A DNA stretch of 64,000 nt from Campylobacter volucris (GTDB taxonomy: Bacteria; Campylobacterota; Campylobacteria; Campylobacterales; Campylobacteraceae), in assembly GCF_008011665.1 (NCBI RefSeq), contig NZ_VOWJ01000021.1, forward strand, positions 62,001-126,000. The letters run 5' to 3'. The position numbers were made by a program, and so were the translations under genes. Under the pieces are notes generated by a model. It saw only the letters and a list, made by a program, of their open reading frames with translations. It had not been told where the DNA came from and made no database searches. Below, piece by piece: positions 1 to 64,000 of the stretch. Position 1 is the stretch's first letter. Every line of letters starts with the position of its first letter.

Positions 1-1
1 T

Positions 2-3000
2 GCAAATCCTAGTGTATTAGAACCTCATATGGTAAAAAGAAAAAATGAAGACAATATCACTTTAAATGTGAATTTAATTGGAGAAGAAGTTTTAGGTGAA
101 GCTGAGAGCTCTTATAGAATGAAAAAATATGAAGAAGCTTTGAAAACTAGTTATATTACTTATATTTCGATTAAAATTACTACTATCTTTTCGCAAATTA
201 ATATCATTGATTTTGAGTATTCTAAAGATGAGGTTGTAAAAAGATTAGATAAATTATATGCTCTTGCTTTAGAAGAAGAAAAAAAGCAAGGCGTGCCTAA
301 ATTTATAAATCTTGATATGGAAGAATTTAGAGATTTAGAATTAACCGTTGAAGCTTTTATGGAGAGTATTTCTAAATTTGATATAAAAGCTGGTATTGTT
401 TTACAAGCTTATCTTCCTGATTCTTATGAGTATCTTAAAAAACTATTTGCTTTTTCTAAAGAAAGAGTTTTAAAAGGTATGAAACCTATAAAAATACGCT
501 TTGTCAAAGGTGCTAATATGGAAAGTGAAGAAACTATAGCATCTCAAAGAGGATGGGCTTTACCTACTTTTTATAAAAAGATTGATACTGATAGTAATTA
601 TAATAAAATGTTAGATTTTGTCTTAGAAGATGATAATTATAAATACATCAATATAGGTATAGCAAGTCATAATATTTTTGAAATTGCTTATGCTTATACA
701 CGCATAAGCGAGACAAATGCTTTAGATAGTTTTACTTTTGAAATGCTAGAAGGTATGAGTTTGCAATGTTCTTATGAATTATCAAAAATGCATGATCTTA
801 TACTTTATGCACCAGTTTGCGATGAGGCTCATTTTAATAATGCTATTGCTTATTTGGTTAGAAGACTTGATGAAAATACAAGCGAAGATAATTTCATGAG
901 ATATTTTTTTAATCTCAAAGTTAATGACTCTAATTGGCAAGCTCAAAAAGAATTATTTATTAAATCTTTAGAAGGCATCAAAACCCTTGATAATTCTACC
1001 CACAGAACTCAAGATAGAAATAAAGAGCAGCAAGTTGTGAGTTCTTATAAAAGCAAAGAATTTAAAAACGAGCCAGATACTGATTTTATCTTAAAAGCAA
1101 ATAGAGAATGGGCAAAAAATATTAGATCTCAATATGAAAATTTACAAAATTATGATGTTTATCCAGTTATCAAAGAAGAGATTAAAAAAGATGGCTTAAA
1201 AGTTGTAGAAGTCAAAGATAAAATTCAAAACCGCATCATAGGAAAAGCGTATTTAGCAGGTGAAGAAGAAATCAAATATGCCTTAGATGTAGCTAAGGGT
1301 TCAAATTTTAGTGAGTTAAGTCATGATGAAATTTATAAAATTTTAGCAAACACTGCTCAACTTGTGAGAGAACGAAGAGGTGATTTGATAGGTATAGCAG
1401 CATTAGAAGTAGGAAAAACATTTTTAGAAATTGATCCTGAAGTAAGTGAAGCTATAGATTTTTTAGAATTTTATCCACATTCTTTAGAAAAATTAAAAGA
1501 GCAAAATCCAAATACAATTTTTAAAGCAAAAGGAGTGGGGGTTGTTATAGCACCATGGAATTTTCCAGTTGGAATTTCAGTAGGAACCATAGCAGCACCT
1601 TTAGCAGCAGGCAATAGAGTAATTTATAAGCCATCATCTCTTTCTATGCTAACAGGTTATATGCTTTGTAAATGTTTTTGGGATGCGGGTATTCCTAAAG
1701 ATGCATTGATTTTTTTACCATCTAAAGGAAGCGATATTTCAAAATATCTTTTAGTAGATGAAAGTGTTAAATTTTCAGTATTAACAGGTGGAGAAGAAAC
1801 TGCTTATGCAATGCTTAAGGCAAATCCAACCTTGCTTTTAAGTGCTGAAACAGGTGGAAAAAATGCAACTATAGTATCTAAATTTGCTGATCGTGATAGT
1901 GCGATTAAAAATATCATTCATTCAGCATTTTCAAATTCAGGTCAAAAATGTTCAGCTACTTCTTTACTTGTATTAGAAGAAGAAGTGTATGAAGATATAG
2001 AATTTAAAAAGACTTTAGTAGATGCAGCATCATCTATGGCCGTAGGAAATCCTTTTATATTTAAAAATAAACTTGGAGCTTTAGCGGATAAACCTGATGA
2101 AAAACTTACAAAAGCACTTGAGGAATTAAAACCTTATGAAAGTTGGGCTTTAAAACCAAGATTTGTTGATAATAATCCTTATCTTTTAACTCCAGGTATT
2201 AAATACGGAACTAAAAAAGGTGATTTTACTCATATGAATGAGCTTTTTGCGCCAATTTTAACCGTAATGAAGGCAAAAAATTTAAAAGAAGCTATTGAGA
2301 TAGTAAATTCTACTGGCTATGGTCTAACAGCTGGATTTGAAAGTTTAGATGAGCGTGAGTGGGAGTATTTTCATACCAATATAGAGGCTGGAAACATATA
2401 TATTAATAAACCTACAACAGGTGCTATAGTTCTTAGACAGCCTTTTGGTGGAGTAAAAAAATCGGCTATTGGCTTTGGTAGAAAGGTTGGGATTTATAAT
2501 TATATTACTCAATTTATGGATTTAGAGCAGGAAAAAGCCGATTTAAATGTTTTAGAAAATGATTTGGTAAAAAAACTTCAATCTATGCATTTAAATTTAA
2601 ATGATAAAGATAAGCTTGAATTTGAAGTAGTTAAAGATATGGCAAAAAGTTATGCTTACCATGCTAAAAATGAATTTGCTTTAGCTAAAGATTATGTAAA
2701 TATTAGAGGTGAGGATAATTTATTTTCTTATACTAAAGTTAAAAATATTGCTTATAGGGTGTATAAAGATGATAGTTTAAAAGATATTTTAGGGGTTATT
2801 TTAGCAGCTAGTATTTTAAATATTGATCTTATTTTAAGTTATGATGAACATGAAAAAATTGATTTGATTAGAGAGATAAATAAACATATTAGTGCTAAAA
2901 CTTTATTTCTTAAAGAAAGTAAGGAAAATTTTATTAATAAAATTAGTGAGTATGAAAGAATTCGTTATTTTGCACCTTTGGATAAAAATGATGAGATTTT

Positions 3001-3148
3001 CAAAAAAGCAGCAAGTTGTGCAAAAATTATTGCAAATACTAAACCTTTGCTCAATGGTCGTTTTGAGTTGCTTTTGTATCATAATGAAAAAGCATTGAGT
3101 ATATCTTTCCATCGTTATGGAAATTTAGGTATTCGTGCATTAAAATAA
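2..3148 (+). CDS. putA: Bifunctional proline dehydrogenase / P5C dehydrogenase PutA (5' end outside window)
   Basis: Oxidises proline to glutamate in two steps, feeding electrons to the quinone pool and NAD. The frame is open from base 2, so the true start lies before the window; about 1048 residues are seen. The N-terminal part is the FAD-dependent proline dehydrogenase barrel, ending in the conserved RRLDENT segment. The second half is an aldehyde dehydrogenase domain with APWNFP, a catalytic Glu in SAETGGKN and a catalytic Cys in SGQKCSATS. No ribbon-helix-helix domain is visible in the part present. putP follows after 13 bases with its own ribosome site, which indicates a proline utilisation operon. 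The family assignment is firm. Confidence 0.95.
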   Translation, partial: ANPSVLEPHMVKRKNEDNITLNVNLIGEEVLGEAESSYRMKKYEEALKTSYITYISIKITTIFSQINIIDFEYSKDEVVKRLDKLYALALEEEKKQGVPKFINLDMEEFRDLELTVEAFMESISKFDIKAGIVLQAYLPDSYEYLKKLFAFSKERVLKGMKPIKIRFVKGANMESEETIASQRGWALPTFYKKIDTDSNYNKMLDFVLEDDNYKYINIGIASHNIFEIAYAYTRISETNALDSFTFEMLEGMSLQCSYELSKMHDLILYAPVCDEAHFNNAIAYLVRRLDENTSEDNFMRYFFNLKVNDSNWQAQKELFIKSLEGIKTLDNSTHRTQDRNKEQQVVSSYKSKEFKNEPDTDFILKANREWAKNIRSQYENLQNYDVYPVIKEEIKKDGLKVVEVKDKIQNRIIGKAYLAGEEEIKYALDVAKGSNFSELSHDEIYKILANTAQLVRERRGDLIGIAALEVGKTFLEIDPEVSEAIDFLEFYPHSLEKLKEQNPNTIFKAKGVGVVIAPWNFPVGISVGTIAAPLAAGNRVIYKPSSLSMLTGYMLCKCFWDAGIPKDALIFLPSKGSDISKYLLVDESVKFSVLTGGEETAYAMLKANPTLLLSAETGGKNATIVSKFADRDSAIKNIIHSAFSNSGQKCSATSLLVLEEEVYEDIEFKKTLVDAASSMAVGNPFIFKNKLGALADKPDEKLTKALEELKPYESWALKPRFVDNNPYLLTPGIKYGTKKGDFTHMNELFAPILTVMKAKNLKEAIEIVNSTGYGLTAGFESLDEREWEYFHTNIEAGNIYINKPTTGAIVLRQPFGGVKKSAIGFGRKVGIYNYITQFMDLEQEKADLNVLENDLVKKLQSMHLNLNDKDKLEFEVVKDMAKSYAYHAKNEFALAKDYVNIRGEDNLFSYTKVKNIAYRVYKDDSLKDILGVILAASILNIDLILSYDEHEKIDLIREINKHISAKTLFLKESKENFINKISEYERIRYFAPLDKNDEIFKKAASCAKIIANTKPLLNGRFELLLYHNEKALSISFHRYGNLGIRALK

Positions 3149-3161
3149 GAAAGGAGTATAA

Positions 3162-4643
3162 ATGGAAGTAGTTCAAATTAATACACAAATTGCGATAATG
3201 TTTATCGCATATTCAGCTTTAATGCTTTTTATAGGTTTTTATTTTTATAAACAAAATAAAAATTCTGAAGATTATTTTTTAGGTGGTCGTTCTATGGGGC
3301 CTGTTGTTTCAGCGCTTAGTGCTGGAGCTTCTGATATGAGTGGATGGCTTTTGATGGGCTTGCCTGGAGCTTTATATGTGAGTGGTTTAGCTGAAAGCTA
3401 TATAGCTATAGGTCTTAGTATAGGAGCTTTTTTAAATTGGACTTTTGTGGCAAAAAGACTTAGAATTTATACTAGTGTGATTGCAAATTCTATTACAATT
3501 CCTGATTATTTTGAGACTAGATTTGATGATGATAAGCATATATTAAGAGTAATTTGTGCTTTTGTTATTTTGATATTTTTTACTTTTTATGTTTCTTCAG
3601 GATTAGTTGGTGGAGCAAAACTTTTTGAAGCAACTTTTGGGATAGATTATGATTATGCTTTGACTACTGGAACGATTATTATTGTTGCTTATACTTTTTT
3701 AGGTGGGTATAAAGCAGTTTGCTGGACAGATTTAATCCAAGGACTTTTAATGATGAGTGCTTTAATCATAGTTCCTATAGTGATGATTTATCATTTAGGT
3801 GGTTTTAGTGAGACTTTAAATATAGTGAGTGAAATAAAGCCAAATGCTTTATCTATGGGAGAAGGATTAAGTTTTATAGGTATAGTTTCAGCATTATCTT
3901 GGGGACTTGGATATTTTGGTCAACCTCATATTTTGGTGCGTTTTATGTCTATACGCTCAACTAAAGATATCCCAACTGCTACTTTTGTAGGGATTTCTTG
4001 GATGGTTGTATCATTAATTGGAGCTTGTATGATAGGAATTTTGGGCATAGCTTATGTGAGTAAATTTGAATTAAGCTTGCAAGATCCTGAAAAGATTTTT
4101 ATAGTGATGTCGCAATTACTTTTTAATCCTTGGATAGCTGGAATTTTATTAAGTGCGATTTTGGCTGCTATTATGAGTACGGCTAGTTCTCAATTGCTAG
4201 TTTCAAGCTCAACTATAGCTGAGGATTTTTATAAAAGAATTTTCAACAAAGAAGCCTCAAATCAAACTGTTATGACTTTAGGTAGATTTGGAGTTTTAGC
4301 AGTTGCTGTAATTGCATTTGTGATTTCAACCGATAAAAATTCAAGTGTTTTAAGTATAGTTGCTTATGCTTGGGCTGGATTTGGTGCTAGTTTTGGTTCT
4401 GTAATGTTATTTTCGCTTTTTTGGTCTAAAATGACAAGATATGGGGCAATTGCAGGTATGGTTACTGGTGCTGTGGTTGTAGTTGTTTATAAAAACTTTT
4501 TAGCTGCTTGGTTAAATTCTAGTCTTTATGAGATTGTGCCAGGATTTATAGCTGCTTGTATTGCTATTGTAGTAGTGAGTTTATTTACCGCTGTTAGACC
4601 TGGAACTAAAGCAGCTTATGAAAAAATGCTACAGCATTTATGA
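3162..4643 (+). CDS. putP: Sodium/proline symporter PutP
   Basis: Inner membrane sodium:solute symporter (SSF family) that imports proline for PutA. It has 493 residues, the usual length, with about 13 hydrophobic segments. Typical SSF stretches include [20 protein letters not shown] after TM1 and a later [12 protein letters not shown] segment. A good ribosome site (AAGGAG) precedes the ATG. It lies directly behind putA, so the two are probably cotranscribed. A strong hairpin follows the stop codon. Confidence 0.95.
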
Positions 4644-4648
4644 TTTTA

Positions 4649-4674
4649 AAGATAAGGTTATCTAACCTTATCTT
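4649..4674. terminator. Bidirectional terminator hairpin after putP
   Basis: A perfect 12-bp inverted repeat (AAGATAAGGTTA, 2-base loop) followed by an AT-rich stretch with a T-run on the plus side. It includes the stop codon of the converging lipoprotein gene, so it probably ends transcription from both sides. Confidence 0.8.
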
Positions 4675-5135
4675 ATATAACTTTTTTTAATATAAGATGT
4701 TATTTCTTTGGCACTTTCGTCTAATACTCCTTTAGCATCTCCTCCTAAAAATCCCATTTTCATTTCTGAAGAGCTTTCAAAGCTAGCTATATTAAAGTCA
4801 AAATTATTTTTTAAGATTATTTTGATTTTAGACTTTGCAGCGCCTACTCCCATTGCACCTGTTGGAGCAAAATGTCTAAAAAGTCTATTTCCTTCATCAT
4901 AGTATTTTATATTACATTCTATTTTTAGTGCATTACCATAAATTTGTTCTTTTTTTAAATAGTGATTGATTTGTTTTTGTAAGTATTGTTCTTCTTTTGA
5001 ATTTCCACATTTAGCGTAAGCGTCTTCGTATTTTTTATAGCTTGATTTTCCTTTGATTTTTCCAATTGTAGTGCTAGCACATGCGGTAAAAATTAAACTT
5101 AAAATTATTAGTAGGGTTAATTTTAGATATTTCAT
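4668..5135 (-). CDS. Putative lipoprotein, unknown function
   Basis: A 155-residue protein with a lipoprotein signal: basic start, hydrophobic core and FTAC lipobox with the acylated Cys at residue 19. The mature part is small, charged and has no motif I recognise. It converges on putP, sharing the terminator hairpin, and stands alone on the minus strand upstream of the tRNA-Sec gene. Envelope location is inferred from the signal. Function unknown. Confidence 0.7.
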   Translation of the reverse strand: MKYLKLTLLIILSLIFTACASTTIGKIKGKSSYKKYEDAYAKCGNSKEEQYLQKQINHYLKKEQIYGNALKIECNIKYYDEGNRLFRHFAPTGAMGVGAAKSKIKIILKNNFDFNIASFESSSEMKMGFLGGDAKGVLDESAKEITSYIKKSYIR

Positions 5136-5198
5136 TTGTAAGCCTTTTCTAAAATAGTGCTTATTATAACTAATTTTTCTGTATTTATAAAGTTTTTA

Positions 5199-5204
5199 TA
5201 TAAT
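5199..5204 (+). promoter_or_regulatory. -10 box for tRNA-Sec
   Basis: A perfect TATAAT lies 8 bases before the tRNA gene. It may also serve purA, which begins 27 bases after the tRNA without an obvious promoter of its own. Confidence 0.55.
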
Positions 5205-5212
5205 TGTGTTTT

Positions 5213-7003
<1,791 letters not shown>

Positions 7004-7004
<1 letters not shown>

Positions 7005-7522
7005 TGAAAAAAATTATTTTAGTATTTAATTTGTTTGCATTGTATCTTTATGCTCAAGAAAATTGTGAGCAGTATTTTGAAGCAAGAAAAACTCAAATGC
7101 AAGATCAAATTCGAGAGTATGATGAGGCAAAACAAAGTTTGGAGGCATATAGGGCATCTTTTGAAGCCTTGCAAAAAGAAAAAATGCAAGCATTATTAGA
7201 AAAAGAAGCAGATGTTAATGCAAGTTTGCAAGAGATTAAAACTTTAAAAGAGCAAAATGAGCGTATTTTAGAAGCTATTAAACAAAATCTTCAAGTAATT
7301 AACGATAAGACTATGGGTCGTATTGCTGAAATTTATGCCAAAATGAAAGATGTAGCAGTAGCTGAAATACTTAGTCAAATGGATGATGAGGAAGCTTCTA
7401 AAATTTTACTATCTTTGGAGCCAAGAAAAATTTCTTCTATCATGGCAAAAATGGATCCTAAAAAGGCTTCTGATTTAACATTGCTTTTAAAAAATTTAGA
7501 TCAAAATGTAAGTTCACAATAA
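7004..7522 (+). CDS. Periplasmic MotE/MgtE-N-like flagellar accessory protein
   Basis: A 172-residue protein with an N-terminal signal or anchor (MKKIILVFNLFALYLYAQ), a long coiled coil, and a C-terminal MgtE-N-like helical domain (MDDEEASKILLSLEP, then IMAKMDPKKASDLTLLL). The same arrangement occurs in MotE-type proteins that support flagellar motor function in epsilonproteobacteria. Its coupling to fliJ supports a motility role. The C. jejuni counterpart is, from memory, a glycoprotein needed for colonisation. Confidence 0.65.
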
Positions 7523-7582
7523 GTTTTAAGGAGTTTTTAGCTTTTTTTAGTATTATTTCAATAAAAATAAAAAGGTGGATAA

Positions 7583-8134
7583 ATGCGTATTAAACCAGCT
7601 CATATACCTTATATTGCGAATAAAATAATATTAGATTTGATGCATTCTTCTTTTGTGAAAATTAAAGATGATAGTCAAAAATTACTTAAAATTATTAAAG
7701 AAATTTTAGAAATTGATGTTTTAAATGAACGCAAACTTGATGAAAAAACCAAAGAATTATTAGAAAGTCAAGAAGAAGAAATTGAATTTATGCAAATTGA
7801 TAGAAAAAGTATGTTTTGGATGATAAAGAAAAAGCTTGCGAGTGAATTTAAATTCATACTCGATAAAGAAGATAGATATAACAACCTTGCACATAAAGTT
7901 TTAGAAAATTTAGTTAATGAAGATTTGATTAATTATAATGTTTCGGAAAATCGCGTTAAAAATTTAATTTTTTCAAGCATAATGACTTATTTAAAAGAGT
8001 ATGAAAATTTAGAAGATTTAGTTTATGAAAAAATTTCAAATTATAAAAGAAAATTAATCCCTGGCTCTGAAGAATATGAACTAGTTTTTGAAAAATTATA
8101 TCAGGAAGAACTAAGAAAAAAAGGGCTTTTATGA
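7583..8134 (+). CDS. DUF507 family protein
   Basis: A 183-residue soluble protein starting MRIKPAHIPYIANKI, the characteristic N-terminus of DUF507, which usually occurs as one or two copies of a roughly 90-residue unit. Here the length fits two units. It has a good AAGG ribosome site and overlaps carA by ATGA. The function of the family is not known to me. Confidence 0.75.
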   Translation: MRIKPAHIPYIANKIILDLMHSSFVKIKDDSQKLLKIIKEILEIDVLNERKLDEKTKELLESQEEEIEFMQIDRKSMFWMIKKKLASEFKFILDKEDRYNNLAHKVLENLVNEDLINYNVSENRVKNLIFSSIMTYLKEYENLEDLVYEKISNYKRKLIPGSEEYELVFEKLYQEELRKKGLL

Positions 8135-9249
8135 AAGCTTATATTTATATAGAAAATGATGTTTTTTTAACTGCTAGAGCTTTTGGTGCAAGTGGAACTT
8201 TTTTTGGAGAATTAGTTTTTAATACTTCTTTAACAGGTTATCAAGAAATTATTTCTGATCCTTCATACGCAGGACAATTTATAGTTTTTTCTATGCCTGA
8301 AATTGGCATAGTAGGTGTAAATGATGATGATAATGAAAGCAAACAAATTCACGCTAGTGGAGTAATCATTAGACAATTAAATGATTATTATTCTAATTTT
8401 AGAGCAAAAGAAGATTTGGATTCTTATTTAAAATATCATGGAAAAATAGGGCTTTGTGAAATAGATACTAGATTTTTAGTAAAAATGATTAGAGATAATG
8501 GAAATTTAAGAGCCGTTGTATCTACTGAAATTAAAGATAAAGAAGAGCTTAAAAAAATGCTAAATTCAAGTGCTAAAATTGATGAGGTAAATTATGTAGC
8601 ACAAGTGAGCACAAAAACTTCTTATAATCATAAAAAAGGTTCTTGGGATCATAGCAGCAAGACTTTTAAAAATTCAGTAAAGACAGATAAAACAGTTGCT
8701 GTTATTGATTATGGTGTGAAAGAAAATATACTTAATGAGCTTGTAAGTGTTGGTTTAAAAGTACAAGTATTCCCATATAATGTAAAAGCTAAAGAATTAA
8801 TAGATCTTTATGAAAAAGGATTAATTCATGGCGTGTTTTTATCTAATGGTCCAGGAGAGCCAAAAATATTAAAAGAAGAAATTGCTCAAATAAAACAACT
8901 CATCCAAGCAAAAATTCCTATGCTAGGGATTTGTTTAGGCCATCAATTATTGAGTAATGCCTTTGGATATGAAACTTATAAGATGAAATTTGGCCAACAT
9001 GGTGCAAATCATCCTGTGATTAATCTTACTAATAATACAGTTGAAATTACTGCTCAAAATCATAATTATAATGTTCCTGAAGAAATTGCAAAGGTGGCAG
9101 TTATAACTCATAGGAATTTATTTGGAGATAATGTAGAGGGTGTAAAGTATAAAGAATATCCTATCATTTCTGTGCAACATCATCCAGAAAGTTCCTCGGG
9201 GCCACATGAAAGTAAATATATTTTTAAAGAATTTTTAGAGCTTTTGTGA
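8131..9249 (+). CDS. carA: Carbamoyl-phosphate synthase small subunit CarA
   Basis: Glutaminase subunit that supplies ammonia to CarB for arginine and pyrimidine synthesis. It is 372 residues, the standard length. The C-terminal class I glutamine amidotransferase domain has the nucleophile in GICLGHQLLS and the His-Glu pair in QHHPESS. It overlaps DUF507 and the next gene (start GTG inside the stop region), so it belongs to the same transcript. carB is not in the window. Confidence 0.96.
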   Translation: MKAYIYIENDVFLTARAFGASGTFFGELVFNTSLTGYQEIISDPSYAGQFIVFSMPEIGIVGVNDDDNESKQIHASGVIIRQLNDYYSNFRAKEDLDSYLKYHGKIGLCEIDTRFLVKMIRDNGNLRAVVSTEIKDKEELKKMLNSSAKIDEVNYVAQVSTKTSYNHKKGSWDHSSKTFKNSVKTDKTVAVIDYGVKENILNELVSVGLKVQVFPYNVKAKELIDLYEKGLIHGVFLSNGPGEPKILKEEIAQIKQLIQAKIPMLGICLGHQLLSNAFGYETYKMKFGQHGANHPVINLTNNTVEITAQNHNYNVPEEIAKVAVITHRNLFGDNVEGVKYKEYPIISVQHHPESSSGPHESKYIFKEFLELL

Positions 9250-9908
9250 ATTTAGATTTTATCGCATTAATTAGCATTGCATTTCTTTCTAGTTTTGGGC
9301 ATTGTTATGGAATGTGCGGAGGGTTTATTTTAGCTTTTAACCAACTTGCAAAAAATATTAAAATTCCATTTTTTTTACTAATTCTTTCTTATCATTCAAC
9401 AAGAGTAGTTGCTTATATTTGTTTAGGTATTTTTTTTGGATATTTTGCAAAATTATTTTCTTTTAGTGAATTTGCAAAGACTATGATGTTTTTTTGTATC
9501 GGTATTTTTATGATAATTCTTGCTTGTGCTTTACTTTTTAGGGGAAAATTATTAGTTTTTTTTGAAAATTCTTTTATTTTTGATTGCGTAATTAAAAAAA
9601 ATATGCAAAAACTTTTGCAGCAAAAATCTATAAAAAGTGCTTTGGTGTTAGGATTTTTAAATGGTTTTGTGCCTTGCGGTTTGGTTTATTTTTATATAGC
9701 TTTTGGAATGAGTTTGCAAAGTATATATTATTCTATTTTAATAATGCTTCTTTTTGGCATAGCTACCTTACCAGGGATGATTTTTCTTGCATATTTTAGT
9801 AAAACTTTAAATGATAAATTTCAAAAGATCGGATCTTTTATATCTTATATATTGATACTATGCTATGGTGTGTATTTTTCTTATATGGGCTTTGTTTTAA
9901 CAGCATAA
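9246..9908 (+). CDS. Sulfite exporter TauE/SafE (UreH_2) family membrane protein
   Basis: A 220-residue protein with about six membrane segments and the two signature Cys-rich helices SFGHCYGMCGGF near the N-terminus and GFVPCGLVYFY in the second half, typical of the UreH_2/SafE group. These proteins are often next to cbb3 oxidase genes and are thought to act in metal handling or oxidase assembly. Here ccoNOQP begins 124 bases downstream, so a copper or assembly role is a reasonable inference. It uses a GTG start overlapping the carA stop. Confidence 0.75.
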   Translation: MNLDFIALISIAFLSSFGHCYGMCGGFILAFNQLAKNIKIPFFLLILSYHSTRVVAYICLGIFFGYFAKLFSFSEFAKTMMFFCIGIFMIILACALLFRGKLLVFFENSFIFDCVIKKNMQKLLQQKSIKSALVLGFLNGFVPCGLVYFYIAFGMSLQSIYYSILIMLLFGIATLPGMIFLAYFSKTLNDKFQKIGSFISYILILCYGVYFSYMGFVLTA

Positions 9909-9984
9909 TTTTTGATAATTATTTCCAATATTAACCAAGCGTTAAGAAAATTAATTTTTAAGCTAAAAAAGATATTAATTGTCA

Positions 9985-9990
9985 TATAAT
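9985..9990 (+). promoter_or_regulatory. -10 box upstream of ccoNOQP
   Basis: TATAAT lies 42 bases before the ccoN start in an AT-rich gap of about 120 bases. No clear -35 element is seen, as is usual in this genus. Confidence 0.45.
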
Positions 9991-10031
9991 AAAAAAATTG
10001 CTTTATTGCAGAAAAAAATTAAGGAGAGGAA

Positions 10032-11498
10032 ATGCACCCAGGAAATGCATTAAACTATGACTATACGGTTGCCAAATATTTTATGTTTGCTACCTTATTG
10101 TTTGGTATTATTGGTATGGCAATTGGGACGCTCATAGCTTTTCAAATGGCACATCCGGAACTAAATTATTTAGCTGGTGAGTATGGTACTTTTTCAAGAC
10201 TTAGACCATTACATACTTCAGGTGTGATTTTTGGCTTTATGCTTTCAGGGATTTGGGCGACTTGGTATTATATTGGTCAACGCGTATTAAAAGTAAGTAT
10301 GGCTGAATCAGGCTTTTTAATGTTTATCGGTAAGTTACATTTTTGGCTTTACATGATTACTATGATTTTTGCAGTTGTTTCATTATTTTTAGGTATAAGT
10401 ACTTCAAAAGAATATGCAGAACTTGAATGGCCTTTAGATATATTAGTGGTTTTAATTTGGATTTTATGGGGAGTAAGCATTTTTGGTTTAATTGGAATTC
10501 GTAGAGAAAAAACGCTATATGTGTCATTGTGGTATTATATAGCTACATTTTTAGGTATAGCAATGCTTTATTTGTTTAATAATATGGCAGTACCTACTTA
10601 TTTTGTAACTGGAATGGGTGATTGGTGGCATAGTGTTTCTATGTATGCAGGAACAAATGATGCATTAGTGCAATGGTGGTATGGGCATAATGCGGTTGCG
10701 TTTGTATTTACTGTAGGTATTATCGCTCAAATTTATTATTTTTTGCCAAAAGAAAGTGGTCAGCCAATTTTTTCTTATAAATTATCTTTATTTGCATTTT
10801 GGGGATTGATGTTTGTCTATTTATGGGCTGGTGGACACCATTTAATTTACTCAACTGTTCCTGATTGGATGCAAACCATGGCTTCTGTTTTTTCAATTAT
10901 CCTAATTTTGCCTTCTTGGGGTTCTGCTATTAATATTTTACTTACTATGAAAGGTGAATGGAGTCAATTAAGAGAAAGTCCATTGATTAAATTCATGATT
11001 TTAGCATCAACATTCTATATGTTTTCCACTTTAGAAGGTCCTATTCTTTCTATTAAATCTGTTAATGCTTTAGCGCACTTTACAGATTGGATTCCTGGAC
11101 ATGTTCATGATGGAACACTTGGCTGGGTTGGTTTTATGACTATGGCTGCACTTTATCATATGGTTCCTAGAATGTTTAAAAGAGAGCTTTATAGTAAATC
11201 ATTAATGGAAGCTCAATTTTGGATTCAAACTACTGGTATAGTACTTTATTTTAGTTCAATGTGGATAGCAGGTATTACTCAAGGTATGATGTGGAGAGCT
11301 ACTGATGAGTATGGTAATTTATTATATACCTTTATTGATACGGTTGAAGCTATTGTTCCATATTATTGGATTAGAGCTGTGGGTGGATTATTGTATTTGA
11401 TAGGATTTTTTATGTTTGTTTATAATATTTATAAATCAATTTCGGTGGGTAGAGTGCTTGATAAAGAGCCAAAAAGTGCTTCACCTATGGCAGCATAA
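10032..11498 (+). CDS. ccoN: cbb3-type cytochrome c oxidase subunit I CcoN
   Basis: Catalytic haem-copper subunit of the high-affinity terminal oxidase, in the inner membrane. It has 488 residues and about 12 TM segments. Metal-ligand histidines are visible in RPLHTSG, WYGHNAVAF, AGGHHLIYS and GHVHDGTLGW. It starts ATGCACCCAGGAAAT with an AAGGAGAGG ribosome site and is the first gene of ccoNOQP. Confidence 0.97.
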   Translation: MHPGNALNYDYTVAKYFMFATLLFGIIGMAIGTLIAFQMAHPELNYLAGEYGTFSRLRPLHTSGVIFGFMLSGIWATWYYIGQRVLKVSMAESGFLMFIGKLHFWLYMITMIFAVVSLFLGISTSKEYAELEWPLDILVVLIWILWGVSIFGLIGIRREKTLYVSLWYYIATFLGIAMLYLFNNMAVPTYFVTGMGDWWHSVSMYAGTNDALVQWWYGHNAVAFVFTVGIIAQIYYFLPKESGQPIFSYKLSLFAFWGLMFVYLWAGGHHLIYSTVPDWMQTMASVFSIILILPSWGSAINILLTMKGEWSQLRESPLIKFMILASTFYMFSTLEGPILSIKSVNALAHFTDWIPGHVHDGTLGWVGFMTMAALYHMVPRMFKRELYSKSLMEAQFWIQTTGIVLYFSSMWIAGITQGMMWRATDEYGNLLYTFIDTVEAIVPYYWIRAVGGLLYLIGFFMFVYNIYKSISVGRVLDKEPKSASPMAA

Positions 11499-11509
11499 GG
11501 AGAGAAGGT

Positions 11510-12175
11510 ATGTTTAGTTGGTTAGAAAAAAATCCATTCTTTTTCGCTGTAGCAGTGTTTATAGTGATTGCTTATGCTGGGATTATAGAAATTTTACCTG
11601 ATTTTGCACAAAATGCACGACCTATTGAAGGTAAAAAGCCATATACGGTATTACAATTGGCAGGTCGTAATGTGTATATTAAAGAAAGTTGTAATGCTTG
11701 CCATTCTCAATTAATTCGTCCGTTTAAATCTGAAACCGATCGTTATGGCATGTATTCACTTAGCGGGGAATATGCATATGATAGGCCATTTTTATGGGGA
11801 TCAAAAAGAACAGGGCCTGATTTATTGCGTGTAGGAAATTTTAGAACTACAGATTGGCATGAAAATCATATGTGGGATCCAGTTTCAGTTGCCCCTGGTT
11901 CTATAATGCCAGCTTATAAACATATGTTTAGTAAAAATGCAAATATACAAACAGCATATGCTGAAGCTCTAACGGTTAAAAAAATATTCAATGTTCCTTA
12001 TGATATAGAAAATGGAACTAAACTTGGAACTTGGGAAGAAGCACAAGCTGAAGTAATGACCGAAGCCAAAGATATAGTTGATCAAATGAAAAATCAAGAT
12101 GTTAAAGATGCATTTGCAAAAGGTGAAATTAAAGAAATTGTTGCATTGATTGCATATCTTAATAGCTTGAAGTAA
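11510..12175 (+). CDS. ccoO: cbb3 oxidase subunit II CcoO (monohaem cytochrome c)
   Basis: A membrane-anchored c-type cytochrome of 221 residues. One N-terminal TM segment is followed by a periplasmic domain with the haem site CNACHSQ and a distal Met ligand in the SIMPAYKHM region. It lies 11 bases behind ccoN with an AAGGAGAG ribosome site. Confidence 0.97.
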   Translation: MFSWLEKNPFFFAVAVFIVIAYAGIIEILPDFAQNARPIEGKKPYTVLQLAGRNVYIKESCNACHSQLIRPFKSETDRYGMYSLSGEYAYDRPFLWGSKRTGPDLLRVGNFRTTDWHENHMWDPVSVAPGSIMPAYKHMFSKNANIQTAYAEALTVKKIFNVPYDIENGTKLGTWEEAQAEVMTEAKDIVDQMKNQDVKDAFAKGEIKEIVALIAYLNSLK

Positions 12176-12183
12176 GGCGAAGT

Positions 12184-12387
12184 ATGAATTTAGAACTAAT
12201 AAGAGAATTACAAGCTTATGGTTTTTTTGCACTTGTAGTATTTTTAGTAGTTGTTTTATATTCTTATTGGTTTCATTTGTATAGATCTGAAAAAACAGGT
12301 AGAAGAAACTATGAGCAATATGCTGATTTAGCTTTGAATGATGAAATCAGCGATTGCATTTTAGAGCAAAATAAAAGGAGTGCTTAA
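12184..12387 (+). CDS. ccoQ: cbb3 oxidase small subunit CcoQ
   Basis: A 67-residue protein with one TM segment (FFALVVFLVVVLYSYWFHLY) and a charged cytoplasmic tail, matching CcoQ/FixQ in size, topology and position. CcoQ stabilises the oxidase complex. It overlaps ccoP by one base. Confidence 0.88.
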   Translation: MNLELIRELQAYGFFALVVFLVVVLYSYWFHLYRSEKTGRRNYEQYADLALNDEISDCILEQNKRSA

Positions 12388-13265
12388 TGCAATGGTTAAA
12401 TTTAGAAGATAATGTAAATTTATTGTCTTTTATCGGTGCAATTTTAATTATTTTAACCACACTTTTTATGGTTGGAAAATTGTTTAAGAGTATGAAAAAC
12501 GATAAAAGTGAAGGTGAATTAAGTGAGCATAGTTGGGATGGTATAAGAGAATTTAAAAATCCTGTTCCACTTGGATGGGCAGTGGTGTATTTTTTAACTA
12601 TAGTATGGTGTATTTGGTATTTTCTTTGGGGATATCCATTAAATAGCTATTCTCAAATAGGTGAGTATAATAAAGAAGTTCAAGTACATAATGAAAAATT
12701 TGCTCAAAAATTTGCAAATTTAAATTCTGAAGATAAAAAAGAGATGGGTAAAAATATTTTTTTAGTGCAATGCTCATCTTGTCATGGAATTACAGGAGAT
12801 GGTATGAATGGAAAAGCTCAAAATCTTACTATTTGGGGTTCAGAAGAGGGGCTTATAGAAGTTATAACTAAAGGTTCTAAAGGTTTAAACTATCCAATGG
12901 GAGAGATGCCAAGTGCTGCTGATAATGGCATAGAAGAAGCTGATATTTCAGCTATTGCGGCTTATGTTGCTTCTGAAATTTCAGCTATTAAAAAAACAGA
13001 GAATCCTCAGCTTGTAGCAAAAGGAAAAGAACTTTTTGTAACTTGTACTGCTTGTCATGGCGAAGATGGCACCGGAATGATTGATGGCCAATTAGTCGCA
13101 CCAAATCTTACAAAATATGGTAGTGCTGATTTTGTTGTAGATGTATTAAATCGTGGGAAAATAGGCTTTATCGGAGAGATGCCTAAATTTAATAATGGTA
13201 TATTAAATGAGCTGCAAAAAGAAGCAGTTGGTGAATATGTAATTTCTCTTTCAAAGGGCGAATAA
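12387..13265 (+). CDS. ccoP: cbb3 oxidase subunit III CcoP (dihaem cytochrome c)
   Basis: A 292-residue membrane-anchored cytochrome with two N-terminal hydrophobic segments and two haem sites, CSSCHG and CTACHG, each followed by a GEMP-type Met ligand region. It receives electrons from the bc1 complex or soluble cytochromes and passes them to CcoO. It overlaps the next small gene by one base. Confidence 0.97.
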   Translation: MQWLNLEDNVNLLSFIGAILIILTTLFMVGKLFKSMKNDKSEGELSEHSWDGIREFKNPVPLGWAVVYFLTIVWCIWYFLWGYPLNSYSQIGEYNKEVQVHNEKFAQKFANLNSEDKKEMGKNIFLVQCSSCHGITGDGMNGKAQNLTIWGSEEGLIEVITKGSKGLNYPMGEMPSAADNGIEEADISAIAAYVASEISAIKKTENPQLVAKGKELFVTCTACHGEDGTGMIDGQLVAPNLTKYGSADFVVDVLNRGKIGFIGEMPKFNNGILNELQKEAVGEYVISLSKGE

Positions 13266-13477
13266 TGGAAAATTCAAATAGATGCGTGTTTTCACTTTCT
13301 GGAGTTGGTGGAATGCTTGTTGCGACTGTATTGTTATTGACAATTTTAGTTACATTGACAATTTGTGGGCTTAAAATACAACAAGAAGTAATGCAAAAAC
13401 CTTATAAATTGGAAAATGCAAATGAAATTAAGATGTTTAACTCTAAAGAAGTAGATCATATTATTATAAAGGAATAA
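13265..13477 (+). CDS. DUF4006 family small membrane protein
   Basis: A 70-residue protein with one TM helix (GMLVATVLLLTILVTLTICGL) that overlaps the ccoP stop. The family occurs behind ccoP in epsilonproteobacteria, so it is probably an accessory or assembly factor of the cbb3 oxidase. The role is inferred from context alone. Confidence 0.7.
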   Translation: MENSNRCVFSLSGVGGMLVATVLLLTILVTLTICGLKIQQEVMQKPYKLENANEIKMFNSKEVDHIIIKE

Positions 13478-13479
13478 TT

Positions 13480-13581
13480 GTGGTTAAAGTTATGGAATAT
13501 TTAATTATCGCTGGATTAATTGTAGCAGCTGCTATCACGGCTTGGTCAGTTTTAACTGCGAATAATTTACATATAGGATGA
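13480..13581 (+). CDS. 33-residue single-TM peptide in the cbb3 operon
   Basis: A very short gene with a GTG start (GTGGTTAAAGTTATG). AAAGGA lies 6 bases ahead of the GTG. The product is MVKVMEYLIIAGLIVAAAIT followed by AWSVLTANNLHIG, one TM helix. Its TGA overlaps the next ATG as ATGA, so translation is coupled on both sides. It fills exactly the gap between the DUF4006 gene and the next gene. Size and topology resemble the tiny subunits known from other haem-copper oxidases. Function is not known. Confidence 0.7.
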   Translation: MVKVMEYLIIAGLIVAAAITAWSVLTANNLHIG

Positions 13582-14168
13582 AAACTATATTAAAAGGCGG
13601 TATTTTCACCGCCATTTTGATATTTTTTATGAATTTTTCTTATGCTGACATTTTGTTAAATGATGGTATTTTAAATCAAGCTATCGAGCAAAATATTACT
13701 ACAACTTCTAAACAAATAAAAAAACTTACAGGTGTTGATATAGCGTTAGCCTTAAGTGATAAAAAAAGTTTTGAAGAACTTAGAGCTTATGAGCACAATT
13801 TGACTAATCCTTATATTTTGTTAGTTTTTTCTAAAACATCTCATAGGGTTGATATTTTTTCAAGCAAAGATGCAATGATTTTTTTTGATAAAGAAAAAAC
13901 TTTAAGTCCTTACCCTGAAAAAGGAACAATTTTACCAATTCTTGCAAATCCTAAACAAAAAGATATATATAATGCAGCTATTTTAAATGGATATGCAGAT
14001 ATTGCTGATCAAGTTGCAAGTTATTTTAATATACAACCATTTTATGGAAATTCAAACAGAGATACTTTAAATATTATGCGAATTTTAATTTATGGTTTTG
14101 TTTGTGTAGCTATTTTAATGCTAGTGCAAAGAAATCTAAAAAGGAAAAAAATAATTAATGGAAAATAA
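13578..14168 (+). CDS. Periplasmic TPM-like protein with C-terminal membrane anchor
   Basis: A 196-residue protein with an N-terminal signal sequence (MKTILKGGIFTAILIFFMNF) and a C-terminal TM helix (ILIYGFVCVAILMLVQ) followed by a basic tail. The middle part (TGVDIALALSDKKSF, later YNAAILNGYADIADQV) resembles the TPM fold found in exported proteins of respiratory assembly, but I rate that weakly. It lies between cbb3 accessory genes and overlaps the FixH-like gene by 11 bases. Confidence 0.55.
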   Translation: MKTILKGGIFTAILIFFMNFSYADILLNDGILNQAIEQNITTTSKQIKKLTGVDIALALSDKKSFEELRAYEHNLTNPYILLVFSKTSHRVDIFSSKDAMIFFDKEKTLSPYPEKGTILPILANPKQKDIYNAAILNGYADIADQVASYFNIQPFYGNSNRDTLNIMRILIYGFVCVAILMLVQRNLKRKKIINGK

Positions 14169-14667
14169 AAAAACGTTTTGGCCTTATGGAATTTTAATAT
14201 CTATTGTATTGATTGTGATTGCTTGTATTGTTACTATTTACATAGCAAGTAAAGCTCCAGTTTATAATGATAATTTTTATTTTGATACTTATGCAAATGT
14301 AGATAAAAATTATAATGAAATTCAAAAAAGACAAAAGCAATTTGATGAAAATTTCAAATTAAGCTTGGATAATGAAAGTTTTGAAGATCAAAACAAAATA
14401 ATATATTTAATAAATGATGGAAAAAATTCACTTAAGATTAATGTAGAAAATTTTAAAAATTATGATTTAAATCAACTTCAAATTCAAGCCTTGCTTACTC
14501 GTCCTCATACTAATGAGATGGATCAAAAATTAAAAGCGATGATAGTAGATTCTTCTTTGGTTTTTGATTTTAATATTAGTGAAAAAGGAGTTTGGAAACT
14601 TCTTGTTAAAATCACACAAAATGAAGAGAGCGTAGGTTTTTTTGAATTTTTTATAAAAACTAAATGA
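14158..14667 (+). CDS. FixH/CcoH-like oxidase assembly protein
   Basis: A 169-residue protein with one N-terminal TM helix (WPYGILISIVLIVIACIVTIYI) followed by APVYNDNFYFDTYANVDKNY and a periplasmic beta-rich domain. The short cytoplasmic start, single TM and YxxNFYF-type segment are typical of FixH/CcoH proteins that help assemble cbb3 oxidase. The position at the end of the oxidase cluster agrees. It overlaps addB by 4 bases. Confidence 0.65.
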   Translation: MENKKTFWPYGILISIVLIVIACIVTIYIASKAPVYNDNFYFDTYANVDKNYNEIQKRQKQFDENFKLSLDNESFEDQNKIIYLINDGKNSLKINVENFKNYDLNQLQIQALLTRPHTNEMDQKLKAMIVDSSLVFDFNISEKGVWKLLVKITQNEESVGFFEFFIKTK

Positions 14668-17054
14668 AGCTTTTTGTTTTTAGTTCATCAAGGGCTATAA
14701 GAAAATATTATGAAATAAAATTACAAGATAATGCATTAATCGATCAAGCTATAAATATAGCTGATTTTATGGAGAAAATCATCTTTTCTCCGTATTTAAA
14801 AGCTACTCATTATGAATGTTTGCTTTTAATGAGACAAGCTTGCAAGATGACTAAAAATTTAGAACAAGAATTAAAAATTCCTAGTAATTTTTTTACTTTT
14901 TTAAAAAATAATTCTTATTTGTTTAGTTTTTTTAAAGAGCTAAGCTTAGAAAGAAAAGATATTACTAGCTTGTATTATGCTGATACTTACGCACAATATG
15001 ATGAGCATTTGCAAATTTTAGATGAGCTTTTTAAAAATTATTTAACTCTTTTAAAAGAGCAAAAGTTATACGATGAAATTTCTTTACCTTTTGATTATGA
15101 GATTAATATTAATTTTTTAAAAAACTATGATGAAATAATCTTTGATTTTCAAGGATTTTTAAGTGGTTTTGAACTTGAAATTTTATCCAAATTAAAAGAT
15201 TTAATTCCTTTAAAAATTCAATTTTCATGTTCTAAATTTAATAAAGATTTTTTAGATAATGTAAAAATATTTGAAAATGCAAATTTTAAAGAAAATTATC
15301 ATTATTTATATGATTTAAATTCTCATCAAAAATTAAAAGAGCAATCTTTTGGCAGCAAAGCTTTGATTTCTTATAAAAGTTTTCATTTAAGATCTTTACA
15401 AGCTGCTTTTGTTTTTGAAAAAATCAATTCTTTTTTAAAAGAAGGGATAAAAGCAAAAGATATTGTTGTCATTACTCCAGATGAAAATTTTACACAAATT
15501 TTAAAACTTTTTGATAAAAACAATATGTTAAATTTTGCAAGTGGTTTAAGTATAAAAAATACTCTTTTTTATCATAAATTAAAAGCCTTATATGATAGTG
15601 CTAAAGATGAAAAATATTCTTATCAAACTTTAAATTTAGAAGAAGATGAGTATTTAAATTTATACACTTGTAATCTACATATTTTTCAAACTGAAGAACA
15701 ATTTAGCTTATTTAAAAAATCTTTTGATGAAATAATTGATTTTACTTTTTTTGAAAATTGTATCAATGATTTGCTTATAGATAATGAAGAAGAACTTGTA
15801 TATAAAATTCAAGAAGAATTAATTTTTATCAAAGAATTAATCAAAACTCATCAATTAACTTTTTGTCAAATTTTAGAACTTTTTTTCATGCAAATTGATG
15901 GTATAAAATTAAGCAGTGTAGGCGGTGGAGAAGTTACTGTAATGGGGCTTTTAGAAAGTAGGGGGCTTAGCTTTGATGGGGTGATTGTGGTGGATTTTAA
16001 TGATGAATTTATTCCAAAAAGAGTTTCTAGCGAGCTTTTTTTAAATAATCAAATTCGTAAAAATTCAGGCCTTATCACGCACGCTCAAAGAGAAAATTTA
16101 CAAAGGCATTATTATTATATGCTTTTAAGTAGGGCTAAATTTATAGCTATTTCTTGCGTGGAAAATGAAGATAAAATAGCATCAAGATTTTTAAATGAGC
16201 TTGATTTTGATATCAAATTAGATCAAAAATATAGTCTTTTAGCTTATGCAAGATATTTTAAAACCCATAATAAAAAATGCTCTTTTAATCTTAACCCAAT
16301 TACTCATATAAAGGCTGAGCATGATTATTTTGCAAAGGATTTGTCTTTTTCAAGATTAAATCTTTTGATTAATTATGGTTTGGACTATTATTATAAATAT
16401 ATTATTAGATTAAAAGAACCAAAAAAATTAGATAATACTTTAAAAGCTAATGAATTTGGTGTTTTAATTCACAAAGCTTTGGAAATTTATTACAAAGAAA
16501 AGTCTAAAAATTATTTTGATTATAAAGTTTTTATGCAAGTGGTGAAAAATTTAAAAGAATATAATATAGATGTATTGAATTTAGCTTTAATAGAGGCTAT
16601 TTTTAAAGAATTTGAAATATTGGAAAATGAACATTTTGCTCAAGGTTATGTTGTAGAAAAATGTGAATTTATGCCTTCAAAAAAAGAATTTATCACAGAT
16701 AATGGCGTAAAAATTTGTGCTATTGGTTATTTAGATAGACTTGATAATAATGGTCAAGAAAGAATGATTATAGATTATAAAAGCGCAAATATAGATGATA
16801 AATCATACCAACTTGCTTTTTATAAATTTTTATTAGAAAATGATAATGGTATCAATAATACAAAAGCTTGTTTTTATGATTTAAAAAATATCAACATAGT
16901 CTATGAAAATGCTAAAAATAAAAGCGTACAAGAGCTAAAAAATTTACTCAATGAGCTTTCAAAAGAGCCTTTAGAAAAAGAATTTTGCAATCAAAGTAAT
17001 AAAAATACCTATAGCCCTTATACTATGCTTTATAAAAAGGAGTTTAAACTTTGA
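14664..17054 (+). CDS. addB: AddB-like PD-(D/E)XK nuclease subunit
   Basis: A 796-residue partner of the AddA helicase in double-strand break processing. The C-terminus holds a RecB-type nuclease: GVLIHKALEIYYKEK (His motif), then MIIDYKSANID, then a QLAFYKF helix. The helicase-like part has lost a canonical Walker A, as is normal for AddB. I do not see the four-Cys Fe-S set of the Bacillus enzyme. It overlaps addA by ATGA-type coupling. Confidence 0.85.
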   Translation: MKLFVFSSSRAIRKYYEIKLQDNALIDQAINIADFMEKIIFSPYLKATHYECLLLMRQACKMTKNLEQELKIPSNFFTFLKNNSYLFSFFKELSLERKDITSLYYADTYAQYDEHLQILDELFKNYLTLLKEQKLYDEISLPFDYEININFLKNYDEIIFDFQGFLSGFELEILSKLKDLIPLKIQFSCSKFNKDFLDNVKIFENANFKENYHYLYDLNSHQKLKEQSFGSKALISYKSFHLRSLQAAFVFEKINSFLKEGIKAKDIVVITPDENFTQILKLFDKNNMLNFASGLSIKNTLFYHKLKALYDSAKDEKYSYQTLNLEEDEYLNLYTCNLHIFQTEEQFSLFKKSFDEIIDFTFFENCINDLLIDNEEELVYKIQEELIFIKELIKTHQLTFCQILELFFMQIDGIKLSSVGGGEVTVMGLLESRGLSFDGVIVVDFNDEFIPKRVSSELFLNNQIRKNSGLITHAQRENLQRHYYYMLLSRAKFIAISCVENEDKIASRFLNELDFDIKLDQKYSLLAYARYFKTHNKKCSFNLNPITHIKAEHDYFAKDLSFSRLNLLINYGLDYYYKYIIRLKEPKKLDNTLKANEFGVLIHKALEIYYKEKSKNYFDYKVFMQVVKNLKEYNIDVLNLALIEAIFKEFEILENEHFAQGYVVEKCEFMPSKKEFITDNGVKICAIGYLDRLDNNGQERMIIDYKSANIDDKSYQLAFYKFLLENDNGINNTKACFYDLKNINIVYENAKNKSVQELKNLLNELSKEPLEKEFCNQSNKNTYSPYTMLYKKEFKL

Positions 17055-19795
17055 AAGCAAATTTTGAACCTTTTTTGGCTTTAGAAGCTAGTGCAGGAAG
17101 TGGAAAAACTTTTGCTCTTAGTGTGCGTTTTGTAGCTTTAGTTTTAATGGGTGCAAAGATTAATGAAATTTTAGCTCTTACTTTTACCAATAAAGCTACA
17201 AGTGAAATGAAAGAAAGGGTTTTTAAAACCTTTTTAGAATTTGATCTTTTAGAAAATAATCAAAACAAAGCCGAATGCAATGAGCTTATGAAAATGTTAG
17301 GTAAAAGCAAGGAAGAATTAGTATTTTTAAGAGATAAATACAAAGATGAATTTTTACGATCTAAGCTTAATATTTACACTTTTGATAGCTTTTTTTCTCA
17401 AATCATTAGAGCTTTTGCTTTAAATTTAGGCTTTATGAGTGATTTTAAAATCATACAAACACAAGATAGTTATGACAATTTTATTAGTAAATTAAATGAT
17501 GAAGAATTAAAAGCTTTAGCCTATTATATGATACAAACTAAGAGTAAAAATAATTTTTTTACAAACCTTACAAAGCTATATGAAAGATCTTGCGAGATTG
17601 ATTTTAGTCAAGATGTGCATTTTCCAAGTAAGGTTTTAGTAGAAAAAAGTCTTGAAAAATTTGTATCTTATGCCAAGCCTTTAAGTACAAATAGACATTA
17701 TCTTTCTAATTTTACTTTTGAAGATATAGAAGATTTTTTATCTAAGCCTATTATTAGTGATTTGGGTAAAAAATATTTTGAAAAAATCATTGATAGTGAA
17801 TTTTTACAAAAAAGATCAGAATTTTTACAAAGTGCTAAAGAGTATTTTATTCAAGTAGAAAATTATCGTATTAATATGCTTACAAGACTTTTAAAGCATT
17901 TTAAACAAGCAAGAAATGAAGAAAATATCAAGCAAAATGCTTTGACTTTTTCAGATATAGCTTTAAAATGCTATGAGTTAATTAGTGATAAATCTTATAA
18001 GGATTTGATTTATTTTAGGCTTGATGGATATATATCGCATTTATTAATTGATGAATTCCAAGATACTAATGTCTTGCAATATCAAATTCTAAAGCCTATT
18101 ATAGCTGAATTAGTTTCTGGAGAAGGTGTTAAAAAAAATAGAAGTTTTTTTTATGTGGGTGATAAAAAACAAAGTATATATGGTTTTAGAGGTGGTAAAA
18201 AAGAGCTATTTGATCAGCTTTTAAAAGATTTTCCACAGATTAAATTACAGCATTTGGATACAAATTATCGTAGTAGAAAAGTTATAGTAGATTATGTCAA
18301 TGAAGCTTTTAAAGATAAATTCCAAGATGCTAATTTAAATTCTAGTTTTACTTTACAAAAAAGCATTAAAGAAGGTGGATATGTAAAAATTTTACAAAAT
18401 CAAATTCCACCAAAAGAGAGTCTTAGTGAAGCTAGTGGAAAAGAAGTTTTAAAAATCATTAATGAGCTTTTAGAAAAAGGTACTCAAATCAATGAAATTT
18501 GTATTTTAGTATGGATAAACAATGATGCTACTTTAATGAAAGATTTCCTTGAAAAACACGACATCAAAGCTTATACTCAAAGTAGTGTTGCTTTGATTGA
18601 TTGTATTAGTGTGAGAGTGTTGTTTGAGTATGCTAAGGCGTGTGTTTTTAAAGATGAGTTTTGTTTGTATTTTGTAAAGAGTATTTTAGAAAAAGAAATA
18701 GCTTATTTAGAGCTTGATTTAAATCGCAGTGTGGTTGATATTTTAAAATATTTAGCTAATGCTTTAGGACTTGATTTGAGTGATTTAAATTTAATTGCTT
18801 ATTTAGAATATGCAAGTGCTTTTGATAATTTTATAGAGTTTTTATTTACTCCTTGTGAGCTGCAATCTTTACAAGAACAAAACGATGGTGTAAATATCAT
18901 GACCGTGCATAAATCCAAAGGGCTTGAATTTGAAAATTTAATAGTGCTTGATAGACTTAGTAAAGGAAGCAGTGATAATGATACTTTAATGTTTGAGTAT
19001 GATTTAGAGCAAGGTTGGCAAGTAAAATATAGACATAGTGCTAGAAAATTTTTAGAAGATGAAAATTATGATGCTTTTTTAGCTAAAAGAAAAAAACTCA
19101 TGGAAGAAGATAGGATTAATTGTTTATATGTAGCTTTTACTAGGGCTAAAAATTCTCTTTTTATTATCAAAAATGATGAAAGCTTTACAACATTGCAAAG
19201 TTATTTTAAAGACTATGAAGAAAAGCAAATAGGCTTTTTAGAAAGTAAAATCATCAAAGATGAAAAAAATGTTAAAAATATAGAGCAAATTGAAGAATTT
19301 GAAGAATTTCAAAAAGTAAATTTACAAGAAATTAAAATAAAAAATAATTTTTCAAGCAAAGAAATCCATTTTGGTTTGGCTTTGCATGAATTTTTGCAGT
19401 ATTTTGATTTTATTACAAAAGATAATTTTGAATTTTGCAAACAAATGATATACAAAAAATATCGTTTTTACTTAAATGATGAAGATTTTAATGAGCTTTT
19501 TAAAAGACTTATTATGCTTTTAAAAGATGAGAGTTTTAACGCGCTTTTTGTGGGTAAAAAGCTACTAAAAGAGCAAATCGTTGCTTATAATGGTGAACAA
19601 AAACAGCTTGATATACTTGCACTTAGTGATGATGAAGCTATTGTAATAGACTATAAAACAGGCTTAAATTTAAATGAGCACAAAAGTCAAATTTTACTTT
19701 ATAAAGAAGCTATAGAAAAAATCTTAGCTAAGACTTCCACTAAGGCTTTTTTGGTGTATATTTTAAAAAATAAAGTAGAGATAAGAGAAATTTAA
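17051..19795 (+). CDS. addA: AddA/RecB-like UvrD-family helicase-nuclease
   Basis: A 914-residue SF1A helicase: Walker A ASAGSGKTFAL at the N-terminus, Walker B LLIDEFQDTN, motif III-type VGDKKQSIYGFRGG, motif V MTVHKSKGLEF and motif VI LYVAFTRAKN. A C-terminal RecB-type nuclease follows (GLALHEFLQYF, then AIVIDYKTG). With AddB it resects DNA ends for recombination. It ends just before the left edge of the accessory island. Confidence 0.92.
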   Translation: MKANFEPFLALEASAGSGKTFALSVRFVALVLMGAKINEILALTFTNKATSEMKERVFKTFLEFDLLENNQNKAECNELMKMLGKSKEELVFLRDKYKDEFLRSKLNIYTFDSFFSQIIRAFALNLGFMSDFKIIQTQDSYDNFISKLNDEELKALAYYMIQTKSKNNFFTNLTKLYERSCEIDFSQDVHFPSKVLVEKSLEKFVSYAKPLSTNRHYLSNFTFEDIEDFLSKPIISDLGKKYFEKIIDSEFLQKRSEFLQSAKEYFIQVENYRINMLTRLLKHFKQARNEENIKQNALTFSDIALKCYELISDKSYKDLIYFRLDGYISHLLIDEFQDTNVLQYQILKPIIAELVSGEGVKKNRSFFYVGDKKQSIYGFRGGKKELFDQLLKDFPQIKLQHLDTNYRSRKVIVDYVNEAFKDKFQDANLNSSFTLQKSIKEGGYVKILQNQIPPKESLSEASGKEVLKIINELLEKGTQINEICILVWINNDATLMKDFLEKHDIKAYTQSSVALIDCISVRVLFEYAKACVFKDEFCLYFVKSILEKEIAYLELDLNRSVVDILKYLANALGLDLSDLNLIAYLEYASAFDNFIEFLFTPCELQSLQEQNDGVNIMTVHKSKGLEFENLIVLDRLSKGSSDNDTLMFEYDLEQGWQVKYRHSARKFLEDENYDAFLAKRKKLMEEDRINCLYVAFTRAKNSLFIIKNDESFTTLQSYFKDYEEKQIGFLESKIIKDEKNVKNIEQIEEFEEFQKVNLQEIKIKNNFSSKEIHFGLALHEFLQYFDFITKDNFEFCKQMIYKKYRFYLNDEDFNELFKRLIMLLKDESFNALFVGKKLLKEQIVAYNGEQKQLDILALSDDEAIVIDYKTGLNLNEHKSQILLYKEAIEKILAKTSTKAFLVYILKNKVEIREI

Positions 19796-19801
19796 TTTAT
19801 A

Positions 19802-19818
19802 TAGATTATAAATGTCCA
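19802..19818 (+). promoter_or_regulatory. Island operator copy 1 with -10 box
   Basis: TAGAT-N7-GTCCA, two mismatches from TAGAC-N7-GTCTA. It is followed after 11 bases by TATACT (19830-19835), a good -10. It lies directly behind the addA stop and 45 bases before the first gene of the plus-strand operon that runs to 24624. It is the weakest copy of the set, but the spacing to the -10 is the same as in the others. Confidence 0.6.
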
Positions 19819-19862
19819 TTTTTATATTTTATACTAATAAAAATTTTTTAAAAAGGATAAAA

Positions 19863-20292
19863 ATGGCTTTAGCGGTTGAGACTATTCAAGATTATACTAT
19901 TAAAATAGCTAAGAAGTCTTTTTGGATGTGTTTTAACGCTCCAAACAATGATTTTCATATCAATAAAACAAAACATAACAACTTGTTTGATAAAGACAAG
20001 ACAGATTGTAAAGCAAGAGATGAATTTTTAGCTTTTATGAGAGAAAATTTTCCAAAAACAAAACCAACTATGGTATTTGATACAGCTCCAGTGGAGTGTT
20101 TGTCGTATCCTTATTTGGGGGAGTATTGCTATTGATTGTGAAGAAAATGATGAGGTTTATAAGGCTATAAACAAAAAAAACGAAGATGAAAATTGCATAC
20201 CAAAATCTATGAATGCAGTTTTTTGGGAAATGAGTCCTGAGGTAGCCAAAGAACTACATGAAGCTAGGAAAATTGATTATGAAAATTTTTAA
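19863..20292 (+). pseudogene. Unknown gene split by a frameshift in a G5 run
   Basis: The first part, from the ATG at 19863 (ribosome site AAAGGA), reads MALAVETIQDYTIKIAKKSF up to SYPYLG and then leaves frame. The next frame continues with SIAIDCEENDEVYKAINKK to ENF. The switch is at GGGGG (20117-20121): with four Gs the reading frame would run on without interruption to give about 142 residues. I do not recognise the family. It lies 9 bases ahead of the Sir2 gene in the operon behind operator 1. Confidence 0.65.
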
Positions 20293-20301
20293 AGGTAAAA
20301 A

Positions 20302-21122
20302 ATGCAAATAAAAACCCATATAAAACAAGCTTTAGATAAAGCAGAAATTATACTTATTACAGCTGGAGCTGGTATGGGTGTAGATAGTGGCTTGCCTGAT
20401 TTTAGAAGAAAAGAAGGTTTTTGGAGAGCTTATCCGTATTTGGAAAAATTAAAAATTGATTTTGAGTATATGGCAAATCCTTCACAATTTTATAAAAATC
20501 CTGAGCTTGCTTGGGCTTTTTATGGCCATAGATTTAAGCTTTATAAAGATACTTTGCCACATAAAGGATATGAAGTACTTTTAAAATTAGCAAAAAGCAA
20601 GCAAGAATATTTTGTTGTTACGACTAATGTAGATGGACATTTTAAGAAAGTTGGTTTTGATGAGGATAGAATTTATGAATATTATGGAAGTATAAATTAT
20701 CTTCAATGTTTTAATTATGCATGTGGTGATTTGATATGGCAAATGAAAGAAGAACTTCCTATAAATATACAAGAATTTAAAGCCTTATCTTTACCAAAAT
20801 GTCCTAGATGTCAAGGTTTAGCAAGGCCAAATATTTTGATGTTTAATGATGGTAGTTTTAATGATAAGCGTATATCTTTACAAAAGCAAAATTATAAAAC
20901 TTGGCTAAATATAAAGAAAATAAAAATATTTTAATCATAGAACTTGGTGCTGGCACGGCTATACCTAGCATGCGTTTGTTTGGTGAAAATTTTTGCAATA
21001 AAAATAAAATTCTTTTAAGAATTAATCCTAATGAATGCTATTTTCCAAAATTTTTTAAAAATGGCATAGGAGTTCAAATGGGAGCCTTGCAAGCTTTAGA
21101 AATGATAGATGAATTGATATAA
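20302..21122 (+). pseudogene. Sir2-family NAD-dependent deacylase, frameshifted
   Basis: The family is clear: GAGMGVDSGLPDFR (NAD site), TTNVDGHF, a zinc site CFNYAC ... CPRCQG, and PNILMFNDGSF. Near 20899-20905 the frame changes: the first part ends in NYKTWL and the other frame resumes LAKYKENKNILIIELGAGTA and runs to 21122. The expected joined text YKTWLAKY suggests a loss of 4 bases (or 1). The catalytic His of the usual HGS motif is Tyr here (EYYGSINYLQC, codon TAT for CAT). The gene is therefore probably inactive in two ways. It is in the operon ahead of the DUF262 genes. Confidence 0.8.
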
Positions 21123-21149
21123 TAAATTTAAATTTTAGAAAGGTTATAA

Positions 21150-22529
21150 ATGAGTGGTGAAAATACAGAAGTAAAATCATGCGTTGTGAGTTTGAAAGAG
21201 TTGGTGCAAGGTAAAGTGGATAAAAATGAAGAGATATTTTTAAAAGAAGGTTTTTCTTTAAACATACCTGATTATCAACGCCCTTATACTTGGGATATAA
21301 AGCAAGTTAAAATTCTTTTAAAAGATATAAACGAACAAATGAATAAAAATGATCAAAAATATCTTTTGGGAAGTTTGATATTGCATAAAAATGATAAAAA
21401 TGATGGAAATAAATTCAACATAGTAGATGGCCAACAACGCCTTAGCACTTTAGCTTTAATTTTAAAAGTTTTATGTGGATACAATCAAGGAAAATGCGAG
21501 GAATGTAAAATAGGTAATTTTTTAAGCGATGTTAAATACTCTCATAATGAGTCAAAATACCATATCAAAGAAAATTATGAATATATAAAAACTTATTTTG
21601 AAAGTTATGATAAAAAAGACAAGTTTTTAGATTTTATTTTAGAGAATATAGAATTTATCTGCGTTTTAGCACCAAGCGAAGATGATGCATTCTTGTTTTT
21701 TGATAGTGCAAATTCAAAAGGCAAAGCTTTAAAATCATATGATCTTATAAAGGCTTTTCATTTGTATTCTTTAGAGAAAAAACAAGGCAATATGCTAGGT
21801 TATTATGCAAGGAAATTTGAAAATCTTGCAAAAGATGAAAGAAAAATCACTATTTTATTTGATGAGCTTTTAGCACCTGCTAGAGCATGGTTAAAACATA
21901 AAAGTATTAATACTAATGATATTAAAGCATATGATGAATTTTGTAAAGAATTTTTTAGTGATAAATTCCTTTATAGCAAGGAAAATTTAGGAATTTTAAG
22001 TAGTTTTGCTAATGGAGTGGATTTTTTTGAATATTTGTTTAAATATGATGAGTTTTTTGATAAATTATCAAATAATGCTTTATATCAAGAGCTAGATAAG
22101 ATATATCAAACAGGATTTATTTATAACAAATACATTTATGCAATTGCTGTGATGATTTATTTTTCTAAATTTCCAAATGGCAATAGTGATTATTTTTTAC
22201 TTTTGCTTGCAAGAGCTGCTTTTAGTTTGAGAGTTTATAGACCAAGTATTTATAGGGCTACTCAAAGAGATTATGCTTTGGAATTTTTAGAAAAAGTATA
22301 TTTTGTATCTTTTGAAGAAGAATTAGAGCAAAATTTACTTGATTTTATAGCTGTAAAAAATGAAGAAGAAAGAAAAATAAAAATTGAAGAAGAAAGAAAA
22401 AATAAAGAAATAAAAACAAATCAAGGGCCTGATGGTGGGAAAAAATGGTATTTGGATATAGTTCAAGAAAAATATAAAAATCAACACATACAAAAGCATA
22501 TAGTTAAGGAGAATGAAAATGGCAAATAA
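21150..22529 (+). CDS. DUF262 protein without HNH domain (GmrSD-like first subunit)
   Basis: A 459-residue protein. The N-terminal DUF262 (ParB/Srx-like nucleotide-binding) fold shows IPDYQRPYTW, YLLGSLIL and IVDGQQRLSTL, and a later FFDSANSKGKAL. No DUF1524 HNH motif is seen at the C-terminus, which instead is a charged coiled stretch (EEERKIKIEEERKNKE). DUF262 proteins such as GmrS are NTP-dependent parts of type IV restriction systems against modified phage DNA. It overlaps the second DUF262 gene by 11 bases, so the two are coupled. The start has a GAAAGG ribosome site. Confidence 0.8.
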   Translation: MSGENTEVKSCVVSLKELVQGKVDKNEEIFLKEGFSLNIPDYQRPYTWDIKQVKILLKDINEQMNKNDQKYLLGSLILHKNDKNDGNKFNIVDGQQRLSTLALILKVLCGYNQGKCEECKIGNFLSDVKYSHNESKYHIKENYEYIKTYFESYDKKDKFLDFILENIEFICVLAPSEDDAFLFFDSANSKGKALKSYDLIKAFHLYSLEKKQGNMLGYYARKFENLAKDERKITILFDELLAPARAWLKHKSINTNDIKAYDEFCKEFFSDKFLYSKENLGILSSFANGVDFFEYLFKYDEFFDKLSNNALYQELDKIYQTGFIYNKYIYAIAVMIYFSKFPNGNSDYFLLLLARAAFSLRVYRPSIYRATQRDYALEFLEKVYFVSFEEELEQNLLDFIAVKNEEERKIKIEEERKNKEIKTNQGPDGGKKWYLDIVQEKYKNQHIQKHIVKENENGK

Positions 22530-24624
22530 TTCAACAAATAATCAAAATCAAGCAAATATTAAAAGTATTAGTGAAGTGGCGGATAAGATCTTTTTTGAAA
22601 TTCCACCTTATCAAAGACTATATGAGTGGAATAAAGAGCAAATACAAACCTTGCTTAATGATATAAAAGCTAAATTTGATGATAAAGAATACTTTATCGG
22701 TAATGTAGTAGTAAGCAAAAAAGGCGATAAATATCTACTTATAGATGGCCAACAACGCTTAACAACTTTGTTTTTAATAGGATTTTTTCTTTCTTATAGA
22801 AAATGTGATGGTTGGCAAAATTTTATTATGCAAGGTGATAAACTTAGAATTTCTATGCCTATAAGAGAAAAAGAAGAAAAAGTTTTAAAGGAATTTGCTA
22901 AATTTTGTAATGAAGATAATAGTAGAGAAAATGATTTATTTTTACAAAAATTAAAAGAATTTCCACAGGATATAAGCCAAAACATACCACAAGCTTTAGA
23001 AGTTATAGTAAATTGGTTTGAAGAAAATATCGAAAATAATGATATTGCAGATTTTTTTGAGTTTATTTATAAAAAAGTAAAATTTGTTTTTGTAGAATTA
23101 GCCGAAAATACTGACTTAAACCGCTTTTTTATCCGTATGAATAACCGCGGCAAACAACTAGAAAAACATGAAATTTTAAAATCAAGATTGCTTTCTAAAA
23201 TTAATGATGAAAATAAAAGAGCTTTTTATGCTCATATATGGGATATTTGCTCACAAATGGATAATTACATCTTTCAAAAAGCTAGTGATAGAAAGATTTC
23301 TAAATCAGATGAAAGTAGTGGAGATGATGAACAAAAAAATACTATTGATAAAAATACTATTGATGATATTATAAAAAATAACCAACAAAAAATTACAAAA
23401 AAAGATGATGATGAAGATAAATCTAAATTCAAATCCATAGTAGATTTTCCTACTTTTTTATTGCATGTTTATAAAATTTGCAATAAAAAAGATATTATCA
23501 TAGACAAAAATAAGCTTTTAGAGTTTGTAAATACTGAAAGTATTGATTCCAAAGAGTTTATTAAAAATCTTTTAAAATATAGAATTTTATTTGATTATTT
23601 TGTTGTTAAGGGTATAGATGATGTGGAAAATTCTTATAAGATTAGAAAATTATCTAAGAAAAATAACACATATACAATTAGCGAAGATTCTAATGAAATG
23701 TCTAATCTTGCTATGGTGCAAAACTATCTACGCGTAGCAAGAAGTGGTATGTCTAATAATCATCATCACTGGCTTACTCCATTTTTGAAAAAAATAAATG
23801 ATTATTTAAGTAGTCTTAAAGATAATAATACAATATCTGAAATTGTAAAATTTTTTTCTAATGATCTTAATATTGCTAGCGAAAATTTTGAGAATAATGT
23901 AGAAAATTATATAAAATCACTAATAAATAATGATAATCTGAAAGATTTTTATAAAGGAACACAATCAGGCTTAATACTTTTCCTTGAAAATTTAGATACA
24001 GCTTTAGCTAAAGAGCAATTGCAAGATAAAGTTTTAATTGATAAAGTTAATGAAATTTTACAAGATTCACAAAAGAAAGATGGTGAAAATTTTCAAATAG
24101 ATAATTTTTTCAAAAATGAACAAGAATGCATATTAGATCAAGGAACTGCGACTTTGCATTATTGGTTTTATCGTTTGGAGTATTATTTATGGAAGTATTC
24201 AAAAAAAGAATATATTTCAAAAGTAGAAGATAATGAAAAATTAAAAGAAATAAATCGGGGAAATTTTAGTGAAATTGTTAGCAGTTTTTATTTTAGAAAT
24301 TTAAATTCCATAGAGCATGTGCAAGCACAAAGCAAAGCAGAAGAATGGGGAGAAGACAAAGATAAAATAGATAATTTTGGAAATTTAGCGTTGATTAGCT
24401 CTAGTTTTAATTCATCTTTAAATAATCAAGATGTGCAAGATAAATATTTAGATTTGCAAAAATATATAAATAAAGATAATGTCATATCTTTAAAACTTTG
24501 GTTAATTTATGCTTTAAGCGAAGAAGATCAGTTAGGATGGACTTTTAAGAAAGCAGAAAATCATAAGAAACAAATGTTAGAAATCTTAAAAAATTCTTTT
24601 AAGGCAATCAAAGATAAAGCTTAA
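22519..24624 (+). CDS. DUF262-DUF1524 (GmrSD-like) nuclease
   Basis: About 701 residues. The N-terminal DUF262 motifs are IPPYQRLYEW, YFIGNVVVS and LIDGQQRLTTLF, then FIRMNNRGKQLEKHE. The C-terminal DUF1524 is the HNH-type nuclease, with SIEHVQAQ and later FGNLALISSSFNSSLNN. This is the GmrS-GmrD fused layout, a known type IV restriction architecture. The ATG at 22519 is preferred over 22513 because AAGGAG lies 7 bases ahead of it. The middle part (about residues 250-320) is a low-complexity charged linker rich in Lys, Asp and Asn. A perfect hairpin follows. Confidence 0.85.
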   Translation: MANNSTNNQNQANIKSISEVADKIFFEIPPYQRLYEWNKEQIQTLLNDIKAKFDDKEYFIGNVVVSKKGDKYLLIDGQQRLTTLFLIGFFLSYRKCDGWQNFIMQGDKLRISMPIREKEEKVLKEFAKFCNEDNSRENDLFLQKLKEFPQDISQNIPQALEVIVNWFEENIENNDIADFFEFIYKKVKFVFVELAENTDLNRFFIRMNNRGKQLEKHEILKSRLLSKINDENKRAFYAHIWDICSQMDNYIFQKASDRKISKSDESSGDDEQKNTIDKNTIDDIIKNNQQKITKKDDDEDKSKFKSIVDFPTFLLHVYKICNKKDIIIDKNKLLEFVNTESIDSKEFIKNLLKYRILFDYFVVKGIDDVENSYKIRKLSKKNNTYTISEDSNEMSNLAMVQNYLRVARSGMSNNHHHWLTPFLKKINDYLSSLKDNNTISEIVKFFSNDLNIASENFENNVENYIKSLINNDNLKDFYKGTQSGLILFLENLDTALAKEQLQDKVLIDKVNEILQDSQKKDGENFQIDNFFKNEQECILDQGTATLHYWFYRLEYYLWKYSKKEYISKVEDNEKLKEINRGNFSEIVSSFYFRNLNSIEHVQAQSKAEEWGEDKDKIDNFGNLALISSSFNSSLNNQDVQDKYLDLQKYINKDNVISLKLWLIYALSEEDQLGWTFKKAENHKKQMLEILKNSFKAIKDKA

Positions 24625-24635
24625 GCTTTATCTTT
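24610..24635. terminator. Bidirectional terminator, perfect 13-bp palindrome
   Basis: AAAGATAAAGCTT and its exact complement, followed by a T-run. It overlaps the stop codons of the second DUF262 gene and of the converging small gene, so it serves both strands. Confidence 0.75.
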
Positions 24636-24924
24636 TTTTAAATTTAGCAAAAGCTTTATTTTTGCTTCTTATCTTACGAAAATACTCTTTTGACAAGATA
24701 TCCTTTAAAATTTTAGCATTGTTATAACTTAGCTTAGTTTTTCTTTGTATGTAAGAGATGGCTTTGTTTGCTAAATTTTGTGCTTTAGATTTTTTTATCA
24801 AAGCTTTATCTAATATAGCTGTTTTAGGCATATTTTTGATAAATTCTAAATACTCTTCTTTGCTCTCAAAAGAAGAATCTTCAAAACTAAATGGAACCTG
24901 ACTTGATATTTTTTTCTTTTTCAT
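24628..24924 (-). CDS. Small basic protein of unknown function
   Basis: 98 residues, very Lys-rich (start MKKKKISSQVPFSFEDSS, end FAKFKKR), with no membrane segment. An upstream ATG at 24936 is open, but its context ATGGAGGAAAAAATG shows that GGAGG is the ribosome site for the ATG at 24924. The gene has its own promoter: operator 2 lies 42 bases upstream with TAAAAT at 24955-24950. The charge suggests nucleic acid binding, and a regulator role is possible. I do not recognise the family. Confidence 0.6.
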   Translation of the reverse strand: MKKKKISSQVPFSFEDSSFESKEEYLEFIKNMPKTAILDKALIKKSKAQNLANKAISYIQRKTKLSYNNAKILKDILSKEYFRKIRSKNKAFAKFKKR

Positions 24925-24965
24925 TTTTTCCTCCATATTTTAAAAAGATATTTTACCATAAAATA

Positions 24966-24982
24966 TAGACATTTTTAGTCTA
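24966..24982. promoter_or_regulatory. Island operator copy 2, divergent promoters
   Basis: A perfect TAGAC-N7-GTCTA. On the minus side a TAAAAT -10 starts after 10 bases (towards the 98-residue gene). On the plus side a TATAAT starts after 11 bases (24994-24999), towards a decayed gene. One palindrome thus sits in the -35 region of two divergent promoters. Confidence 0.75.
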
Positions 24983-25106
24983 TAAAATTATAATATAATT
25001 CAACTTTGCTAAATTTATTATTGATGAATTTGATTATAAGATAGCTTGATTTTAGTTTTGACAAGTGATGGTTTTTTATGTGGATAAAATGCAAATGTAG
25101 ATATAA

Positions 25107-25292
25107 AATAGTGTTTTGATAAGGCGTTTGATTTTAAAAAAGGCTTATATAGATGATCAATTTATATTTATCAATACAGATGGAGAATTTATGCTTGATT
25201 TGCAGTTTGAAAATGTAAATATTTGGGCAATGGAATTTATGAGTTTGGTAAAAATGGACATAAATTTTTATATGAAATACGATGAAAAATAA
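25107..25292 (+). pseudogene. Gene remnant, possibly WG-repeat-like
   Basis: Within the 480-base gap 24937-25416 an open stretch without a sensible start reads AYIDDQFIFINTDGEFMLDL, then QFENVNIWAMEF, ending at TAA. The FINTDGE-type pattern resembles one WG repeat unit (compare FIDKNGKL in the neighbour). Upstream stretches carry stops in all frames. It lies downstream of the plus-side promoter of operator 2, so it is probably the tail of a lost gene. The rest of the gap shows nothing else that I can name. Confidence 0.4.
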
Positions 25293-25416
25293 TCCTTAAT
25301 CCTTTTTCTCAAAGACAAATTTCATGTATAATCAAGGATATGGGTTGGAAAATTTTAAGCTTGTTAGAGTTAAAAGAGTAAAATTTGGTTTTAAAAGAAT
25401 GTGCTTAAAATACATT

Positions 25417-26484
25417 TTAACAATCAAAGTTTATGTATTTTAAAACATTTATTTTTATGGTTTTTTTGATTTTTAAATTTATCATATTAACTATCTTATC
25501 TTTTATTGCTAATATTAGGTTGTTATCTAGTATTGTGATTTGATCATATTTGATTTTTATAATAATCTTTCCTTTTTTATCTATAAGACCCCATTTATCA
25601 CTACATTTAACTTTGGCAAAACCTTTGTTAAAATGATCTACTTCATCATATTGTGCTTTGATGATTAGCTTTCCTTTTTTATCTATAAAACCAAATTTTT
25701 TATTAATCAAGATTGAAGCTAATCCATCGTGAAAATAACTCACGATATTTTCTTTATTTAATATTAAATATAATCCAATTTTTGAAGCACCTTGTATGTC
25801 AAAAAAAGCTAGATCATCATCTAAATCATTTATAAAATCATATTTTGCCTCTATGATTAATTTTCCATTTTTATCTATAAAACCCCATTTATTATCAATT
25901 TCAACCGCAGCCATTCCTTGAAAAAAATCTTTAATTTTATTGTATTTAGTGTCTATAGCAATTTCCCCTTTTTTATTTATAAAACCCCATTTCCCATTAA
26001 GCTCAACTCTAGCTAAACCTTCGCTAAAGTCATAAGCATTATCATACTTTGCCTCTATGATTAATTTTCCATTTTTATCTATAAAACCCCATTTATTTTT
26101 TAAACAAATAGTTGTTAAATTTTCTTTATATTTTTTTATGTTTTTAAATTTAGTTTGTGCTGTAATATTTTCATCAATTTTATAAGGAAAAATTATTTTT
26201 ATAATATTTCCTTTTTTATTTACAAAGCTATTTTCATCTCCATTATATACTCTAAATAAACCATTATAAAAGCTTTTGGAATTGATACTTCCATTTAGTT
26301 CTTTGATAAACTGTGCCTTTGAATCGATCAGAATTGATTTAAAAATAATATGTTGATTTTTTGTATCATGTATTTTTAAATTTATATAATATATTTTATT
26401 TGCATTTAACACCCCAAAACTATGATATTCTATATCAAAATTTTGATATGTGAAGGTACTTTTAGGTTGTTTAGTGGTGAGCAT
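25417..26484 (-). CDS. WG-repeat protein
   Basis: 355 residues, with five clear WG beta-repeats in the C-terminal two thirds (KWGFIDKNGKLI twice, KWGFINKKGEIA, KFGFIDKKGKLI, KWGLIDKKGKII) and more degenerate ones before them. No signal sequence is seen. WG repeats form beta-propeller-like or solenoid binding surfaces, and the function is unknown. The ATG at 26484 has no ribosome site of its own and lies inside a 33-codon upstream frame that does, so translation is probably coupled. It stands between other island genes. Confidence 0.75.
   Translation of the reverse strand: MLTTKQPKSTFTYQNFDIEYHSFGVLNANKIYYINLKIHDTKNQHIIFKSILIDSKAQFIKELNGSINSKSFYNGLFRVYNGDENSFVNKKGNIIKIIFPYKIDENITAQTKFKNIKKYKENLTTICLKNKWGFIDKNGKLIIEAKYDNAYDFSEGLARVELNGKWGFINKKGEIAIDTKYNKIKDFFQGMAAVEIDNKWGFIDKNGKLIIEAKYDFINDLDDDLAFFDIQGASKIGLYLILNKENIVSYFHDGLASILINKKFGFIDKKGKLIIKAQYDEVDHFNKGFAKVKCSDKWGLIDKKGKIIIKIKYDQITILDNNLILAIKDKIVNMINLKIKKTIKINVLKYINFDC
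25844..25893. repeat. 50-bp direct repeat, copy A
   Basis: Identical over 50 bases to 26048-26097, 204 bases (68 codons) away and in the same frame of the WG-repeat gene. Both encode the KWGFIDKNGKLIIEAK unit. Near-perfect identity at the DNA level suggests recent duplication or conversion. Confidence 0.85.
26048..26097. repeat. 50-bp direct repeat, copy B
   Basis: Second copy of the repeat at 25844-25893 inside the WG-repeat gene. Recombination between the copies would remove or add 68 codons in frame. Confidence 0.85.
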
Positions 26485-26572
26485 TGTTTAAATTATGATT
26501 ATTTTTTTGGTTGCATAATAGATTTTTTTTATTAGCAAGATTTTTATCTAGTTTTAAAAGTGTTGTTTTCAT
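26471..26572 (-). CDS. 33-residue upstream frame overlapping the WG-repeat gene
   Basis: Starts at 26572 with an AAGGA ribosome site 6 bases upstream and reads MKTTLLKLDKNLANKKNLLC to AHH. Its TAA (26473-26471) lies 14 bases inside the WG-repeat gene. It is positioned 47 bases behind operator 3. It is either a leader peptide giving translational coupling or the true N-terminus of the WG protein cut off by an indel. A stop just before the WG ATG in its own frame limits where such an indel could be. Confidence 0.4.
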   Translation of the reverse strand: MKTTLLKLDKNLANKKNLLCNQKNNHNLNNAHH

Positions 26573-26618
26573 GTGTTTTCCTTTTTAATTAATATAATTG
26601 CTATTATATGTATTTTTA

Positions 26619-26635
26619 TAGACTACTGCTGTCTA
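26619..26635 (-). promoter_or_regulatory. Island operator copy 3 with -10 box
   Basis: A perfect TAGAC-N7-GTCTA. Reading towards the WG-repeat gene, TATAAT starts 10 bases after the repeat (26608-26603). The palindrome therefore lies across the -35 region. Confidence 0.75.
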
Positions 26636-26698
26636 GTTTAATAATTTTTGCTTAGAGATTGATATAAAAACTCTAAGCGGTAACTTTTAATATAGTTA

Positions 26699-28180
26699 TT
26701 ATTTTACAAGCTCTTCTAAATGCTTTAAAATTTTTACCATGGCTAAAGTATCGAGTTTGCAGTATTCTAGTAAGGCTTTGCGGTAAGTTTTTCTTTCATT
26801 TTCGCTCATATTTTGCATAGCTTCAAAACTTTGCATAGCTTCGCTTCCATTGTGGATTAAATCTAAATCATTATAAGATTGCTCCATATCAGGGATTAAA
26901 GCTGGTAAAACTTTTTTTATAGAATAACTTCCTTGCATTTTATAATGATAATAATCTTTATTTTGAAAAGGTATCATAAGATCTTTGATATTTTTTTCTA
27001 TATTCAGCAAATGCTCGCTAAATTCAGGAAAAATAAGTGCTAAATTTCTTATCACACCTTTTTCAAAGCTTGCATTATAAGCAAGTATGCAAACATCTTT
27101 TGGTATATCGCTAATCAAATTTTTTGCAAGTTCATATCTTGGATCAACACCACATTCGCTTAAAAATTCTTTATGTTCTAGCTTGTCTTTATAGTCTATG
27201 TGTAAAGAGTATTGAAAAGGTATTTGCATATAAGGCTTTACACCTTTAAATTCAGGTACAGCTTGCATAAATGTTTCAAAGTCTAAATGATATATAGGAT
27301 AAGTTAGAGTATTTAAAAAATTTTTGATATTTTCTTTGTTTATTTGAATTTCTTTATTTAGTGAAGCTTTGATTTGAATTTGTTGATTTTTATTAAAAAC
27401 ACTTAGATCTTTTATATCTTTAAAATTGATTATATTTTTATAATAAAGTTCAAATTTTTTATTTGCATTAAGCCTTGAAATACTAAAAATATTCTCACTT
27501 TCGCATAAATTTCTTTGCTTAGCCCAGCAGTACTTATATCCATCACACTCATAAGGATCAAAACAATGTGTTCCTATGTCTATATTTGGTTCTTCATTTT
27601 TACTTAAAATTTCTTCAAAGTATTTTAAATTTTCTTTGACTTGCTCTTGATTTTGGATGACTTTATTTGTGATATCATTTGAAATAAAAAGTTGATTTAT
27701 ATCAAGAAAATCTTCTCTATAGTATTCATTGTTTAAGTGGATTAGATTAACTTGTTTGATTTTATAATTTAAATTTGATAAAACATAATACTGCAAAGAA
27801 CAATCATCTATATAAACATCTTTTAAAGAAGTAGAGCTTTTTACTTCATTTATGATTAAACCATCTTTGGTATTTTGCAAAATATCTATCATGATTAAAA
27901 TGCCATCATAACAAAAAGTAGCTTCGTAGATTATTTCTTGATTGTTTTCTAATAAATTCTTAGTTTGTGCACAATTTTCCGCTGATTTATCTTTTTGGTA
28001 TTTTATTTTTACTCCATTTGGAAAAAGCTCACAGGCTAGATCGCCTACTTTATTACCTGTGCTAAATTTAGCTAAAGTGTTTTCATCTGGCTTGCTTAAA
28101 ACATCTTTTTTGTGAGTTTGCAACCATAAAGATTTTGCACATTGTGTGCCTCTTGTGTATCTTGATTTTGAAAAAAACAT
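26699..28180 (-). CDS. DUF2779 protein: Cas4-like nuclease fused to RNase H-like exonuclease
   Basis: 493 residues. The N-terminal half looks like a Cas4/RecB-type nuclease: YTRGTQCAKSLW near the start, EATFCYDGILIMIDIL and LIINEVKSSTSLKD as the D...ExK core, and a Cys cluster CFDPYECDGYKYCWAK that with the first Cys could bind Fe-S. The C-terminal half is a DnaQ/RNase H-like exonuclease: YHLDFETFMQAVP, ILAYNASFEKGVI, and LEYCKLDTLAM. The DUF2779 family has this order. Its role is not established to my knowledge. It is read with the membrane gene upstream, from which a hairpin separates it. Confidence 0.8.
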   Translation of the reverse strand: MFFSKSRYTRGTQCAKSLWLQTHKKDVLSKPDENTLAKFSTGNKVGDLACELFPNGVKIKYQKDKSAENCAQTKNLLENNQEIIYEATFCYDGILIMIDILQNTKDGLIINEVKSSTSLKDVYIDDCSLQYYVLSNLNYKIKQVNLIHLNNEYYREDFLDINQLFISNDITNKVIQNQEQVKENLKYFEEILSKNEEPNIDIGTHCFDPYECDGYKYCWAKQRNLCESENIFSISRLNANKKFELYYKNIINFKDIKDLSVFNKNQQIQIKASLNKEIQINKENIKNFLNTLTYPIYHLDFETFMQAVPEFKGVKPYMQIPFQYSLHIDYKDKLEHKEFLSECGVDPRYELAKNLISDIPKDVCILAYNASFEKGVIRNLALIFPEFSEHLLNIEKNIKDLMIPFQNKDYYHYKMQGSYSIKKVLPALIPDMEQSYNDLDLIHNGSEAMQSFEAMQNMSENERKTYRKALLEYCKLDTLAMVKILKHLEELVK

Positions 28181-28213
28181 TATTTACCTTTATTTGTTGT
28201 TTTGTTTGAATTT

Positions 28214-28238
28214 TAGCCTATTTTATTAAAATAGGCTA
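28214..28238. terminator. Hairpin between the membrane gene and the DUF2779 gene
   Basis: An 11-bp perfect stem (TAGCCTATTTT with its complement, 3-base loop) in the 63-base gap between the two genes. It lacks a T-run on the minus strand, so it could be a weak terminator, an attenuator or an mRNA processing site rather than a full stop. Confidence 0.5.
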
Positions 28239-28243
28239 GAGTA

Positions 28244-28882
28244 TTATTTTTTCAAAGGTTTATCTCGCATTAGAGCATAGATTAGCCCACTTGAAATAGC
28301 AAAATGTACTAGTGAATTTTGCTTATCTTCTTTTCTTTCAGCAACAGTTTTACCTTCACCCTTTTTTAAAGCCCCAAAAAGACTAAGCCCAAACCACAAT
28401 CCCAATATGATTTTTAATGGTAGTATTAAAATTGATAATAATGGATTATAACGATTATCTTTGAGTGTTATGCATGCAATATACAATAAAACACTTATCC
28501 ATATAAAAGCCATAATGCCTAGTATTATTAAAGTGATATTTCTTTCTACTTGTAGAAAAAACATAGTAAGAATAATTATCCAAATTACAGGTAGTGCAGC
28601 AAATAATGCAACACACAAGCTTACATCTAAAATATTTCTATACACTATAACCTTACCTTTTACACCATAAATTATAAGCACTATTGCAATAACTATGTAA
28701 ACAATAGCTGCTATGATAATCACTGAATTAGTATAATTTTTAAAAGTTTTTTGGGTTGTGTTATTATCTATAGTTTTTTCTATTGTTATATCTTGTTGTG
28801 ATGTAGTATAATTTACTTCAGCATTAGCAAAAGTAAAACACATACACATTAACATGCTTAAAATTAAAAGTAGTTTTTTCAT
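28244..28882 (-). CDS. Multi-spanning membrane protein with signal sequence, unknown
   Basis: 212 residues: an N-terminal signal (MKKLLLILSMLMCMCFTFAN), a short Thr/Asn-rich exported stretch, then four to five TM helices (for example SVIIIAAIVYIVIAIVLIIYG, VALFAALPVIWIIILTMFF, LIILGIMAFIWISVLLYIA), and a basic tail. I do not recognise the family. It is the first gene behind the minus-side promoter of operator 4 and precedes DUF2779. A membrane effector role in the island is possible but not shown. Confidence 0.6.
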   Translation of the reverse strand: MKKLLLILSMLMCMCFTFANAEVNYTTSQQDITIEKTIDNNTTQKTFKNYTNSVIIIAAIVYIVIAIVLIIYGVKGKVIVYRNILDVSLCVALFAALPVIWIIILTMFFLQVERNITLIILGIMAFIWISVLLYIACITLKDNRYNPLLSILILPLKIILGLWFGLSLFGALKKGEGKTVAERKEDKQNSLVHFAISSGLIYALMRDKPLKK

Positions 28883-28985
28883 TTTATTCCTTTATTTTTA
28901 ATTTGTTGTTTTAAATTTTTTATGTTGATTTTTTAACACCTCCATGACTTGATATTTTTTATTTTGTAATTGTAATTTATTTTAT

Positions 28986-29002
28986 TGGACCGAGTTTGTC
29001 TA
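28986..29002. promoter_or_regulatory. Island operator copy 4, between membrane gene and mcrB
   Basis: TGGAC-N7-GTCTA, one mismatch. On the minus side TACAAT starts after 11 bases (28974-28969), the spacing of the other copies, driving the membrane gene. On the plus side the best -10 is TATGAT at 29023-29028, 20 bases away, before mcrB. One site thus lies between two divergent defence units. Confidence 0.65.
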
Positions 29003-29079
29003 TTTTTAATTTTTTATTTTGGTATGATTAGTAATGTAAAAACAAGTTATAATTATAAAAATCAAAACTAGGGAAAACA

Positions 29080-31083
29080 ATGAGCGATTTAAAAAATAGT
29101 TTAAAGGGTTTTAAAGATAAAAATTTTGGTTTTTATTTTGATAAAAATAATAATTGTTATATTTATCATACTAAATTTGGCAGGGAAAGAGGTATTGAGA
29201 TTGAAGAAAATAACGAGTGTTTTAAATTTGTTAATTTAAATAATGCAAATTATAAAAGTATTCAAGAAAATCTTGAGAGTCTTACAAACTATAAAAAATT
29301 TATAGAAGATTGTAAAGATAGAAACTTTAAAACCCTAGAAGAAATTTTTGATGAGTATAAGAAATTTATATATATTTGTAATAATATAAATTTTGATATT
29401 TTAAAAATAGCTTTTGGGAAATATTTAGAAAATTACAGTAAAGAAGATACTATTCATATTAAATTTTATGAAAATGGAGAATTTTTACAAACAAAAAGCG
29501 AAATTGTGGACAATTTTGGCAAAACATTTGGTAAAAAAATAGACGAGATAGATTTCAATCAAGATAATTTTAATGATGAAACTTTTAAACAATGGTGGGA
29601 TAAAAGTATAAATAGTGCTAAAATGCAAGGCAATGCCACAAATTTATTAAAAGATAAAGATAAATTAATTAAAAATCTTGAAAAAATAAAAAAAGCAAGT
29701 AAGAGTGGAAATTTAACAGAACTATTTGAAGAACTTAAAGAAGTAGAAGGTATGAAAGCTACAGCTAGAGAATTGGCATATTTTTTACAATTTAATCAAC
29801 AAGATGAATTTCCACTTGCAAATGACGCTTCCATAAATACTGCTAAATATATCTTTGAAATGTTAAATGAAAATTCAAAAGATGAACTTGAGAAAAGAAA
29901 AAAAGAAAGTACTTCAAATAATGAACAAGAATATTTTAATTTCGTTTTAGAAAAACTTGAAATACAAGAAAAACTTGAAATACAAGAAAAAATTGAACAT
30001 CTTCCAAAATACTATATTTTAGATCAATTTTTAAATTTGATTGATAAGATAAGAAAATCTGATTTGGCTTTAATTACAAAAGATAATAAAGAAAATGATA
30101 TAGCTAAAAGTGCGTATTATAAACTTTACGAAGCAGCTTATGATTTTGCAAATTTATGTGGCAAAGCAGATATAAAAAGCAATGATTTAGAAGGCTTTAA
30201 AGAGCTTTTAAAAACGCATAAAAACATCATTTTTCATGGAATTCCTGGAACTGGAAAAACCTATACTATAGTAAATAATGTAAAAAATATCATTAAAAAT
30301 GAAAATCAAATGCTTATCACTCAATTTCACCCAAGTTTTTCTTATGAGGATTTTATAGAGGGTATTAAACCTGCGGGGGTTGAAAATGGACAATTAAAAC
30401 TTGAGCTTAAAAATGGAATTTTTAGAGAATTTTGTGATAAAGCAAAAGAAGAAGAAAAAGGGTTTTTAGAAAAACTAGAAAATGGAAATTTCAATGAAGC
30501 TTTAAGTGATCATGGGTATTTTTTCATAGCCGATGAGATTAACCGTGCGGAATTATCTAGGGTTTTTGGAGAATTACTTTATGCACTTGAGTATAGAGGG
30601 GAAAAAGGCAAGATAAAAACACAATATGCCTCCATGAGAAGAGATGATGAGGATTTTTATGTGCCTGAAAATGTATTTTTCTTAGGGACAATGAATGATT
30701 TAGATAAAAGCATAGATAGTTTTGACTTAGCACTTAGAAGACGCTTTATATGGCAAGAAATGGAGTGTGATTATGGTGTAATAAGAGATGAAATATACGC
30801 AAAAAATATCGAAGAATACGCACAAGCTTGTCAAAAATTAAACAAAAAAATTAGTACAGATATAGGTGAAAAATATCAACTTGGACATTCTTATTTTCTA
30901 AAAATTGAATTTAAAAATGATGAGATTAAAGATAGTGATATGAAAAAACTTTTTAGCAACCGCTTTGAAGCGCTTTTAAAAGAGTATTTAAGAAGTGAAT
31001 ATAGTGAAAAAGATATACAAGATCGCTTGGATGGTTTAAAAAAACTTTTTGTTATAGAAAAACCAAATGAACCAAAAAAATGA
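29080..31083 (+). CDS. mcrB: McrB-like AAA+ GTPase subunit
   Basis: 667 residues. The motor subunit of a type IV restriction system that translocates on DNA containing modified cytosine. The N-terminal half is a variable, charged specificity region. The AAA+ part has Walker A FHGIPGTGKTYTI, the McrB signature TQFHPSFSYEDFIEGIKP, Walker B FFIADEINRAELSRVFGEL, sensor-type LGTMNDLDKSID (the place of the GTP-specificity motif) and ALRRRF. It is coupled to mcrC by an ATGA overlap and looks intact. Confidence 0.9.
   Translation: MSDLKNSLKGFKDKNFGFYFDKNNNCYIYHTKFGRERGIEIEENNECFKFVNLNNANYKSIQENLESLTNYKKFIEDCKDRNFKTLEEIFDEYKKFIYICNNINFDILKIAFGKYLENYSKEDTIHIKFYENGEFLQTKSEIVDNFGKTFGKKIDEIDFNQDNFNDETFKQWWDKSINSAKMQGNATNLLKDKDKLIKNLEKIKKASKSGNLTELFEELKEVEGMKATARELAYFLQFNQQDEFPLANDASINTAKYIFEMLNENSKDELEKRKKESTSNNEQEYFNFVLEKLEIQEKLEIQEKIEHLPKYYILDQFLNLIDKIRKSDLALITKDNKENDIAKSAYYKLYEAAYDFANLCGKADIKSNDLEGFKELLKTHKNIIFHGIPGTGKTYTIVNNVKNIIKNENQMLITQFHPSFSYEDFIEGIKPAGVENGQLKLELKNGIFREFCDKAKEEEKGFLEKLENGNFNEALSDHGYFFIADEINRAELSRVFGELLYALEYRGEKGKIKTQYASMRRDDEDFYVPENVFFLGTMNDLDKSIDSFDLALRRRFIWQEMECDYGVIRDEIYAKNIEEYAQACQKLNKKISTDIGEKYQLGHSYFLKIEFKNDEIKDSDMKKLFSNRFEALLKEYLRSEYSEKDIQDRLDGLKKLFVIEKPNEPKK
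29953..29988 (+). repeat. Tandem 18-bp repeat in mcrB
   Basis: Two exact copies of AAACTTGAAATACAAGAA followed by a partial third, encoding KLEIQE twice in the linker between the specificity and motor parts. Copy number could vary by slippage without breaking the frame. Confidence 0.85.
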
Positions 31084-32426
31084 AAAATCCAATAAAAATA
31101 AATGATAATAGCTTTATAGAAATAGAGCAAAAATCTTCAAAAATACAAAATTTTGATTTGTATTTTGAAGATTTTATAAAAGATGGAAATTTCTTTTCTT
31201 TTTTCAATGATGATGAAAAAATTTTAAGTAAAAATGCTAAAAATCTCATCATATCAGCAAGAACAATTGATGAAAATAAAAGGCAAATCACTAGTGGAAA
31301 TTATATAGGAAAAATTTCTTATAATGGTTTAGAAATTGAGATAAATTCCAGGTTTGGTAAAAAGTTCTTAGAAAGAATGCTAAATTTTGCTAATGATGTA
31401 TTTGTCGATGATGTGAGTATTTATCAAGATATAAAAAAGGAAAGCAATATAAGCGAGTTTATACTTTTTTACATCTTTGTGCAAAAACTTGAAAAAAGTT
31501 TTTTGATAGGTTTGCCTAAAAATTATCAAAGTAAAAAATACAACGATTTGCGTTTTAAAGGAAATATCGATATAGTTGAATTTATAAAACACAATATTCC
31601 TTTAAAAGCAAAGGTTGCTACAAAATCAAGAGAGCAAATAGAAGATGTGCATATTATCAATGTGCTTTATAAGGCATTACAAGTCATAGAAAAGAAAAAT
31701 TCAAGCTTTTTAAAAAATATAAAACATATAAAAGCTTATCTAACACAAAATAAAAGTGAGCATTGTTTTATAAAAGAAAGTTTAAACAAAGCCTTTTCTA
31801 GTAAAGCCTTGAAAAATCAAAACTATCAAAACTACAAAGAGCTTTTAAAATATGCAAAAATGATCATAGAAAGTGAAAATTTCACTAGTAAAAATAAAAA
31901 CAATCAAAAAAGCTATGGTTTTATCATCAATGTGGCAGAGCTTTTTGAAATTTATATAAGCAAGCTTTTAAGAAATAATTTTGAAGAATATATGGTTGAT
32001 TCTCCAAAACTTGAAATTTATAAAAATAGCTTTTATAAACGCTATATAATACCTGATATTGTTTTGTCTAAAGATGATAATTATATAGTCTTTGATACTA
32101 AATATAAAAAAATGATAATGGAAGGTAAAAACCAAAATGGCATGGGAGATTTAGATAGAAATGATTTATTTCAAATTCATACTTATATGGGGTATTATCA
32201 AAAGATAGGCAAAGTGCTTTTGGGCGGACTTTTATATCCTATACAAGAATTTGAAAAAGAAAAATGCCATAGTGAAAATTCTATCCTTTCAGATGAGTAT
32301 AAATTTATAGTTGATGGAATTTTTCTTGAAGATAGTCAAGATAAAGAAATCACTCTTGAGTGTATTACCCAAAAAGAAGCACAATTTATAGAAAGGATCA
32401 AAGAGCTACTAAAACAATCATTTTAG
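31080..32426 (+). CDS. mcrC: McrC-like endonuclease subunit
   Basis: 448 residues of the McrBC 5-methylcytosine restriction component family. The N-terminus has the ISYNGLEIEINSRFGKKFL segment typical of McrC. The C-terminus has a PD-(D/E)XK core: IPDIVLSKDDNYIVFDTKYKK. It is the nuclease partner of the preceding GTPase, and both together target phage DNA carrying modified bases. It ends in a hairpin shared with the converging gene. Confidence 0.9.
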   Translation: MKNPIKINDNSFIEIEQKSSKIQNFDLYFEDFIKDGNFFSFFNDDEKILSKNAKNLIISARTIDENKRQITSGNYIGKISYNGLEIEINSRFGKKFLERMLNFANDVFVDDVSIYQDIKKESNISEFILFYIFVQKLEKSFLIGLPKNYQSKKYNDLRFKGNIDIVEFIKHNIPLKAKVATKSREQIEDVHIINVLYKALQVIEKKNSSFLKNIKHIKAYLTQNKSEHCFIKESLNKAFSSKALKNQNYQNYKELLKYAKMIIESENFTSKNKNNQKSYGFIINVAELFEIYISKLLRNNFEEYMVDSPKLEIYKNSFYKRYIIPDIVLSKDDNYIVFDTKYKKMIMEGKNQNGMGDLDRNDLFQIHTYMGYYQKIGKVLLGGLLYPIQEFEKEKCHSENSILSDEYKFIVDGIFLEDSQDKEITLECITQKEAQFIERIKELLKQSF

Positions 32427-32431
32427 TAGCT
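32404..32431. terminator. Terminator hairpin between converging mcrC and island gene
   Basis: An 11-bp stem (AGCTACTAAAA, 6-base loop) that covers both stop codons. Confidence 0.65.
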
Positions 32432-33110
32432 TAGTAAAAGAAATTTTTCTTTCTATATCCTCGTGAGTGATAGAGTCTATTTCTAGTTCATAGGGTTTAA
32501 AATTTTTCGTGCTAATATTGGCAAATAAAATATCCCAACTCACATCTAAAAGTTTTTTTAACCCCTTTGAAAAATCATAATCTTTTAAGTAAAAATTATT
32601 TCTTATCAAATTTTCATTTTGTTTTAAAATTTCTAGTAATTCTTGCTCTTTAATGTAAAATAACTTTTCTATAAGTATGTTTTGATAAGGTGAGATGTCG
32701 TTGATGTTGAGTATTTTTTTATCTATCCAGCCATTTTTAGGATAGGCATATGCGCTTGCGAGATGATAGAGTTTGCTTTTTGTGTTTGTTTCTTTTAATT
32801 TATAGTGTATTTTTGCATTATGTTTTACAAAATCTACAATGCAAAAATGTTTAAAATTCACATAAGTTTGACTTAAAAAATTTTCAAAAGACAAAAGTTT
32901 GCTTTGAGTATTTACATCTAAAAAATATCCATTTTCTAAATGATGAGTTTGACTTAGTAATTGTATATTTTCTGCGTTTTGAATTTGTACTTGGAAATTT
33001 AACTCATCATTGTTGACTTCATGTAATGCTTTAATGTATTCTTTTGTTTTTACATCATTAAATCCAAACACAAAACTTTTATGTATTGTTCCTTGAAGTG
33101 TTATATTCAT
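32418..33110 (-). CDS. Unknown protein paired with tandem-AAA ATPase
   Basis: 230 residues from the ATG at 33110, chosen because AAGGA lies about 8 bases upstream. A start at 33155 would lie inside the ATPase gene without a ribosome site. It begins MNITLQGTIHKSFVFGFNDV, has no membrane segment, and I recognise no domain. It lies 13 bases behind the ATPase and is surely cotranscribed with it, so it may be its substrate or partner. Confidence 0.65.
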   Translation of the reverse strand: MNITLQGTIHKSFVFGFNDVKTKEYIKALHEVNNDELNFQVQIQNAENIQLLSQTHHLENGYFLDVNTQSKLLSFENFLSQTYVNFKHFCIVDFVKHNAKIHYKLKETNTKSKLYHLASAYAYPKNGWIDKKILNINDISPYQNILIEKLFYIKEQELLEILKQNENLIRNNFYLKDYDFSKGLKKLLDVSWDILFANISTKNFKPYELEIDSITHEDIERKISFTKLLK

Positions 33111-33123
33111 AGTTTTATCCTTT

Positions 33124-35045
33124 TTATAAAAATCCCATATTGATTTTTTCATCATCTGATTTGAGTTTTGATTCTTTTTCTAATTTTTCTAAAAACTTAT
33201 CAATATTTTTGATTTTAAAAATTTTATCTTGTCTAAGGATTAACGCAAAATCCCCCAAGCAAATATTTTGAAGCTTTAAAAGTTTGTTTGCAATTTGTTT
33301 TTTGTCATAATTTAATTTTAGTTCTTTAGCAAAAAATTCAAAAGCTTTCAAAAGCTTTTCTTGCTTTAATGCTTTAAATTCTACTTTTAGATCAAACCTT
33401 CTGATGCTAGCTTGATCAAGGCTTTTTAGATGATTTGTAGAAGCTATGAAAATGCCCTCAAAATTTTCCATTTGCATAAGCATTTCATTTACCAAATTTC
33501 TTTCCCAATTTTTACTTGCATTTTCTCTATCTGAAATTAAAGCATCTATTTCATCAAGCTGTAAAATAGCATTGTTGTTAGAAGCTTGTTTAAAAATCCT
33601 TGCGATATTTTTTTCGTTATTTCCCACATAAGGATCTAAGATATCACTAAGTTTATAAGAATGTAAAGTTTTATTTAAACTCTTAGCCATTTCTTTAGCA
33701 AACTCACTCTTTCCGCTACCTGCTATACCATAGCTTAAAATTCTCAAATTTGAATTTTTATCAATATTTTTTATCAATTCTTTTAAATTTAAATCACTTT
33801 CTATTAAGTTTAAATCATATTTTTTACTTGTTTTTTCTATGGATATAGGCTTGAGTGATCTTGCTTTTAAGTTTTCATTAATCAATCTTAAAAATATCTC
33901 TTGGCTTTTGTTTTTAAATATCCTTGCATTTTGAGCACATTTTAATATAACCCCTTGAGAAAGCTCTGGGTGAGAAGCTATGCTTTTATAATTGTTTCAT
34001 CTATTTTTAATCTTTGCTTATCAAATAAATTTTGAATATTTTGAATTTTCTTTTCTTTAGGCATACTTTCTAATTCTAAAATCACATCAAAACGCCTTAA
34101 ATACGCTTCATCCATATCATTAGAATTAGATAAAAATATGCATATAGCTTTATTTTCATCTAAAATTTTATTAATTCTTATTTTTTCAGCCAAAGAATTA
34201 TAACAAAAACTATCTTCACATTCATCAAACAATATCATTTGTTTTTTAGGATTAACTATCTTTTGAAGAGCGTAAAAATTCGAAATTCTATTAGAATTTT
34301 TTTGACTTATTTTAGTTTTCACACATAAAATCTCTCGATTAAATTCTTTAGCTATAAGTGCGCTGAGTTCATTTTTACCTACACCAGCTTTGCCATATAT
34401 AAAAATATTTCCTTTTTGTTTGTATTTTAAAAGGGTGATTATATCATTCACTTTTTCTTGAATATAATCAAAATCATTCAATTTTAGTCTAGCTTTTGGT
34501 AAAAAATATGCAAATTCTTTAAAAAGCATACTTTTGCTGATATCTTGTATAAAAATATTCTCCAAATTATTAACATCTACTCCAAAAGCATCGCTATCAT
34601 AAAAACTCAAGATATCGAGTTTATAAAGTATAGAATTATCACCTAAAGCTTTATTGATATCTTTTATAGGGTGATTAAAAATTTTTTCTATGATTTTTCT
34701 AGCTAAATTATTACTATAACCTTGATGCAAAGGAAAGCAACCCTTGTTTGCATAATGGAAAAATACAAAAACATCACATTCAATTTGAGTAAAATTCAAA
34801 TATTTTTTGAGATAATTTAAATTTTTCTTTAAAAAATGAGGATAAACAATTTTAGAGTATTGTTTATAGATAAAACTAGGGATTTTGCTATCTTTTTCTA
34901 GTATATCTTCAAATTCGCTGTAAAAATCTTTCTTTATTTGCTTATTATTAGAAAACATTAGTGCATGTAGCGAAATGACTTTTATATTATGTGAGTAATA
35001 ATCAAAGTCCATGATATGAGTAGGATTAGAAGTATTTGCTTGCAT
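33124..35045 (-). pseudogene. Tandem AAA+ ATPase split by a single-base frameshift
   Basis: Two frames join into one protein of about 640 residues. The upstream frame (35045 to 33978) has an AAA module: GNIFIYGKAGVGKNE, MILFDECEDSF, FLSNSNDMDEAYLRRFDV. It ends ETIIKA-stop, but the other frame continues directly as IASHPELSQGVILKCAQNAR and leads into a second AAA module: LSYGIAGSGKSEFAKEM, AILQLDEIDALI, IASTNHLKSLDQASIRRFD. One extra A in the four-A run at 33984-33987 would restore IIKSIASH. Either it is inactivated or it is made as two half proteins. It has its own operator 5 upstream. Confidence 0.75.
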
Positions 35046-35093
35046 TATAAACCTTTAAACTAAGATGTATAATGCAATTATAAGCAAAATAAC

Positions 35094-35110
35094 TAGACTT
35101 GAATTGTCTA
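35094..35110 (-). promoter_or_regulatory. Island operator copy 5 with -10 box
   Basis: A perfect TAGAC-N7-GTCTA immediately after the HNH gene. Towards the AAA gene, TATAAT starts after 11 bases (35082-35077). The AAA gene therefore has its own promoter and does not depend on the HNH gene upstream. Confidence 0.75.
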
Positions 35111-35111
35111 T

Positions 35112-35729
35112 TTATGAAAAATTATTTGTTGTTTTATTGTTTAATAAGTCTTCGTAAAAACTTTTAATATGTTTTCCAAAATATTTCTTAAAATTTTCAG
35201 TATTTATCATATCACTTTTTGCGTTATTGCAAATACAGCAAGCTAAAACACAATTTTCTTCATTGTAACCTTTATCTGGATCTAATCTTTCAATTTGCAA
35301 TGAACTACTAAAAGATGGTTTTTTGGAATTTATAGGTTTATTATCTCCAAATAAATTATCTAGATTGCTTTGTGTTGTTTTGCAGTAAAAACATTTTTTC
35401 TCTTGTTTTTTATACCATGATATAAATTTTCTAGCACTTCCAAATGGCTCTTCATTATCATTTCTTCTTTTTGTAGGGTTATATCTACTTTTTAAGTATT
35501 TTAAAGAATTTTGTGTTTTTTTATAAAATTTGTCGTATTTTTTATTGTCAAATTCTTCATATAACTCATTTAACTTAAAAATTATATAACCTTTAAGAGA
35601 TTTATGTTTTTTCTTTAATTCACTCTTTGCTTCTTTTTCATCAAGTTCCTTTATGGCTTTATCCCATTCTGATAAAACACCTTTTAGATAAAGCTCTTCA
35701 AATTTTTCTTCTAATGTTTGATTTTTCAT
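35112..35729 (-). CDS. HNH-like endonuclease
   Basis: 205 residues. The C-terminal half has the zinc-knuckle HNH pattern: CFYCKTT, then QIERLDPDKGYNEENCV, then CCICNNAKSDM. In place of the usual Asp-His pair the core has Glu-Arg (IER), so it is a variant HNH or catalytically altered. The N-terminal half is charged and helical. It reads towards the AAA gene, with an operator between, and no operator copy is seen in front of it. A role as a defence nuclease is inferred from context. Confidence 0.65.
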   Translation of the reverse strand: MKNQTLEEKFEELYLKGVLSEWDKAIKELDEKEAKSELKKKHKSLKGYIIFKLNELYEEFDNKKYDKFYKKTQNSLKYLKSRYNPTKRRNDNEEPFGSARKFISWYKKQEKKCFYCKTTQSNLDNLFGDNKPINSKKPSFSSSLQIERLDPDKGYNEENCVLACCICNNAKSDMINTENFKKYFGKHIKSFYEDLLNNKTTNNFS

Positions 35730-35741
35730 TTTTTCCTTCCT

Positions 35742-36509
35742 TCAATAAAAGATATTAGCACTAATGCAATGCAATGCGCCACCTTTTTTGATGATAGGTT
35801 TTAGATATATACCTATGATTTATTTATCTTTATAGATATTTTGTAAAAAGCTTAAAACTCTCTCATCTTCATCTATACCATAAGTTGGCACAAAAATTAC
35901 CTTGTCAAACTCTAAAAAATTTAAATACCCACCCTATTTGTATTTTTGCATAAATTCTTTAGAATAACTCATTTTAGTAACTTTAAAATCTTTTAAAGCA
36001 GTGTTTAATTTCTCAAAAAATTGTGCATTTTCTAAGGAAAAATCATTGATTAGCACATGATTTTTACTTATAAATCTTATCATACTATCGCTATGTGCGT
36101 ATCTATCATAAGCTAGCCTTGGTAAAAAGACTATATGTTTTAAATTTAGACTTTGTTTTAAAGTTTGTACGATGTTTTCTTTGCTAAGTGTTGAGTTTTG
36201 GCTAAAAATTTTCTCACACATAAAGGCAATATCATGTTTTCTTATAAAATTGCCTCCATCAAGGATCAAATTTAAGTGATTTTTTAAAGGTTTTATGGCG
36301 GTTTTTAAATGCGGGTAATTTTTAAGATAATCAGGATCATAAGTATAACTTGTCGCTGTATTTTTATATACTAAAGGCATGAAATCTCTTAGCCATATAT
36401 CATTGCTTAGTATTTCTTTAAAAGCGATGTTAAATTTAGCGAAATTTTGTACAAGATTTTGATAAATTCTTTTATGTTTTAGCGATAAAAGTGTGGAAAT
36501 GGCTATCAT
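35742..36509 (-). pseudogene. Agmatine deiminase / PPAD family gene with two in-frame stops
   Basis: One frame reads through the whole family fold: NDIWLRDFMPL, LDGGNFI, RYAHSDSMIRF, then TAG at 35936-35934, then GGYLNFLEFDKVIFVPTYG, then TAA at 35822-35820, then IIKKGGALHCIS with the catalytic Cys motif, ending at 35742. Both stops are substitutions, not frameshifts. The gene is therefore dead, although the Asp-Trp-Arg-Asp, His-Asp and Cys motifs can all still be read. It is a metabolic gene trapped in the island. The gap 35730-35741 and the upstream region show no operator copy. Confidence 0.85.
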
Positions 36510-36578
36510 TGATTATCCTCGTATGTTTAAAACTAGTATTTCATCATTATAAATAATGTGACATTGTAAAATATCTCC

Positions 36579-36720
36579 CTAAAGTTTTAATTTACCCTTA
36601 GAATATTTATAATGTTTTATGGCAAATTCTAAAGAAGAATTCATCTCATCATAATGCTCTTTTAAAAGCTACTTTTGTATGCTTTGACATTCTACAAATA
36701 AAGCTTTTGTTTTTAAAATT
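36579..36720 (-). pseudogene. Gene remnant with internal stop
   Basis: The gap 36510-36905 holds a minus-strand stretch KTKALFVECQSIQK-stop-LLKEHYDEMNSSLEF and on to KGKLKL-stop in one frame. It has the look of a real protein end but no start. The rest of the gap is AT-rich with no other recognisable gene. I do not recognise the family. Confidence 0.35.
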
Positions 36721-36842
36721 ATTCACATTGTTATAGCCTAAATTCTTTGTAAGCAAATTATTAGTATGAGTTAAAATATATTTTATAATATCAAGTATCT
36801 TAATAATTTGCTAAGTAATTTAGAAAATGATAACTAAAAATA

Positions 36843-36859
36843 TAGACACTAATAGTCTG
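36843..36859 (+). promoter_or_regulatory. Island operator copy 6 with -10 box
   Basis: TAGAC-N7-GTCTG, one mismatch. TATAAT starts after exactly 11 bases (36871-36876), before the PD-(D/E)XK gene at 36906, which has an AAAGG ribosome site. Confidence 0.7.
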
Positions 36860-36905
36860 TATTTTTGCAGTATAATTTGACGAAAATTATCCCAAAGGTG
36901 CAAAA

Positions 36906-38315
36906 ATGAATAATTTCATTGAGAATCTATTAAGCGTAAATGATAAATTTAGAGAAGATAGCAAAAAAGGTATAGTGATATCAATATTTTTGAAGCTCTA
37001 GGTGTTGAATATAAAGAAAATTATCATTCCAAATTTATAGATTATTTGATAAATCCAAAAGCTGATCATTATCAAGAAATTTTTGCGAATGAGTTTTTGA
37101 AAAAGATTGAAGAAAATGTGAAAGCTAGCAATTTTCAAAATCTTACAGCACAAGATATAGAAAGCGTAGAAACTGAATTTTGTGTAAAAAATAATAGAAG
37201 AATAGATATACTCATAAGTTTAAAAGACAAAAGATATATTATTATAGAAAATAAACTTTATGCAAAAGATCAAAAAAATCAACTCAAAGACTATATAAAT
37301 TACATAAGTAAAAAAATAGAAACTATGGATAATAATCATGAAAACATACTTACGATTTATTTGCATATGGATGAAAATGCAGAACCTAGTCAAATGAGTT
37401 TAGGTGTAAAGTATGGATTTAAAATAAATAATAATTTTATATATAATAGTAATAATAAAAAAATGAGCCATTATTTTAAAATGGATTATAGATGGATTAA
37501 AGAATGGATTAATACTTGTATAAAAACATGCGATGATGAGATTAAAAATAATACAATCGAGTTTAAAAATGATATGCAAAATGTGATTTTTACTTTAAAT
37601 CAATATAAAACCCTTTTAACTTGGTATGTTGCAACAGGTGATTATGAGGCTAAAGATTATGTATTAAAATTTTTAAAAGAAAATTTAAAAAATGCCATGA
37701 CTTTGTATAGATATACTAAAAATAAAAGTGAGTTTAAAGATGTAGATAATGATAAATACAAAAAGGCAAAAGATATTGTAAGAGATAAATGGGAAGAAAT
37801 TTGCGAAGAATTAATAAGCGAGTTTTTTAATCAACTCGAAGAAGAATTTCAAAAAGAAAAAAACTATATGCAATATAAAATGGCTAGGAAGTAGGCTTGA
37901 TGAAAATAAAATTAATTGGGATTGGTTTGATTTTTATCCTGCAATCTATGCAAGTGATGAGAACGATGTGTGGCCTAGTGTGGGTTTTTATTTTGGAAAA
38001 AGCAAGTATAATTATTTTGGATTAACTTTTAAAATAAATTATTTAGAAGATAAAAATAAATATAAAAAATGTTTAGAACATTTTCAAAACTCAAATATAA
38101 GAAATGATGGTATCTGTAGAAGTGGTGATCATTATTACTATGATGAATTTAAAAATTTTGATTTTAAAGAAAAATATGCTTTTGTATATTGGCTAATAAA
38201 TAATCATGGCAGTTGGATGGTAGAATTTTCTAAAATTTTAAAAGAATTTTTAAATAAAGAAACTATAAAAAGCACTTTGGAAAAAATAAATGAAGAATTA
38301 AAATCAAGCAAATAA
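36906..38315 (+). pseudogene. PD-(D/E)XK nuclease-family protein with two frameshifts
   Basis: Starts MNNFIENLLSVNDKF, leaves frame at an A6 run (36963-36968; one more A restores SKKRYSDINIFEALG), continues with YHSKFIDYLINPK and the nuclease core RRIDILISLKDKRYIIIENKL, leaves frame again at an A4 run (37877-37880; one A fewer restores YKWLGSRLDENKIN), and ends ELKSSK. The HSKF...LLNP start and D...ExK core are typical of the PDDEXK_4 family, often found in defence islands. The restored length is about 469 residues. Confidence 0.75.
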
Positions 38316-38337
38316 ATAATTATATGCTTATTTGCTT
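38306..38337. terminator. Hairpin between converging PD-(D/E)XK gene and WYL gene
   Basis: A 10-bp stem (AAGCAAATAA with its complement, 12-base loop) overlapping both stop codons. The loop is long, so confidence is moderate. Confidence 0.5.
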
Positions 38338-39237
38338 AAGATATTGTTCAATAACTTCTTTGACTTTATCGGCTATAAAATTAGGCTCTAAGACTTTTAT
38401 ATAAGGCATATAATAATACACCAAAGGCAAAATTTCCATTTCATGATTTATCTCAAGTTCTATTGCTATGGAGCCATCATTATCTTTGCCGGTAATAATT
38501 TGAGATTTTAAAGGCTTTCTTTCAAAGTATTTTCGTATAGGTTCTTCGATTAAAAGTCTTACCACAAAAGTCTTTTCAAGACTAAACCATATAGAATTTG
38601 CCTTTTGAAGCTTAGTTTCTAAGTTTTCATCTGTTTGAAAATGCTCTTGTGTTAGAGTGATATTTTGTATATTTTTTAAGTAAAATTTCTTGAAAATTTC
38701 ACGCTTTTTCATATCAAAAGCAAGTAGATACCAAAAACCATTGAAAAAGGCTAGTTTTAAAGGTTTGGTTTGAAAAAGCTTGTTTTCATATTTAAATACA
38801 ATTTGCGTTTTAGTGTTTATAGCTTTTTCAAGAATTTGAAAATTTTTTAAATCTTTCTCTTCTAATTTCTCAGTATCTAAGCTAGCATAAATTGGATTAT
38901 TGATGTTTTGAGTGAGTTTAGAAAGTATAGGATGTGCTTTAGCATAAAAACTATCTCCAGCGCTTTTTGCCATGGTATCTAAGACTTCAAGAATGATTTT
39001 TTCATCTTGGTTTTGATAATCTTTGTTTGTATCAATACGCCATTTTCTACCATTTCTTATAAGCCCCATTTCTTCTAAAACACCTTGCATGTCTCTTTTT
39101 ATGGTTTTAGGATTAACATTTAACTCCTCGGCTAGTTCTTTTATGGTGAGGCCATTTTTAGATTTAACAAGTTTTTCATATAAAAATTCCAAGCGCGTTA
39201 ATTTAGGGTTTGATATATATTTTGCAAAATTTTTCAT
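38320..39237 (-). CDS. WYL-domain transcriptional regulator
   Basis: 305 residues. The N-terminal helix-turn-helix is GLTIKELAEELNVNPKTIKR, and the central WYL domain reads TKPLKLAFFNGFWYLLAFD with the usual KxFxxKxI follow-up (EIFKKFYLKNIQNITL). A C-terminal extension follows. Proteins of this layout (BrxR/CapW type) control defence islands by binding inverted repeats at promoters and sensing nucleic acid or nucleotide signals. It is the only recognisable DNA-binding regulator in the island, so it is the first candidate for the TAGAC-N7-GTCTA sites. I see no copy before its own start. Confidence 0.85.
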   Translation of the reverse strand: MKNFAKYISNPKLTRLEFLYEKLVKSKNGLTIKELAEELNVNPKTIKRDMQGVLEEMGLIRNGRKWRIDTNKDYQNQDEKIILEVLDTMAKSAGDSFYAKAHPILSKLTQNINNPIYASLDTEKLEEKDLKNFQILEKAINTKTQIVFKYENKLFQTKPLKLAFFNGFWYLLAFDMKKREIFKKFYLKNIQNITLTQEHFQTDENLETKLQKANSIWFSLEKTFVVRLLIEEPIRKYFERKPLKSQIITGKDNDGSIAIELEINHEMEILPLVYYYMPYIKVLEPNFIADKVKEVIEQYLKQISI

Positions 39238-39418
39238 TATATATTCCTTGCTTTTTAAAGAATAATTTTATATAAACATTATTTGATTTTAACAATATAT
39301 TATGAAAAATTATAACAATCTTAATATTTAAAAAACTTTAAATATGCTTAAATTAAGTAATAATTAAGATAAAATAATTATAATCACATTTTAAAAATTT
39401 TTTGGCAAAGGTAAGATG

Positions 39419-39844
39419 ATGACAAAGATAACAAAGCCAAACGAAGTAAAACGCGAATGGATCGTTTTAGACGCTGAAGGAAAGCGTTTTGGTCGTCTTT
39501 TGACAGAAGTGGCGACTATTTTAAGAGGTAAAAATAAACCTTGTTATACTCCAAATGTTGATTGTGGAGATTATGTAATTATCATTAATGCTTCTAAAGC
39601 AGTTTTTACAGGTGCAAATAAAGCAGAAGATAAACTATATCATAGACATTCAGGATATTTTGGAAGTGTTAAAAGTGAGAAATTTGGTGATTTATTAGAA
39701 AAAAATCCAGTTAAATTATATAAATTAGCAGTTCGTGGTATGCTACCTAAAACAAATTTGGGTAGAGCTATGCTTAAAAAATTAAAAATTTATGCAGGTA
39801 GTGAACACCCTCATACTGCTCAAATTGCTAATAAAGGAAAATAA
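39419..39844 (+). CDS. rplM: 50S ribosomal protein L13
   Basis: 141 residues from the ATG at 39419 (an ATG one codon earlier is equally open). Family text includes [19 protein letters not shown] and [20 protein letters not shown]. It forms the usual L13-S9 pair with rpsI and marks the right edge of the island. Confidence 0.96.
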
Positions 39845-39846
39845 TC

Positions 39847-40236
39847 ATGGCAACAACATACGCAACAGGTAAAAGAAAAACGGCTATTGCTAAGGTTTGG
39901 GTAAAACCTGGTAGTGGTAAAATTATCGTTAATGATATGGATTTAAATACTTGGCTTGGTGGACATGAAGCTATAAAATTAAAAGTAGTTCAACCTTTAT
40001 TAGTAACTAAGCAAGAAACTTCTATGGATATTAAAGCTACTACTTTAGGTGGTGGATATAGTGCTCAAGCTGAAGCTTTAAGACATGGTATTTCAAGAGC
40101 TTTAGCTGCCATGGATGCAGATTTTAGAGCATTGCTAAAACCAAAAGGACTTCTTACTAGAGATAGTAGAACTGTTGAGCGTAAAAAATACGGTCGTAGA
40201 AAAGCAAGAAGAAGCCCGCAATTTTCTAAGCGTTAA
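39847..40236 (+). CDS. rpsI: 30S ribosomal protein S9
   Basis: 129 residues, start [17 protein letters not shown], end [16 protein letters not shown], the canonical S9 tail reaching the P site. It follows rplM by two bases. Confidence 0.97.
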
Positions 40237-40385
40237 TCATCCATTGGATCCTTTTTTGGATCCATATTCTCGCATATATTTTATAAATATTTTTCTTTCA
40301 TTTAATAAAACAAGATTTTTTATTTATAAAAAATATTTACAATTTCATTTGTCCGATCAGGGAAACCTCCTTTTTGTAGTAAATT

Positions 40386-40406
40386 AAGCCTCTGCTAAAG
40401 AGGCTT
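40386..40406 (+). terminator. Terminator between rpsI and cadF
   Basis: An 8-bp stem AAGCCTCT/AGAGGCTT with a 5-base loop, followed by a T-rich stretch (ATCTTTCTTT). It lies about 150 bases after rpsI and before the cadF promoter. The rest of the 230-base gap holds a palindromic GGATCC pair near 40243 without a T-run. Confidence 0.6.
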
Positions 40407-40430
40407 ATCTTTCTTTAATATTCTTTTTAA

Positions 40431-40436
40431 TATAAT
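40431..40436 (+). promoter_or_regulatory. -10 box for cadF
   Basis: TATAAT, 33 bases before the cadF ATG and behind the terminator, so cadF has its own promoter. Confidence 0.55.
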
Positions 40437-40468
40437 ATTTGCTAATTTACTTCATTTAAGGAAAAATT

Positions 40469-41449
40469 ATGAAAAAAGTTATAAGTTTATTGAGCTTAGC
40501 TAGTGTTTTATTTGCTTTTGATACAAGTAAAATGGAAATTACTCCAACATTTAACTATACAGTTCCAGAAGGAAATTTAGATCTTAAAAATTATGGCGGA
40601 GCTGGTATTAGATTTGGTTATCATTATGACACTTTTTGGATAGATCAAGCTGAATTAGGTATGGAATATACTAGTAAAGCAAAATATAATAATCCATCTC
40701 ACACTCATACACACACTAATGTGGCAAGATTTTACACCAATGCTATTAAAGGAATGGATATAACAGATAATGTTTATTTATATGGTTTATTAGGTCTTGG
40801 TTATGAATATTTAAGCAATGGTGCGTATGAAAATAAAAGTGGCATGTTTGCTCAATATGGCGCAGGGATGAAATTTGCACTTAGTGATAGTTTAGCTTTA
40901 AGACTTGAAGCAAGAGATCAAATTAAATTTAATGATGGTGATCATAATTTAATTTCTAGTGCAGGTTTGAGTTTTTATTTTGGAAAAAATATATCTAAAC
41001 AGGATATAATACAAGAAAAAATTACAATAGTAGAAATACAAGAACCTATTGAGAAAAGTTGTTCAGAACCAAGAAAAGGTGCTTTACTTGATCATATAGG
41101 TTGTGAAAGAACTATCGCCTTAGAAGGATATTTTGGATTTGATCAAATTATTATTAATCCTGAATTTGAACAAAAAATTCAAGAAGTTGGAAAAGTTTTA
41201 GAGGAAAATCCACAATATTATACAATCTTAGAAGGACATACTGATAGTACAGGGCCAAAAGCATATAATCAAAAATTGTCTTTAGATCGTGCTAATGCAG
41301 TAGCAAAAGAACTTGAAAAAGCAGGTGTTTCTAAAGATAAAATCACAACAAAAGGTTATGGTTATGATAAACCAATAGCCAGTAACGATACAAAAGAAGG
41401 TCGTGCGCAAAATAGAAGAGTGGAGGCTAAATTTTTTATAAAAGAATAA
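40469..41449 (+). CDS. cadF: Outer membrane fibronectin-binding protein CadF
   Basis: 326 residues: signal peptide [17 protein letters not shown], an eight-strand OmpA-type barrel with the loop [10 protein letters not shown], and a C-terminal OmpA peptidoglycan-binding domain ([30 protein letters not shown]). It anchors the outer membrane and binds host fibronectin. The tetrapeptide at the C. jejuni FRLS binding site reads FALS here ([14 protein letters not shown]). The length is slightly above that of C. jejuni, as expected for the C. lari group. Confidence 0.93.
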
Positions 41450-41452
41450 TCA

Positions 41453-42097
41453 TTGTATAAAAAAACTATTTTATTTGATTTGGATGGCACTTTGATTGAT
41501 TCAACAAGTGCCATTTTAAAAGGATTTAATGATGCTTTTAAAACTTTTGGACAAACTCCAAAAGATCATGAGTGGGTTAAATCTTTGATAGGTTTTCCGC
41601 TTGATATTGCTTTTGAAAAGTTAGGCGTCGCAAAGGAAAAAATTCAAGATTATATAGTCGCTTATAGAAATACTTATAAAGATATTTATATCGATCAAAC
41701 ATATTTATTACCTTTAGCCAAAGAAAGCGTAAAAGAAGCAAGTTTATTTGCTAATTTAGCGGTAGTAACTACTAAAAGTTCCAAATTTTCAAAGCCTTTA
41801 TTAGATCATTTAGGTATTGGGAGATATTTTAAGGTTGTTATAGGAAGAGATGATGTGGTTTATCCAAAACCAAATGCAGAGCCTATATTTTTAGCTTTAG
41901 ATAAACTAGAACAAGATACAAAAAATACTTTTATGATAGGCGATACTCATATTGATATCTTAGCAGCAAAAAATGCCAATGTCATCCCTATAGCAGTTAC
42001 AAGTGGATATGAATCAAAGAAAAATTTGCAAAAATTTAATACTTTAATATTTGAAAATACTTATCAAGCTGTGCAATATTTAAAAAATATCCAATAA
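41453..42097 (+). CDS. HAD-superfamily phosphatase (phosphoglycolate phosphatase-like)
   Basis: 214 residues from a TTG start three bases after cadF. Motif I FDLDGTLIDS, a Ser/Thr in VVTTKSS (motif II), Lys in YPKPNAEP (motif III) and GDTHIDILAAKNA (motif IV). The small helical cap fits the Gph/PGP subfamily. The substrate cannot be told from sequence. Confidence 0.85.
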   Translation: MYKKTILFDLDGTLIDSTSAILKGFNDAFKTFGQTPKDHEWVKSLIGFPLDIAFEKLGVAKEKIQDYIVAYRNTYKDIYIDQTYLLPLAKESVKEASLFANLAVVTTKSSKFSKPLLDHLGIGRYFKVVIGRDDVVYPKPNAEPIFLALDKLEQDTKNTFMIGDTHIDILAAKNANVIPIAVTSGYESKKNLQKFNTLIFENTYQAVQYLKNIQ

Positions 42098-42137
42098 ATT
42101 CACATTCTAAGTATGTGCTAGATTCATGTTGAAGATT

Positions 42138-42163
42138 TTTTATTATTGTTTAAGATAATAAAA
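42138..42163 (+). terminator. AT-only hairpin upstream of por
   Basis: A 9-bp AT stem (TTTTATTAT with its complement) in the 120-base gap between the phosphatase and por. It may end the cadF unit. The weak pairing makes this tentative. Confidence 0.3.
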
Positions 42164-42217
42164 GATAAAGTAGCTATTGATTTGAAAGTAAATAATTGAA
42201 TTTAAGGATAGTTTATA

Positions 42218-45200
42218 ATGAGTAAGATAATGAAAACAATGGATGGAAATGAAGCAGCTGCCTATGCTGCATATGCATTCACAGAGGTTGCAGGAATTTA
42301 TCCTATTACCCCAAGTTCTCCTATGGCTGATTATACAGATGTTTGGGCGTCTCAAGGGAAGAAAAATTTGTTTGGAGTGCCTGTTAAAGTAGTAGAAATG
42401 CAAAGTGAAGCAGGAGCTGCAGGAACGGTTCATGGATCTTTACAAGCAGGATCGCTTACTACTACCTACACAGCTTCTCAAGGGCTTTTATTGAAAATAC
42501 CAAATATGTATAAAATAGCAGGTCAATTACTACCAGGTGTTATACATGTGGCAGCAAGAGCTTTGGCTTCTCAAGCACTTTCTATTTTTGGAGATCATCA
42601 AGATATTTATGCAGCTAGACAAACAGGGTTTGCAATGCTTTGTTCGCATTCTGTGCAAGAATGTATGGATTTAGCTGGTGTTGCACATTTAGCAGCGATT
42701 AAAGGAAGAGTACCTTTTATGCATTTTTTTGATGGTTTTAGAACTTCACATGAAATTCAAAAAATTGAAGTAATGGATTATGTACATTTTGATCGTTTAT
42801 TGGATCGTAAGGCTTTGAATGAATTTAGAAATGCCTGTCTTAATCCAGAAAATCCTAAAACAAGAGGGACTGCGCAAAATGATGATATTTATTTCCAAAC
42901 ACGAGAATTAGCAAATAGATATTATGATGGGGTTGCTGATATTGTAAATGAATATATGCAAGAAATTTCTAAGATTACAGGAAGAGAATATAAGCCTTTT
43001 GTGTATTATGGAAACCCACAGGCTACAAGTGTTGTGGTAGCTATGGGTTCTGTGACTGAGGCTTTAAAAGAAGTGGTGGATTATTTAAATAATAAAGGTC
43101 ATAAAGTAGGGGTTTTAAAAGTTCATTTATATAGACCTTTTAGCTTAAAATATCTTTTTGATGTGATGCCTCAAAGTGTTGAAAGAATTGCTGTTTTAGA
43201 TAGGACAAAAGAGCCAGGTAGTTTGGGTGAGCCATTGTATTTAGATTTAAAAAGTGCATATTATGGCAAAGAAAAAGCACCTTTGATAGTGGGTGGTAGA
43301 TATGGTTTATCTTCAAAAGATGTTGATCCTGCACAACTTTTAGCTGTGTTTGACAATTTAAATCAGCAAAATCCAAAAGATGGTTTTACCATAGGCATAA
43401 TTGATGATGTTACCCATACTTCTTTAAATGTCGGAGAAAAAATTTCACTTAGTGATGATAGCACTATAGAATGTTTATTTTATGGACTTGGTGCAGATGG
43501 CACAGTAGGAGCAAATAAAAATTCTATTAAGATTATAGGCGATAAAACAGATTTTTATGCGCAAGCTTATTTTGCATATGATTCTAAAAAATCAGGTGGT
43601 TATACAAGAAGTCATTTAAGATTTTCTAAAAAACCAATTACTTCAACCTATTTAGTTTCAACTCCTCATTTTGTAGCATGTTCAGTGGCAGCATATTTAG
43701 AAATTTATGATGTTTTGGCAGGAATTAGAAAAGGTGGTACCTTTCTTTTAAATAGTATTTGGAATGCACAAGAAACTATTAAAAAAATCCCAAATGCCGT
43801 AAAAAGGGTTTTAGCACAAAAAGAAATTAATTTTTATATCATTAATGCTACAAAACTTGCTAGAGAAATAGGACTTGGAAGTAGGACAAATACTATTATG
43901 CAAGCAGCATTTTTTAAACTTGCAAATATTATCGATTTTGAAGATGCTAAAAAATATATGAAAGAATTAGCATATAAATCATATAGCAAAAAAGGCGATG
44001 CAATAGTTGAAATGAATTACAAGGCTATTGATATGGGTGAAGATGGACTTGTAAAAGTTGATATTGATCCTTCTTGGGTAAATTTAGCTGATGAAATTAA
44101 AGAAGAAACTATAGCCTATAAGGGAACTGAATTTGTAGAAAAAATTGCCAAACCTATGAATGCTGCAAAGGGCGATGATTTACCAGTTTCTGCATTTTTG
44201 GGATATGAAGATGGTAGTTTTGAGCATGGAACTACTGAATTTGAAAAAAGAGGCGTTGGGGTTATGGTGCCAAGATGGATAGAAGCAAACTGCATACAAT
44301 GCAACCAATGTGCATCAGTTTGTCCTCATGCTGTTATTAGACCATTTTTGATTGATGAAGAAGAATTAAATAATGCTCCAGCTGGAGTAAAAGAACATAA
44401 TTTAAATGCAAAAGGTGTAAAAGAGCAAAAACTTAGCTTTAAAATTCAAGTATCTCCGCTTGATTGTACCGGGTGTGAGCTTTGTGCACAAGAATGTCCT
44501 ACTAAAGAAAAATCCTTAGTTATGGTGCCATTAGGTGAAGAACTCGAACATGGAGAGCAAGAAAATGCTGATTATTTATTTAAAAAAGTTACTTATAAAG
44601 ATAATGTTTTAAATAGAGAGAATACTAAAGGAATTCAGTTTGCTCAGCCTTTATTTGAATTCCATGGTGCTTGTCCAGGGTGTGGTGAAACTCCATATAT
44701 TACTTTAATTACAAGATTATTCGGAGAAAGAATGATTGTTGCTAATGCAACGGGTTGTAGTTCTATTTATGGTGGGTCAGCACCTTCTACTCCATATAGA
44801 AAAAGCAATAAAAATGGTCATGGGCCAGCTTGGGGTAATTCTTTGTTTGAGGATAATGCTGAATTTGGTTTTGGGATGAAAATGGCAACTGACACAACTA
44901 GACATAAAATAGAATATATTATGAATGAAAGTATGCAAGAAGTTCCTAATGCACTTTCAGCTTTATATAAAGAATGGATTGCAAATAAAGAAGATTATAA
45001 GCTATCTTTAGAACTAAGAGATAAATTGGTGCCACTTTTAGAGGAAAACAAATCAATCAAAGCTGTAAATGATATTTTAGAACTTAAAAGTTTCTTGAGT
45101 AAAAAATCCCATTGGATTTTTGGAGGAGATGGTTGGGCCTATGATATAGGTTATGGTGGCCTTGATCATGTTTTGGCCAGTGGAGAAAATGTTAATATTT

Positions 45201-45772
45201 TAGTTTTAGATACTGAAGTGTATTCAAATACCGGAGGACAAAGTTCAAAATCTTCAAGAACAGGTGCTGTAGCACAGTTTGCAGCTGCTGGAAAACCTGT
45301 GCAAAAGAAAGATTTAGGTCAAATTGCTATGACTTATGGATATATTTTTGTAGCTCAAGTAAATTCTAATGCAAATTATGCGCAATTGCTAAAAGCAGTG
45401 ATAGCTGCTGAGGCTTATGATGGACCATCATTGATTATTGCTTATTCTCCTTGTATTGCTCATGGTATTAAAGGTGGGCTTGGAAATTCAGGAGATCAAG
45501 CAGATTTGGCTACAAAATGTGGATATTGGCCAACTTATATTTATGATCCACGCTTAGAAGCTGAAGGTAAAAATCCTTTAACAATTTCATCTAAAGAGCC
45601 TGATTGGGATTTGTATGAGAATTTTTTAATGAATGAAGTTCGTTATAGTTCTTTGAAAAAATCAAATCCAGAACAAGCTAAAGAATTGTTTGAAAAAAAT
45701 AAAGCAGATGCACAGCGTCGTTATAGACAACTAAAGCGTTTAGCTAGTGCTGATTTTAGCAATGAAAATTAA
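42218..45772 (+). CDS. por: Pyruvate:ferredoxin (flavodoxin) oxidoreductase
   Basis: 1184 residues, a single-chain fusion of the gamma, alpha, delta and beta parts. It converts pyruvate to acetyl-CoA with reduction of flavodoxin. The N-terminal alpha part begins MDGNEAAAYAAYAFTEVAGI. Two ferredoxin clusters are CIQCNQCASVCPHA and CTGCELCAQECPT, and the TPP-binding beta part has HGACPGCGETPY, GDGWAYDIGYGGLDHV and NTGGQSSKS. Flavodoxin, its likely acceptor, is encoded at 61495. Confidence 0.97.
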   Translation: MSKIMKTMDGNEAAAYAAYAFTEVAGIYPITPSSPMADYTDVWASQGKKNLFGVPVKVVEMQSEAGAAGTVHGSLQAGSLTTTYTASQGLLLKIPNMYKIAGQLLPGVIHVAARALASQALSIFGDHQDIYAARQTGFAMLCSHSVQECMDLAGVAHLAAIKGRVPFMHFFDGFRTSHEIQKIEVMDYVHFDRLLDRKALNEFRNACLNPENPKTRGTAQNDDIYFQTRELANRYYDGVADIVNEYMQEISKITGREYKPFVYYGNPQATSVVVAMGSVTEALKEVVDYLNNKGHKVGVLKVHLYRPFSLKYLFDVMPQSVERIAVLDRTKEPGSLGEPLYLDLKSAYYGKEKAPLIVGGRYGLSSKDVDPAQLLAVFDNLNQQNPKDGFTIGIIDDVTHTSLNVGEKISLSDDSTIECLFYGLGADGTVGANKNSIKIIGDKTDFYAQAYFAYDSKKSGGYTRSHLRFSKKPITSTYLVSTPHFVACSVAAYLEIYDVLAGIRKGGTFLLNSIWNAQETIKKIPNAVKRVLAQKEINFYIINATKLAREIGLGSRTNTIMQAAFFKLANIIDFEDAKKYMKELAYKSYSKKGDAIVEMNYKAIDMGEDGLVKVDIDPSWVNLADEIKEETIAYKGTEFVEKIAKPMNAAKGDDLPVSAFLGYEDGSFEHGTTEFEKRGVGVMVPRWIEANCIQCNQCASVCPHAVIRPFLIDEEELNNAPAGVKEHNLNAKGVKEQKLSFKIQVSPLDCTGCELCAQECPTKEKSLVMVPLGEELEHGEQENADYLFKKVTYKDNVLNRENTKGIQFAQPLFEFHGACPGCGETPYITLITRLFGERMIVANATGCSSIYGGSAPSTPYRKSNKNGHGPAWGNSLFEDNAEFGFGMKMATDTTRHKIEYIMNESMQEVPNALSALYKEWIANKEDYKLSLELRDKLVPLLEENKSIKAVNDILELKSFLSKKSHWIFGGDGWAYDIGYGGLDHVLASGENVNILVLDTEVYSNTGGQSSKSSRTGAVAQFAAAGKPVQKKDLGQIAMTYGYIFVAQVNSNANYAQLLKAVIAAEAYDGPSLIIAYSPCIAHGIKGGLGNSGDQADLATKCGYWPTYIYDPRLEAEGKNPLTISSKEPDWDLYENFLMNEVRYSSLKKSNPEQAKELFEKNKADAQRRYRQLKRLASADFSNEN

Positions 45773-45774
45773 AA

Positions 45775-46101
45775 TTGCTTAAAAATCTTTTTATATTTAT
45801 ATCAGTGGTTAGTCTTTATAGTGCTGATCATTTCATTTTTGAAAAATCTTGCAATGTGGATTTAACCGCATTGCAAGATCCTTTTTTTCAAGACAAATCT
45901 TATGTAGATTTCAATCTTTCGTTGCAAGCTATAATGTCAAATAAAGTTAAGATTAACAATGCTTGGTATATGCTAAATGATGAAATTAATGGATTTAAAA
46001 TAATTAAAATAGATAAATTTCAAGTTTTGCTTATAAAAAATGATAAAGAAGAGATGGTTTTAAATTTATATGAGAAAAATAATAATATTGTTATTTATTA
46101 G
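45775..46101 (+). CDS. PilP-like component of the transformation (Cts) system
   Basis: 108 residues from a TTG start three bases after por. N-terminal signal sequence, then a small beta domain with LQDPFF and AIMSNKVKINNAWYMLNDEI, which resembles the PilP/GspC homology region that docks on a secretin. The next gene is the secretin, overlapping by 32 bases. In C. jejuni the gene in this place is, from memory, ctsR; I have not assigned the symbol. Confidence 0.6.
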   Translation: MLKNLFIFISVVSLYSADHFIFEKSCNVDLTALQDPFFQDKSYVDFNLSLQAIMSNKVKINNAWYMLNDEINGFKIIKIDKFQVLLIKNDKEEMVLNLYEKNNNIVIY

Positions 46102-47464
46102 TATATGTTTTGCTCAAGTTTATGCAAATTCGTGCTATCAAAGAATTTTTAATATAAGCGTTAATTCTAAAAGTACTTTACTAGAAATTTTAAATGAGCT
46201 TGGCAAGGAATGTGGTTTTAGTATTATCATAAAAGATTCTTTGGCGCAAAATAAATTAAATGCTACTCAAAATTATCTTCATATTAGAAAGATGTCTTTA
46301 TGAGAAATTTTTAATCTTTTGTTAAAAGAAAATAATCTTGCTTATGATTATGAAAAAAATATTTTAAAAATTTATGGAAAAGTGGTAAAGACTTTTAAAA
46401 TTCATTATATTAGCTCTATTAGAGAAGGACAAAGTATCACTAAAGCTTCGGTAGATTCAAGACCAAGACAAGGAGAATATGAACATTCTAGCAAAGAGGC
46501 TGATAATTTGGTTATAAGCACTGATAGGTTTGATTTTTGGGAGAAAATTGCAGAAGAAATTCAAGCTTTACTTGATGAAAATACTACCAAACCTATTATT
46601 AATACCAATGCAGGAATCATTACCTTGCAAGCGACTCCATATGAAATTGCAAGAGTGCAAAATTATTTAAATGATTTAAATAAACGATTGAAAAAGCAAG
46701 TTCTAATTGATGTGAGTATAGTTGCCGTGCATTTAAACAAAAATCATTCTAGTGGGATTAATTGGCAAGAACTTGCTTTTAAGTTAAATGGTGATGATAA
46801 AGATTTTATCATAAATAAAGGTGGCATTAAAAATATCAATTTAAAAGCAAATATACAAACTCAAGCGATTATAAATTTATTACAAGAAAATGGCAAAACC
46901 ACGGTGCTTTCTAATCCAAAACTTATGGCTTTAAATAATCAACAAGCAATTATTTCTATAGGCGATACTATAAATTATCAAGTTAAAGAAAGTTCCAAAG
47001 GTACTGAAAATGGAAGTACAATTAGCGAAACTTATAATAATTATTCTATTTTTGTAGGAATTTTACTTAATATTTTGCCAGAAATTTCAGATGATCATAA
47101 GATTATGCTTAGGATAAATCCTAGTTTGAGTGATTTTAAATATAGTGTTGATAATCATCGTCAAAATAAACCAAGAAATATTGCACCTGATACTATACAA
47201 AAAAAGCTTTCAACTGTTGTAGAAGTGGAAGATTCTCAAACTTTAATTTTAGGTGGTTTGATTAGCAAAAATAGCATTAATAATCAAAATGAAATCAATT
47301 TGCTTTCTAAAATACCTATTTTTGGGTTATTATTTCAAGGTGAGCAAAATATAGAAGATGTCAGTGAAATTGTTTTTATCATCAAGCCAACCATACTTAA
47401 AGAAGATAAAAAGATACTAAATTTAAAAGATTTGGGTTTTAAAAATGAAGATTATATGTTTTAG
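46070..47464 (+). pseudogene. ctsD: Competence secretin CtsD interrupted by an in-frame TGA
   Basis: Outer membrane secretin for DNA uptake. The reading frame is continuous from MRKIIILLFISICFAQVYAN (signal peptide) through an STN-type domain, broken only by TGA at 46301-46303: HIRKMSL-stop-EIFNLLLKENNLAYDYE. The second part keeps the secretin domain (VLIDVSIVAVHL, VLSNPKLMALNNQQA, VEVEDSQTLILGGL, LLSKIPIFGLLF). No frameshift is needed, so one base change explains it. A downstream TTG restart at 46319 would lack the signal peptide and could not reach the outer membrane. Confidence 0.85.
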
Positions 47465-47783
47465 CATGTTAATCATGTTTTTAGTTTTTTCAAAATTAAA
47501 AGCAAAAATTAGCATTAAAAATGAGAATATAGATTCTTTGATTTTATATGAAAAATTTATCAATGATCCAAGTTATATCAATGCTTTAAATTTAGCTCAA
47601 TATTTTTATGCTATAAAAGATTATCAAAATTCTTCATTTTGGGCTATAGAAGCCAATGAAATTGAGTATTTAGGAAAAGATGCTTGGCTGATTTTTATTA
47701 ATTCTAAAATCAAACAAGGACAAATTGATCAAGCATTAAAAGCCAAAGAAGAATATGAAAAAGTATTAAATGCAAGTTATTAA
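47445..47783 (+). CDS. Small TPR-like exported protein in the cts cluster
   Basis: 112 residues with a signal or anchor (MKIICFSMLIMFLVFSKLKA) and a helical repeat-like body (YINALNLAQYFYAIKDYQNSSFWAIEAN and on) in the style of TPR/CDC27 proteins. It overlaps ctsD and ctsE. From memory, the C. jejuni cluster has two larger genes (ctsP and ctsX) between ctsD and ctsE; only this one is present, and it has no P-loop. Confidence 0.6.
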   Translation: MKIICFSMLIMFLVFSKLKAKISIKNENIDSLILYEKFINDPSYINALNLAQYFYAIKDYQNSSFWAIEANEIEYLGKDAWLIFINSKIKQGQIDQALKAKEEYEKVLNASY

Positions 47784-49329
47784 ATATAGAGATATTTTTC
47801 AAAATTTAATAGATGATATGCTTACTCACAATGAGCTTTTATCACTAGATAAAGATTTTTTTCAAAAATTAGCTTTAGAATATGAACTACAATTTTTAGA
47901 CTTAAATGATAAATTTGATTTTGAAAAATATTTGTATAATTTACCCCTTGCTCTTATAGAAAAATATAAAATTTTATGTTTTGAAGAAAATGATGAGTGT
48001 ATAAAAATTATTTCTTATAAGCCTTTATATAATGAAGTTTTAGAAAAATTACAAAATATTTTTCGAGATAAAAGTATCTATGTTTTTATAGTTGAATTTG
48101 CAAAATTTGAATATTTTTTTGAAAAAGTTAAATTTTTAATAAAATTTAAAAACTATTCTTACGAAGTAGAAAAAATTTTAAATTCTCAAAACAATAAAGA
48201 AGGAGATTTTTTAGAACAAATTTTATTTTTGATTTTATCTTATGCTAGTTTTTTAAAAGCAAGCGATATTCATTTTGAACCTTTAGAAGATATAGTGAAA
48301 TTAAGATTTAGAATTGATGGAATTTTAAAAATTATTATTTGTTTTACTCATGAAATTTATCAAGCATTACTTACACACATAAAAATCATATCTTTGCTTA
48401 ATGTTGCTGAACAAAGAAATGCTCAAGATGGAAGTTTTAGCAAATGTATCCAAGAACAGCAATATGATTTTAGGGTTTCTATTATGCCTTTATTGTTTGG
48501 ACAAAGCGTGGTAATAAGGATTTTAAAACAAGAAAAAAATATTTTTCAGCTAGAAAACCTTTTGATTAAAGATGAGATTCTTGAGAAAATAAAACTTAAC
48601 ATACAAGCTTTGAGTGGCTTGATTTTATTTTGCGGGCCAACAGGAAGTGGAAAAAGTACTTTTATGCATAGTTTATTAAATGAACTTGATGAGAGTAAAA
48701 AAATTATCACTTTAGAAGACCCTATAGAATATAAATTAACAAAAGCTCAGCAAATTCTTTTAAATTCTAAAGCTGATTTTGATTTTTCTAAGGCTTTAAG
48801 AGGAGTTTTAAGGCAAGATCCTGATGTTATAATGATAGGAGAGATTAGAGATGAAGAAAGCTTGGATATAGTTCTAAAGGCCTCTTTAAGCGGACATTTG
48901 GTTTTTAGCACTTTACACACTAATAATGCTTTAGAAGCAATTTTTAGAATGATACATATGGGAGCTAAGTCTTATCTTATAGCAAGATCTTTAAATTTAA
49001 TCATTGCTCAGCGTTTAGTGCGTAAGCTTTGTGAATGCAAAGAAGAAATTAGTGAGATTATTTATAAAAATCAAATAATAAATGGAAAATTTTATAAAGC
49101 TAAGGGTTGTCCAAAATGTATGATGAGCGGCTATAAAGGAAGAATTATGATAGCAGAGTTTTTATTTTTAGATGCAAATGTTAAAAATTTGATTGAAAAT
49201 AATTCTTCTTTTGAACAAATACAAGCTTATATTTTAAAAAATGATTTTTTATCTTTAAGTGAAGATGCATTGGATAAAATTAAAAAAGGCTTTACTTCTA
49301 TAGAAGAAATTTGGAAAGTTTTGTTTTGA
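47770..49329 (+). CDS. ctsE: GspE/PilB-type secretion ATPase CtsE
   Basis: 519 residues. Cytoplasmic ATPase that powers the transformation pseudopilus. It has Walker A LFCGPTGSGKSTFMHSL, an Asp box ITLEDPIEYKL, Walker B LRQDPDVIMIGEIRDEESL and the His box STLHTNNALEA. A zinc tetracysteine motif near the C-terminus is reduced to CECKEE and CPKCMMSGYKG, still four Cys. It overlaps ctsF. Confidence 0.93.
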   Translation: MQVIKYRDIFQNLIDDMLTHNELLSLDKDFFQKLALEYELQFLDLNDKFDFEKYLYNLPLALIEKYKILCFEENDECIKIISYKPLYNEVLEKLQNIFRDKSIYVFIVEFAKFEYFFEKVKFLIKFKNYSYEVEKILNSQNNKEGDFLEQILFLILSYASFLKASDIHFEPLEDIVKLRFRIDGILKIIICFTHEIYQALLTHIKIISLLNVAEQRNAQDGSFSKCIQEQQYDFRVSIMPLLFGQSVVIRILKQEKNIFQLENLLIKDEILEKIKLNIQALSGLILFCGPTGSGKSTFMHSLLNELDESKKIITLEDPIEYKLTKAQQILLNSKADFDFSKALRGVLRQDPDVIMIGEIRDEESLDIVLKASLSGHLVFSTLHTNNALEAIFRMIHMGAKSYLIARSLNLIIAQRLVRKLCECKEEISEIIYKNQIINGKFYKAKGCPKCMMSGYKGRIMIAEFLFLDANVKNLIENNSSFEQIQAYILKNDFLSLSEDALDKIKKGFTSIEEIWKVLF

Positions 49330-50489
49330 AAGATTTTATAATAACTTATATTTCTAATCACAAAGAAAAACAAAGTATCATTAAAGCAAAAAATCTTTAC
49401 GAGGCTAGAATCAAAGCTTTGCAAAAATATAATTCTTTAGTAGAAGTAAAAGAGTGTTGTATTCAAAAAAATATAAAAATCAAAGAAGAAGAATTGATCT
49501 TTATTCTTAAAGATTTGTATATGATTTTAAAAGCTGGACTTAGCTTACAAGAAGCAATTTTAGAATTTTCTCAGCATTCTTACGATAAAAAAATAACTTT
49601 TATCTTTAATGAGATATATCAAAAACTTAAAAATGGTTCAGCATATGAAGAAGCTTTTAAAGATTTATTTAATCTAAGAGAGTTGGCTATTTTAAAAATT
49701 TGTGATGGTAAAGAGGAATTAAATGAAGCATTTAAAATTATCATAGCTTTAAAAGAAAAACAAATAAAAAATTTAAAACAATTTAAAAAAGCCATTTCGT
49801 ATCCTATTTTGGTTTTGATAAGTATCATTTTTGCTTTTTTTGTTTTGATGTTTTTTGTGTTGCCTGAATTTAAGAGTTTGTTTATTCAACTTGATTTGCA
49901 ATTGCCTACAATTACAAAAATTTTATTTTTTATAGGAGATTTTTTAGCTAGTTATTTTTGGACTATATTCTTTTGTTTAGATATTTTTATTGCATGTATG
50001 TATATTTTATATAAAAAATCTCTTGTGTTTGACAAGATACTTTTTTATATACCTATATTTGGAAATATTATCGCGTATCAAGATAAATTTTGTTTTTTTA
50101 TTATTTTTTCGTATTTATTAAAATCAGGTATAGATGCTAAAAAAGCACTTAAAATGTCTAACAATGGCATACAAAATAAGTTTTTAAAAGCTAAGATTTC
50201 TAAAGCTATAGTTTCATTTGAATCAGGATTAAATTTAGCTGAAGCTTTTTTACGCATTAATATTTTTGAAACCTTTGTTATTAGAATGATAAATATAGGT
50301 TTGAAAAGTTCTAAGCTTGATGAAAGTGCTTATGAGCTTGCTCTATTTTTTGAGCAAAAAAAGGAAGTATATATTCAAAAAATTTTTATACTACTTGAGC
50401 CATTGATGATTATATTTATGGCATTGATGATTTTAGTTCTTGCTTTAGGAGTATTTTTACCAATGTGGCAAATTACTCAAGGAATTTAA
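49326..50489 (+). CDS. ctsF: GspF/PilC-type inner membrane protein CtsF
   Basis: 387 residues from the TTG at 49326, which overlaps the ctsE stop. A TTG at 49311 is open but lies deeper in ctsE. It has two GspF repeats, each with hydrophobic pairs: AISYPILVLISIIFAFFVLMFF and the C-terminal LLEPLMIIFMALMILVLALGVFLP. Inner membrane platform protein for pseudopilus assembly in DNA uptake. Its end overlaps the converging permease gene by 17 bases. Confidence 0.9.
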   Translation: MKDFIITYISNHKEKQSIIKAKNLYEARIKALQKYNSLVEVKECCIQKNIKIKEEELIFILKDLYMILKAGLSLQEAILEFSQHSYDKKITFIFNEIYQKLKNGSAYEEAFKDLFNLRELAILKICDGKEELNEAFKIIIALKEKQIKNLKQFKKAISYPILVLISIIFAFFVLMFFVLPEFKSLFIQLDLQLPTITKILFFIGDFLASYFWTIFFCLDIFIACMYILYKKSLVFDKILFYIPIFGNIIAYQDKFCFFIIFSYLLKSGIDAKKALKMSNNGIQNKFLKAKISKAIVSFESGLNLAEAFLRINIFETFVIRMINIGLKSSKLDESAYELALFFEQKKEVYIQKIFILLEPLMIIFMALMILVLALGVFLPMWQITQGI

Positions 50490-51240
50490 GAACTAAATAG
50501 TCATATGTAATTTTAATTATGGTTAGAGCTACTATGGTTAAAAAAAGTTTTTTAATGAAAATCCCTTGTGTTTTTAAAACAAGTTTTGAGCCAATAAATG
50601 CACCTAAAATTTGTCCTATACCCATTAAAATACCAACTTTCCAAAGAACTTCATAAGAATACAAAAATACAGCCAAAGCTACTATGTTACTTGTAAAATT
50701 TAAAATTTTAGTATTAATACTAGCGTTTTTCATGCTAAAGCCTAAAAAGATCACGCAAGCAAATATCCAAAAAGAACCTGTGCCAGGTCCTAAAAAACCA
50801 TCATAAAAACCTAACAATAAACCAAAAATAATTTGAAAACTAGCAGTGCTTATTTTGGCTTTGTGTTGAGTATTTCCGATGTTTGGTTTAAAAATAGTAT
50901 AAAGAAAAATCAAAATAAGACATATTAAAACTATGATTTTAACATCATCTTGGTTGATTAATAAAACACTATATGTTCCTAAAATAGCACCAATTGCAGT
51001 AAATAAAATTCCCAAAGCAATTCTTCGTATCTGCATGGACTTTCTATAAGCTAATACAGCTGTAAAAGAACCAAAAGTGCTTTGAAGTTTATTGGTAGCT
51101 AAAGCTAAATGAGGAGGTATTCCACAAGCAAATAATGCAGGTATGGTAATAAGTCCACCACCTCCAACTATAGCATCAACGCCTCCTGCAAAAATTGCTA
51201 CAAGAAATAATATTATATAACAGTTTAGTTCAAGCTCCAT
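50473..51240 (-). CDS. TauE/SafE-family permease (DUF81)
   Basis: 255 residues with about eight hydrophobic segments, starting with FLVAIFAGGVDAIVGGGGLI, the family hallmark, and a second half GLLLGFYDGFLGPGTGSFW. Probable anion (sulfite or sulfonate type) exporter in the inner membrane. The substrate is unknown. It overlaps the gene upstream by 16 bases. Confidence 0.88.
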   Translation of the reverse strand: MELELNCYIILFLVAIFAGGVDAIVGGGGLITIPALFACGIPPHLALATNKLQSTFGSFTAVLAYRKSMQIRRIALGILFTAIGAILGTYSVLLINQDDVKIIVLICLILIFLYTIFKPNIGNTQHKAKISTASFQIIFGLLLGFYDGFLGPGTGSFWIFACVIFLGFSMKNASINTKILNFTSNIVALAVFLYSYEVLWKVGILMGIGQILGAFIGSKLVLKTQGIFIKKLFLTIVALTIIKITYDYLVLKFLE

Positions 51241-51974
51241 AAAATTTCCTTATTTTGTCCGATTCTGTATAAGGCAAAGTCATATTTTATAGGATCTTTT
51301 GGATCTAATTTTTGCAAATTTCTAGTTAATTCTAATACACTTTGAAAATCATAAATCTTACGCTTTATAAGCTTAAGTTTTAATGAAATTTTATGTGTAT
51401 GAGTGTCAAGGGGTATTAAGAGATCTTTTTTATCTATATTTTTAAAAAGCCCTAAATCTATTTCATCTTTTCTTACCATCCATCTTAAATACATATTGTA
51501 TCTTTTAAGTGTAGATTTTGGTTTTTGAAATTTTTTAGAAAAGAAAAATTCATAACCATAGCTTCGATAAGGGTTTATTTTATATATGGTATCGATAAAA
51601 TTTGAAATTGCTTCTGTGATGTTTTGTTCTTTTTTATAAGCTTTGGTAAAAATATTTTCTATACTATCTTCGTTTTGTAATCTTTTTAAGGTAATAAATA
51701 TTTGAGCAATATCTTGAGAATTTTGAAAACGATATTTTAAATTTTTGCTTTCTCGTATGATGATTTTTTCACTACTTTTTAAAAGTGAAAAATCAAGTTT
51801 TTGTAAAAAATTGACAATATTTTTTGCATTACCATATGCAAATAAAGCACAAATTAGGGCTATGGTGGGATTTTTATAAATACTTGCAATTTGCAGAGGA
51901 TCAGGATGAGAAAAAAGCTCTTTTTGTGTATTTTTATTTAGTGCAAAATTGTCTAAAAGAGCTTTTATGTGCAT
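51225..51974 (-). CDS. TIGR02757 family protein
   Basis: 249-residue soluble protein with the conserved text HPDPLQIASIYKNPTIALICALFAYGNA and RWMVRKDEIDLGLF ... PLDTHTHKISLKL that defines this family, related to helix-hairpin-helix DNA glycosylases. Function unknown. Start ATG overlaps the flgK stop by one base. Confidence 0.85.
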   Translation of the reverse strand: MHIKALLDNFALNKNTQKELFSHPDPLQIASIYKNPTIALICALFAYGNAKNIVNFLQKLDFSLLKSSEKIIIRESKNLKYRFQNSQDIAQIFITLKRLQNEDSIENIFTKAYKKEQNITEAISNFIDTIYKINPYRSYGYEFFFSKKFQKPKSTLKRYNMYLRWMVRKDEIDLGLFKNIDKKDLLIPLDTHTHKISLKLKLIKRKIYDFQSVLELTRNLQKLDPKDPIKYDFALYRIGQNKEILWSLN

Positions 51975-53803
51975 TAAGATTTTAAGCCAAGTAAAGTATC
52001 TAGCATTTGATCTACTGTGGTTACTATTTTAGCTGCTGCTCCATAACTTGCTTGATATTGTATAAGAGAAGCTAATTCTTCATTTGTATTCACACCGCTT
52101 TTTGATTGATATTCTGCATAAACTGTATTTAAAACGGTTGAGTTTGTAGCATGTGCGAAGTTATTGTTTTCAGCATTTGAAGCAATTTGTCCAGTGAATT
52201 TTCTATAATATCCATCTAGTGTTAAACTATCTACCGTGCCATCTTTGTTATAAAAATTTACTTTTTGAGTTTGAAGTTGTAACATAGCATTTGCTACATC
52301 GTTGTTACCATCTATACCAGAAGAACTTGCTTTTAAAGTATTTGGATCATTTCTAATGCTTGAATTTACATTGATATTACTTGCATCTTGTCCATTAAAA
52401 AATGATGAAACATTTAAAGCTCCAGGGAAATTTGTACCATTGTCTTTAAAAGCTATTTTATAACCTTTTTTTAAGCCTCCAATTTGTAAATTCCCGCTAT
52501 CACTTTGTCCATCATAATGATAAAAAGCATTAAAAAAATCACTTAAATCATTATCTTGTTTATTATCATTGTTGTCATCAATATCTGCATTAATTTGTTT
52601 AACTATATCTTCTATAGTGGTATTAACATCTATATTTATAGTTCTTTTAGCAACCTCTTTGCCTTGATTATCATATACAATAAGATCAAAACTACCAGCT
52701 TGAATATTTTTATCATAACTCATTAATGAATTATTTGGTTTCAATCCTTTTAAATTATCAGAATTTACTCTTTCAGTAGCAGCTTGCGCATAGACATTAT
52801 TTGTTTGAGTGATAAGGGTTTTTGTAAAAGTATTTAGCATATCTTTGTATTCTTGTAAGGTGCCATCACTATAAGTATCGTGATTTCCATCATAATTTCT
52901 CCCTCTAAGATCTAATTGAGCACCTAATTGACCACCCGTTATTTTACTAGTTAAATCATATCTATTTTCATCATTTACTTCGTAATAAATTTGATAAAAT
53001 CCTTGTGGATTATTATCATCAAGTTTTAAAGGATGAAAGCTTGATCCATTGACCATACTAAAACCTTGAATGCTCAAATCATAGTATTTTCCAGAATCAG
53101 TCATAGTTGTTTCTAGAGTATTATCTTGAGTAGCTTTTCCTTTCCAAGCTACCGCATCAACTAATTTTGAAAGCCTTAATTCTAGTTCATCTCTTCTATC
53201 TCTTAGTTGATTAGCATTATCAGTTGGTAAAACTTCTGCTTGTTCAAGTTGCTTGTTAATATTTGCAATTTCTTCACCTATACTATTGATTTCATCTACT
53301 GTTTGTTTGAGTTGTTCATTAACAGTTTTTTGCATTTGATCAAGAGATTGCAAAGTTTTTTGAATATTTTGAGTTAGAGTATTAGCACTTTCTACTAAAT
53401 CTATTTTGCTAGCTGCATCATTTGGATTGGAAGCAAAATTATTCCATGCGTCATAATAGTTCTTGTAATCTTGCAAGATACCAGTTCCTTGCATATCAGG
53501 AAATCTTTGACTTGCTTCTTGTAAAATTTTTCCTAAATAATCGGTGTATTGTTGTTGAGTGGTGGCGTTTTTTAATTTATAATAAGAATGTTCATCATGC
53601 AATCTTTTAATGGTATCAATTTGAGTTCCAGTGCCTAGAGTTAAACCACCTCTTTCTACTGACATAGCAGAGCTTTGTACAGCTCTTTGCCTTGTGTAAA
53701 AAACTGCACCTGCGTTAGAGATGTTATTACCTGTTGTATTGATTTGAATTTCAGCAGCTTTTATGCCACTAACTCCAGTATATAAACTATCAAAAATTCC
53801 CAT
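51974..53803 (-). CDS. flgK: Flagellar hook-associated protein FlgK (HAP1)
   Basis: 609 residues. N-terminal GIFDSLYTGVSGIKAAEIQI and ISNAGAVFYTRQRA, and the C-terminal VNTNEELASLIQYQASYGAAAKIVTTVDQMLDTLL, are the paired D0 helices of axial proteins. It forms the hook-filament junction. FlgN, its export chaperone, is encoded just upstream. Confidence 0.95.
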   Translation of the reverse strand: MGIFDSLYTGVSGIKAAEIQINTTGNNISNAGAVFYTRQRAVQSSAMSVERGGLTLGTGTQIDTIKRLHDEHSYYKLKNATTQQQYTDYLGKILQEASQRFPDMQGTGILQDYKNYYDAWNNFASNPNDAASKIDLVESANTLTQNIQKTLQSLDQMQKTVNEQLKQTVDEINSIGEEIANINKQLEQAEVLPTDNANQLRDRRDELELRLSKLVDAVAWKGKATQDNTLETTMTDSGKYYDLSIQGFSMVNGSSFHPLKLDDNNPQGFYQIYYEVNDENRYDLTSKITGGQLGAQLDLRGRNYDGNHDTYSDGTLQEYKDMLNTFTKTLITQTNNVYAQAATERVNSDNLKGLKPNNSLMSYDKNIQAGSFDLIVYDNQGKEVAKRTINIDVNTTIEDIVKQINADIDDNNDNKQDNDLSDFFNAFYHYDGQSDSGNLQIGGLKKGYKIAFKDNGTNFPGALNVSSFFNGQDASNINVNSSIRNDPNTLKASSSGIDGNNDVANAMLQLQTQKVNFYNKDGTVDSLTLDGYYRKFTGQIASNAENNNFAHATNSTVLNTVYAEYQSKSGVNTNEELASLIQYQASYGAAAKIVTTVDQMLDTLLGLKS

Positions 53804-53813
53804 GCTTTAGCCT

Positions 53814-54248
53814 TTAAACATTCATTTTAAACAATGAATCTGGAATAGTTTTTTTATCTCCATAAGCATTATTTGTTCCATTTTGTTCAAACATGGCATT
53901 TAAAAGATTGTCGTAAAAATCTTTAATCACAAGAACCAATTTAGCGTATTCTTTATTTTTTTGATGCAAGGTGTTTAAATTTTGCTTTAAAAGAGCCAGT
54001 TTTTCTTTGTCTTCATCATCTAAAAGCTCATCTAAGCCTTTATTATTACCTTGATTGCTTAAATTTATTAAAGCTTGGTCGAGATTTTTTTTGGCAAGTT
54101 GAAAATCGCTTATAAGTTTTGTTTTATCTTCGACACTTTTACTTACATGTTTATGATTTGCAGCTTGAATTTGAACAATATCCTCGATTGTAAGATTAAT
54201 AAGTTTTTCTAAAATTGAATTTGTTTCGTCTAAGTATTTTTTAACCAT
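53814..54248 (-). CDS. flgN: FlgN-like export chaperone
   Basis: 144-residue helical protein directly upstream of flgK by 10 bases. It starts with MVKKYLDETNSILEKLINLT, the FlgN pattern of a single long four-helix domain. It binds FlgK before export. The call rests on position and helical pattern. Confidence 0.75.
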   Translation of the reverse strand: MVKKYLDETNSILEKLINLTIEDIVQIQAANHKHVSKSVEDKTKLISDFQLAKKNLDQALINLSNQGNNKGLDELLDDEDKEKLALLKQNLNTLHQKNKEYAKLVLVIKDFYDNLLNAMFEQNGTNNAYGDKKTIPDSLFKMNV

Positions 54249-54291
54249 TTTCTATCCTTTCTTGGGCAAAACCCAAAAAAGGATGGAAAAT

Positions 54292-54498
54292 TTATAGTAA
54301 AGAATCTGCTATTGCTTTTGAAGTTGATGATAAATCTATTTTGTAATCACCATTTTTAATTTGAGTAGCAATTTGAGCAGCTTTACTTTCCTCTGTTTTT
54401 TGAGTTTCTTTCGCCTTGTTGTTTTCTTTATTTTCTGTTTTATTTAAATCTGCAGCAATTTGTTGAGCTACATAACCTTGATGTACCGGGTTTATCAT
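54292..54498 (-). CDS. flgM: Anti-sigma-28 factor FlgM
   Basis: 68 residues, starting MINPVHQGYVAQQIAADLNK, then a Lys/Glu-rich low-complexity part, and a C-terminal IKNGDYKIDLSSTSKAIADSLL that is the sigma-28 binding helix. It is short, as in other Campylobacter. A GCGGAGGC ribosome site and a sigma-28-like promoter lie upstream. Confidence 0.88.
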   Translation of the reverse strand: MINPVHQGYVAQQIAADLNKTENKENNKAKETQKTEESKAAQIATQIKNGDYKIDLSSTSKAIADSLL

Positions 54499-54533
54499 TT
54501 TAAGCCTCCGCTTCTATTAAAACTCTAGAAGAT

Positions 54534-54560
54534 ACATCGACAAATAAAAAAATAACTTAA
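54534..54560 (-). promoter_or_regulatory. Sigma-28-like promoter of flgM
   Basis: CGATGT (54539-54534, reading on the minus strand) with TTAAGT 15 bases upstream (54560-54555). It resembles the TTAAG/CGATAT elements of Campylobacter sigma-28 promoters and lies 36 bases before the flgM start. It would give the expected feedback of flgM expression. Confidence 0.5.
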
Positions 54561-54922
54561 CCCCTTTCTTTTAAATAATCAAATAATAATTTTGAAAATC
54601 CTAAGCCACCGCTTAAAGCCTTACTCATAGTATCATTATACATAGATGAGTAAATTTCATCGCTTGCATCTTTGCCAAACAAAGAATTTTCTTGTTTTAA
54701 AGAAATATCTAAAACACTTTTGATTAAAAAAGCTTCAAAAGCATCGGTTTGTTCTTTTAAAGCTTTATCTTCATCATTTAAAGCTTGGATATGAGTTATA
54801 TTATTTTTAAAAGCACTATCTGCATAGTTTTTAGCTGCTTTGTAGCTATTGTTATGCTTAGTAATGCTTTCATAGAGATTACTACTATAATTTTTACTAG
54901 CTAAATAGTTATCAACTTTCAT
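54557..54922 (-). CDS. flgJ: FlgJ-like rod-binding protein (no muramidase domain)
   Basis: 121 residues corresponding only to the N-terminal half of enteric FlgJ: AFEAFLIKSVLDIS and YNDTMSKALSGGLGFSKLLFDYL. It caps the growing rod. The absent hydrolase half is normal in epsilonproteobacteria. It overlaps flgI by one base. Confidence 0.82.
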   Translation of the reverse strand: MKVDNYLASKNYSSNLYESITKHNNSYKAAKNYADSAFKNNITHIQALNDEDKALKEQTDAFEAFLIKSVLDISLKQENSLFGKDASDEIYSSMYNDTMSKALSGGLGFSKLLFDYLKERG

Positions 54923-55968
54923 TATATCACCTCTAATTCAGCACTAATTGCGCCAGCTCTTTTTAAATTTTGCATGATAGCTATGATGTCGTTTGGAGTA
55001 GCGCCAAGTTTATTGAGCATTCTTGCTATATTTGCTACTGTTGTTTTGGTGTTTGTGATTTTTAAAGTATTTGAAACAGGATCTAAAATTCCACCATCTT
55101 TCATATCTATTTCATTTTGTGCTAATGCTGCATTGTTATTTGGATCGATTTTTATAGTTATATCTTTATGGGTGATCAATATAGGTTCTACTTCTATATT
55201 TACCCCAGCTACGATAGTGCCAGTTCTTTCATCTATGATTACTTTACTTTCAGGAGTATAAGCAATATCTTGTTCTAAAACTCTAGCCATAAATTCTACA
55301 TGAGAAAATTCTTCAGGTTTAATGAGCTTGATAGTTCTAGAATCTAAAGCTTTAGCTATATCTGTATCAAAAATAGCATTTAAAACTCTTTCTATATTAT
55401 TTGCTGTTTTAAAATCAGCTTCTTTTAAACTTAGTATTAAATCATCATTTTGGCTAAAGTTTTGTGGAATTTCTCTTTCGACAACTGCGCCATTGATAAC
55501 ATTAGCTGAAGTTGAGTGTGTTCCAGCTGCACCAGGTCTTGGGCTAAGTCCGCCAATAGCTAATGAACCTTGAGCTACTGCGTAAATTTCGCCATCTACA
55601 CCTTTTAAAGCAGTCATAAGTAAAGTTCCACCTTGTAAAGATTTAGCATCGCCTAATGAAGCCACGCTAACATCAAGCTTATCACCACTTCTTGCAAAAG
55701 CAGGTAATTTAGCTGTAACCATTACCGCAGCAGTATTTTTTGATTTGATATCTCCTGGACTGACTTTTACATTCATACCTTGAAGCATATTTGAGATTGA
55801 TTGTAGGGTAAATTCACTACTTGTTCCATCACCACTTCCGTTTAATCCAACAACTAAACCATACCCTATAAGCTGATTATCTCTAACGCCTACAACATTG
55901 GTTAATTCTTTGATGGTAGCTGCATATAAACTAATGCTAAAAGCTATGAAAGATAATAATATTCTCAT
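54922..55968 (-). CDS. flgI: Flagellar P-ring protein FlgI
   Basis: 348 residues with a signal peptide (MRILLSFIAFSISLYA) and the family start TIKELTNVVGVRDNQLIGYGLVVGLNGSGDG. It forms the periplasmic P-ring. First gene of the minus-strand flagellar run; a sigma-54 promoter lies 42 bases upstream. Confidence 0.96.
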   Translation of the reverse strand: MRILLSFIAFSISLYAATIKELTNVVGVRDNQLIGYGLVVGLNGSGDGTSSEFTLQSISNMLQGMNVKVSPGDIKSKNTAAVMVTAKLPAFARSGDKLDVSVASLGDAKSLQGGTLLMTALKGVDGEIYAVAQGSLAIGGLSPRPGAAGTHSTSANVINGAVVEREIPQNFSQNDDLILSLKEADFKTANNIERVLNAIFDTDIAKALDSRTIKLIKPEEFSHVEFMARVLEQDIAYTPESKVIIDERTGTIVAGVNIEVEPILITHKDITIKIDPNNNAALAQNEIDMKDGGILDPVSNTLKITNTKTTVANIARMLNKLGATPNDIIAIMQNLKRAGAISAELEVI

Positions 55969-56007
55969 CGATTCTTCCTTTAATCTGTTGCTTTTATATT
56001 TAGATCA

Positions 56008-56025
56008 AAGCAAAAATGATTCCAA
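56008..56025 (-). promoter_or_regulatory. Sigma-54 promoter of flgI
   Basis: On the minus strand TTGGAATCATTTTTGCTTT: GG (56023-56022) and GC (56011-56010) separated by 10 bases, the exact -24/-12 spacing. It lies between the stop of the rsmD-like gene and flgI. Rod and ring genes of this genus are under RpoN, which agrees. Confidence 0.7.
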
Positions 56026-56027
56026 AA

Positions 56028-56684
56028 TTATTTTGATGTATAAAAACTTAAAGTGGTATTGCCAAATTTTTTTTCTTTATTTTTATTAAAATGATTAATC
56101 TCTTGTGGGGTTTTAAAAACACTAGAGTGCTCAAATATTATAAATTTAAGATTATTAGTTTGTAGTGTTTGAATCATCTTTAAAGTTTTTTCATAAATAT
56201 CTAAAAAACCCTCCCGTATATCAAAAGGCGGATCAAGATATAAAATGATTTCTTCTTTTGTATTTTGTATGATTTGTAGTGTTTTTATAAAAGTATCATC
56301 ATTAAAACAAATAGTATTTTTATCTATATTGCAAGCATTTTTCAAAGCTATTTGATAAGCTTTTTTATCTAATTCTATAGCATAGCTTTTTAAGCAACCA
56401 TTACTGCGTGCTTCAAGAGCCATAGAAGCGCTTCCTCCAAATGCTTCAATAAAAATTTTATCTTGTAAATTAAAACGCAAAACATTAAAAACACAAGCTT
56501 TTACTATGGATTTAGTGCTTCTAGTTGTATTTAAATTAGGCAAAAGAATTTTTTTACCTTTATAAGAACCGCTTTCTATGTAAGAATATAGTTTTTTATT
56601 TTTTATTTTATTTTGTTTTTTATCTTCTTTTGTGTAAGAATTCAAAAAGTCTTTAACGCTTTTAAATTCTTCATTTTTAGGCAT
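56028..56684 (-). CDS. rsmD: RsmD-like RNA methyltransferase
   Basis: 218 residues. SAM-dependent methyltransferase with IFIEAFGGSASMALEA (motif I), YLDPPFDIREG (motif IV, NPPF-type) and TRSTKSIVKACVFNVLR, characteristic of the 16S rRNA G966 N2 family. It overlaps the next gene upstream by 8 bases. Confidence 0.82.
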   Translation of the reverse strand: MPKNEEFKSVKDFLNSYTKEDKKQNKIKNKKLYSYIESGSYKGKKILLPNLNTTRSTKSIVKACVFNVLRFNLQDKIFIEAFGGSASMALEARSNGCLKSYAIELDKKAYQIALKNACNIDKNTICFNDDTFIKTLQIIQNTKEEIILYLDPPFDIREGFLDIYEKTLKMIQTLQTNNLKFIIFEHSSVFKTPQEINHFNKNKEKKFGNTTLSFYTSK

Positions 56685-57072
56685 TATTGTGTTCTTCTTG
56701 GATGAGATTTTTTATTTGCATTTTATAAATATCAAATATTTCATCAATTTTTTTATGACTTTCATTACGAAGTTCTTCTAGCACCACTTGGCATTTTTTA
56801 TTCATCAATTTTTTTTCACGATATGCTATTTTATAAGCAATATTTTGCAAACTCGCATTATATTCTTCTAGGGCATTTAATAGTTCTTCGCTACTAAAAG
56901 GTATGTTTAAAAAAACAGAATTTTTACTAATAATAAATTGTGGTTTTTGCGAGTGAATTTTTTCATCGCAAATCATAAAATCACAATCTTTTTTTAAAAC
57001 CAAATGATCTTTTAAAAGAAGTTCTAAAGTTTTTTCTAAAATTAAATCTTTACATTCAAGAGAAATTTTCAT
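56677..57072 (-). CDS. Conserved hypothetical protein
   Basis: 131-residue soluble protein, with a mixed N-terminal alpha/beta half and a basic helical C-terminal half (ENYNASLQNIAYKIAYREKKL-like). I recognise no domain. It overlaps its upstream neighbour by ATGA and the methyltransferase by 8 bases, so it is cotranscribed. Confidence 0.65.
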   Translation of the reverse strand: MKISLECKDLILEKTLELLLKDHLVLKKDCDFMICDEKIHSQKPQFIISKNSVFLNIPFSSEELLNALEEYNASLQNIAYKIAYREKKLMNKKCQVVLEELRNESHKKIDEIFDIYKMQIKNLIQEEHNNA

Positions 57073-57761
57073 TCTACTAAACCCACTTTTAAGGAATGTT
57101 TTTTCAAAGTATATGGTACTATACCTAAGGCCAAATTTGCAAGTTCTGCAAAGGTTAAAATATAAAAATCTTCAAAATTTCTTCCAGAAATAGTTTGCAA
57201 TTGTTTAAAACATTTATCAAACATATAAAAAGCATAAAAATCCTCAACGACTAAAAAATCACTTCCGCTATCATAAGCATCTAAGACAATTGCTACTGCC
57301 ATTTTATATGCTAATTCTGGATTTAAATTTAAAAAGCTATATCCGCAAGATTTGTGTTTTCTTTCAAAATCTATAATTTTAGCATCAAGTAAATTTAACA
57401 ATTTCAAAGATGATTGTGTTTCAAATTCTCCTTGATAAATACATGCATTAAAATTGCTAAATTTTTTTACAATATGATTTTTGCTTAGATGTTGTAGAAA
57501 AATATCAGGTGCGTATTGAATTTTTTCAATTTTATTCATAATATTATAAGAACTAAGTTCGCATGCTAAGATATTATCTTCATTCATCATTCTTTCGTAT
57601 TCTTTTAGGATATGTTCAGGATTATAATCAATGATAAAATAATTTTTTCCCAAAGGTTTTTCGCAAATTTTATTTTTAACTTCTATTGTATCTAAAGCAT
57701 CTTTTATGATATCAAAAAAACAAAATAAATCATTATTGCTATTAGTGTAAATATTATACAT
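57069..57761 (-). CDS. Conserved protein, possibly HdrB-C-like
   Basis: 230-residue protein with scattered Cys, including CIYQGEF and HKSCGYSFLNLNPELAYK in the middle and LVVEDFYAFYMFDKC later. The pattern recalls the C-terminal Cys-rich domain of heterodisulfide reductase subunit B, but the canonical CCG motif is not complete. It lies in an operon with a DUF5644-like gene, 12 bases upstream. Confidence 0.5.
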   Translation of the reverse strand: MYNIYTNSNNDLFCFFDIIKDALDTIEVKNKICEKPLGKNYFIIDYNPEHILKEYERMMNEDNILACELSSYNIMNKIEKIQYAPDIFLQHLSKNHIVKKFSNFNACIYQGEFETQSSLKLLNLLDAKIIDFERKHKSCGYSFLNLNPELAYKMAVAIVLDAYDSGSDFLVVEDFYAFYMFDKCFKQLQTISGRNFEDFYILTFAELANLALGIVPYTLKKHSLKVGLVE

Positions 57762-57773
57762 TAAAATACCCTT

Positions 57774-58412
57774 TTAAAATATACTTCTTGCATAACCTGC
57801 TTTAACAAGCATTTTTTTAAGCTCTTTGATATAAGCTTCATAGTCTGATTCATTAAATGAAATAAAATTTTTAAAAGTCGTATGATAGTAAATTCCATTT
57901 TCTTCATCAGCAACTAATTTTAAAAATTGAGGAGTTTTATCAGGATATTTTAGCAACATTTTATATGCAAATATAAAAAAGCTATCTCCTAAGTATCGAG
58001 GTAAAAATTCCCTAACCTCACTTGTGTAGTATAAAAAATCATATTGTTTATAAAGCTCTATATCATGAGTATCTATTAGACCATCAAATAAATGAAGTTT
58101 ATCATAAAAATCACTTTTATCCATGATGAGATCTTTAATGGCTCTTTTAGTATCAAGCGGTTCTATGATAAGTTCTGTTCCAAATTCTTGGATAATATTT
58201 TTTAAATTTCTTCTTTGTCTGATTGCTATTTGATTGATTTTGATACAACTTTCAGAGTTTTCGTCAAAATCAAAATATATATCATCTTTTTTTACTTGTA
58301 AAAGTAAATCATAAACGCTTTGAAAATCATCACTATTATAAACATAAGGCTTATAATAAGCTAAATAATCACTATTTTTATCAAAACGAAAAATTCTTAA
58401 AATGATTTTCAT
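57774..58412 (-). CDS. DUF5644-like conserved protein
   Basis: 212-residue protein. Its N-terminus IILRIFRFDKNSDYLAYYKPY and later INQIAIRQRRNL have the shape of a ferredoxin-like fold (as in succinate dehydrogenase iron-sulfur subunits), though the Fe-S cysteines are absent here apart from one. It is the first gene of the minus-strand unit diverging from thiL. Function unknown. Confidence 0.55.
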   Translation of the reverse strand: MKIILRIFRFDKNSDYLAYYKPYVYNSDDFQSVYDLLLQVKKDDIYFDFDENSESCIKINQIAIRQRRNLKNIIQEFGTELIIEPLDTKRAIKDLIMDKSDFYDKLHLFDGLIDTHDIELYKQYDFLYYTSEVREFLPRYLGDSFFIFAYKMLLKYPDKTPQFLKLVADEENGIYYHTTFKNFISFNESDYEAYIKELKKMLVKAGYARSIF

Positions 58413-58510
58413 ATCCTAATCCTTGGTGTTATTTTTCATTATATACATTTTAAACTTATAAAAATTTGATTATTATAGAAAATTAAATTCATTTTGTATA
58501 AAATATTCAC

Positions 58511-59332
58511 ATGGATAAGGAAAAATTGATTATTAAAGCTTTTGCTAATCCTATCAACGGCGATGATGGAGCTATTGTTGATGGGTATTGTTATTCTAAA
58601 GATTTATTTTGTGAAAATGTCCATTTTAAAAGATCATGGATGAGTTTAGAGCAAATTGGAGCAAAAGCCATGCTTGTCAATATTTCTGATGCGATTGTAA
58701 TGAATTCAACTCCAAAATATGCTCTTTTAGGGCTTTCATTGCCAAAGGATATTTCTTTTGATGAGGTAAAAAAACTTCAAAATGGTTTGCTTAAAGAAGC
58801 AAAAAAATTTAACATACAAATCATTGGCGGTGATACAATTTCTGATGATAAAATCAATATTTCTTTAACCCTTATTTCTAAAATCAATCAAAAAGCTATT
58901 TATCGTAAAGGTTTAAAAAAAGGTGATCTTTTAGCTTTTACTGGAAAATTGGGTGATAGTATTAAGGGTTTAAAAATTTTACAAAATGGATTTTTCTTAC
59001 ATTCTAATCATCGCTTTATAAAGCCTAATTTAAAACACAAATTTTTTTACGATGTGGCTAAGAAAATAAGAGTAAGTATGGATATATCAGATGGTTTGAA
59101 TAAAGATTTATCAAGAATGCTTGCTATAAATCACTTAAGTGTTACATTTTTGAAAAAATTAATTTTTTTTGAATTAAATAGTGCAGAAGAATATGAAATT
59201 TTATTTGCATTTGATAAAAAATATAAAGCTTATATTAAAAATATGGCAAAAAAACACAGAATAAAATTAAATATTTTTGCTAAAACTAAAACTGGAAGGT
59301 ATAAATACTATGGAAAAGAACACCATTTTTAA
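58511..59332 (+). CDS. thiL: Thiamine-monophosphate kinase ThiL
   Basis: 273 residues. Phosphorylates thiamine monophosphate to the diphosphate. Typical motifs are [25 protein letters not shown] and [12 protein letters not shown]. It is shorter than the enteric enzyme, as is usual in this genus. It overlaps truD by 23 bases. Confidence 0.9.
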
Positions 59333-60422
59333 ACCACTTTATGCTTTAAAGCATAGCCCTATTGATGTATATTTTTCTAAAAATAGCAATGATTTTGTGG
59401 TTAGAGAAAAGCCTTTATATGAATTTAGTGGTAAAGGTGAGCATCTTATTTTACATATACAAAAAAAAGATTTAAGCACAAGTGAGGCTTTAAGGATTTT
59501 AAGTGAGCAAAGTGGTATAAAAATAAGAGATTTTGGATATTGTGGATTAAAAGATAAGCAGGGTTTAACCACGCAATACATCTCAATGCCTAAAAAATTT
59601 GAAGAAAATTTAAAAAATTTTAAGCATGAAAAAATGAAAATTTTAGAAACTTTTATTCATGATAATAAACTTCGCATAGGTCATTTAAAAGGAAATTCAT
59701 TTTTCATACGATTAAAAAAAGTTTCTAGTGTGGATGCGCTTAAGATAGAACAAGCTTTTAATAATTTAAAAATTCAAGGTTTTGCTAATTATTTTGGCTA
59801 TCAGCGTTTTGGAAAATTTCAGGATAATTTTTTGCAAGGTTTGGAAATTTTACAAGGTAAAAAAATAAAAAATAAAAAAATGCAAGAATTTTTAATTTCT
59901 GCTTTTCAAAGTGAGCTTTTTAATAGATATTTGAGCAAAAGAGTAGAAATCTCTCATTTTATGCAAGAATTTAGTGAAAAAGAAATCAAGCAAATTTATG
60001 CCTTTAATGCACAAGAATATAAAAATTTAAAACAGCAAAAACAATTTTTTAAATTGCTTCAAGGAGAAGTTTTAGGTCATTATCCTTTTGGAAAATGTTT
60101 TATTTGTGAAAATTTAGAAGATGAAGTGCAAAGATTTATACAAAAAGATATTAGCACTATGGGACTTTTGATTGGAGCAAAAGCTTATGAGAGTCAAAAT
60201 GATAGCTTGGCTTTAAAAATAGAAGATGAAATTTTTAGTGATTTTTATAAGTATAAAGCTAAAATGCAAGGTTCTAGGCGATTTTTATGGTCATATATGC
60301 AAGATTGTAGGTATCATTATGATGAAGAAAAAGCTCATTTTATTTTGGAATTTTTCTTGCAAAAAGGTTCTTATGCGACTGTGGTTTTAGAGGAGATTTT
60401 GCACAAAGATATTAACGAATAA
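59310..60422 (+). CDS. truD: tRNA pseudouridine-13 synthase TruD
   Basis: 370 residues from the ATG at 59310, preferred because GGAAGG lies at 59294-59299; the frame is open upstream to 59277. The catalytic Asp lies in [12 protein letters not shown], with [12 protein letters not shown] and an [12 protein letters not shown] segment. It modifies U13 in tRNA-Glu. Confidence 0.93.
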
Positions 60423-60471
60423 AATTTAAAAATGATATTGAATATCAGTTAAAATTTATTTTTTATAAATT

Positions 60472-60489
60472 ATAATAACCATTATCATT
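60472..60489 (+). promoter_or_regulatory. Fur-box-like inverted repeat
   Basis: ATAATAACCATTATCATT contains the inverted repeat ATAAT-N4-ATTAT, close to the GATAATGATAATCATTATC Fur consensus. It lies downstream of an AT-rich -10 (TATAAA) and 19 bases before the DUF2325 gene, a position suited to repression. The operon includes flavodoxin, an iron-sparing carrier, which makes iron control plausible. Confidence 0.5.
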
Positions 60490-60507
60490 TTTTACTAAAG
60501 GAGTAAA

Positions 60508-60825
60508 ATGTCAGTTTTGGTTATTGGTGCAGATGAGATCACCCCTATTAAGGCAGTTTTAACAAATTTAGGCGCAAAAGATATAGAGCATTGGGATGCT
60601 AGAAATGAAAATAGGGTAAATAGAAAACCCATCCCGCAAAACACACAATGCATTGTTATGCTTACAAGTTTTTTAAATCATAATACTATGAAAAAAATCA
60701 AAACAGAAGCTAAAAAAAGAAATATACCATTAGTATGTGCTAAACGAAGTGTTAGTTGTGTGTATTGTGAGTATTGTAAGGTATTTGGATTAGATCAAGA
60801 GTATAAATGTATAAAAAAAGGATAA
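60508..60825 (+). CDS. DUF2325 family protein
   Basis: 105 residues, MSVLVIGADEITPIKAVLTNLGA, with a receiver-like alpha/beta layout and IVMLTSFLNHNTMKKIKTEA in the second half. It has a C-terminal cysteine cluster (CAKRSVSCVYCEYC). In C. jejuni the counterpart is next to katA in the Fur regulon (from memory). Function unknown. Confidence 0.75.
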   Translation: MSVLVIGADEITPIKAVLTNLGAKDIEHWDARNENRVNRKPIPQNTQCIVMLTSFLNHNTMKKIKTEAKKRNIPLVCAKRSVSCVYCEYCKVFGLDQEYKCIKKG

Positions 60826-60829
60826 ACTG

Positions 60830-61495
60830 ATGTTTGGATTTAGTCAAAATCACCAATTTATTCCAGATGTTTTTAAAAATTATTCCTTATATGAAATAAA
60901 TTATATATTTTTAAATTTTTACAATACTTTAAATGAAGATGATATGAAAATTCCATATAGCTACGCAAATAAAGCACAAAATTTAAAAGAATTATTTATT
61001 TTAAGGATTAAAGATTTATTGCAAGAAAGTGATGATATTAAGTGTTTTTATTCTAAAAATATTATTCAAGCTTATATAAGTGGTGCTAGTATTAAATTAG
61101 AAAATAAAATTCCAAAATCACCACTTGCAAAAATGATATTAAGTATATCAAATGATAGTATTTTAATAAATCCACAAATTGCGTTTGAAAATTTTGTTTT
61201 TGATAAAATTTGCAAAAGCAACCCTAAATTAAAGATTACAATAAAAGATGATTTGTGTATTATAGAAGATACAATAGCTATACTGATAAAATTCAATCAA
61301 AATCAAGATAAAGATATAGAATGGGCTTTAAAGCATATTGGTGAAAATTCGTTTGAAAAATTTTACATTGTGTATCCAAGGAGTGAAAATTTCACTCATT
61401 ATAAACAAATAAGAGCTTTTTTATGTGAAAATAATAATATTGTGTTAAAATTAGTCCCTTATACTATTAATAATCAAATTTTAAGGAGATGTTAA
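60830..61495 (+). CDS. Conserved hypothetical protein between DUF2325 gene and fldA
   Basis: 221-residue soluble protein starting MFGFSQNHQFIPDVFKNYSL, with no signal or membrane segment and no motif I recognise. It follows the DUF2325 gene by 4 bases and its stop touches the fldA start, so it shares their regulation. The same neighbours occur in C. jejuni. Confidence 0.65.
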   Translation: MFGFSQNHQFIPDVFKNYSLYEINYIFLNFYNTLNEDDMKIPYSYANKAQNLKELFILRIKDLLQESDDIKCFYSKNIIQAYISGASIKLENKIPKSPLAKMILSISNDSILINPQIAFENFVFDKICKSNPKLKITIKDDLCIIEDTIAILIKFNQNQDKDIEWALKHIGENSFEKFYIVYPRSENFTHYKQIRAFLCENNNIVLKLVPYTINNQILRRC

Positions 61496-61986
61496 TGTCA
61501 ATAGCAGTAATTTTTGGGAGTTCTATGGGAAATACAGAAGGTGCAGCTAATATGATCGCTGAAAAATTAGGTATTTCTGATGTATTAAATATAGCAGATA
61601 TTGATGCAGATAAGATTAATTCTTATGATAAATTAATTTGCGGGACTTCTACTTGGGGAAGTGGTGATTTGCAAGATGATTGGGATGGATTTGATTTTTC
61701 AAAATTAAATCTTAGCGGTAAAACAGTGGCAGTTTTTGGCATGGGAGATAGCGAGAGTTATTCTGATACATATTGTAGTGGTATGGGAAAATTGGCTCAA
61801 GGGCTTAAATCAGCTGGTGCAAATTTAGTAGGTGCTGTTTCAACTGGAGGTTATACTTTTGAAGCAAGCGATGCTGTTGAAGGCGATAAATTTGTAGGAT
61901 TAGCATTGGATAATGACAATCATGAAGATTTAACTGAAAATAGAATCAATACTTGGATAGAACAAATCAAACCTTCTTTTTCTTAA
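61495..61986 (+). CDS. fldA: Flavodoxin FldA
   Basis: 163 residues from the ATG at 61495, which has AAGGAGA 6-11 bases ahead (an in-frame ATG two codons earlier overlaps that site). FMN phosphate loop GSSMGNTEGAA, and the isoalloxazine loops STWGSGDLQDDW and GMGDSESYSDTYC. Electron carrier for pyruvate oxidoreductase and other reductases. Confidence 0.95.
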   Translation: MSIAVIFGSSMGNTEGAANMIAEKLGISDVLNIADIDADKINSYDKLICGTSTWGSGDLQDDWDGFDFSKLNLSGKTVAVFGMGDSESYSDTYCSGMGKLAQGLKSAGANLVGAVSTGGYTFEASDAVEGDKFVGLALDNDNHEDLTENRINTWIEQIKPSFS

Positions 61987-61990
61987 CAAC

Positions 61991-62014
61991 AAAGATGTCT
62001 TTACAGACATCTTT
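61991..62014. terminator. Bidirectional terminator after fldA
   Basis: A perfect 10-bp stem AAAGATGTCT/AGACATCTTT with a 4-base loop, with T-rich flanks. It includes the stop codon of the converging gene. Confidence 0.75.
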
Positions 62015-62414
62015 TAAATTCTAATTTTTTATTTAGTAAAATTTGATTATCTGTATATTTTGCCCATTGAATTTCTAGCGCATATAAATTTGCATCACTA
62101 AATTTAGCAAAGGCAAATTTTTTAAAATATATTTTTTCTTGTTCTTTTGTTGCTTCTTTGAAAATTGCTTTGATTTGGAGTCCTTTGATAAATTTTAATG
62201 TGTTGTTATCATAAGCAATATTTGCTGAAATATTTGGATATTTATAAGCAAGTTGTATGTGTTTTGTATGAGAATGACTTGCAAAAATTAAAGCTAAATT
62301 TTTTACATCAAAAGCATAGTAACAACTTGCACAATACACTCCTTGATCATCATCAAGAATGCCTAAGCTTAGAACTTTTTGTGAAAGAATAAAATCTTGA
62401 ATTTTTTCATGCAT
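62001..62414 (-). CDS. Pyridoxamine 5'-phosphate oxidase-family protein
   Basis: 137 residues with a split-barrel FMN-binding pattern: LGILDDDQGVYCASCYYAFD, then LIFASHSHTKHIQLAYKYPNISANI, then KFIKGLQIKA. A small flavin-binding protein of this fold; neither PdxH nor haem oxygenase activity can be told from the sequence. It overlaps the membrane gene upstream by 8 bases. Confidence 0.75.
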   Translation of the reverse strand: MHEKIQDFILSQKVLSLGILDDDQGVYCASCYYAFDVKNLALIFASHSHTKHIQLAYKYPNISANIAYDNNTLKFIKGLQIKAIFKEATKEQEKIYFKKFAFAKFSDANLYALEIQWAKYTDNQILLNKKLEFKRCL

Positions 62415-63117
62415 AATTTTTAGCTTGTAAAGATAATGTTTTTTGATAAAACATATGACTTAAAAAAATTACATAAAATACTTGTAAAAACAAACCAAGC
62501 AAAGGAATGCTAGAAAGCATAAAAAACACAAAGGTTGTAATTTTAAAATATAAAGGAGAAGAATTTTCAAAAAAAGTTTGAAATTTTTCTTCATCTAAAA
62601 CACAACTTGCCACATCAAGAATTAAAAATTTATGAAATAAATAATAAAAAACTCCATAATATATAAAAATACTCACAAAAGGAATGATAAGTAAAATAGT
62701 TGCTAAGATGAACAAAATACTTCCTATGATTAAAATTTTAAAAATTTTAAATAAAACTACAGAAAATTTAACTTCTGTATCAATGCTATAGTTATAATAC
62801 TTAGCATTAATTTTTTTTACAATATAAGGTGTTAAAAAAGATATAATCAGCATAGACATAAAAACAGAAGCAAAAATAATGATAAAAAAACCGCCTATAG
62901 CACTTAAAAATGCTAAGGAAAACTGAACTATGCTAAAACTAAAAAACCAAGCAAACCAAGAGTCGCTTGTAAAAGAATCTAAATAAGAAAAAAATGCATC
63001 ATAAGTAAAATATACGCATAAGCTTAAAAGTACTACACTAAAAAACAAAGGCAAAAAAGAAAATTTTAAAAATGGTTTGCTAAGAAAATCTTGCAAACTA
63101 ACATAAAATATACTCAT
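62407..63117 (-). CDS. EI24-domain (CysZ-like) membrane protein
   Basis: 236 residues with about six hydrophobic segments. The FLSKPFLKFSFLPLFFSVVLLS start and the internal FLTPYIVKKINAKYY are typical of the EI24/CysZ family. Transport role inferred; substrate not known. It overlaps dut by ATGA-type coupling. Confidence 0.7.
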   Translation of the reverse strand: MSIFYVSLQDFLSKPFLKFSFLPLFFSVVLLSLCVYFTYDAFFSYLDSFTSDSWFAWFFSFSIVQFSLAFLSAIGGFFIIIFASVFMSMLIISFLTPYIVKKINAKYYNYSIDTEVKFSVVLFKIFKILIIGSILFILATILLIIPFVSIFIYYGVFYYLFHKFLILDVASCVLDEEKFQTFFENSSPLYFKITTFVFFMLSSIPLLGLFLQVFYVIFLSHMFYQKTLSLQAKNYA

Positions 63118-63806
63118 TTTATATTTTTATAGGCTTCTTGGAGTTTTTTATAAATTTCTTGATAATCTAAGCTTTTTTTTAGAATTTGGTTTAAAACTTC
63201 ATTGTCTTCTACGCCATTCCATGTTTTTTTATAAGTACCATCTTTATAGCCATTTTCTTGTCTAAATTGGTTTAAGATATTTTTGCCTATGTAAATTTTA
63301 TAAAGATCAAAAAAGCTCAATCCGCATTTTCTAGCTAAGACAAAATATACACTCAAAAGTTCACCTAAATCATAGTCAAAACCGCTACATTTATGGATGA
63401 TTAGTTCAATATCATTTAAAATTCCATATATATCAGCATCGATTGGAATGGTATTATCTTTACAAAAATCATCAAAAAAAGTTACAGATGAAACTTCTTC
63501 TGCGATGAAATTTTTATCTGTAATATTTTTTTCTTTGTATTCTTCTAAAATTAAACTCATAATAAAATGCCAAATATCTACAATTTCAATGCGAACATTA
63601 TCCCAGTTTGCAGGCGTGTTGATATTTTTCCAGTGTTTCCAAGCAAAAGAATCTATAAGTTCAGCACATTCCATATAAATACATCTTCTAAAGCTAATTA
63701 ATTTACCTTCTTTTGTATAGCCATTTTCCCATCCTATACCATTGGTATCATCATTTAGTTTTTGTTGAAGTTCGAGCATGCTTTTTAAGATATCTTTTGC
63801 TGTCAT
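63114..63806 (-). CDS. dut: Dimeric dUTP diphosphatase
   Basis: 230 residues of the all-alpha NTP pyrophosphatase type, not the trimeric Dut. Metal and substrate residues appear in YMECAELIDSFAWKHWK, VDIWHFIMSLIL, and a second YFVLARKCG region with NGYKDGTYKKTWNGVEDN. It hydrolyses dUTP to dUMP, which prevents uracil misincorporation. Confidence 0.88.
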   Translation of the reverse strand: MTAKDILKSMLELQQKLNDDTNGIGWENGYTKEGKLISFRRCIYMECAELIDSFAWKHWKNINTPANWDNVRIEIVDIWHFIMSLILEEYKEKNITDKNFIAEEVSSVTFFDDFCKDNTIPIDADIYGILNDIELIIHKCSGFDYDLGELLSVYFVLARKCGLSFFDLYKIYIGKNILNQFRQENGYKDGTYKKTWNGVEDNEVLNQILKKSLDYQEIYKKLQEAYKNIK

Positions 63807-63815
63807 TGTTAAGCC

Positions 63816-64000
63816 TTATGCATAAAATCCAAATTCTTTATTATTTTCTTCTTTTTTTTCTTTTTGTTTATTGTAATTTTCCCAAATTTCTTCTAATAAT
63901 TTAGCACTATCTTGGAAAAGTTGTTTTTTAACATCATCAAGATCAGTTTTACCTAATTCTTGTTTTAAGCTTTTATCCATAGTGTTGAGTAATTCGTGTA
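63816..64000 (-). CDS. 3' end of a conserved gene (5' part outside window)
   Basis: About 61 codons, read from the window edge: HELLNTMDKSLKQELGKTDL to NNKEFGFYA-stop, a Lys/Glu-rich helical tail. It lies 9 bases upstream of dut on the same strand. In C. jejuni the gene next to dut is annotated as a putative ATP/GTP-binding protein (from memory); no motif is visible in this fragment. Confidence 0.6.
   Translation of the reverse strand, partial: HELLNTMDKSLKQELGKTDLDDVKKQLFQDSAKLLEEIWENYNKQKEKKEENNKEFGFYA

What the first reader, a model, noticed from the sequence alone, without database searches (positions are those of the whole stretch)
19802..36859. An island-wide operator: TAGAC-N7-GTCTA at six promoters, with fixed spacing to the -10 box
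Copies are at 19802-19818 (TAGAT/GTCCA), 24966-24982 (perfect), 26619-26635 (perfect), 28986-29002 (TGGAC/GTCTA), 35094-35110 (perfect) and 36843-36859 (TAGAC/GTCTG). The half-sites are complementary and the spacer is always 7 bases, with unrelated spacer sequence. The -10 hexamer begins 10 or 11 bases from the palindrome edge in seven readings: TATACT, TAAAAT and TATAAT (both sides of copy 2), TATAAT, TACAAT, TATAAT, TATAAT. The palindrome therefore covers the -35 region. I saw no such site in the core genes on either side, though I read by eye. It suggests that unrelated modules (DUF262 pair, small basic protein, WG protein, membrane-DUF2779 unit, probably McrBC, tandem AAA, PD-(D/E)XK) are wired to one regulator.
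Basis: seen in the sequence. Interest (0 to 1): 0.87.

Follow-up and report, generated by a model that had tools for sequence, protein, structure and literature searches.

The report
Shared switch for a defence island
Six promoters in a bacterial anti-virus gene island carry the same DNA switch at the same distance from the start of transcription, and comparison of several hundred related genomes ties that switch to one regulator protein (WYL type) that probably turns the whole island on together.

Summary
All six copies are at the stated coordinates. Perfect TAGAC-N7-GTCTA occurs three times in the 1.54 Mb genome, always in this island. The composite "operator + 10/11 nt + TATAAT" (at most 1 mismatch) occurs six times genome-wide, only at five of the six named sites. 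The sixth site (19802) is degenerate, but its counterpart in a relative is perfect. The regulator is almost certainly the island's WYL protein (38320-39237, -): in its genus, the exact composite promoter is in 6 of 6 genomes with an orthologue and 0 of 43 without. In the family it is 16/27 against 4/126. In a second family, where the half-sites are 8 instead of 7 apart, it is 7/9 against 2/95. The distance to the -10 box stays at 10-11 nt. Downstream lie 48 unrelated gene families (GmrSD-like, McrB, AAA, PD-(D/E)XK, DUF2779, Sir2, SLOG, agmatine-deiminase-like). The 98-residue protein is a target, not the regulator. The geometry (GAC-N7-GTC over the -35 region, fixed spacing, two-way promoters) matches the ssDNA-triggered WYL activator DriD, not the repressors BrxR and CapW. 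Best reading: a DriD-like activator switching on a dispersed defence regulon. Activation and the ssDNA signal are inferred.

The parts
19802..19818 (+). operator copy 1 (TAGAT-N7-GTCCA, degenerate)
   Evidence: orthologous perfect site at G038 8215
19830..19835 (+). -10 TATACT, 11 nt from operator edge
24966..24982 (.). operator copy 2 (perfect), two-way promoter
24994..24999 (+). -10 TATAAT, 11 nt; leads into a decayed WG-repeat gene
24950..24955 (-). -10 TAAAAT, 10 nt; leads into the small basic protein gene
26619..26635 (-). operator copy 3 (perfect)
26603..26608 (-). -10 TATAAT, 10 nt; WG-repeat gene
28986..29002 (-). operator copy 4 (TGGAC-N7-GTCTA; the G variant is common in relatives)
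28969..28974 (-). -10 TACAAT, 11 nt; membrane protein + DUF2779 unit
35094..35110 (-). operator copy 5 (perfect)
35077..35082 (-). -10 TATAAT, 11 nt; AAA gene
36843..36859 (.). operator copy 6 (TAGAC-N7-GTCTG), two-way promoter
36871..36876 (+). -10 TATAAT, 11 nt; PD-(D/E)XK (PDDEXK_4) gene
36827..36832 (-). -10 TATCAT, 10 nt; leads into a decayed copy of a 182-200 aa gene that is an operator target in relatives
38320..39237 (-). WYL regulator (HTH_11 / WYL / WCX), proposed to bind the operators
   Evidence: Pfam; co-occurrence
24628..24936 (-). small basic protein, target; not the regulator
21150..24624 (+). GmrSD-like (DUF262) pair, probably read from the 19802 promoter
   Evidence: Pfam; operon inferred
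26699..28882 (-). membrane protein and DUF2779 protein, target unit of copy 4
29080..32426 (+). McrBC; control by copy 4 not shown (no -10 at 10/11 nt on this side)
33124..35045 (-). double-AAA gene split by a frameshift near 33982, target of copy 5
36907..37894 (+). PDDEXK_4 nuclease-like gene (frameshifted near its start), target of copy 6

Best explanation
The WYL protein at 38320-39237 (-) acts as a dimer and binds TRGAC-N7-GTCYR palindromes. Each palindrome lies with its 7-bp spacer at about -35 to -29 (or -34 to -28), where a -35 box would be, and its downstream half-site 10-11 nt before a TATAAT box. From there, in the manner of the Caulobacter regulator DriD, it helps RNA polymerase start transcription at promoters without a -35 box. 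It is triggered by a nucleic-acid signal, most likely single-stranded DNA made during phage infection or DNA damage, so that all defence modules of the island rise together. SHOWN by computation: the operators, the fixed spacing, the tie to WYL orthologues and the many unrelated targets. INFERRED: binding by this protein, activation rather than repression, and ssDNA as the signal.
For: Regulator: WYL orthologues of 81-92% identity occur in five other genus genomes, and all six have operator promoters. Exact composite promoter (operator + N10/11 + TATAAT): genus 6/6 WYL+ against 0/43 WYL-; family 16/27 against 4/126, Fisher 7e-8 and 2.4e-11. In a second family (orthologues at about 50% identity) the half-sites are 8 apart but the -10 is still 10 nt away: 33 exact hits, no control hits, 7/9 against 2/95, p = 6e-8. 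Geometry: among 57 intergenic sites near WYL, -10 hexamers sit at 10 (33) or 11 (25) nt; random intergenic positions give 0.03 per position. Unselected sites in further families give the same peak (12 of 44 at 10 nt). Activator: DriD's consensus is ATACGAC-N7-GTCGTAT, it overlaps -35 at the same distance from -10 in all targets, it works at a two-way promoter and is switched on by ssDNA (PMC12340889). CapW repressor sites overlap the -10 (PMC9122588); BrxR boxes are 11-bp repeats with a 5-bp spacer (PMC9122601). In solved structures the WYL profile matches PafBC (5e-8) and DriD (2e-5) better than BrxR (0.012) or CapW (0.07). The WYL motif tyrosine, replaced by His in CapW, is invariant here.
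Against: No expression or binding data. The -10 boxes are near-perfect TATAAT, stronger than DriD's weak targets; a strong -10 could equally mean a promoter that must be repressed. Sequence similarity to DriD is modest. The regulator's own gene has no canonical site in the window genome. About 40% of WYL-carrying family genomes, with more distant orthologues, lack the exact composite promoter.
Confidence: 0.62

Rival explanations
1. The same WYL protein binds the same operators but is a repressor of the BrxR/CapW kind: it blocks the -35 region and lets go on infection, so that the island is derepressed together.
For: All well-studied WYL regulators of defence loci are repressors (PMC9122601, PMC9122588). 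The promoters have consensus -10 boxes.
Against: A repressor does not need one exact spacing, yet sites across many unrelated genes and several families all sit 10-11 nt from the -10 even where the half-site spacing changes from 7 to 8. The operator type and position differ from BrxR and CapW. Similarity to PafBC and DriD is higher.
Confidence: 0.3
2. Another regulator (for instance the 98-residue protein, the second WYL protein of this genome, or an alternative sigma factor) binds the operators.
For: The 98-residue gene is itself preceded by an operator, as an autoregulated gene would be.
Against: It is in 2 of 49 genomes, operators in 6. Relatives of the second WYL protein (25-31% identity to this one) occur in genomes without operators. 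Palindromes and two-way use do not fit a sigma factor, and the -10 boxes are ordinary.
Confidence: 0.05
3. No regulation: promoter cassettes of common descent were copied between modules, or AT-rich sequence gives chance palindromes.
For: At 2 mismatches the motif is at chance level in the window; the whole region is AT-rich.
Against: Spacer and flanking sequences differ between sites while GAC, GTC and the -10 stay fixed. Perfect sites occur only in the island. The reversed control pattern gives no hits where the true one gives 33. Presence follows the WYL gene across families.
Confidence: 0.03

Closest known systems
DriD (Caulobacter crescentus WYL activator of the SOS-independent DNA damage response)
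   Same: HTH-WYL-WCX protein; palindromic GAC-N7-GTC site overlapping -35; constant distance to the -10 at several dispersed promoters; a two-way promoter (PMC12340889)
   Different: Targets here are defence-island modules, not division and repair genes; flanking half-site bases TR/YR instead of ATAC/GTAT; consensus -10 boxes; 8-bp spacer in the Arcobacter-type lineage; ssDNA sensing untested
BrxR (WYL repressor of BREX islands)
   Same: WYL regulator inside a defence island; more than one operator (two R-boxes) in the island (PMC9122601)
   Different: R-boxes are 11-bp repeats with a 5-bp spacer and serve one compact locus; here five or six separate units in both orientations over 17 kb, with a different operator and position
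CapW (WYL repressor of CBASS)
   Same: HTH-WYL-WCX regulator released on infection (PMC9122588)
   Different: CapW sites overlap the -10 of one operon and CapW has His in place of the WYL tyrosine; here the site is over -35 and the tyrosine is invariant
PafBC (mycobacterial WYL activator)
   Same: Best-scoring solved structure; acts from a motif a fixed distance upstream of the -10 at promoters lacking a -35 (PMC11804915)
   Different: Heterodimer with a non-palindromic motif and a DNA-repair regulon
SiwR (mycobacterial homodimeric WYL activator)
   Same: Activator with a palindrome upstream of the -10 (PMC10693628)
   Different: Controls one neighbouring operon

Membership tests
DriD-type homodimeric WYL activators | N-terminal HTH, WYL domain, WCX domain | tested here: met
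   Pfam HTH_11, WYL and WCX all above cut-off
DriD-type homodimeric WYL activators | three-helix bundle between HTH and WYL | tested here: inconclusive
   helices predicted at 76-93, 95-111 and 127-149, but the single-sequence model is poor (pLDDT 46)
DriD-type homodimeric WYL activators | palindromic target with GAC-N7-GTC core | tested here: met
   against the consensus quoted in PMC12340889
DriD-type homodimeric WYL activators | site overlaps -35 at one fixed distance from the -10 in several promoters | tested here: met
   10-11 nt in all; DriD's own distance by eye from the published promoters is about 8-9 nt, so close but not identical
DriD-type homodimeric WYL activators | ssDNA binding by the WYL domain and transcription activation | not testable with these tools
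   conserved basic residues follow the WYL motif (KKF-x-LK), no more
BrxR/CapW WYL repressors of defence systems | operator as described: CapW over the -10, BrxR 11-bp repeats with 5-bp spacer | tested here: not met
   5-6 bp half-sites, 7-8 bp spacer, over the -35 region
BrxR/CapW WYL repressors of defence systems | CapW: His replaces the WYL tyrosine | tested here: not met
   Tyr170 invariant in 21 orthologues
BrxR/CapW WYL repressors of defence systems | WYL regulator in a defence island | tested here: met
BrxR/CapW WYL repressors of defence systems | represses its targets | not testable with these tools
   no expression data

The most novel reading that the evidence does not exclude
A WYL activator and its operator form a promoter 'address' shared across the order Campylobacterales. 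Dozens of unrelated defence modules, on chromosomes and on Arcobacter plasmids, carry this address with a rigid distance to the -10, so that a module arriving by horizontal transfer is at once under the resident regulator; genes of unknown function with this address are candidate defence genes.
Probability: 0.55. Interest if true: 0.85.

Novelty: new variant of a known kind. Interest (0 to 1): 0.76.

Why it matters
How the many systems of a defence island are regulated together is an open question; known cases concern one operon or one compact locus. Here is a regulator-operator pair that follows unrelated modules across families and can be tested with one protein and one short DNA. The composite pattern (operator + 10/11 nt + TATAAT) is specific enough to find new candidate defence genes by promoter instead of by neighbourhood, and in this set it already points to some forty target families, several without any Pfam match.

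Tried and rejected
The 98-residue protein as regulator was rejected. The second WYL protein of this genome was set aside: its relatives occur in genomes without operators. One viral-contig search gave a single distant relative. The site upstream of the WYL gene itself: a degenerate site without the fixed spacing in G020, G021 and G038, a site farther upstream in the Arcobacter-type lineage, canonical only in G062 and G225, and absent in the window genome; no consistent autoregulation. Allowing 2 mismatches in the palindrome alone is uninformative.
Full report
WHAT IS THERE. The island lies between the addAB-type recombination genes (14664-19795) and rplM-rpsI (39416 onward). Its genes are a Sir2 remnant, a GmrSD-like (DUF262) pair, a small basic protein, a WG-repeat protein, a membrane protein with a DUF2779 protein, McrBC, a double-AAA gene, an HNH-like protein, an agmatine-deiminase-like remnant, a PD-(D/E)XK gene and a WYL regulator.

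CHANCE. At two mismatches the palindrome is at chance level in the window (17 against 15.7), so the claim rests on the strict form and the context. The genome (1,537,478 bases) has three perfect copies, all in the island. Half-sites occur at spacing 7 and at no other spacing from 2 to 20 in the window. Of 19 places with at most one mismatch in the genome, the five in the island are intergenic; of the other 14, twelve lie inside coding sequence and two do not (p = 0.0018). The composite of operator, 10 or 11 bases and TATAAT, at most one mismatch in all, has six hits in the genome, all in the island and at five of the six named sites. Around the six sites, eight -10-like hexamers lie at 10 or 11 nt; the control rate predicts about 0.34.

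THE REGULATOR. In the genus (49 genomes) close orthologues of the WYL protein are in five other genomes; in each of them intergenic operator sites lie in the same region of the contig, up to about 50 kb from the WYL gene and mostly within a few kb. The exact composite promoter is in 6 of 6 WYL-positive and 0 of 43 WYL-negative genomes (Fisher 7e-8). Stray perfect palindromes in WYL-negative genomes are nearly all in coding sequence. In the family (153 genomes; orthologues down to about 45% identity) it is 16 of 27 against 4 of 126 (2.4e-11; counts taken). Three of those four share one conserved sequence (TAGACACTATATGTCTATAATGCC.CTTATAAT) that is probably another regulator's. Fetching the surroundings of more distant orthologues in other families gave the same operator with the -10 at 10 nt. 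In the family of G206 and on Arcobacter/Aliarcobacter plasmids it appeared with half-sites 8 bases apart. This was then tested on whole genomes: the exact N8 composite has 33 hits in 104 genomes and none for the reversed control; it is in 7 of 9 genomes with a high-scoring orthologue against 2 of 95 others (p = 6e-8), and one of those two has a broken WYL relic on the same contig. The orthologues with operators form a supported clade apart from the second WYL type. The 98-residue protein occurs in two of 49 genomes and is a target.

GEOMETRY. Among 57 intergenic sites in WYL-positive regions, -10 hexamers are at 10 nt in 33 and at 11 nt in 25 readings, against 0.03 per position at random intergenic places. 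The window's genus uses mostly 11, the others 10. Sites chosen without regard to a -10 in further families show the same peak (12 of 44 at 10 nt, two at 11, at most two elsewhere). The spacer between half-sites varies freely while GAC and GTC do not (N8 half-site WRGACA). Several sites drive both directions (24966 and 36843 here; others in relatives).

TARGETS. 133 downstream genes fall into 48 sequence clusters. Pfam places among them AAA, SLOG/DprA-like, ResIII-type helicase, McrB-like AAA_5, agmatine-deiminase-like, Sir2, PcfJ-like, PDDEXK_4 and GmrSD_N proteins; DUF2779 and WG-repeat proteins are also among them by homology. Several have no Pfam match. The same module types as in the window recur as targets elsewhere.

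MECHANISM. Two readings fit a WYL regulator on these operators. As a repressor (BrxR, CapW) it would block the promoter; as an activator (DriD, PafBC, SiwR) it would help polymerase. [quoted passage not shown]). That is the arrangement here: with 11 nt to the -10, the 7-bp spacer covers -35 to -29. DriD's own distance, read by eye from the published promoter sequences, is about 8-9 nt, so the match is close but not exact. CapW sites lie on the -10 and BrxR boxes are built differently. The rigid distance, kept even when the half-site spacing changes from 7 to 8, is what an activator needs and a repressor does not. The best solved-structure matches are PafBC and DriD, ahead of BrxR and CapW. I give the WYL-operator regulon about 0.92, activation about two thirds of that. 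Binding, direction of control and the ssDNA signal are inferred.

LIMITS. About 40% of WYL-positive family genomes lack the exact composite, mostly with diverged WYL proteins. The literature library holds no subscription papers or bioRxiv preprints; within it, five searches found no report of this operator or regulon.

Noticed in passing
window 33884-33985: The two AAA ORFs (33978-35045 and 33124-33885, -) are one gene split by a frameshift; relatives have one 640-aa protein.
   Followed up: yes
window 19863-20289: The first gene after the 19802 site is frameshifted near 20120 relative to an intact 142-aa protein in G038.
   Followed up: yes
window 36519-36795: Decayed copy of a 182-200 aa gene that in relatives is the leftward target of the two-way operator promoter; the operator stays although the gene is gone.
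   Followed up: yes
window 25046-25378: Remnant of a WG-repeat gene, the rightward target of site 24966; intact (549 aa) in G038.
   Followed up: yes
window 20302-21120: The Sir2-like gene appears frameshifted near 20930: the reading continues in another frame (by eye).
   Followed up: no
window 36907-37046: The PD-(D/E)XK gene is broken near its start; the 492-aa form in G026 begins at the operator promoter.
   Followed up: partly
G072 C11, G073 C9, G078 C1, G095 C7, G110 C1: A second conserved promoter motif, TAGACACTATATGTCTATAATGCC.CTTATAAT, paired with TATACACAATATGTCC about 2.4 kb away, mostly in WYL-negative genomes of one genus: possibly a different regulator.
   Followed up: no
L115 (Aliarcobacter cibarius plasmid pACIB): At least two WYL regulators of this kind with several N8 operators before SLOG, ATP-binding and cyclic-phosphate receiver genes on one plasmid.
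   Followed up: partly
window 19796-39265: The gap between the addAB-type genes and rplM looks like an insertion hotspot; in G026 the WYL gene has the same upstream sequence, so it probably also sits next to rplM.
   Followed up: partly
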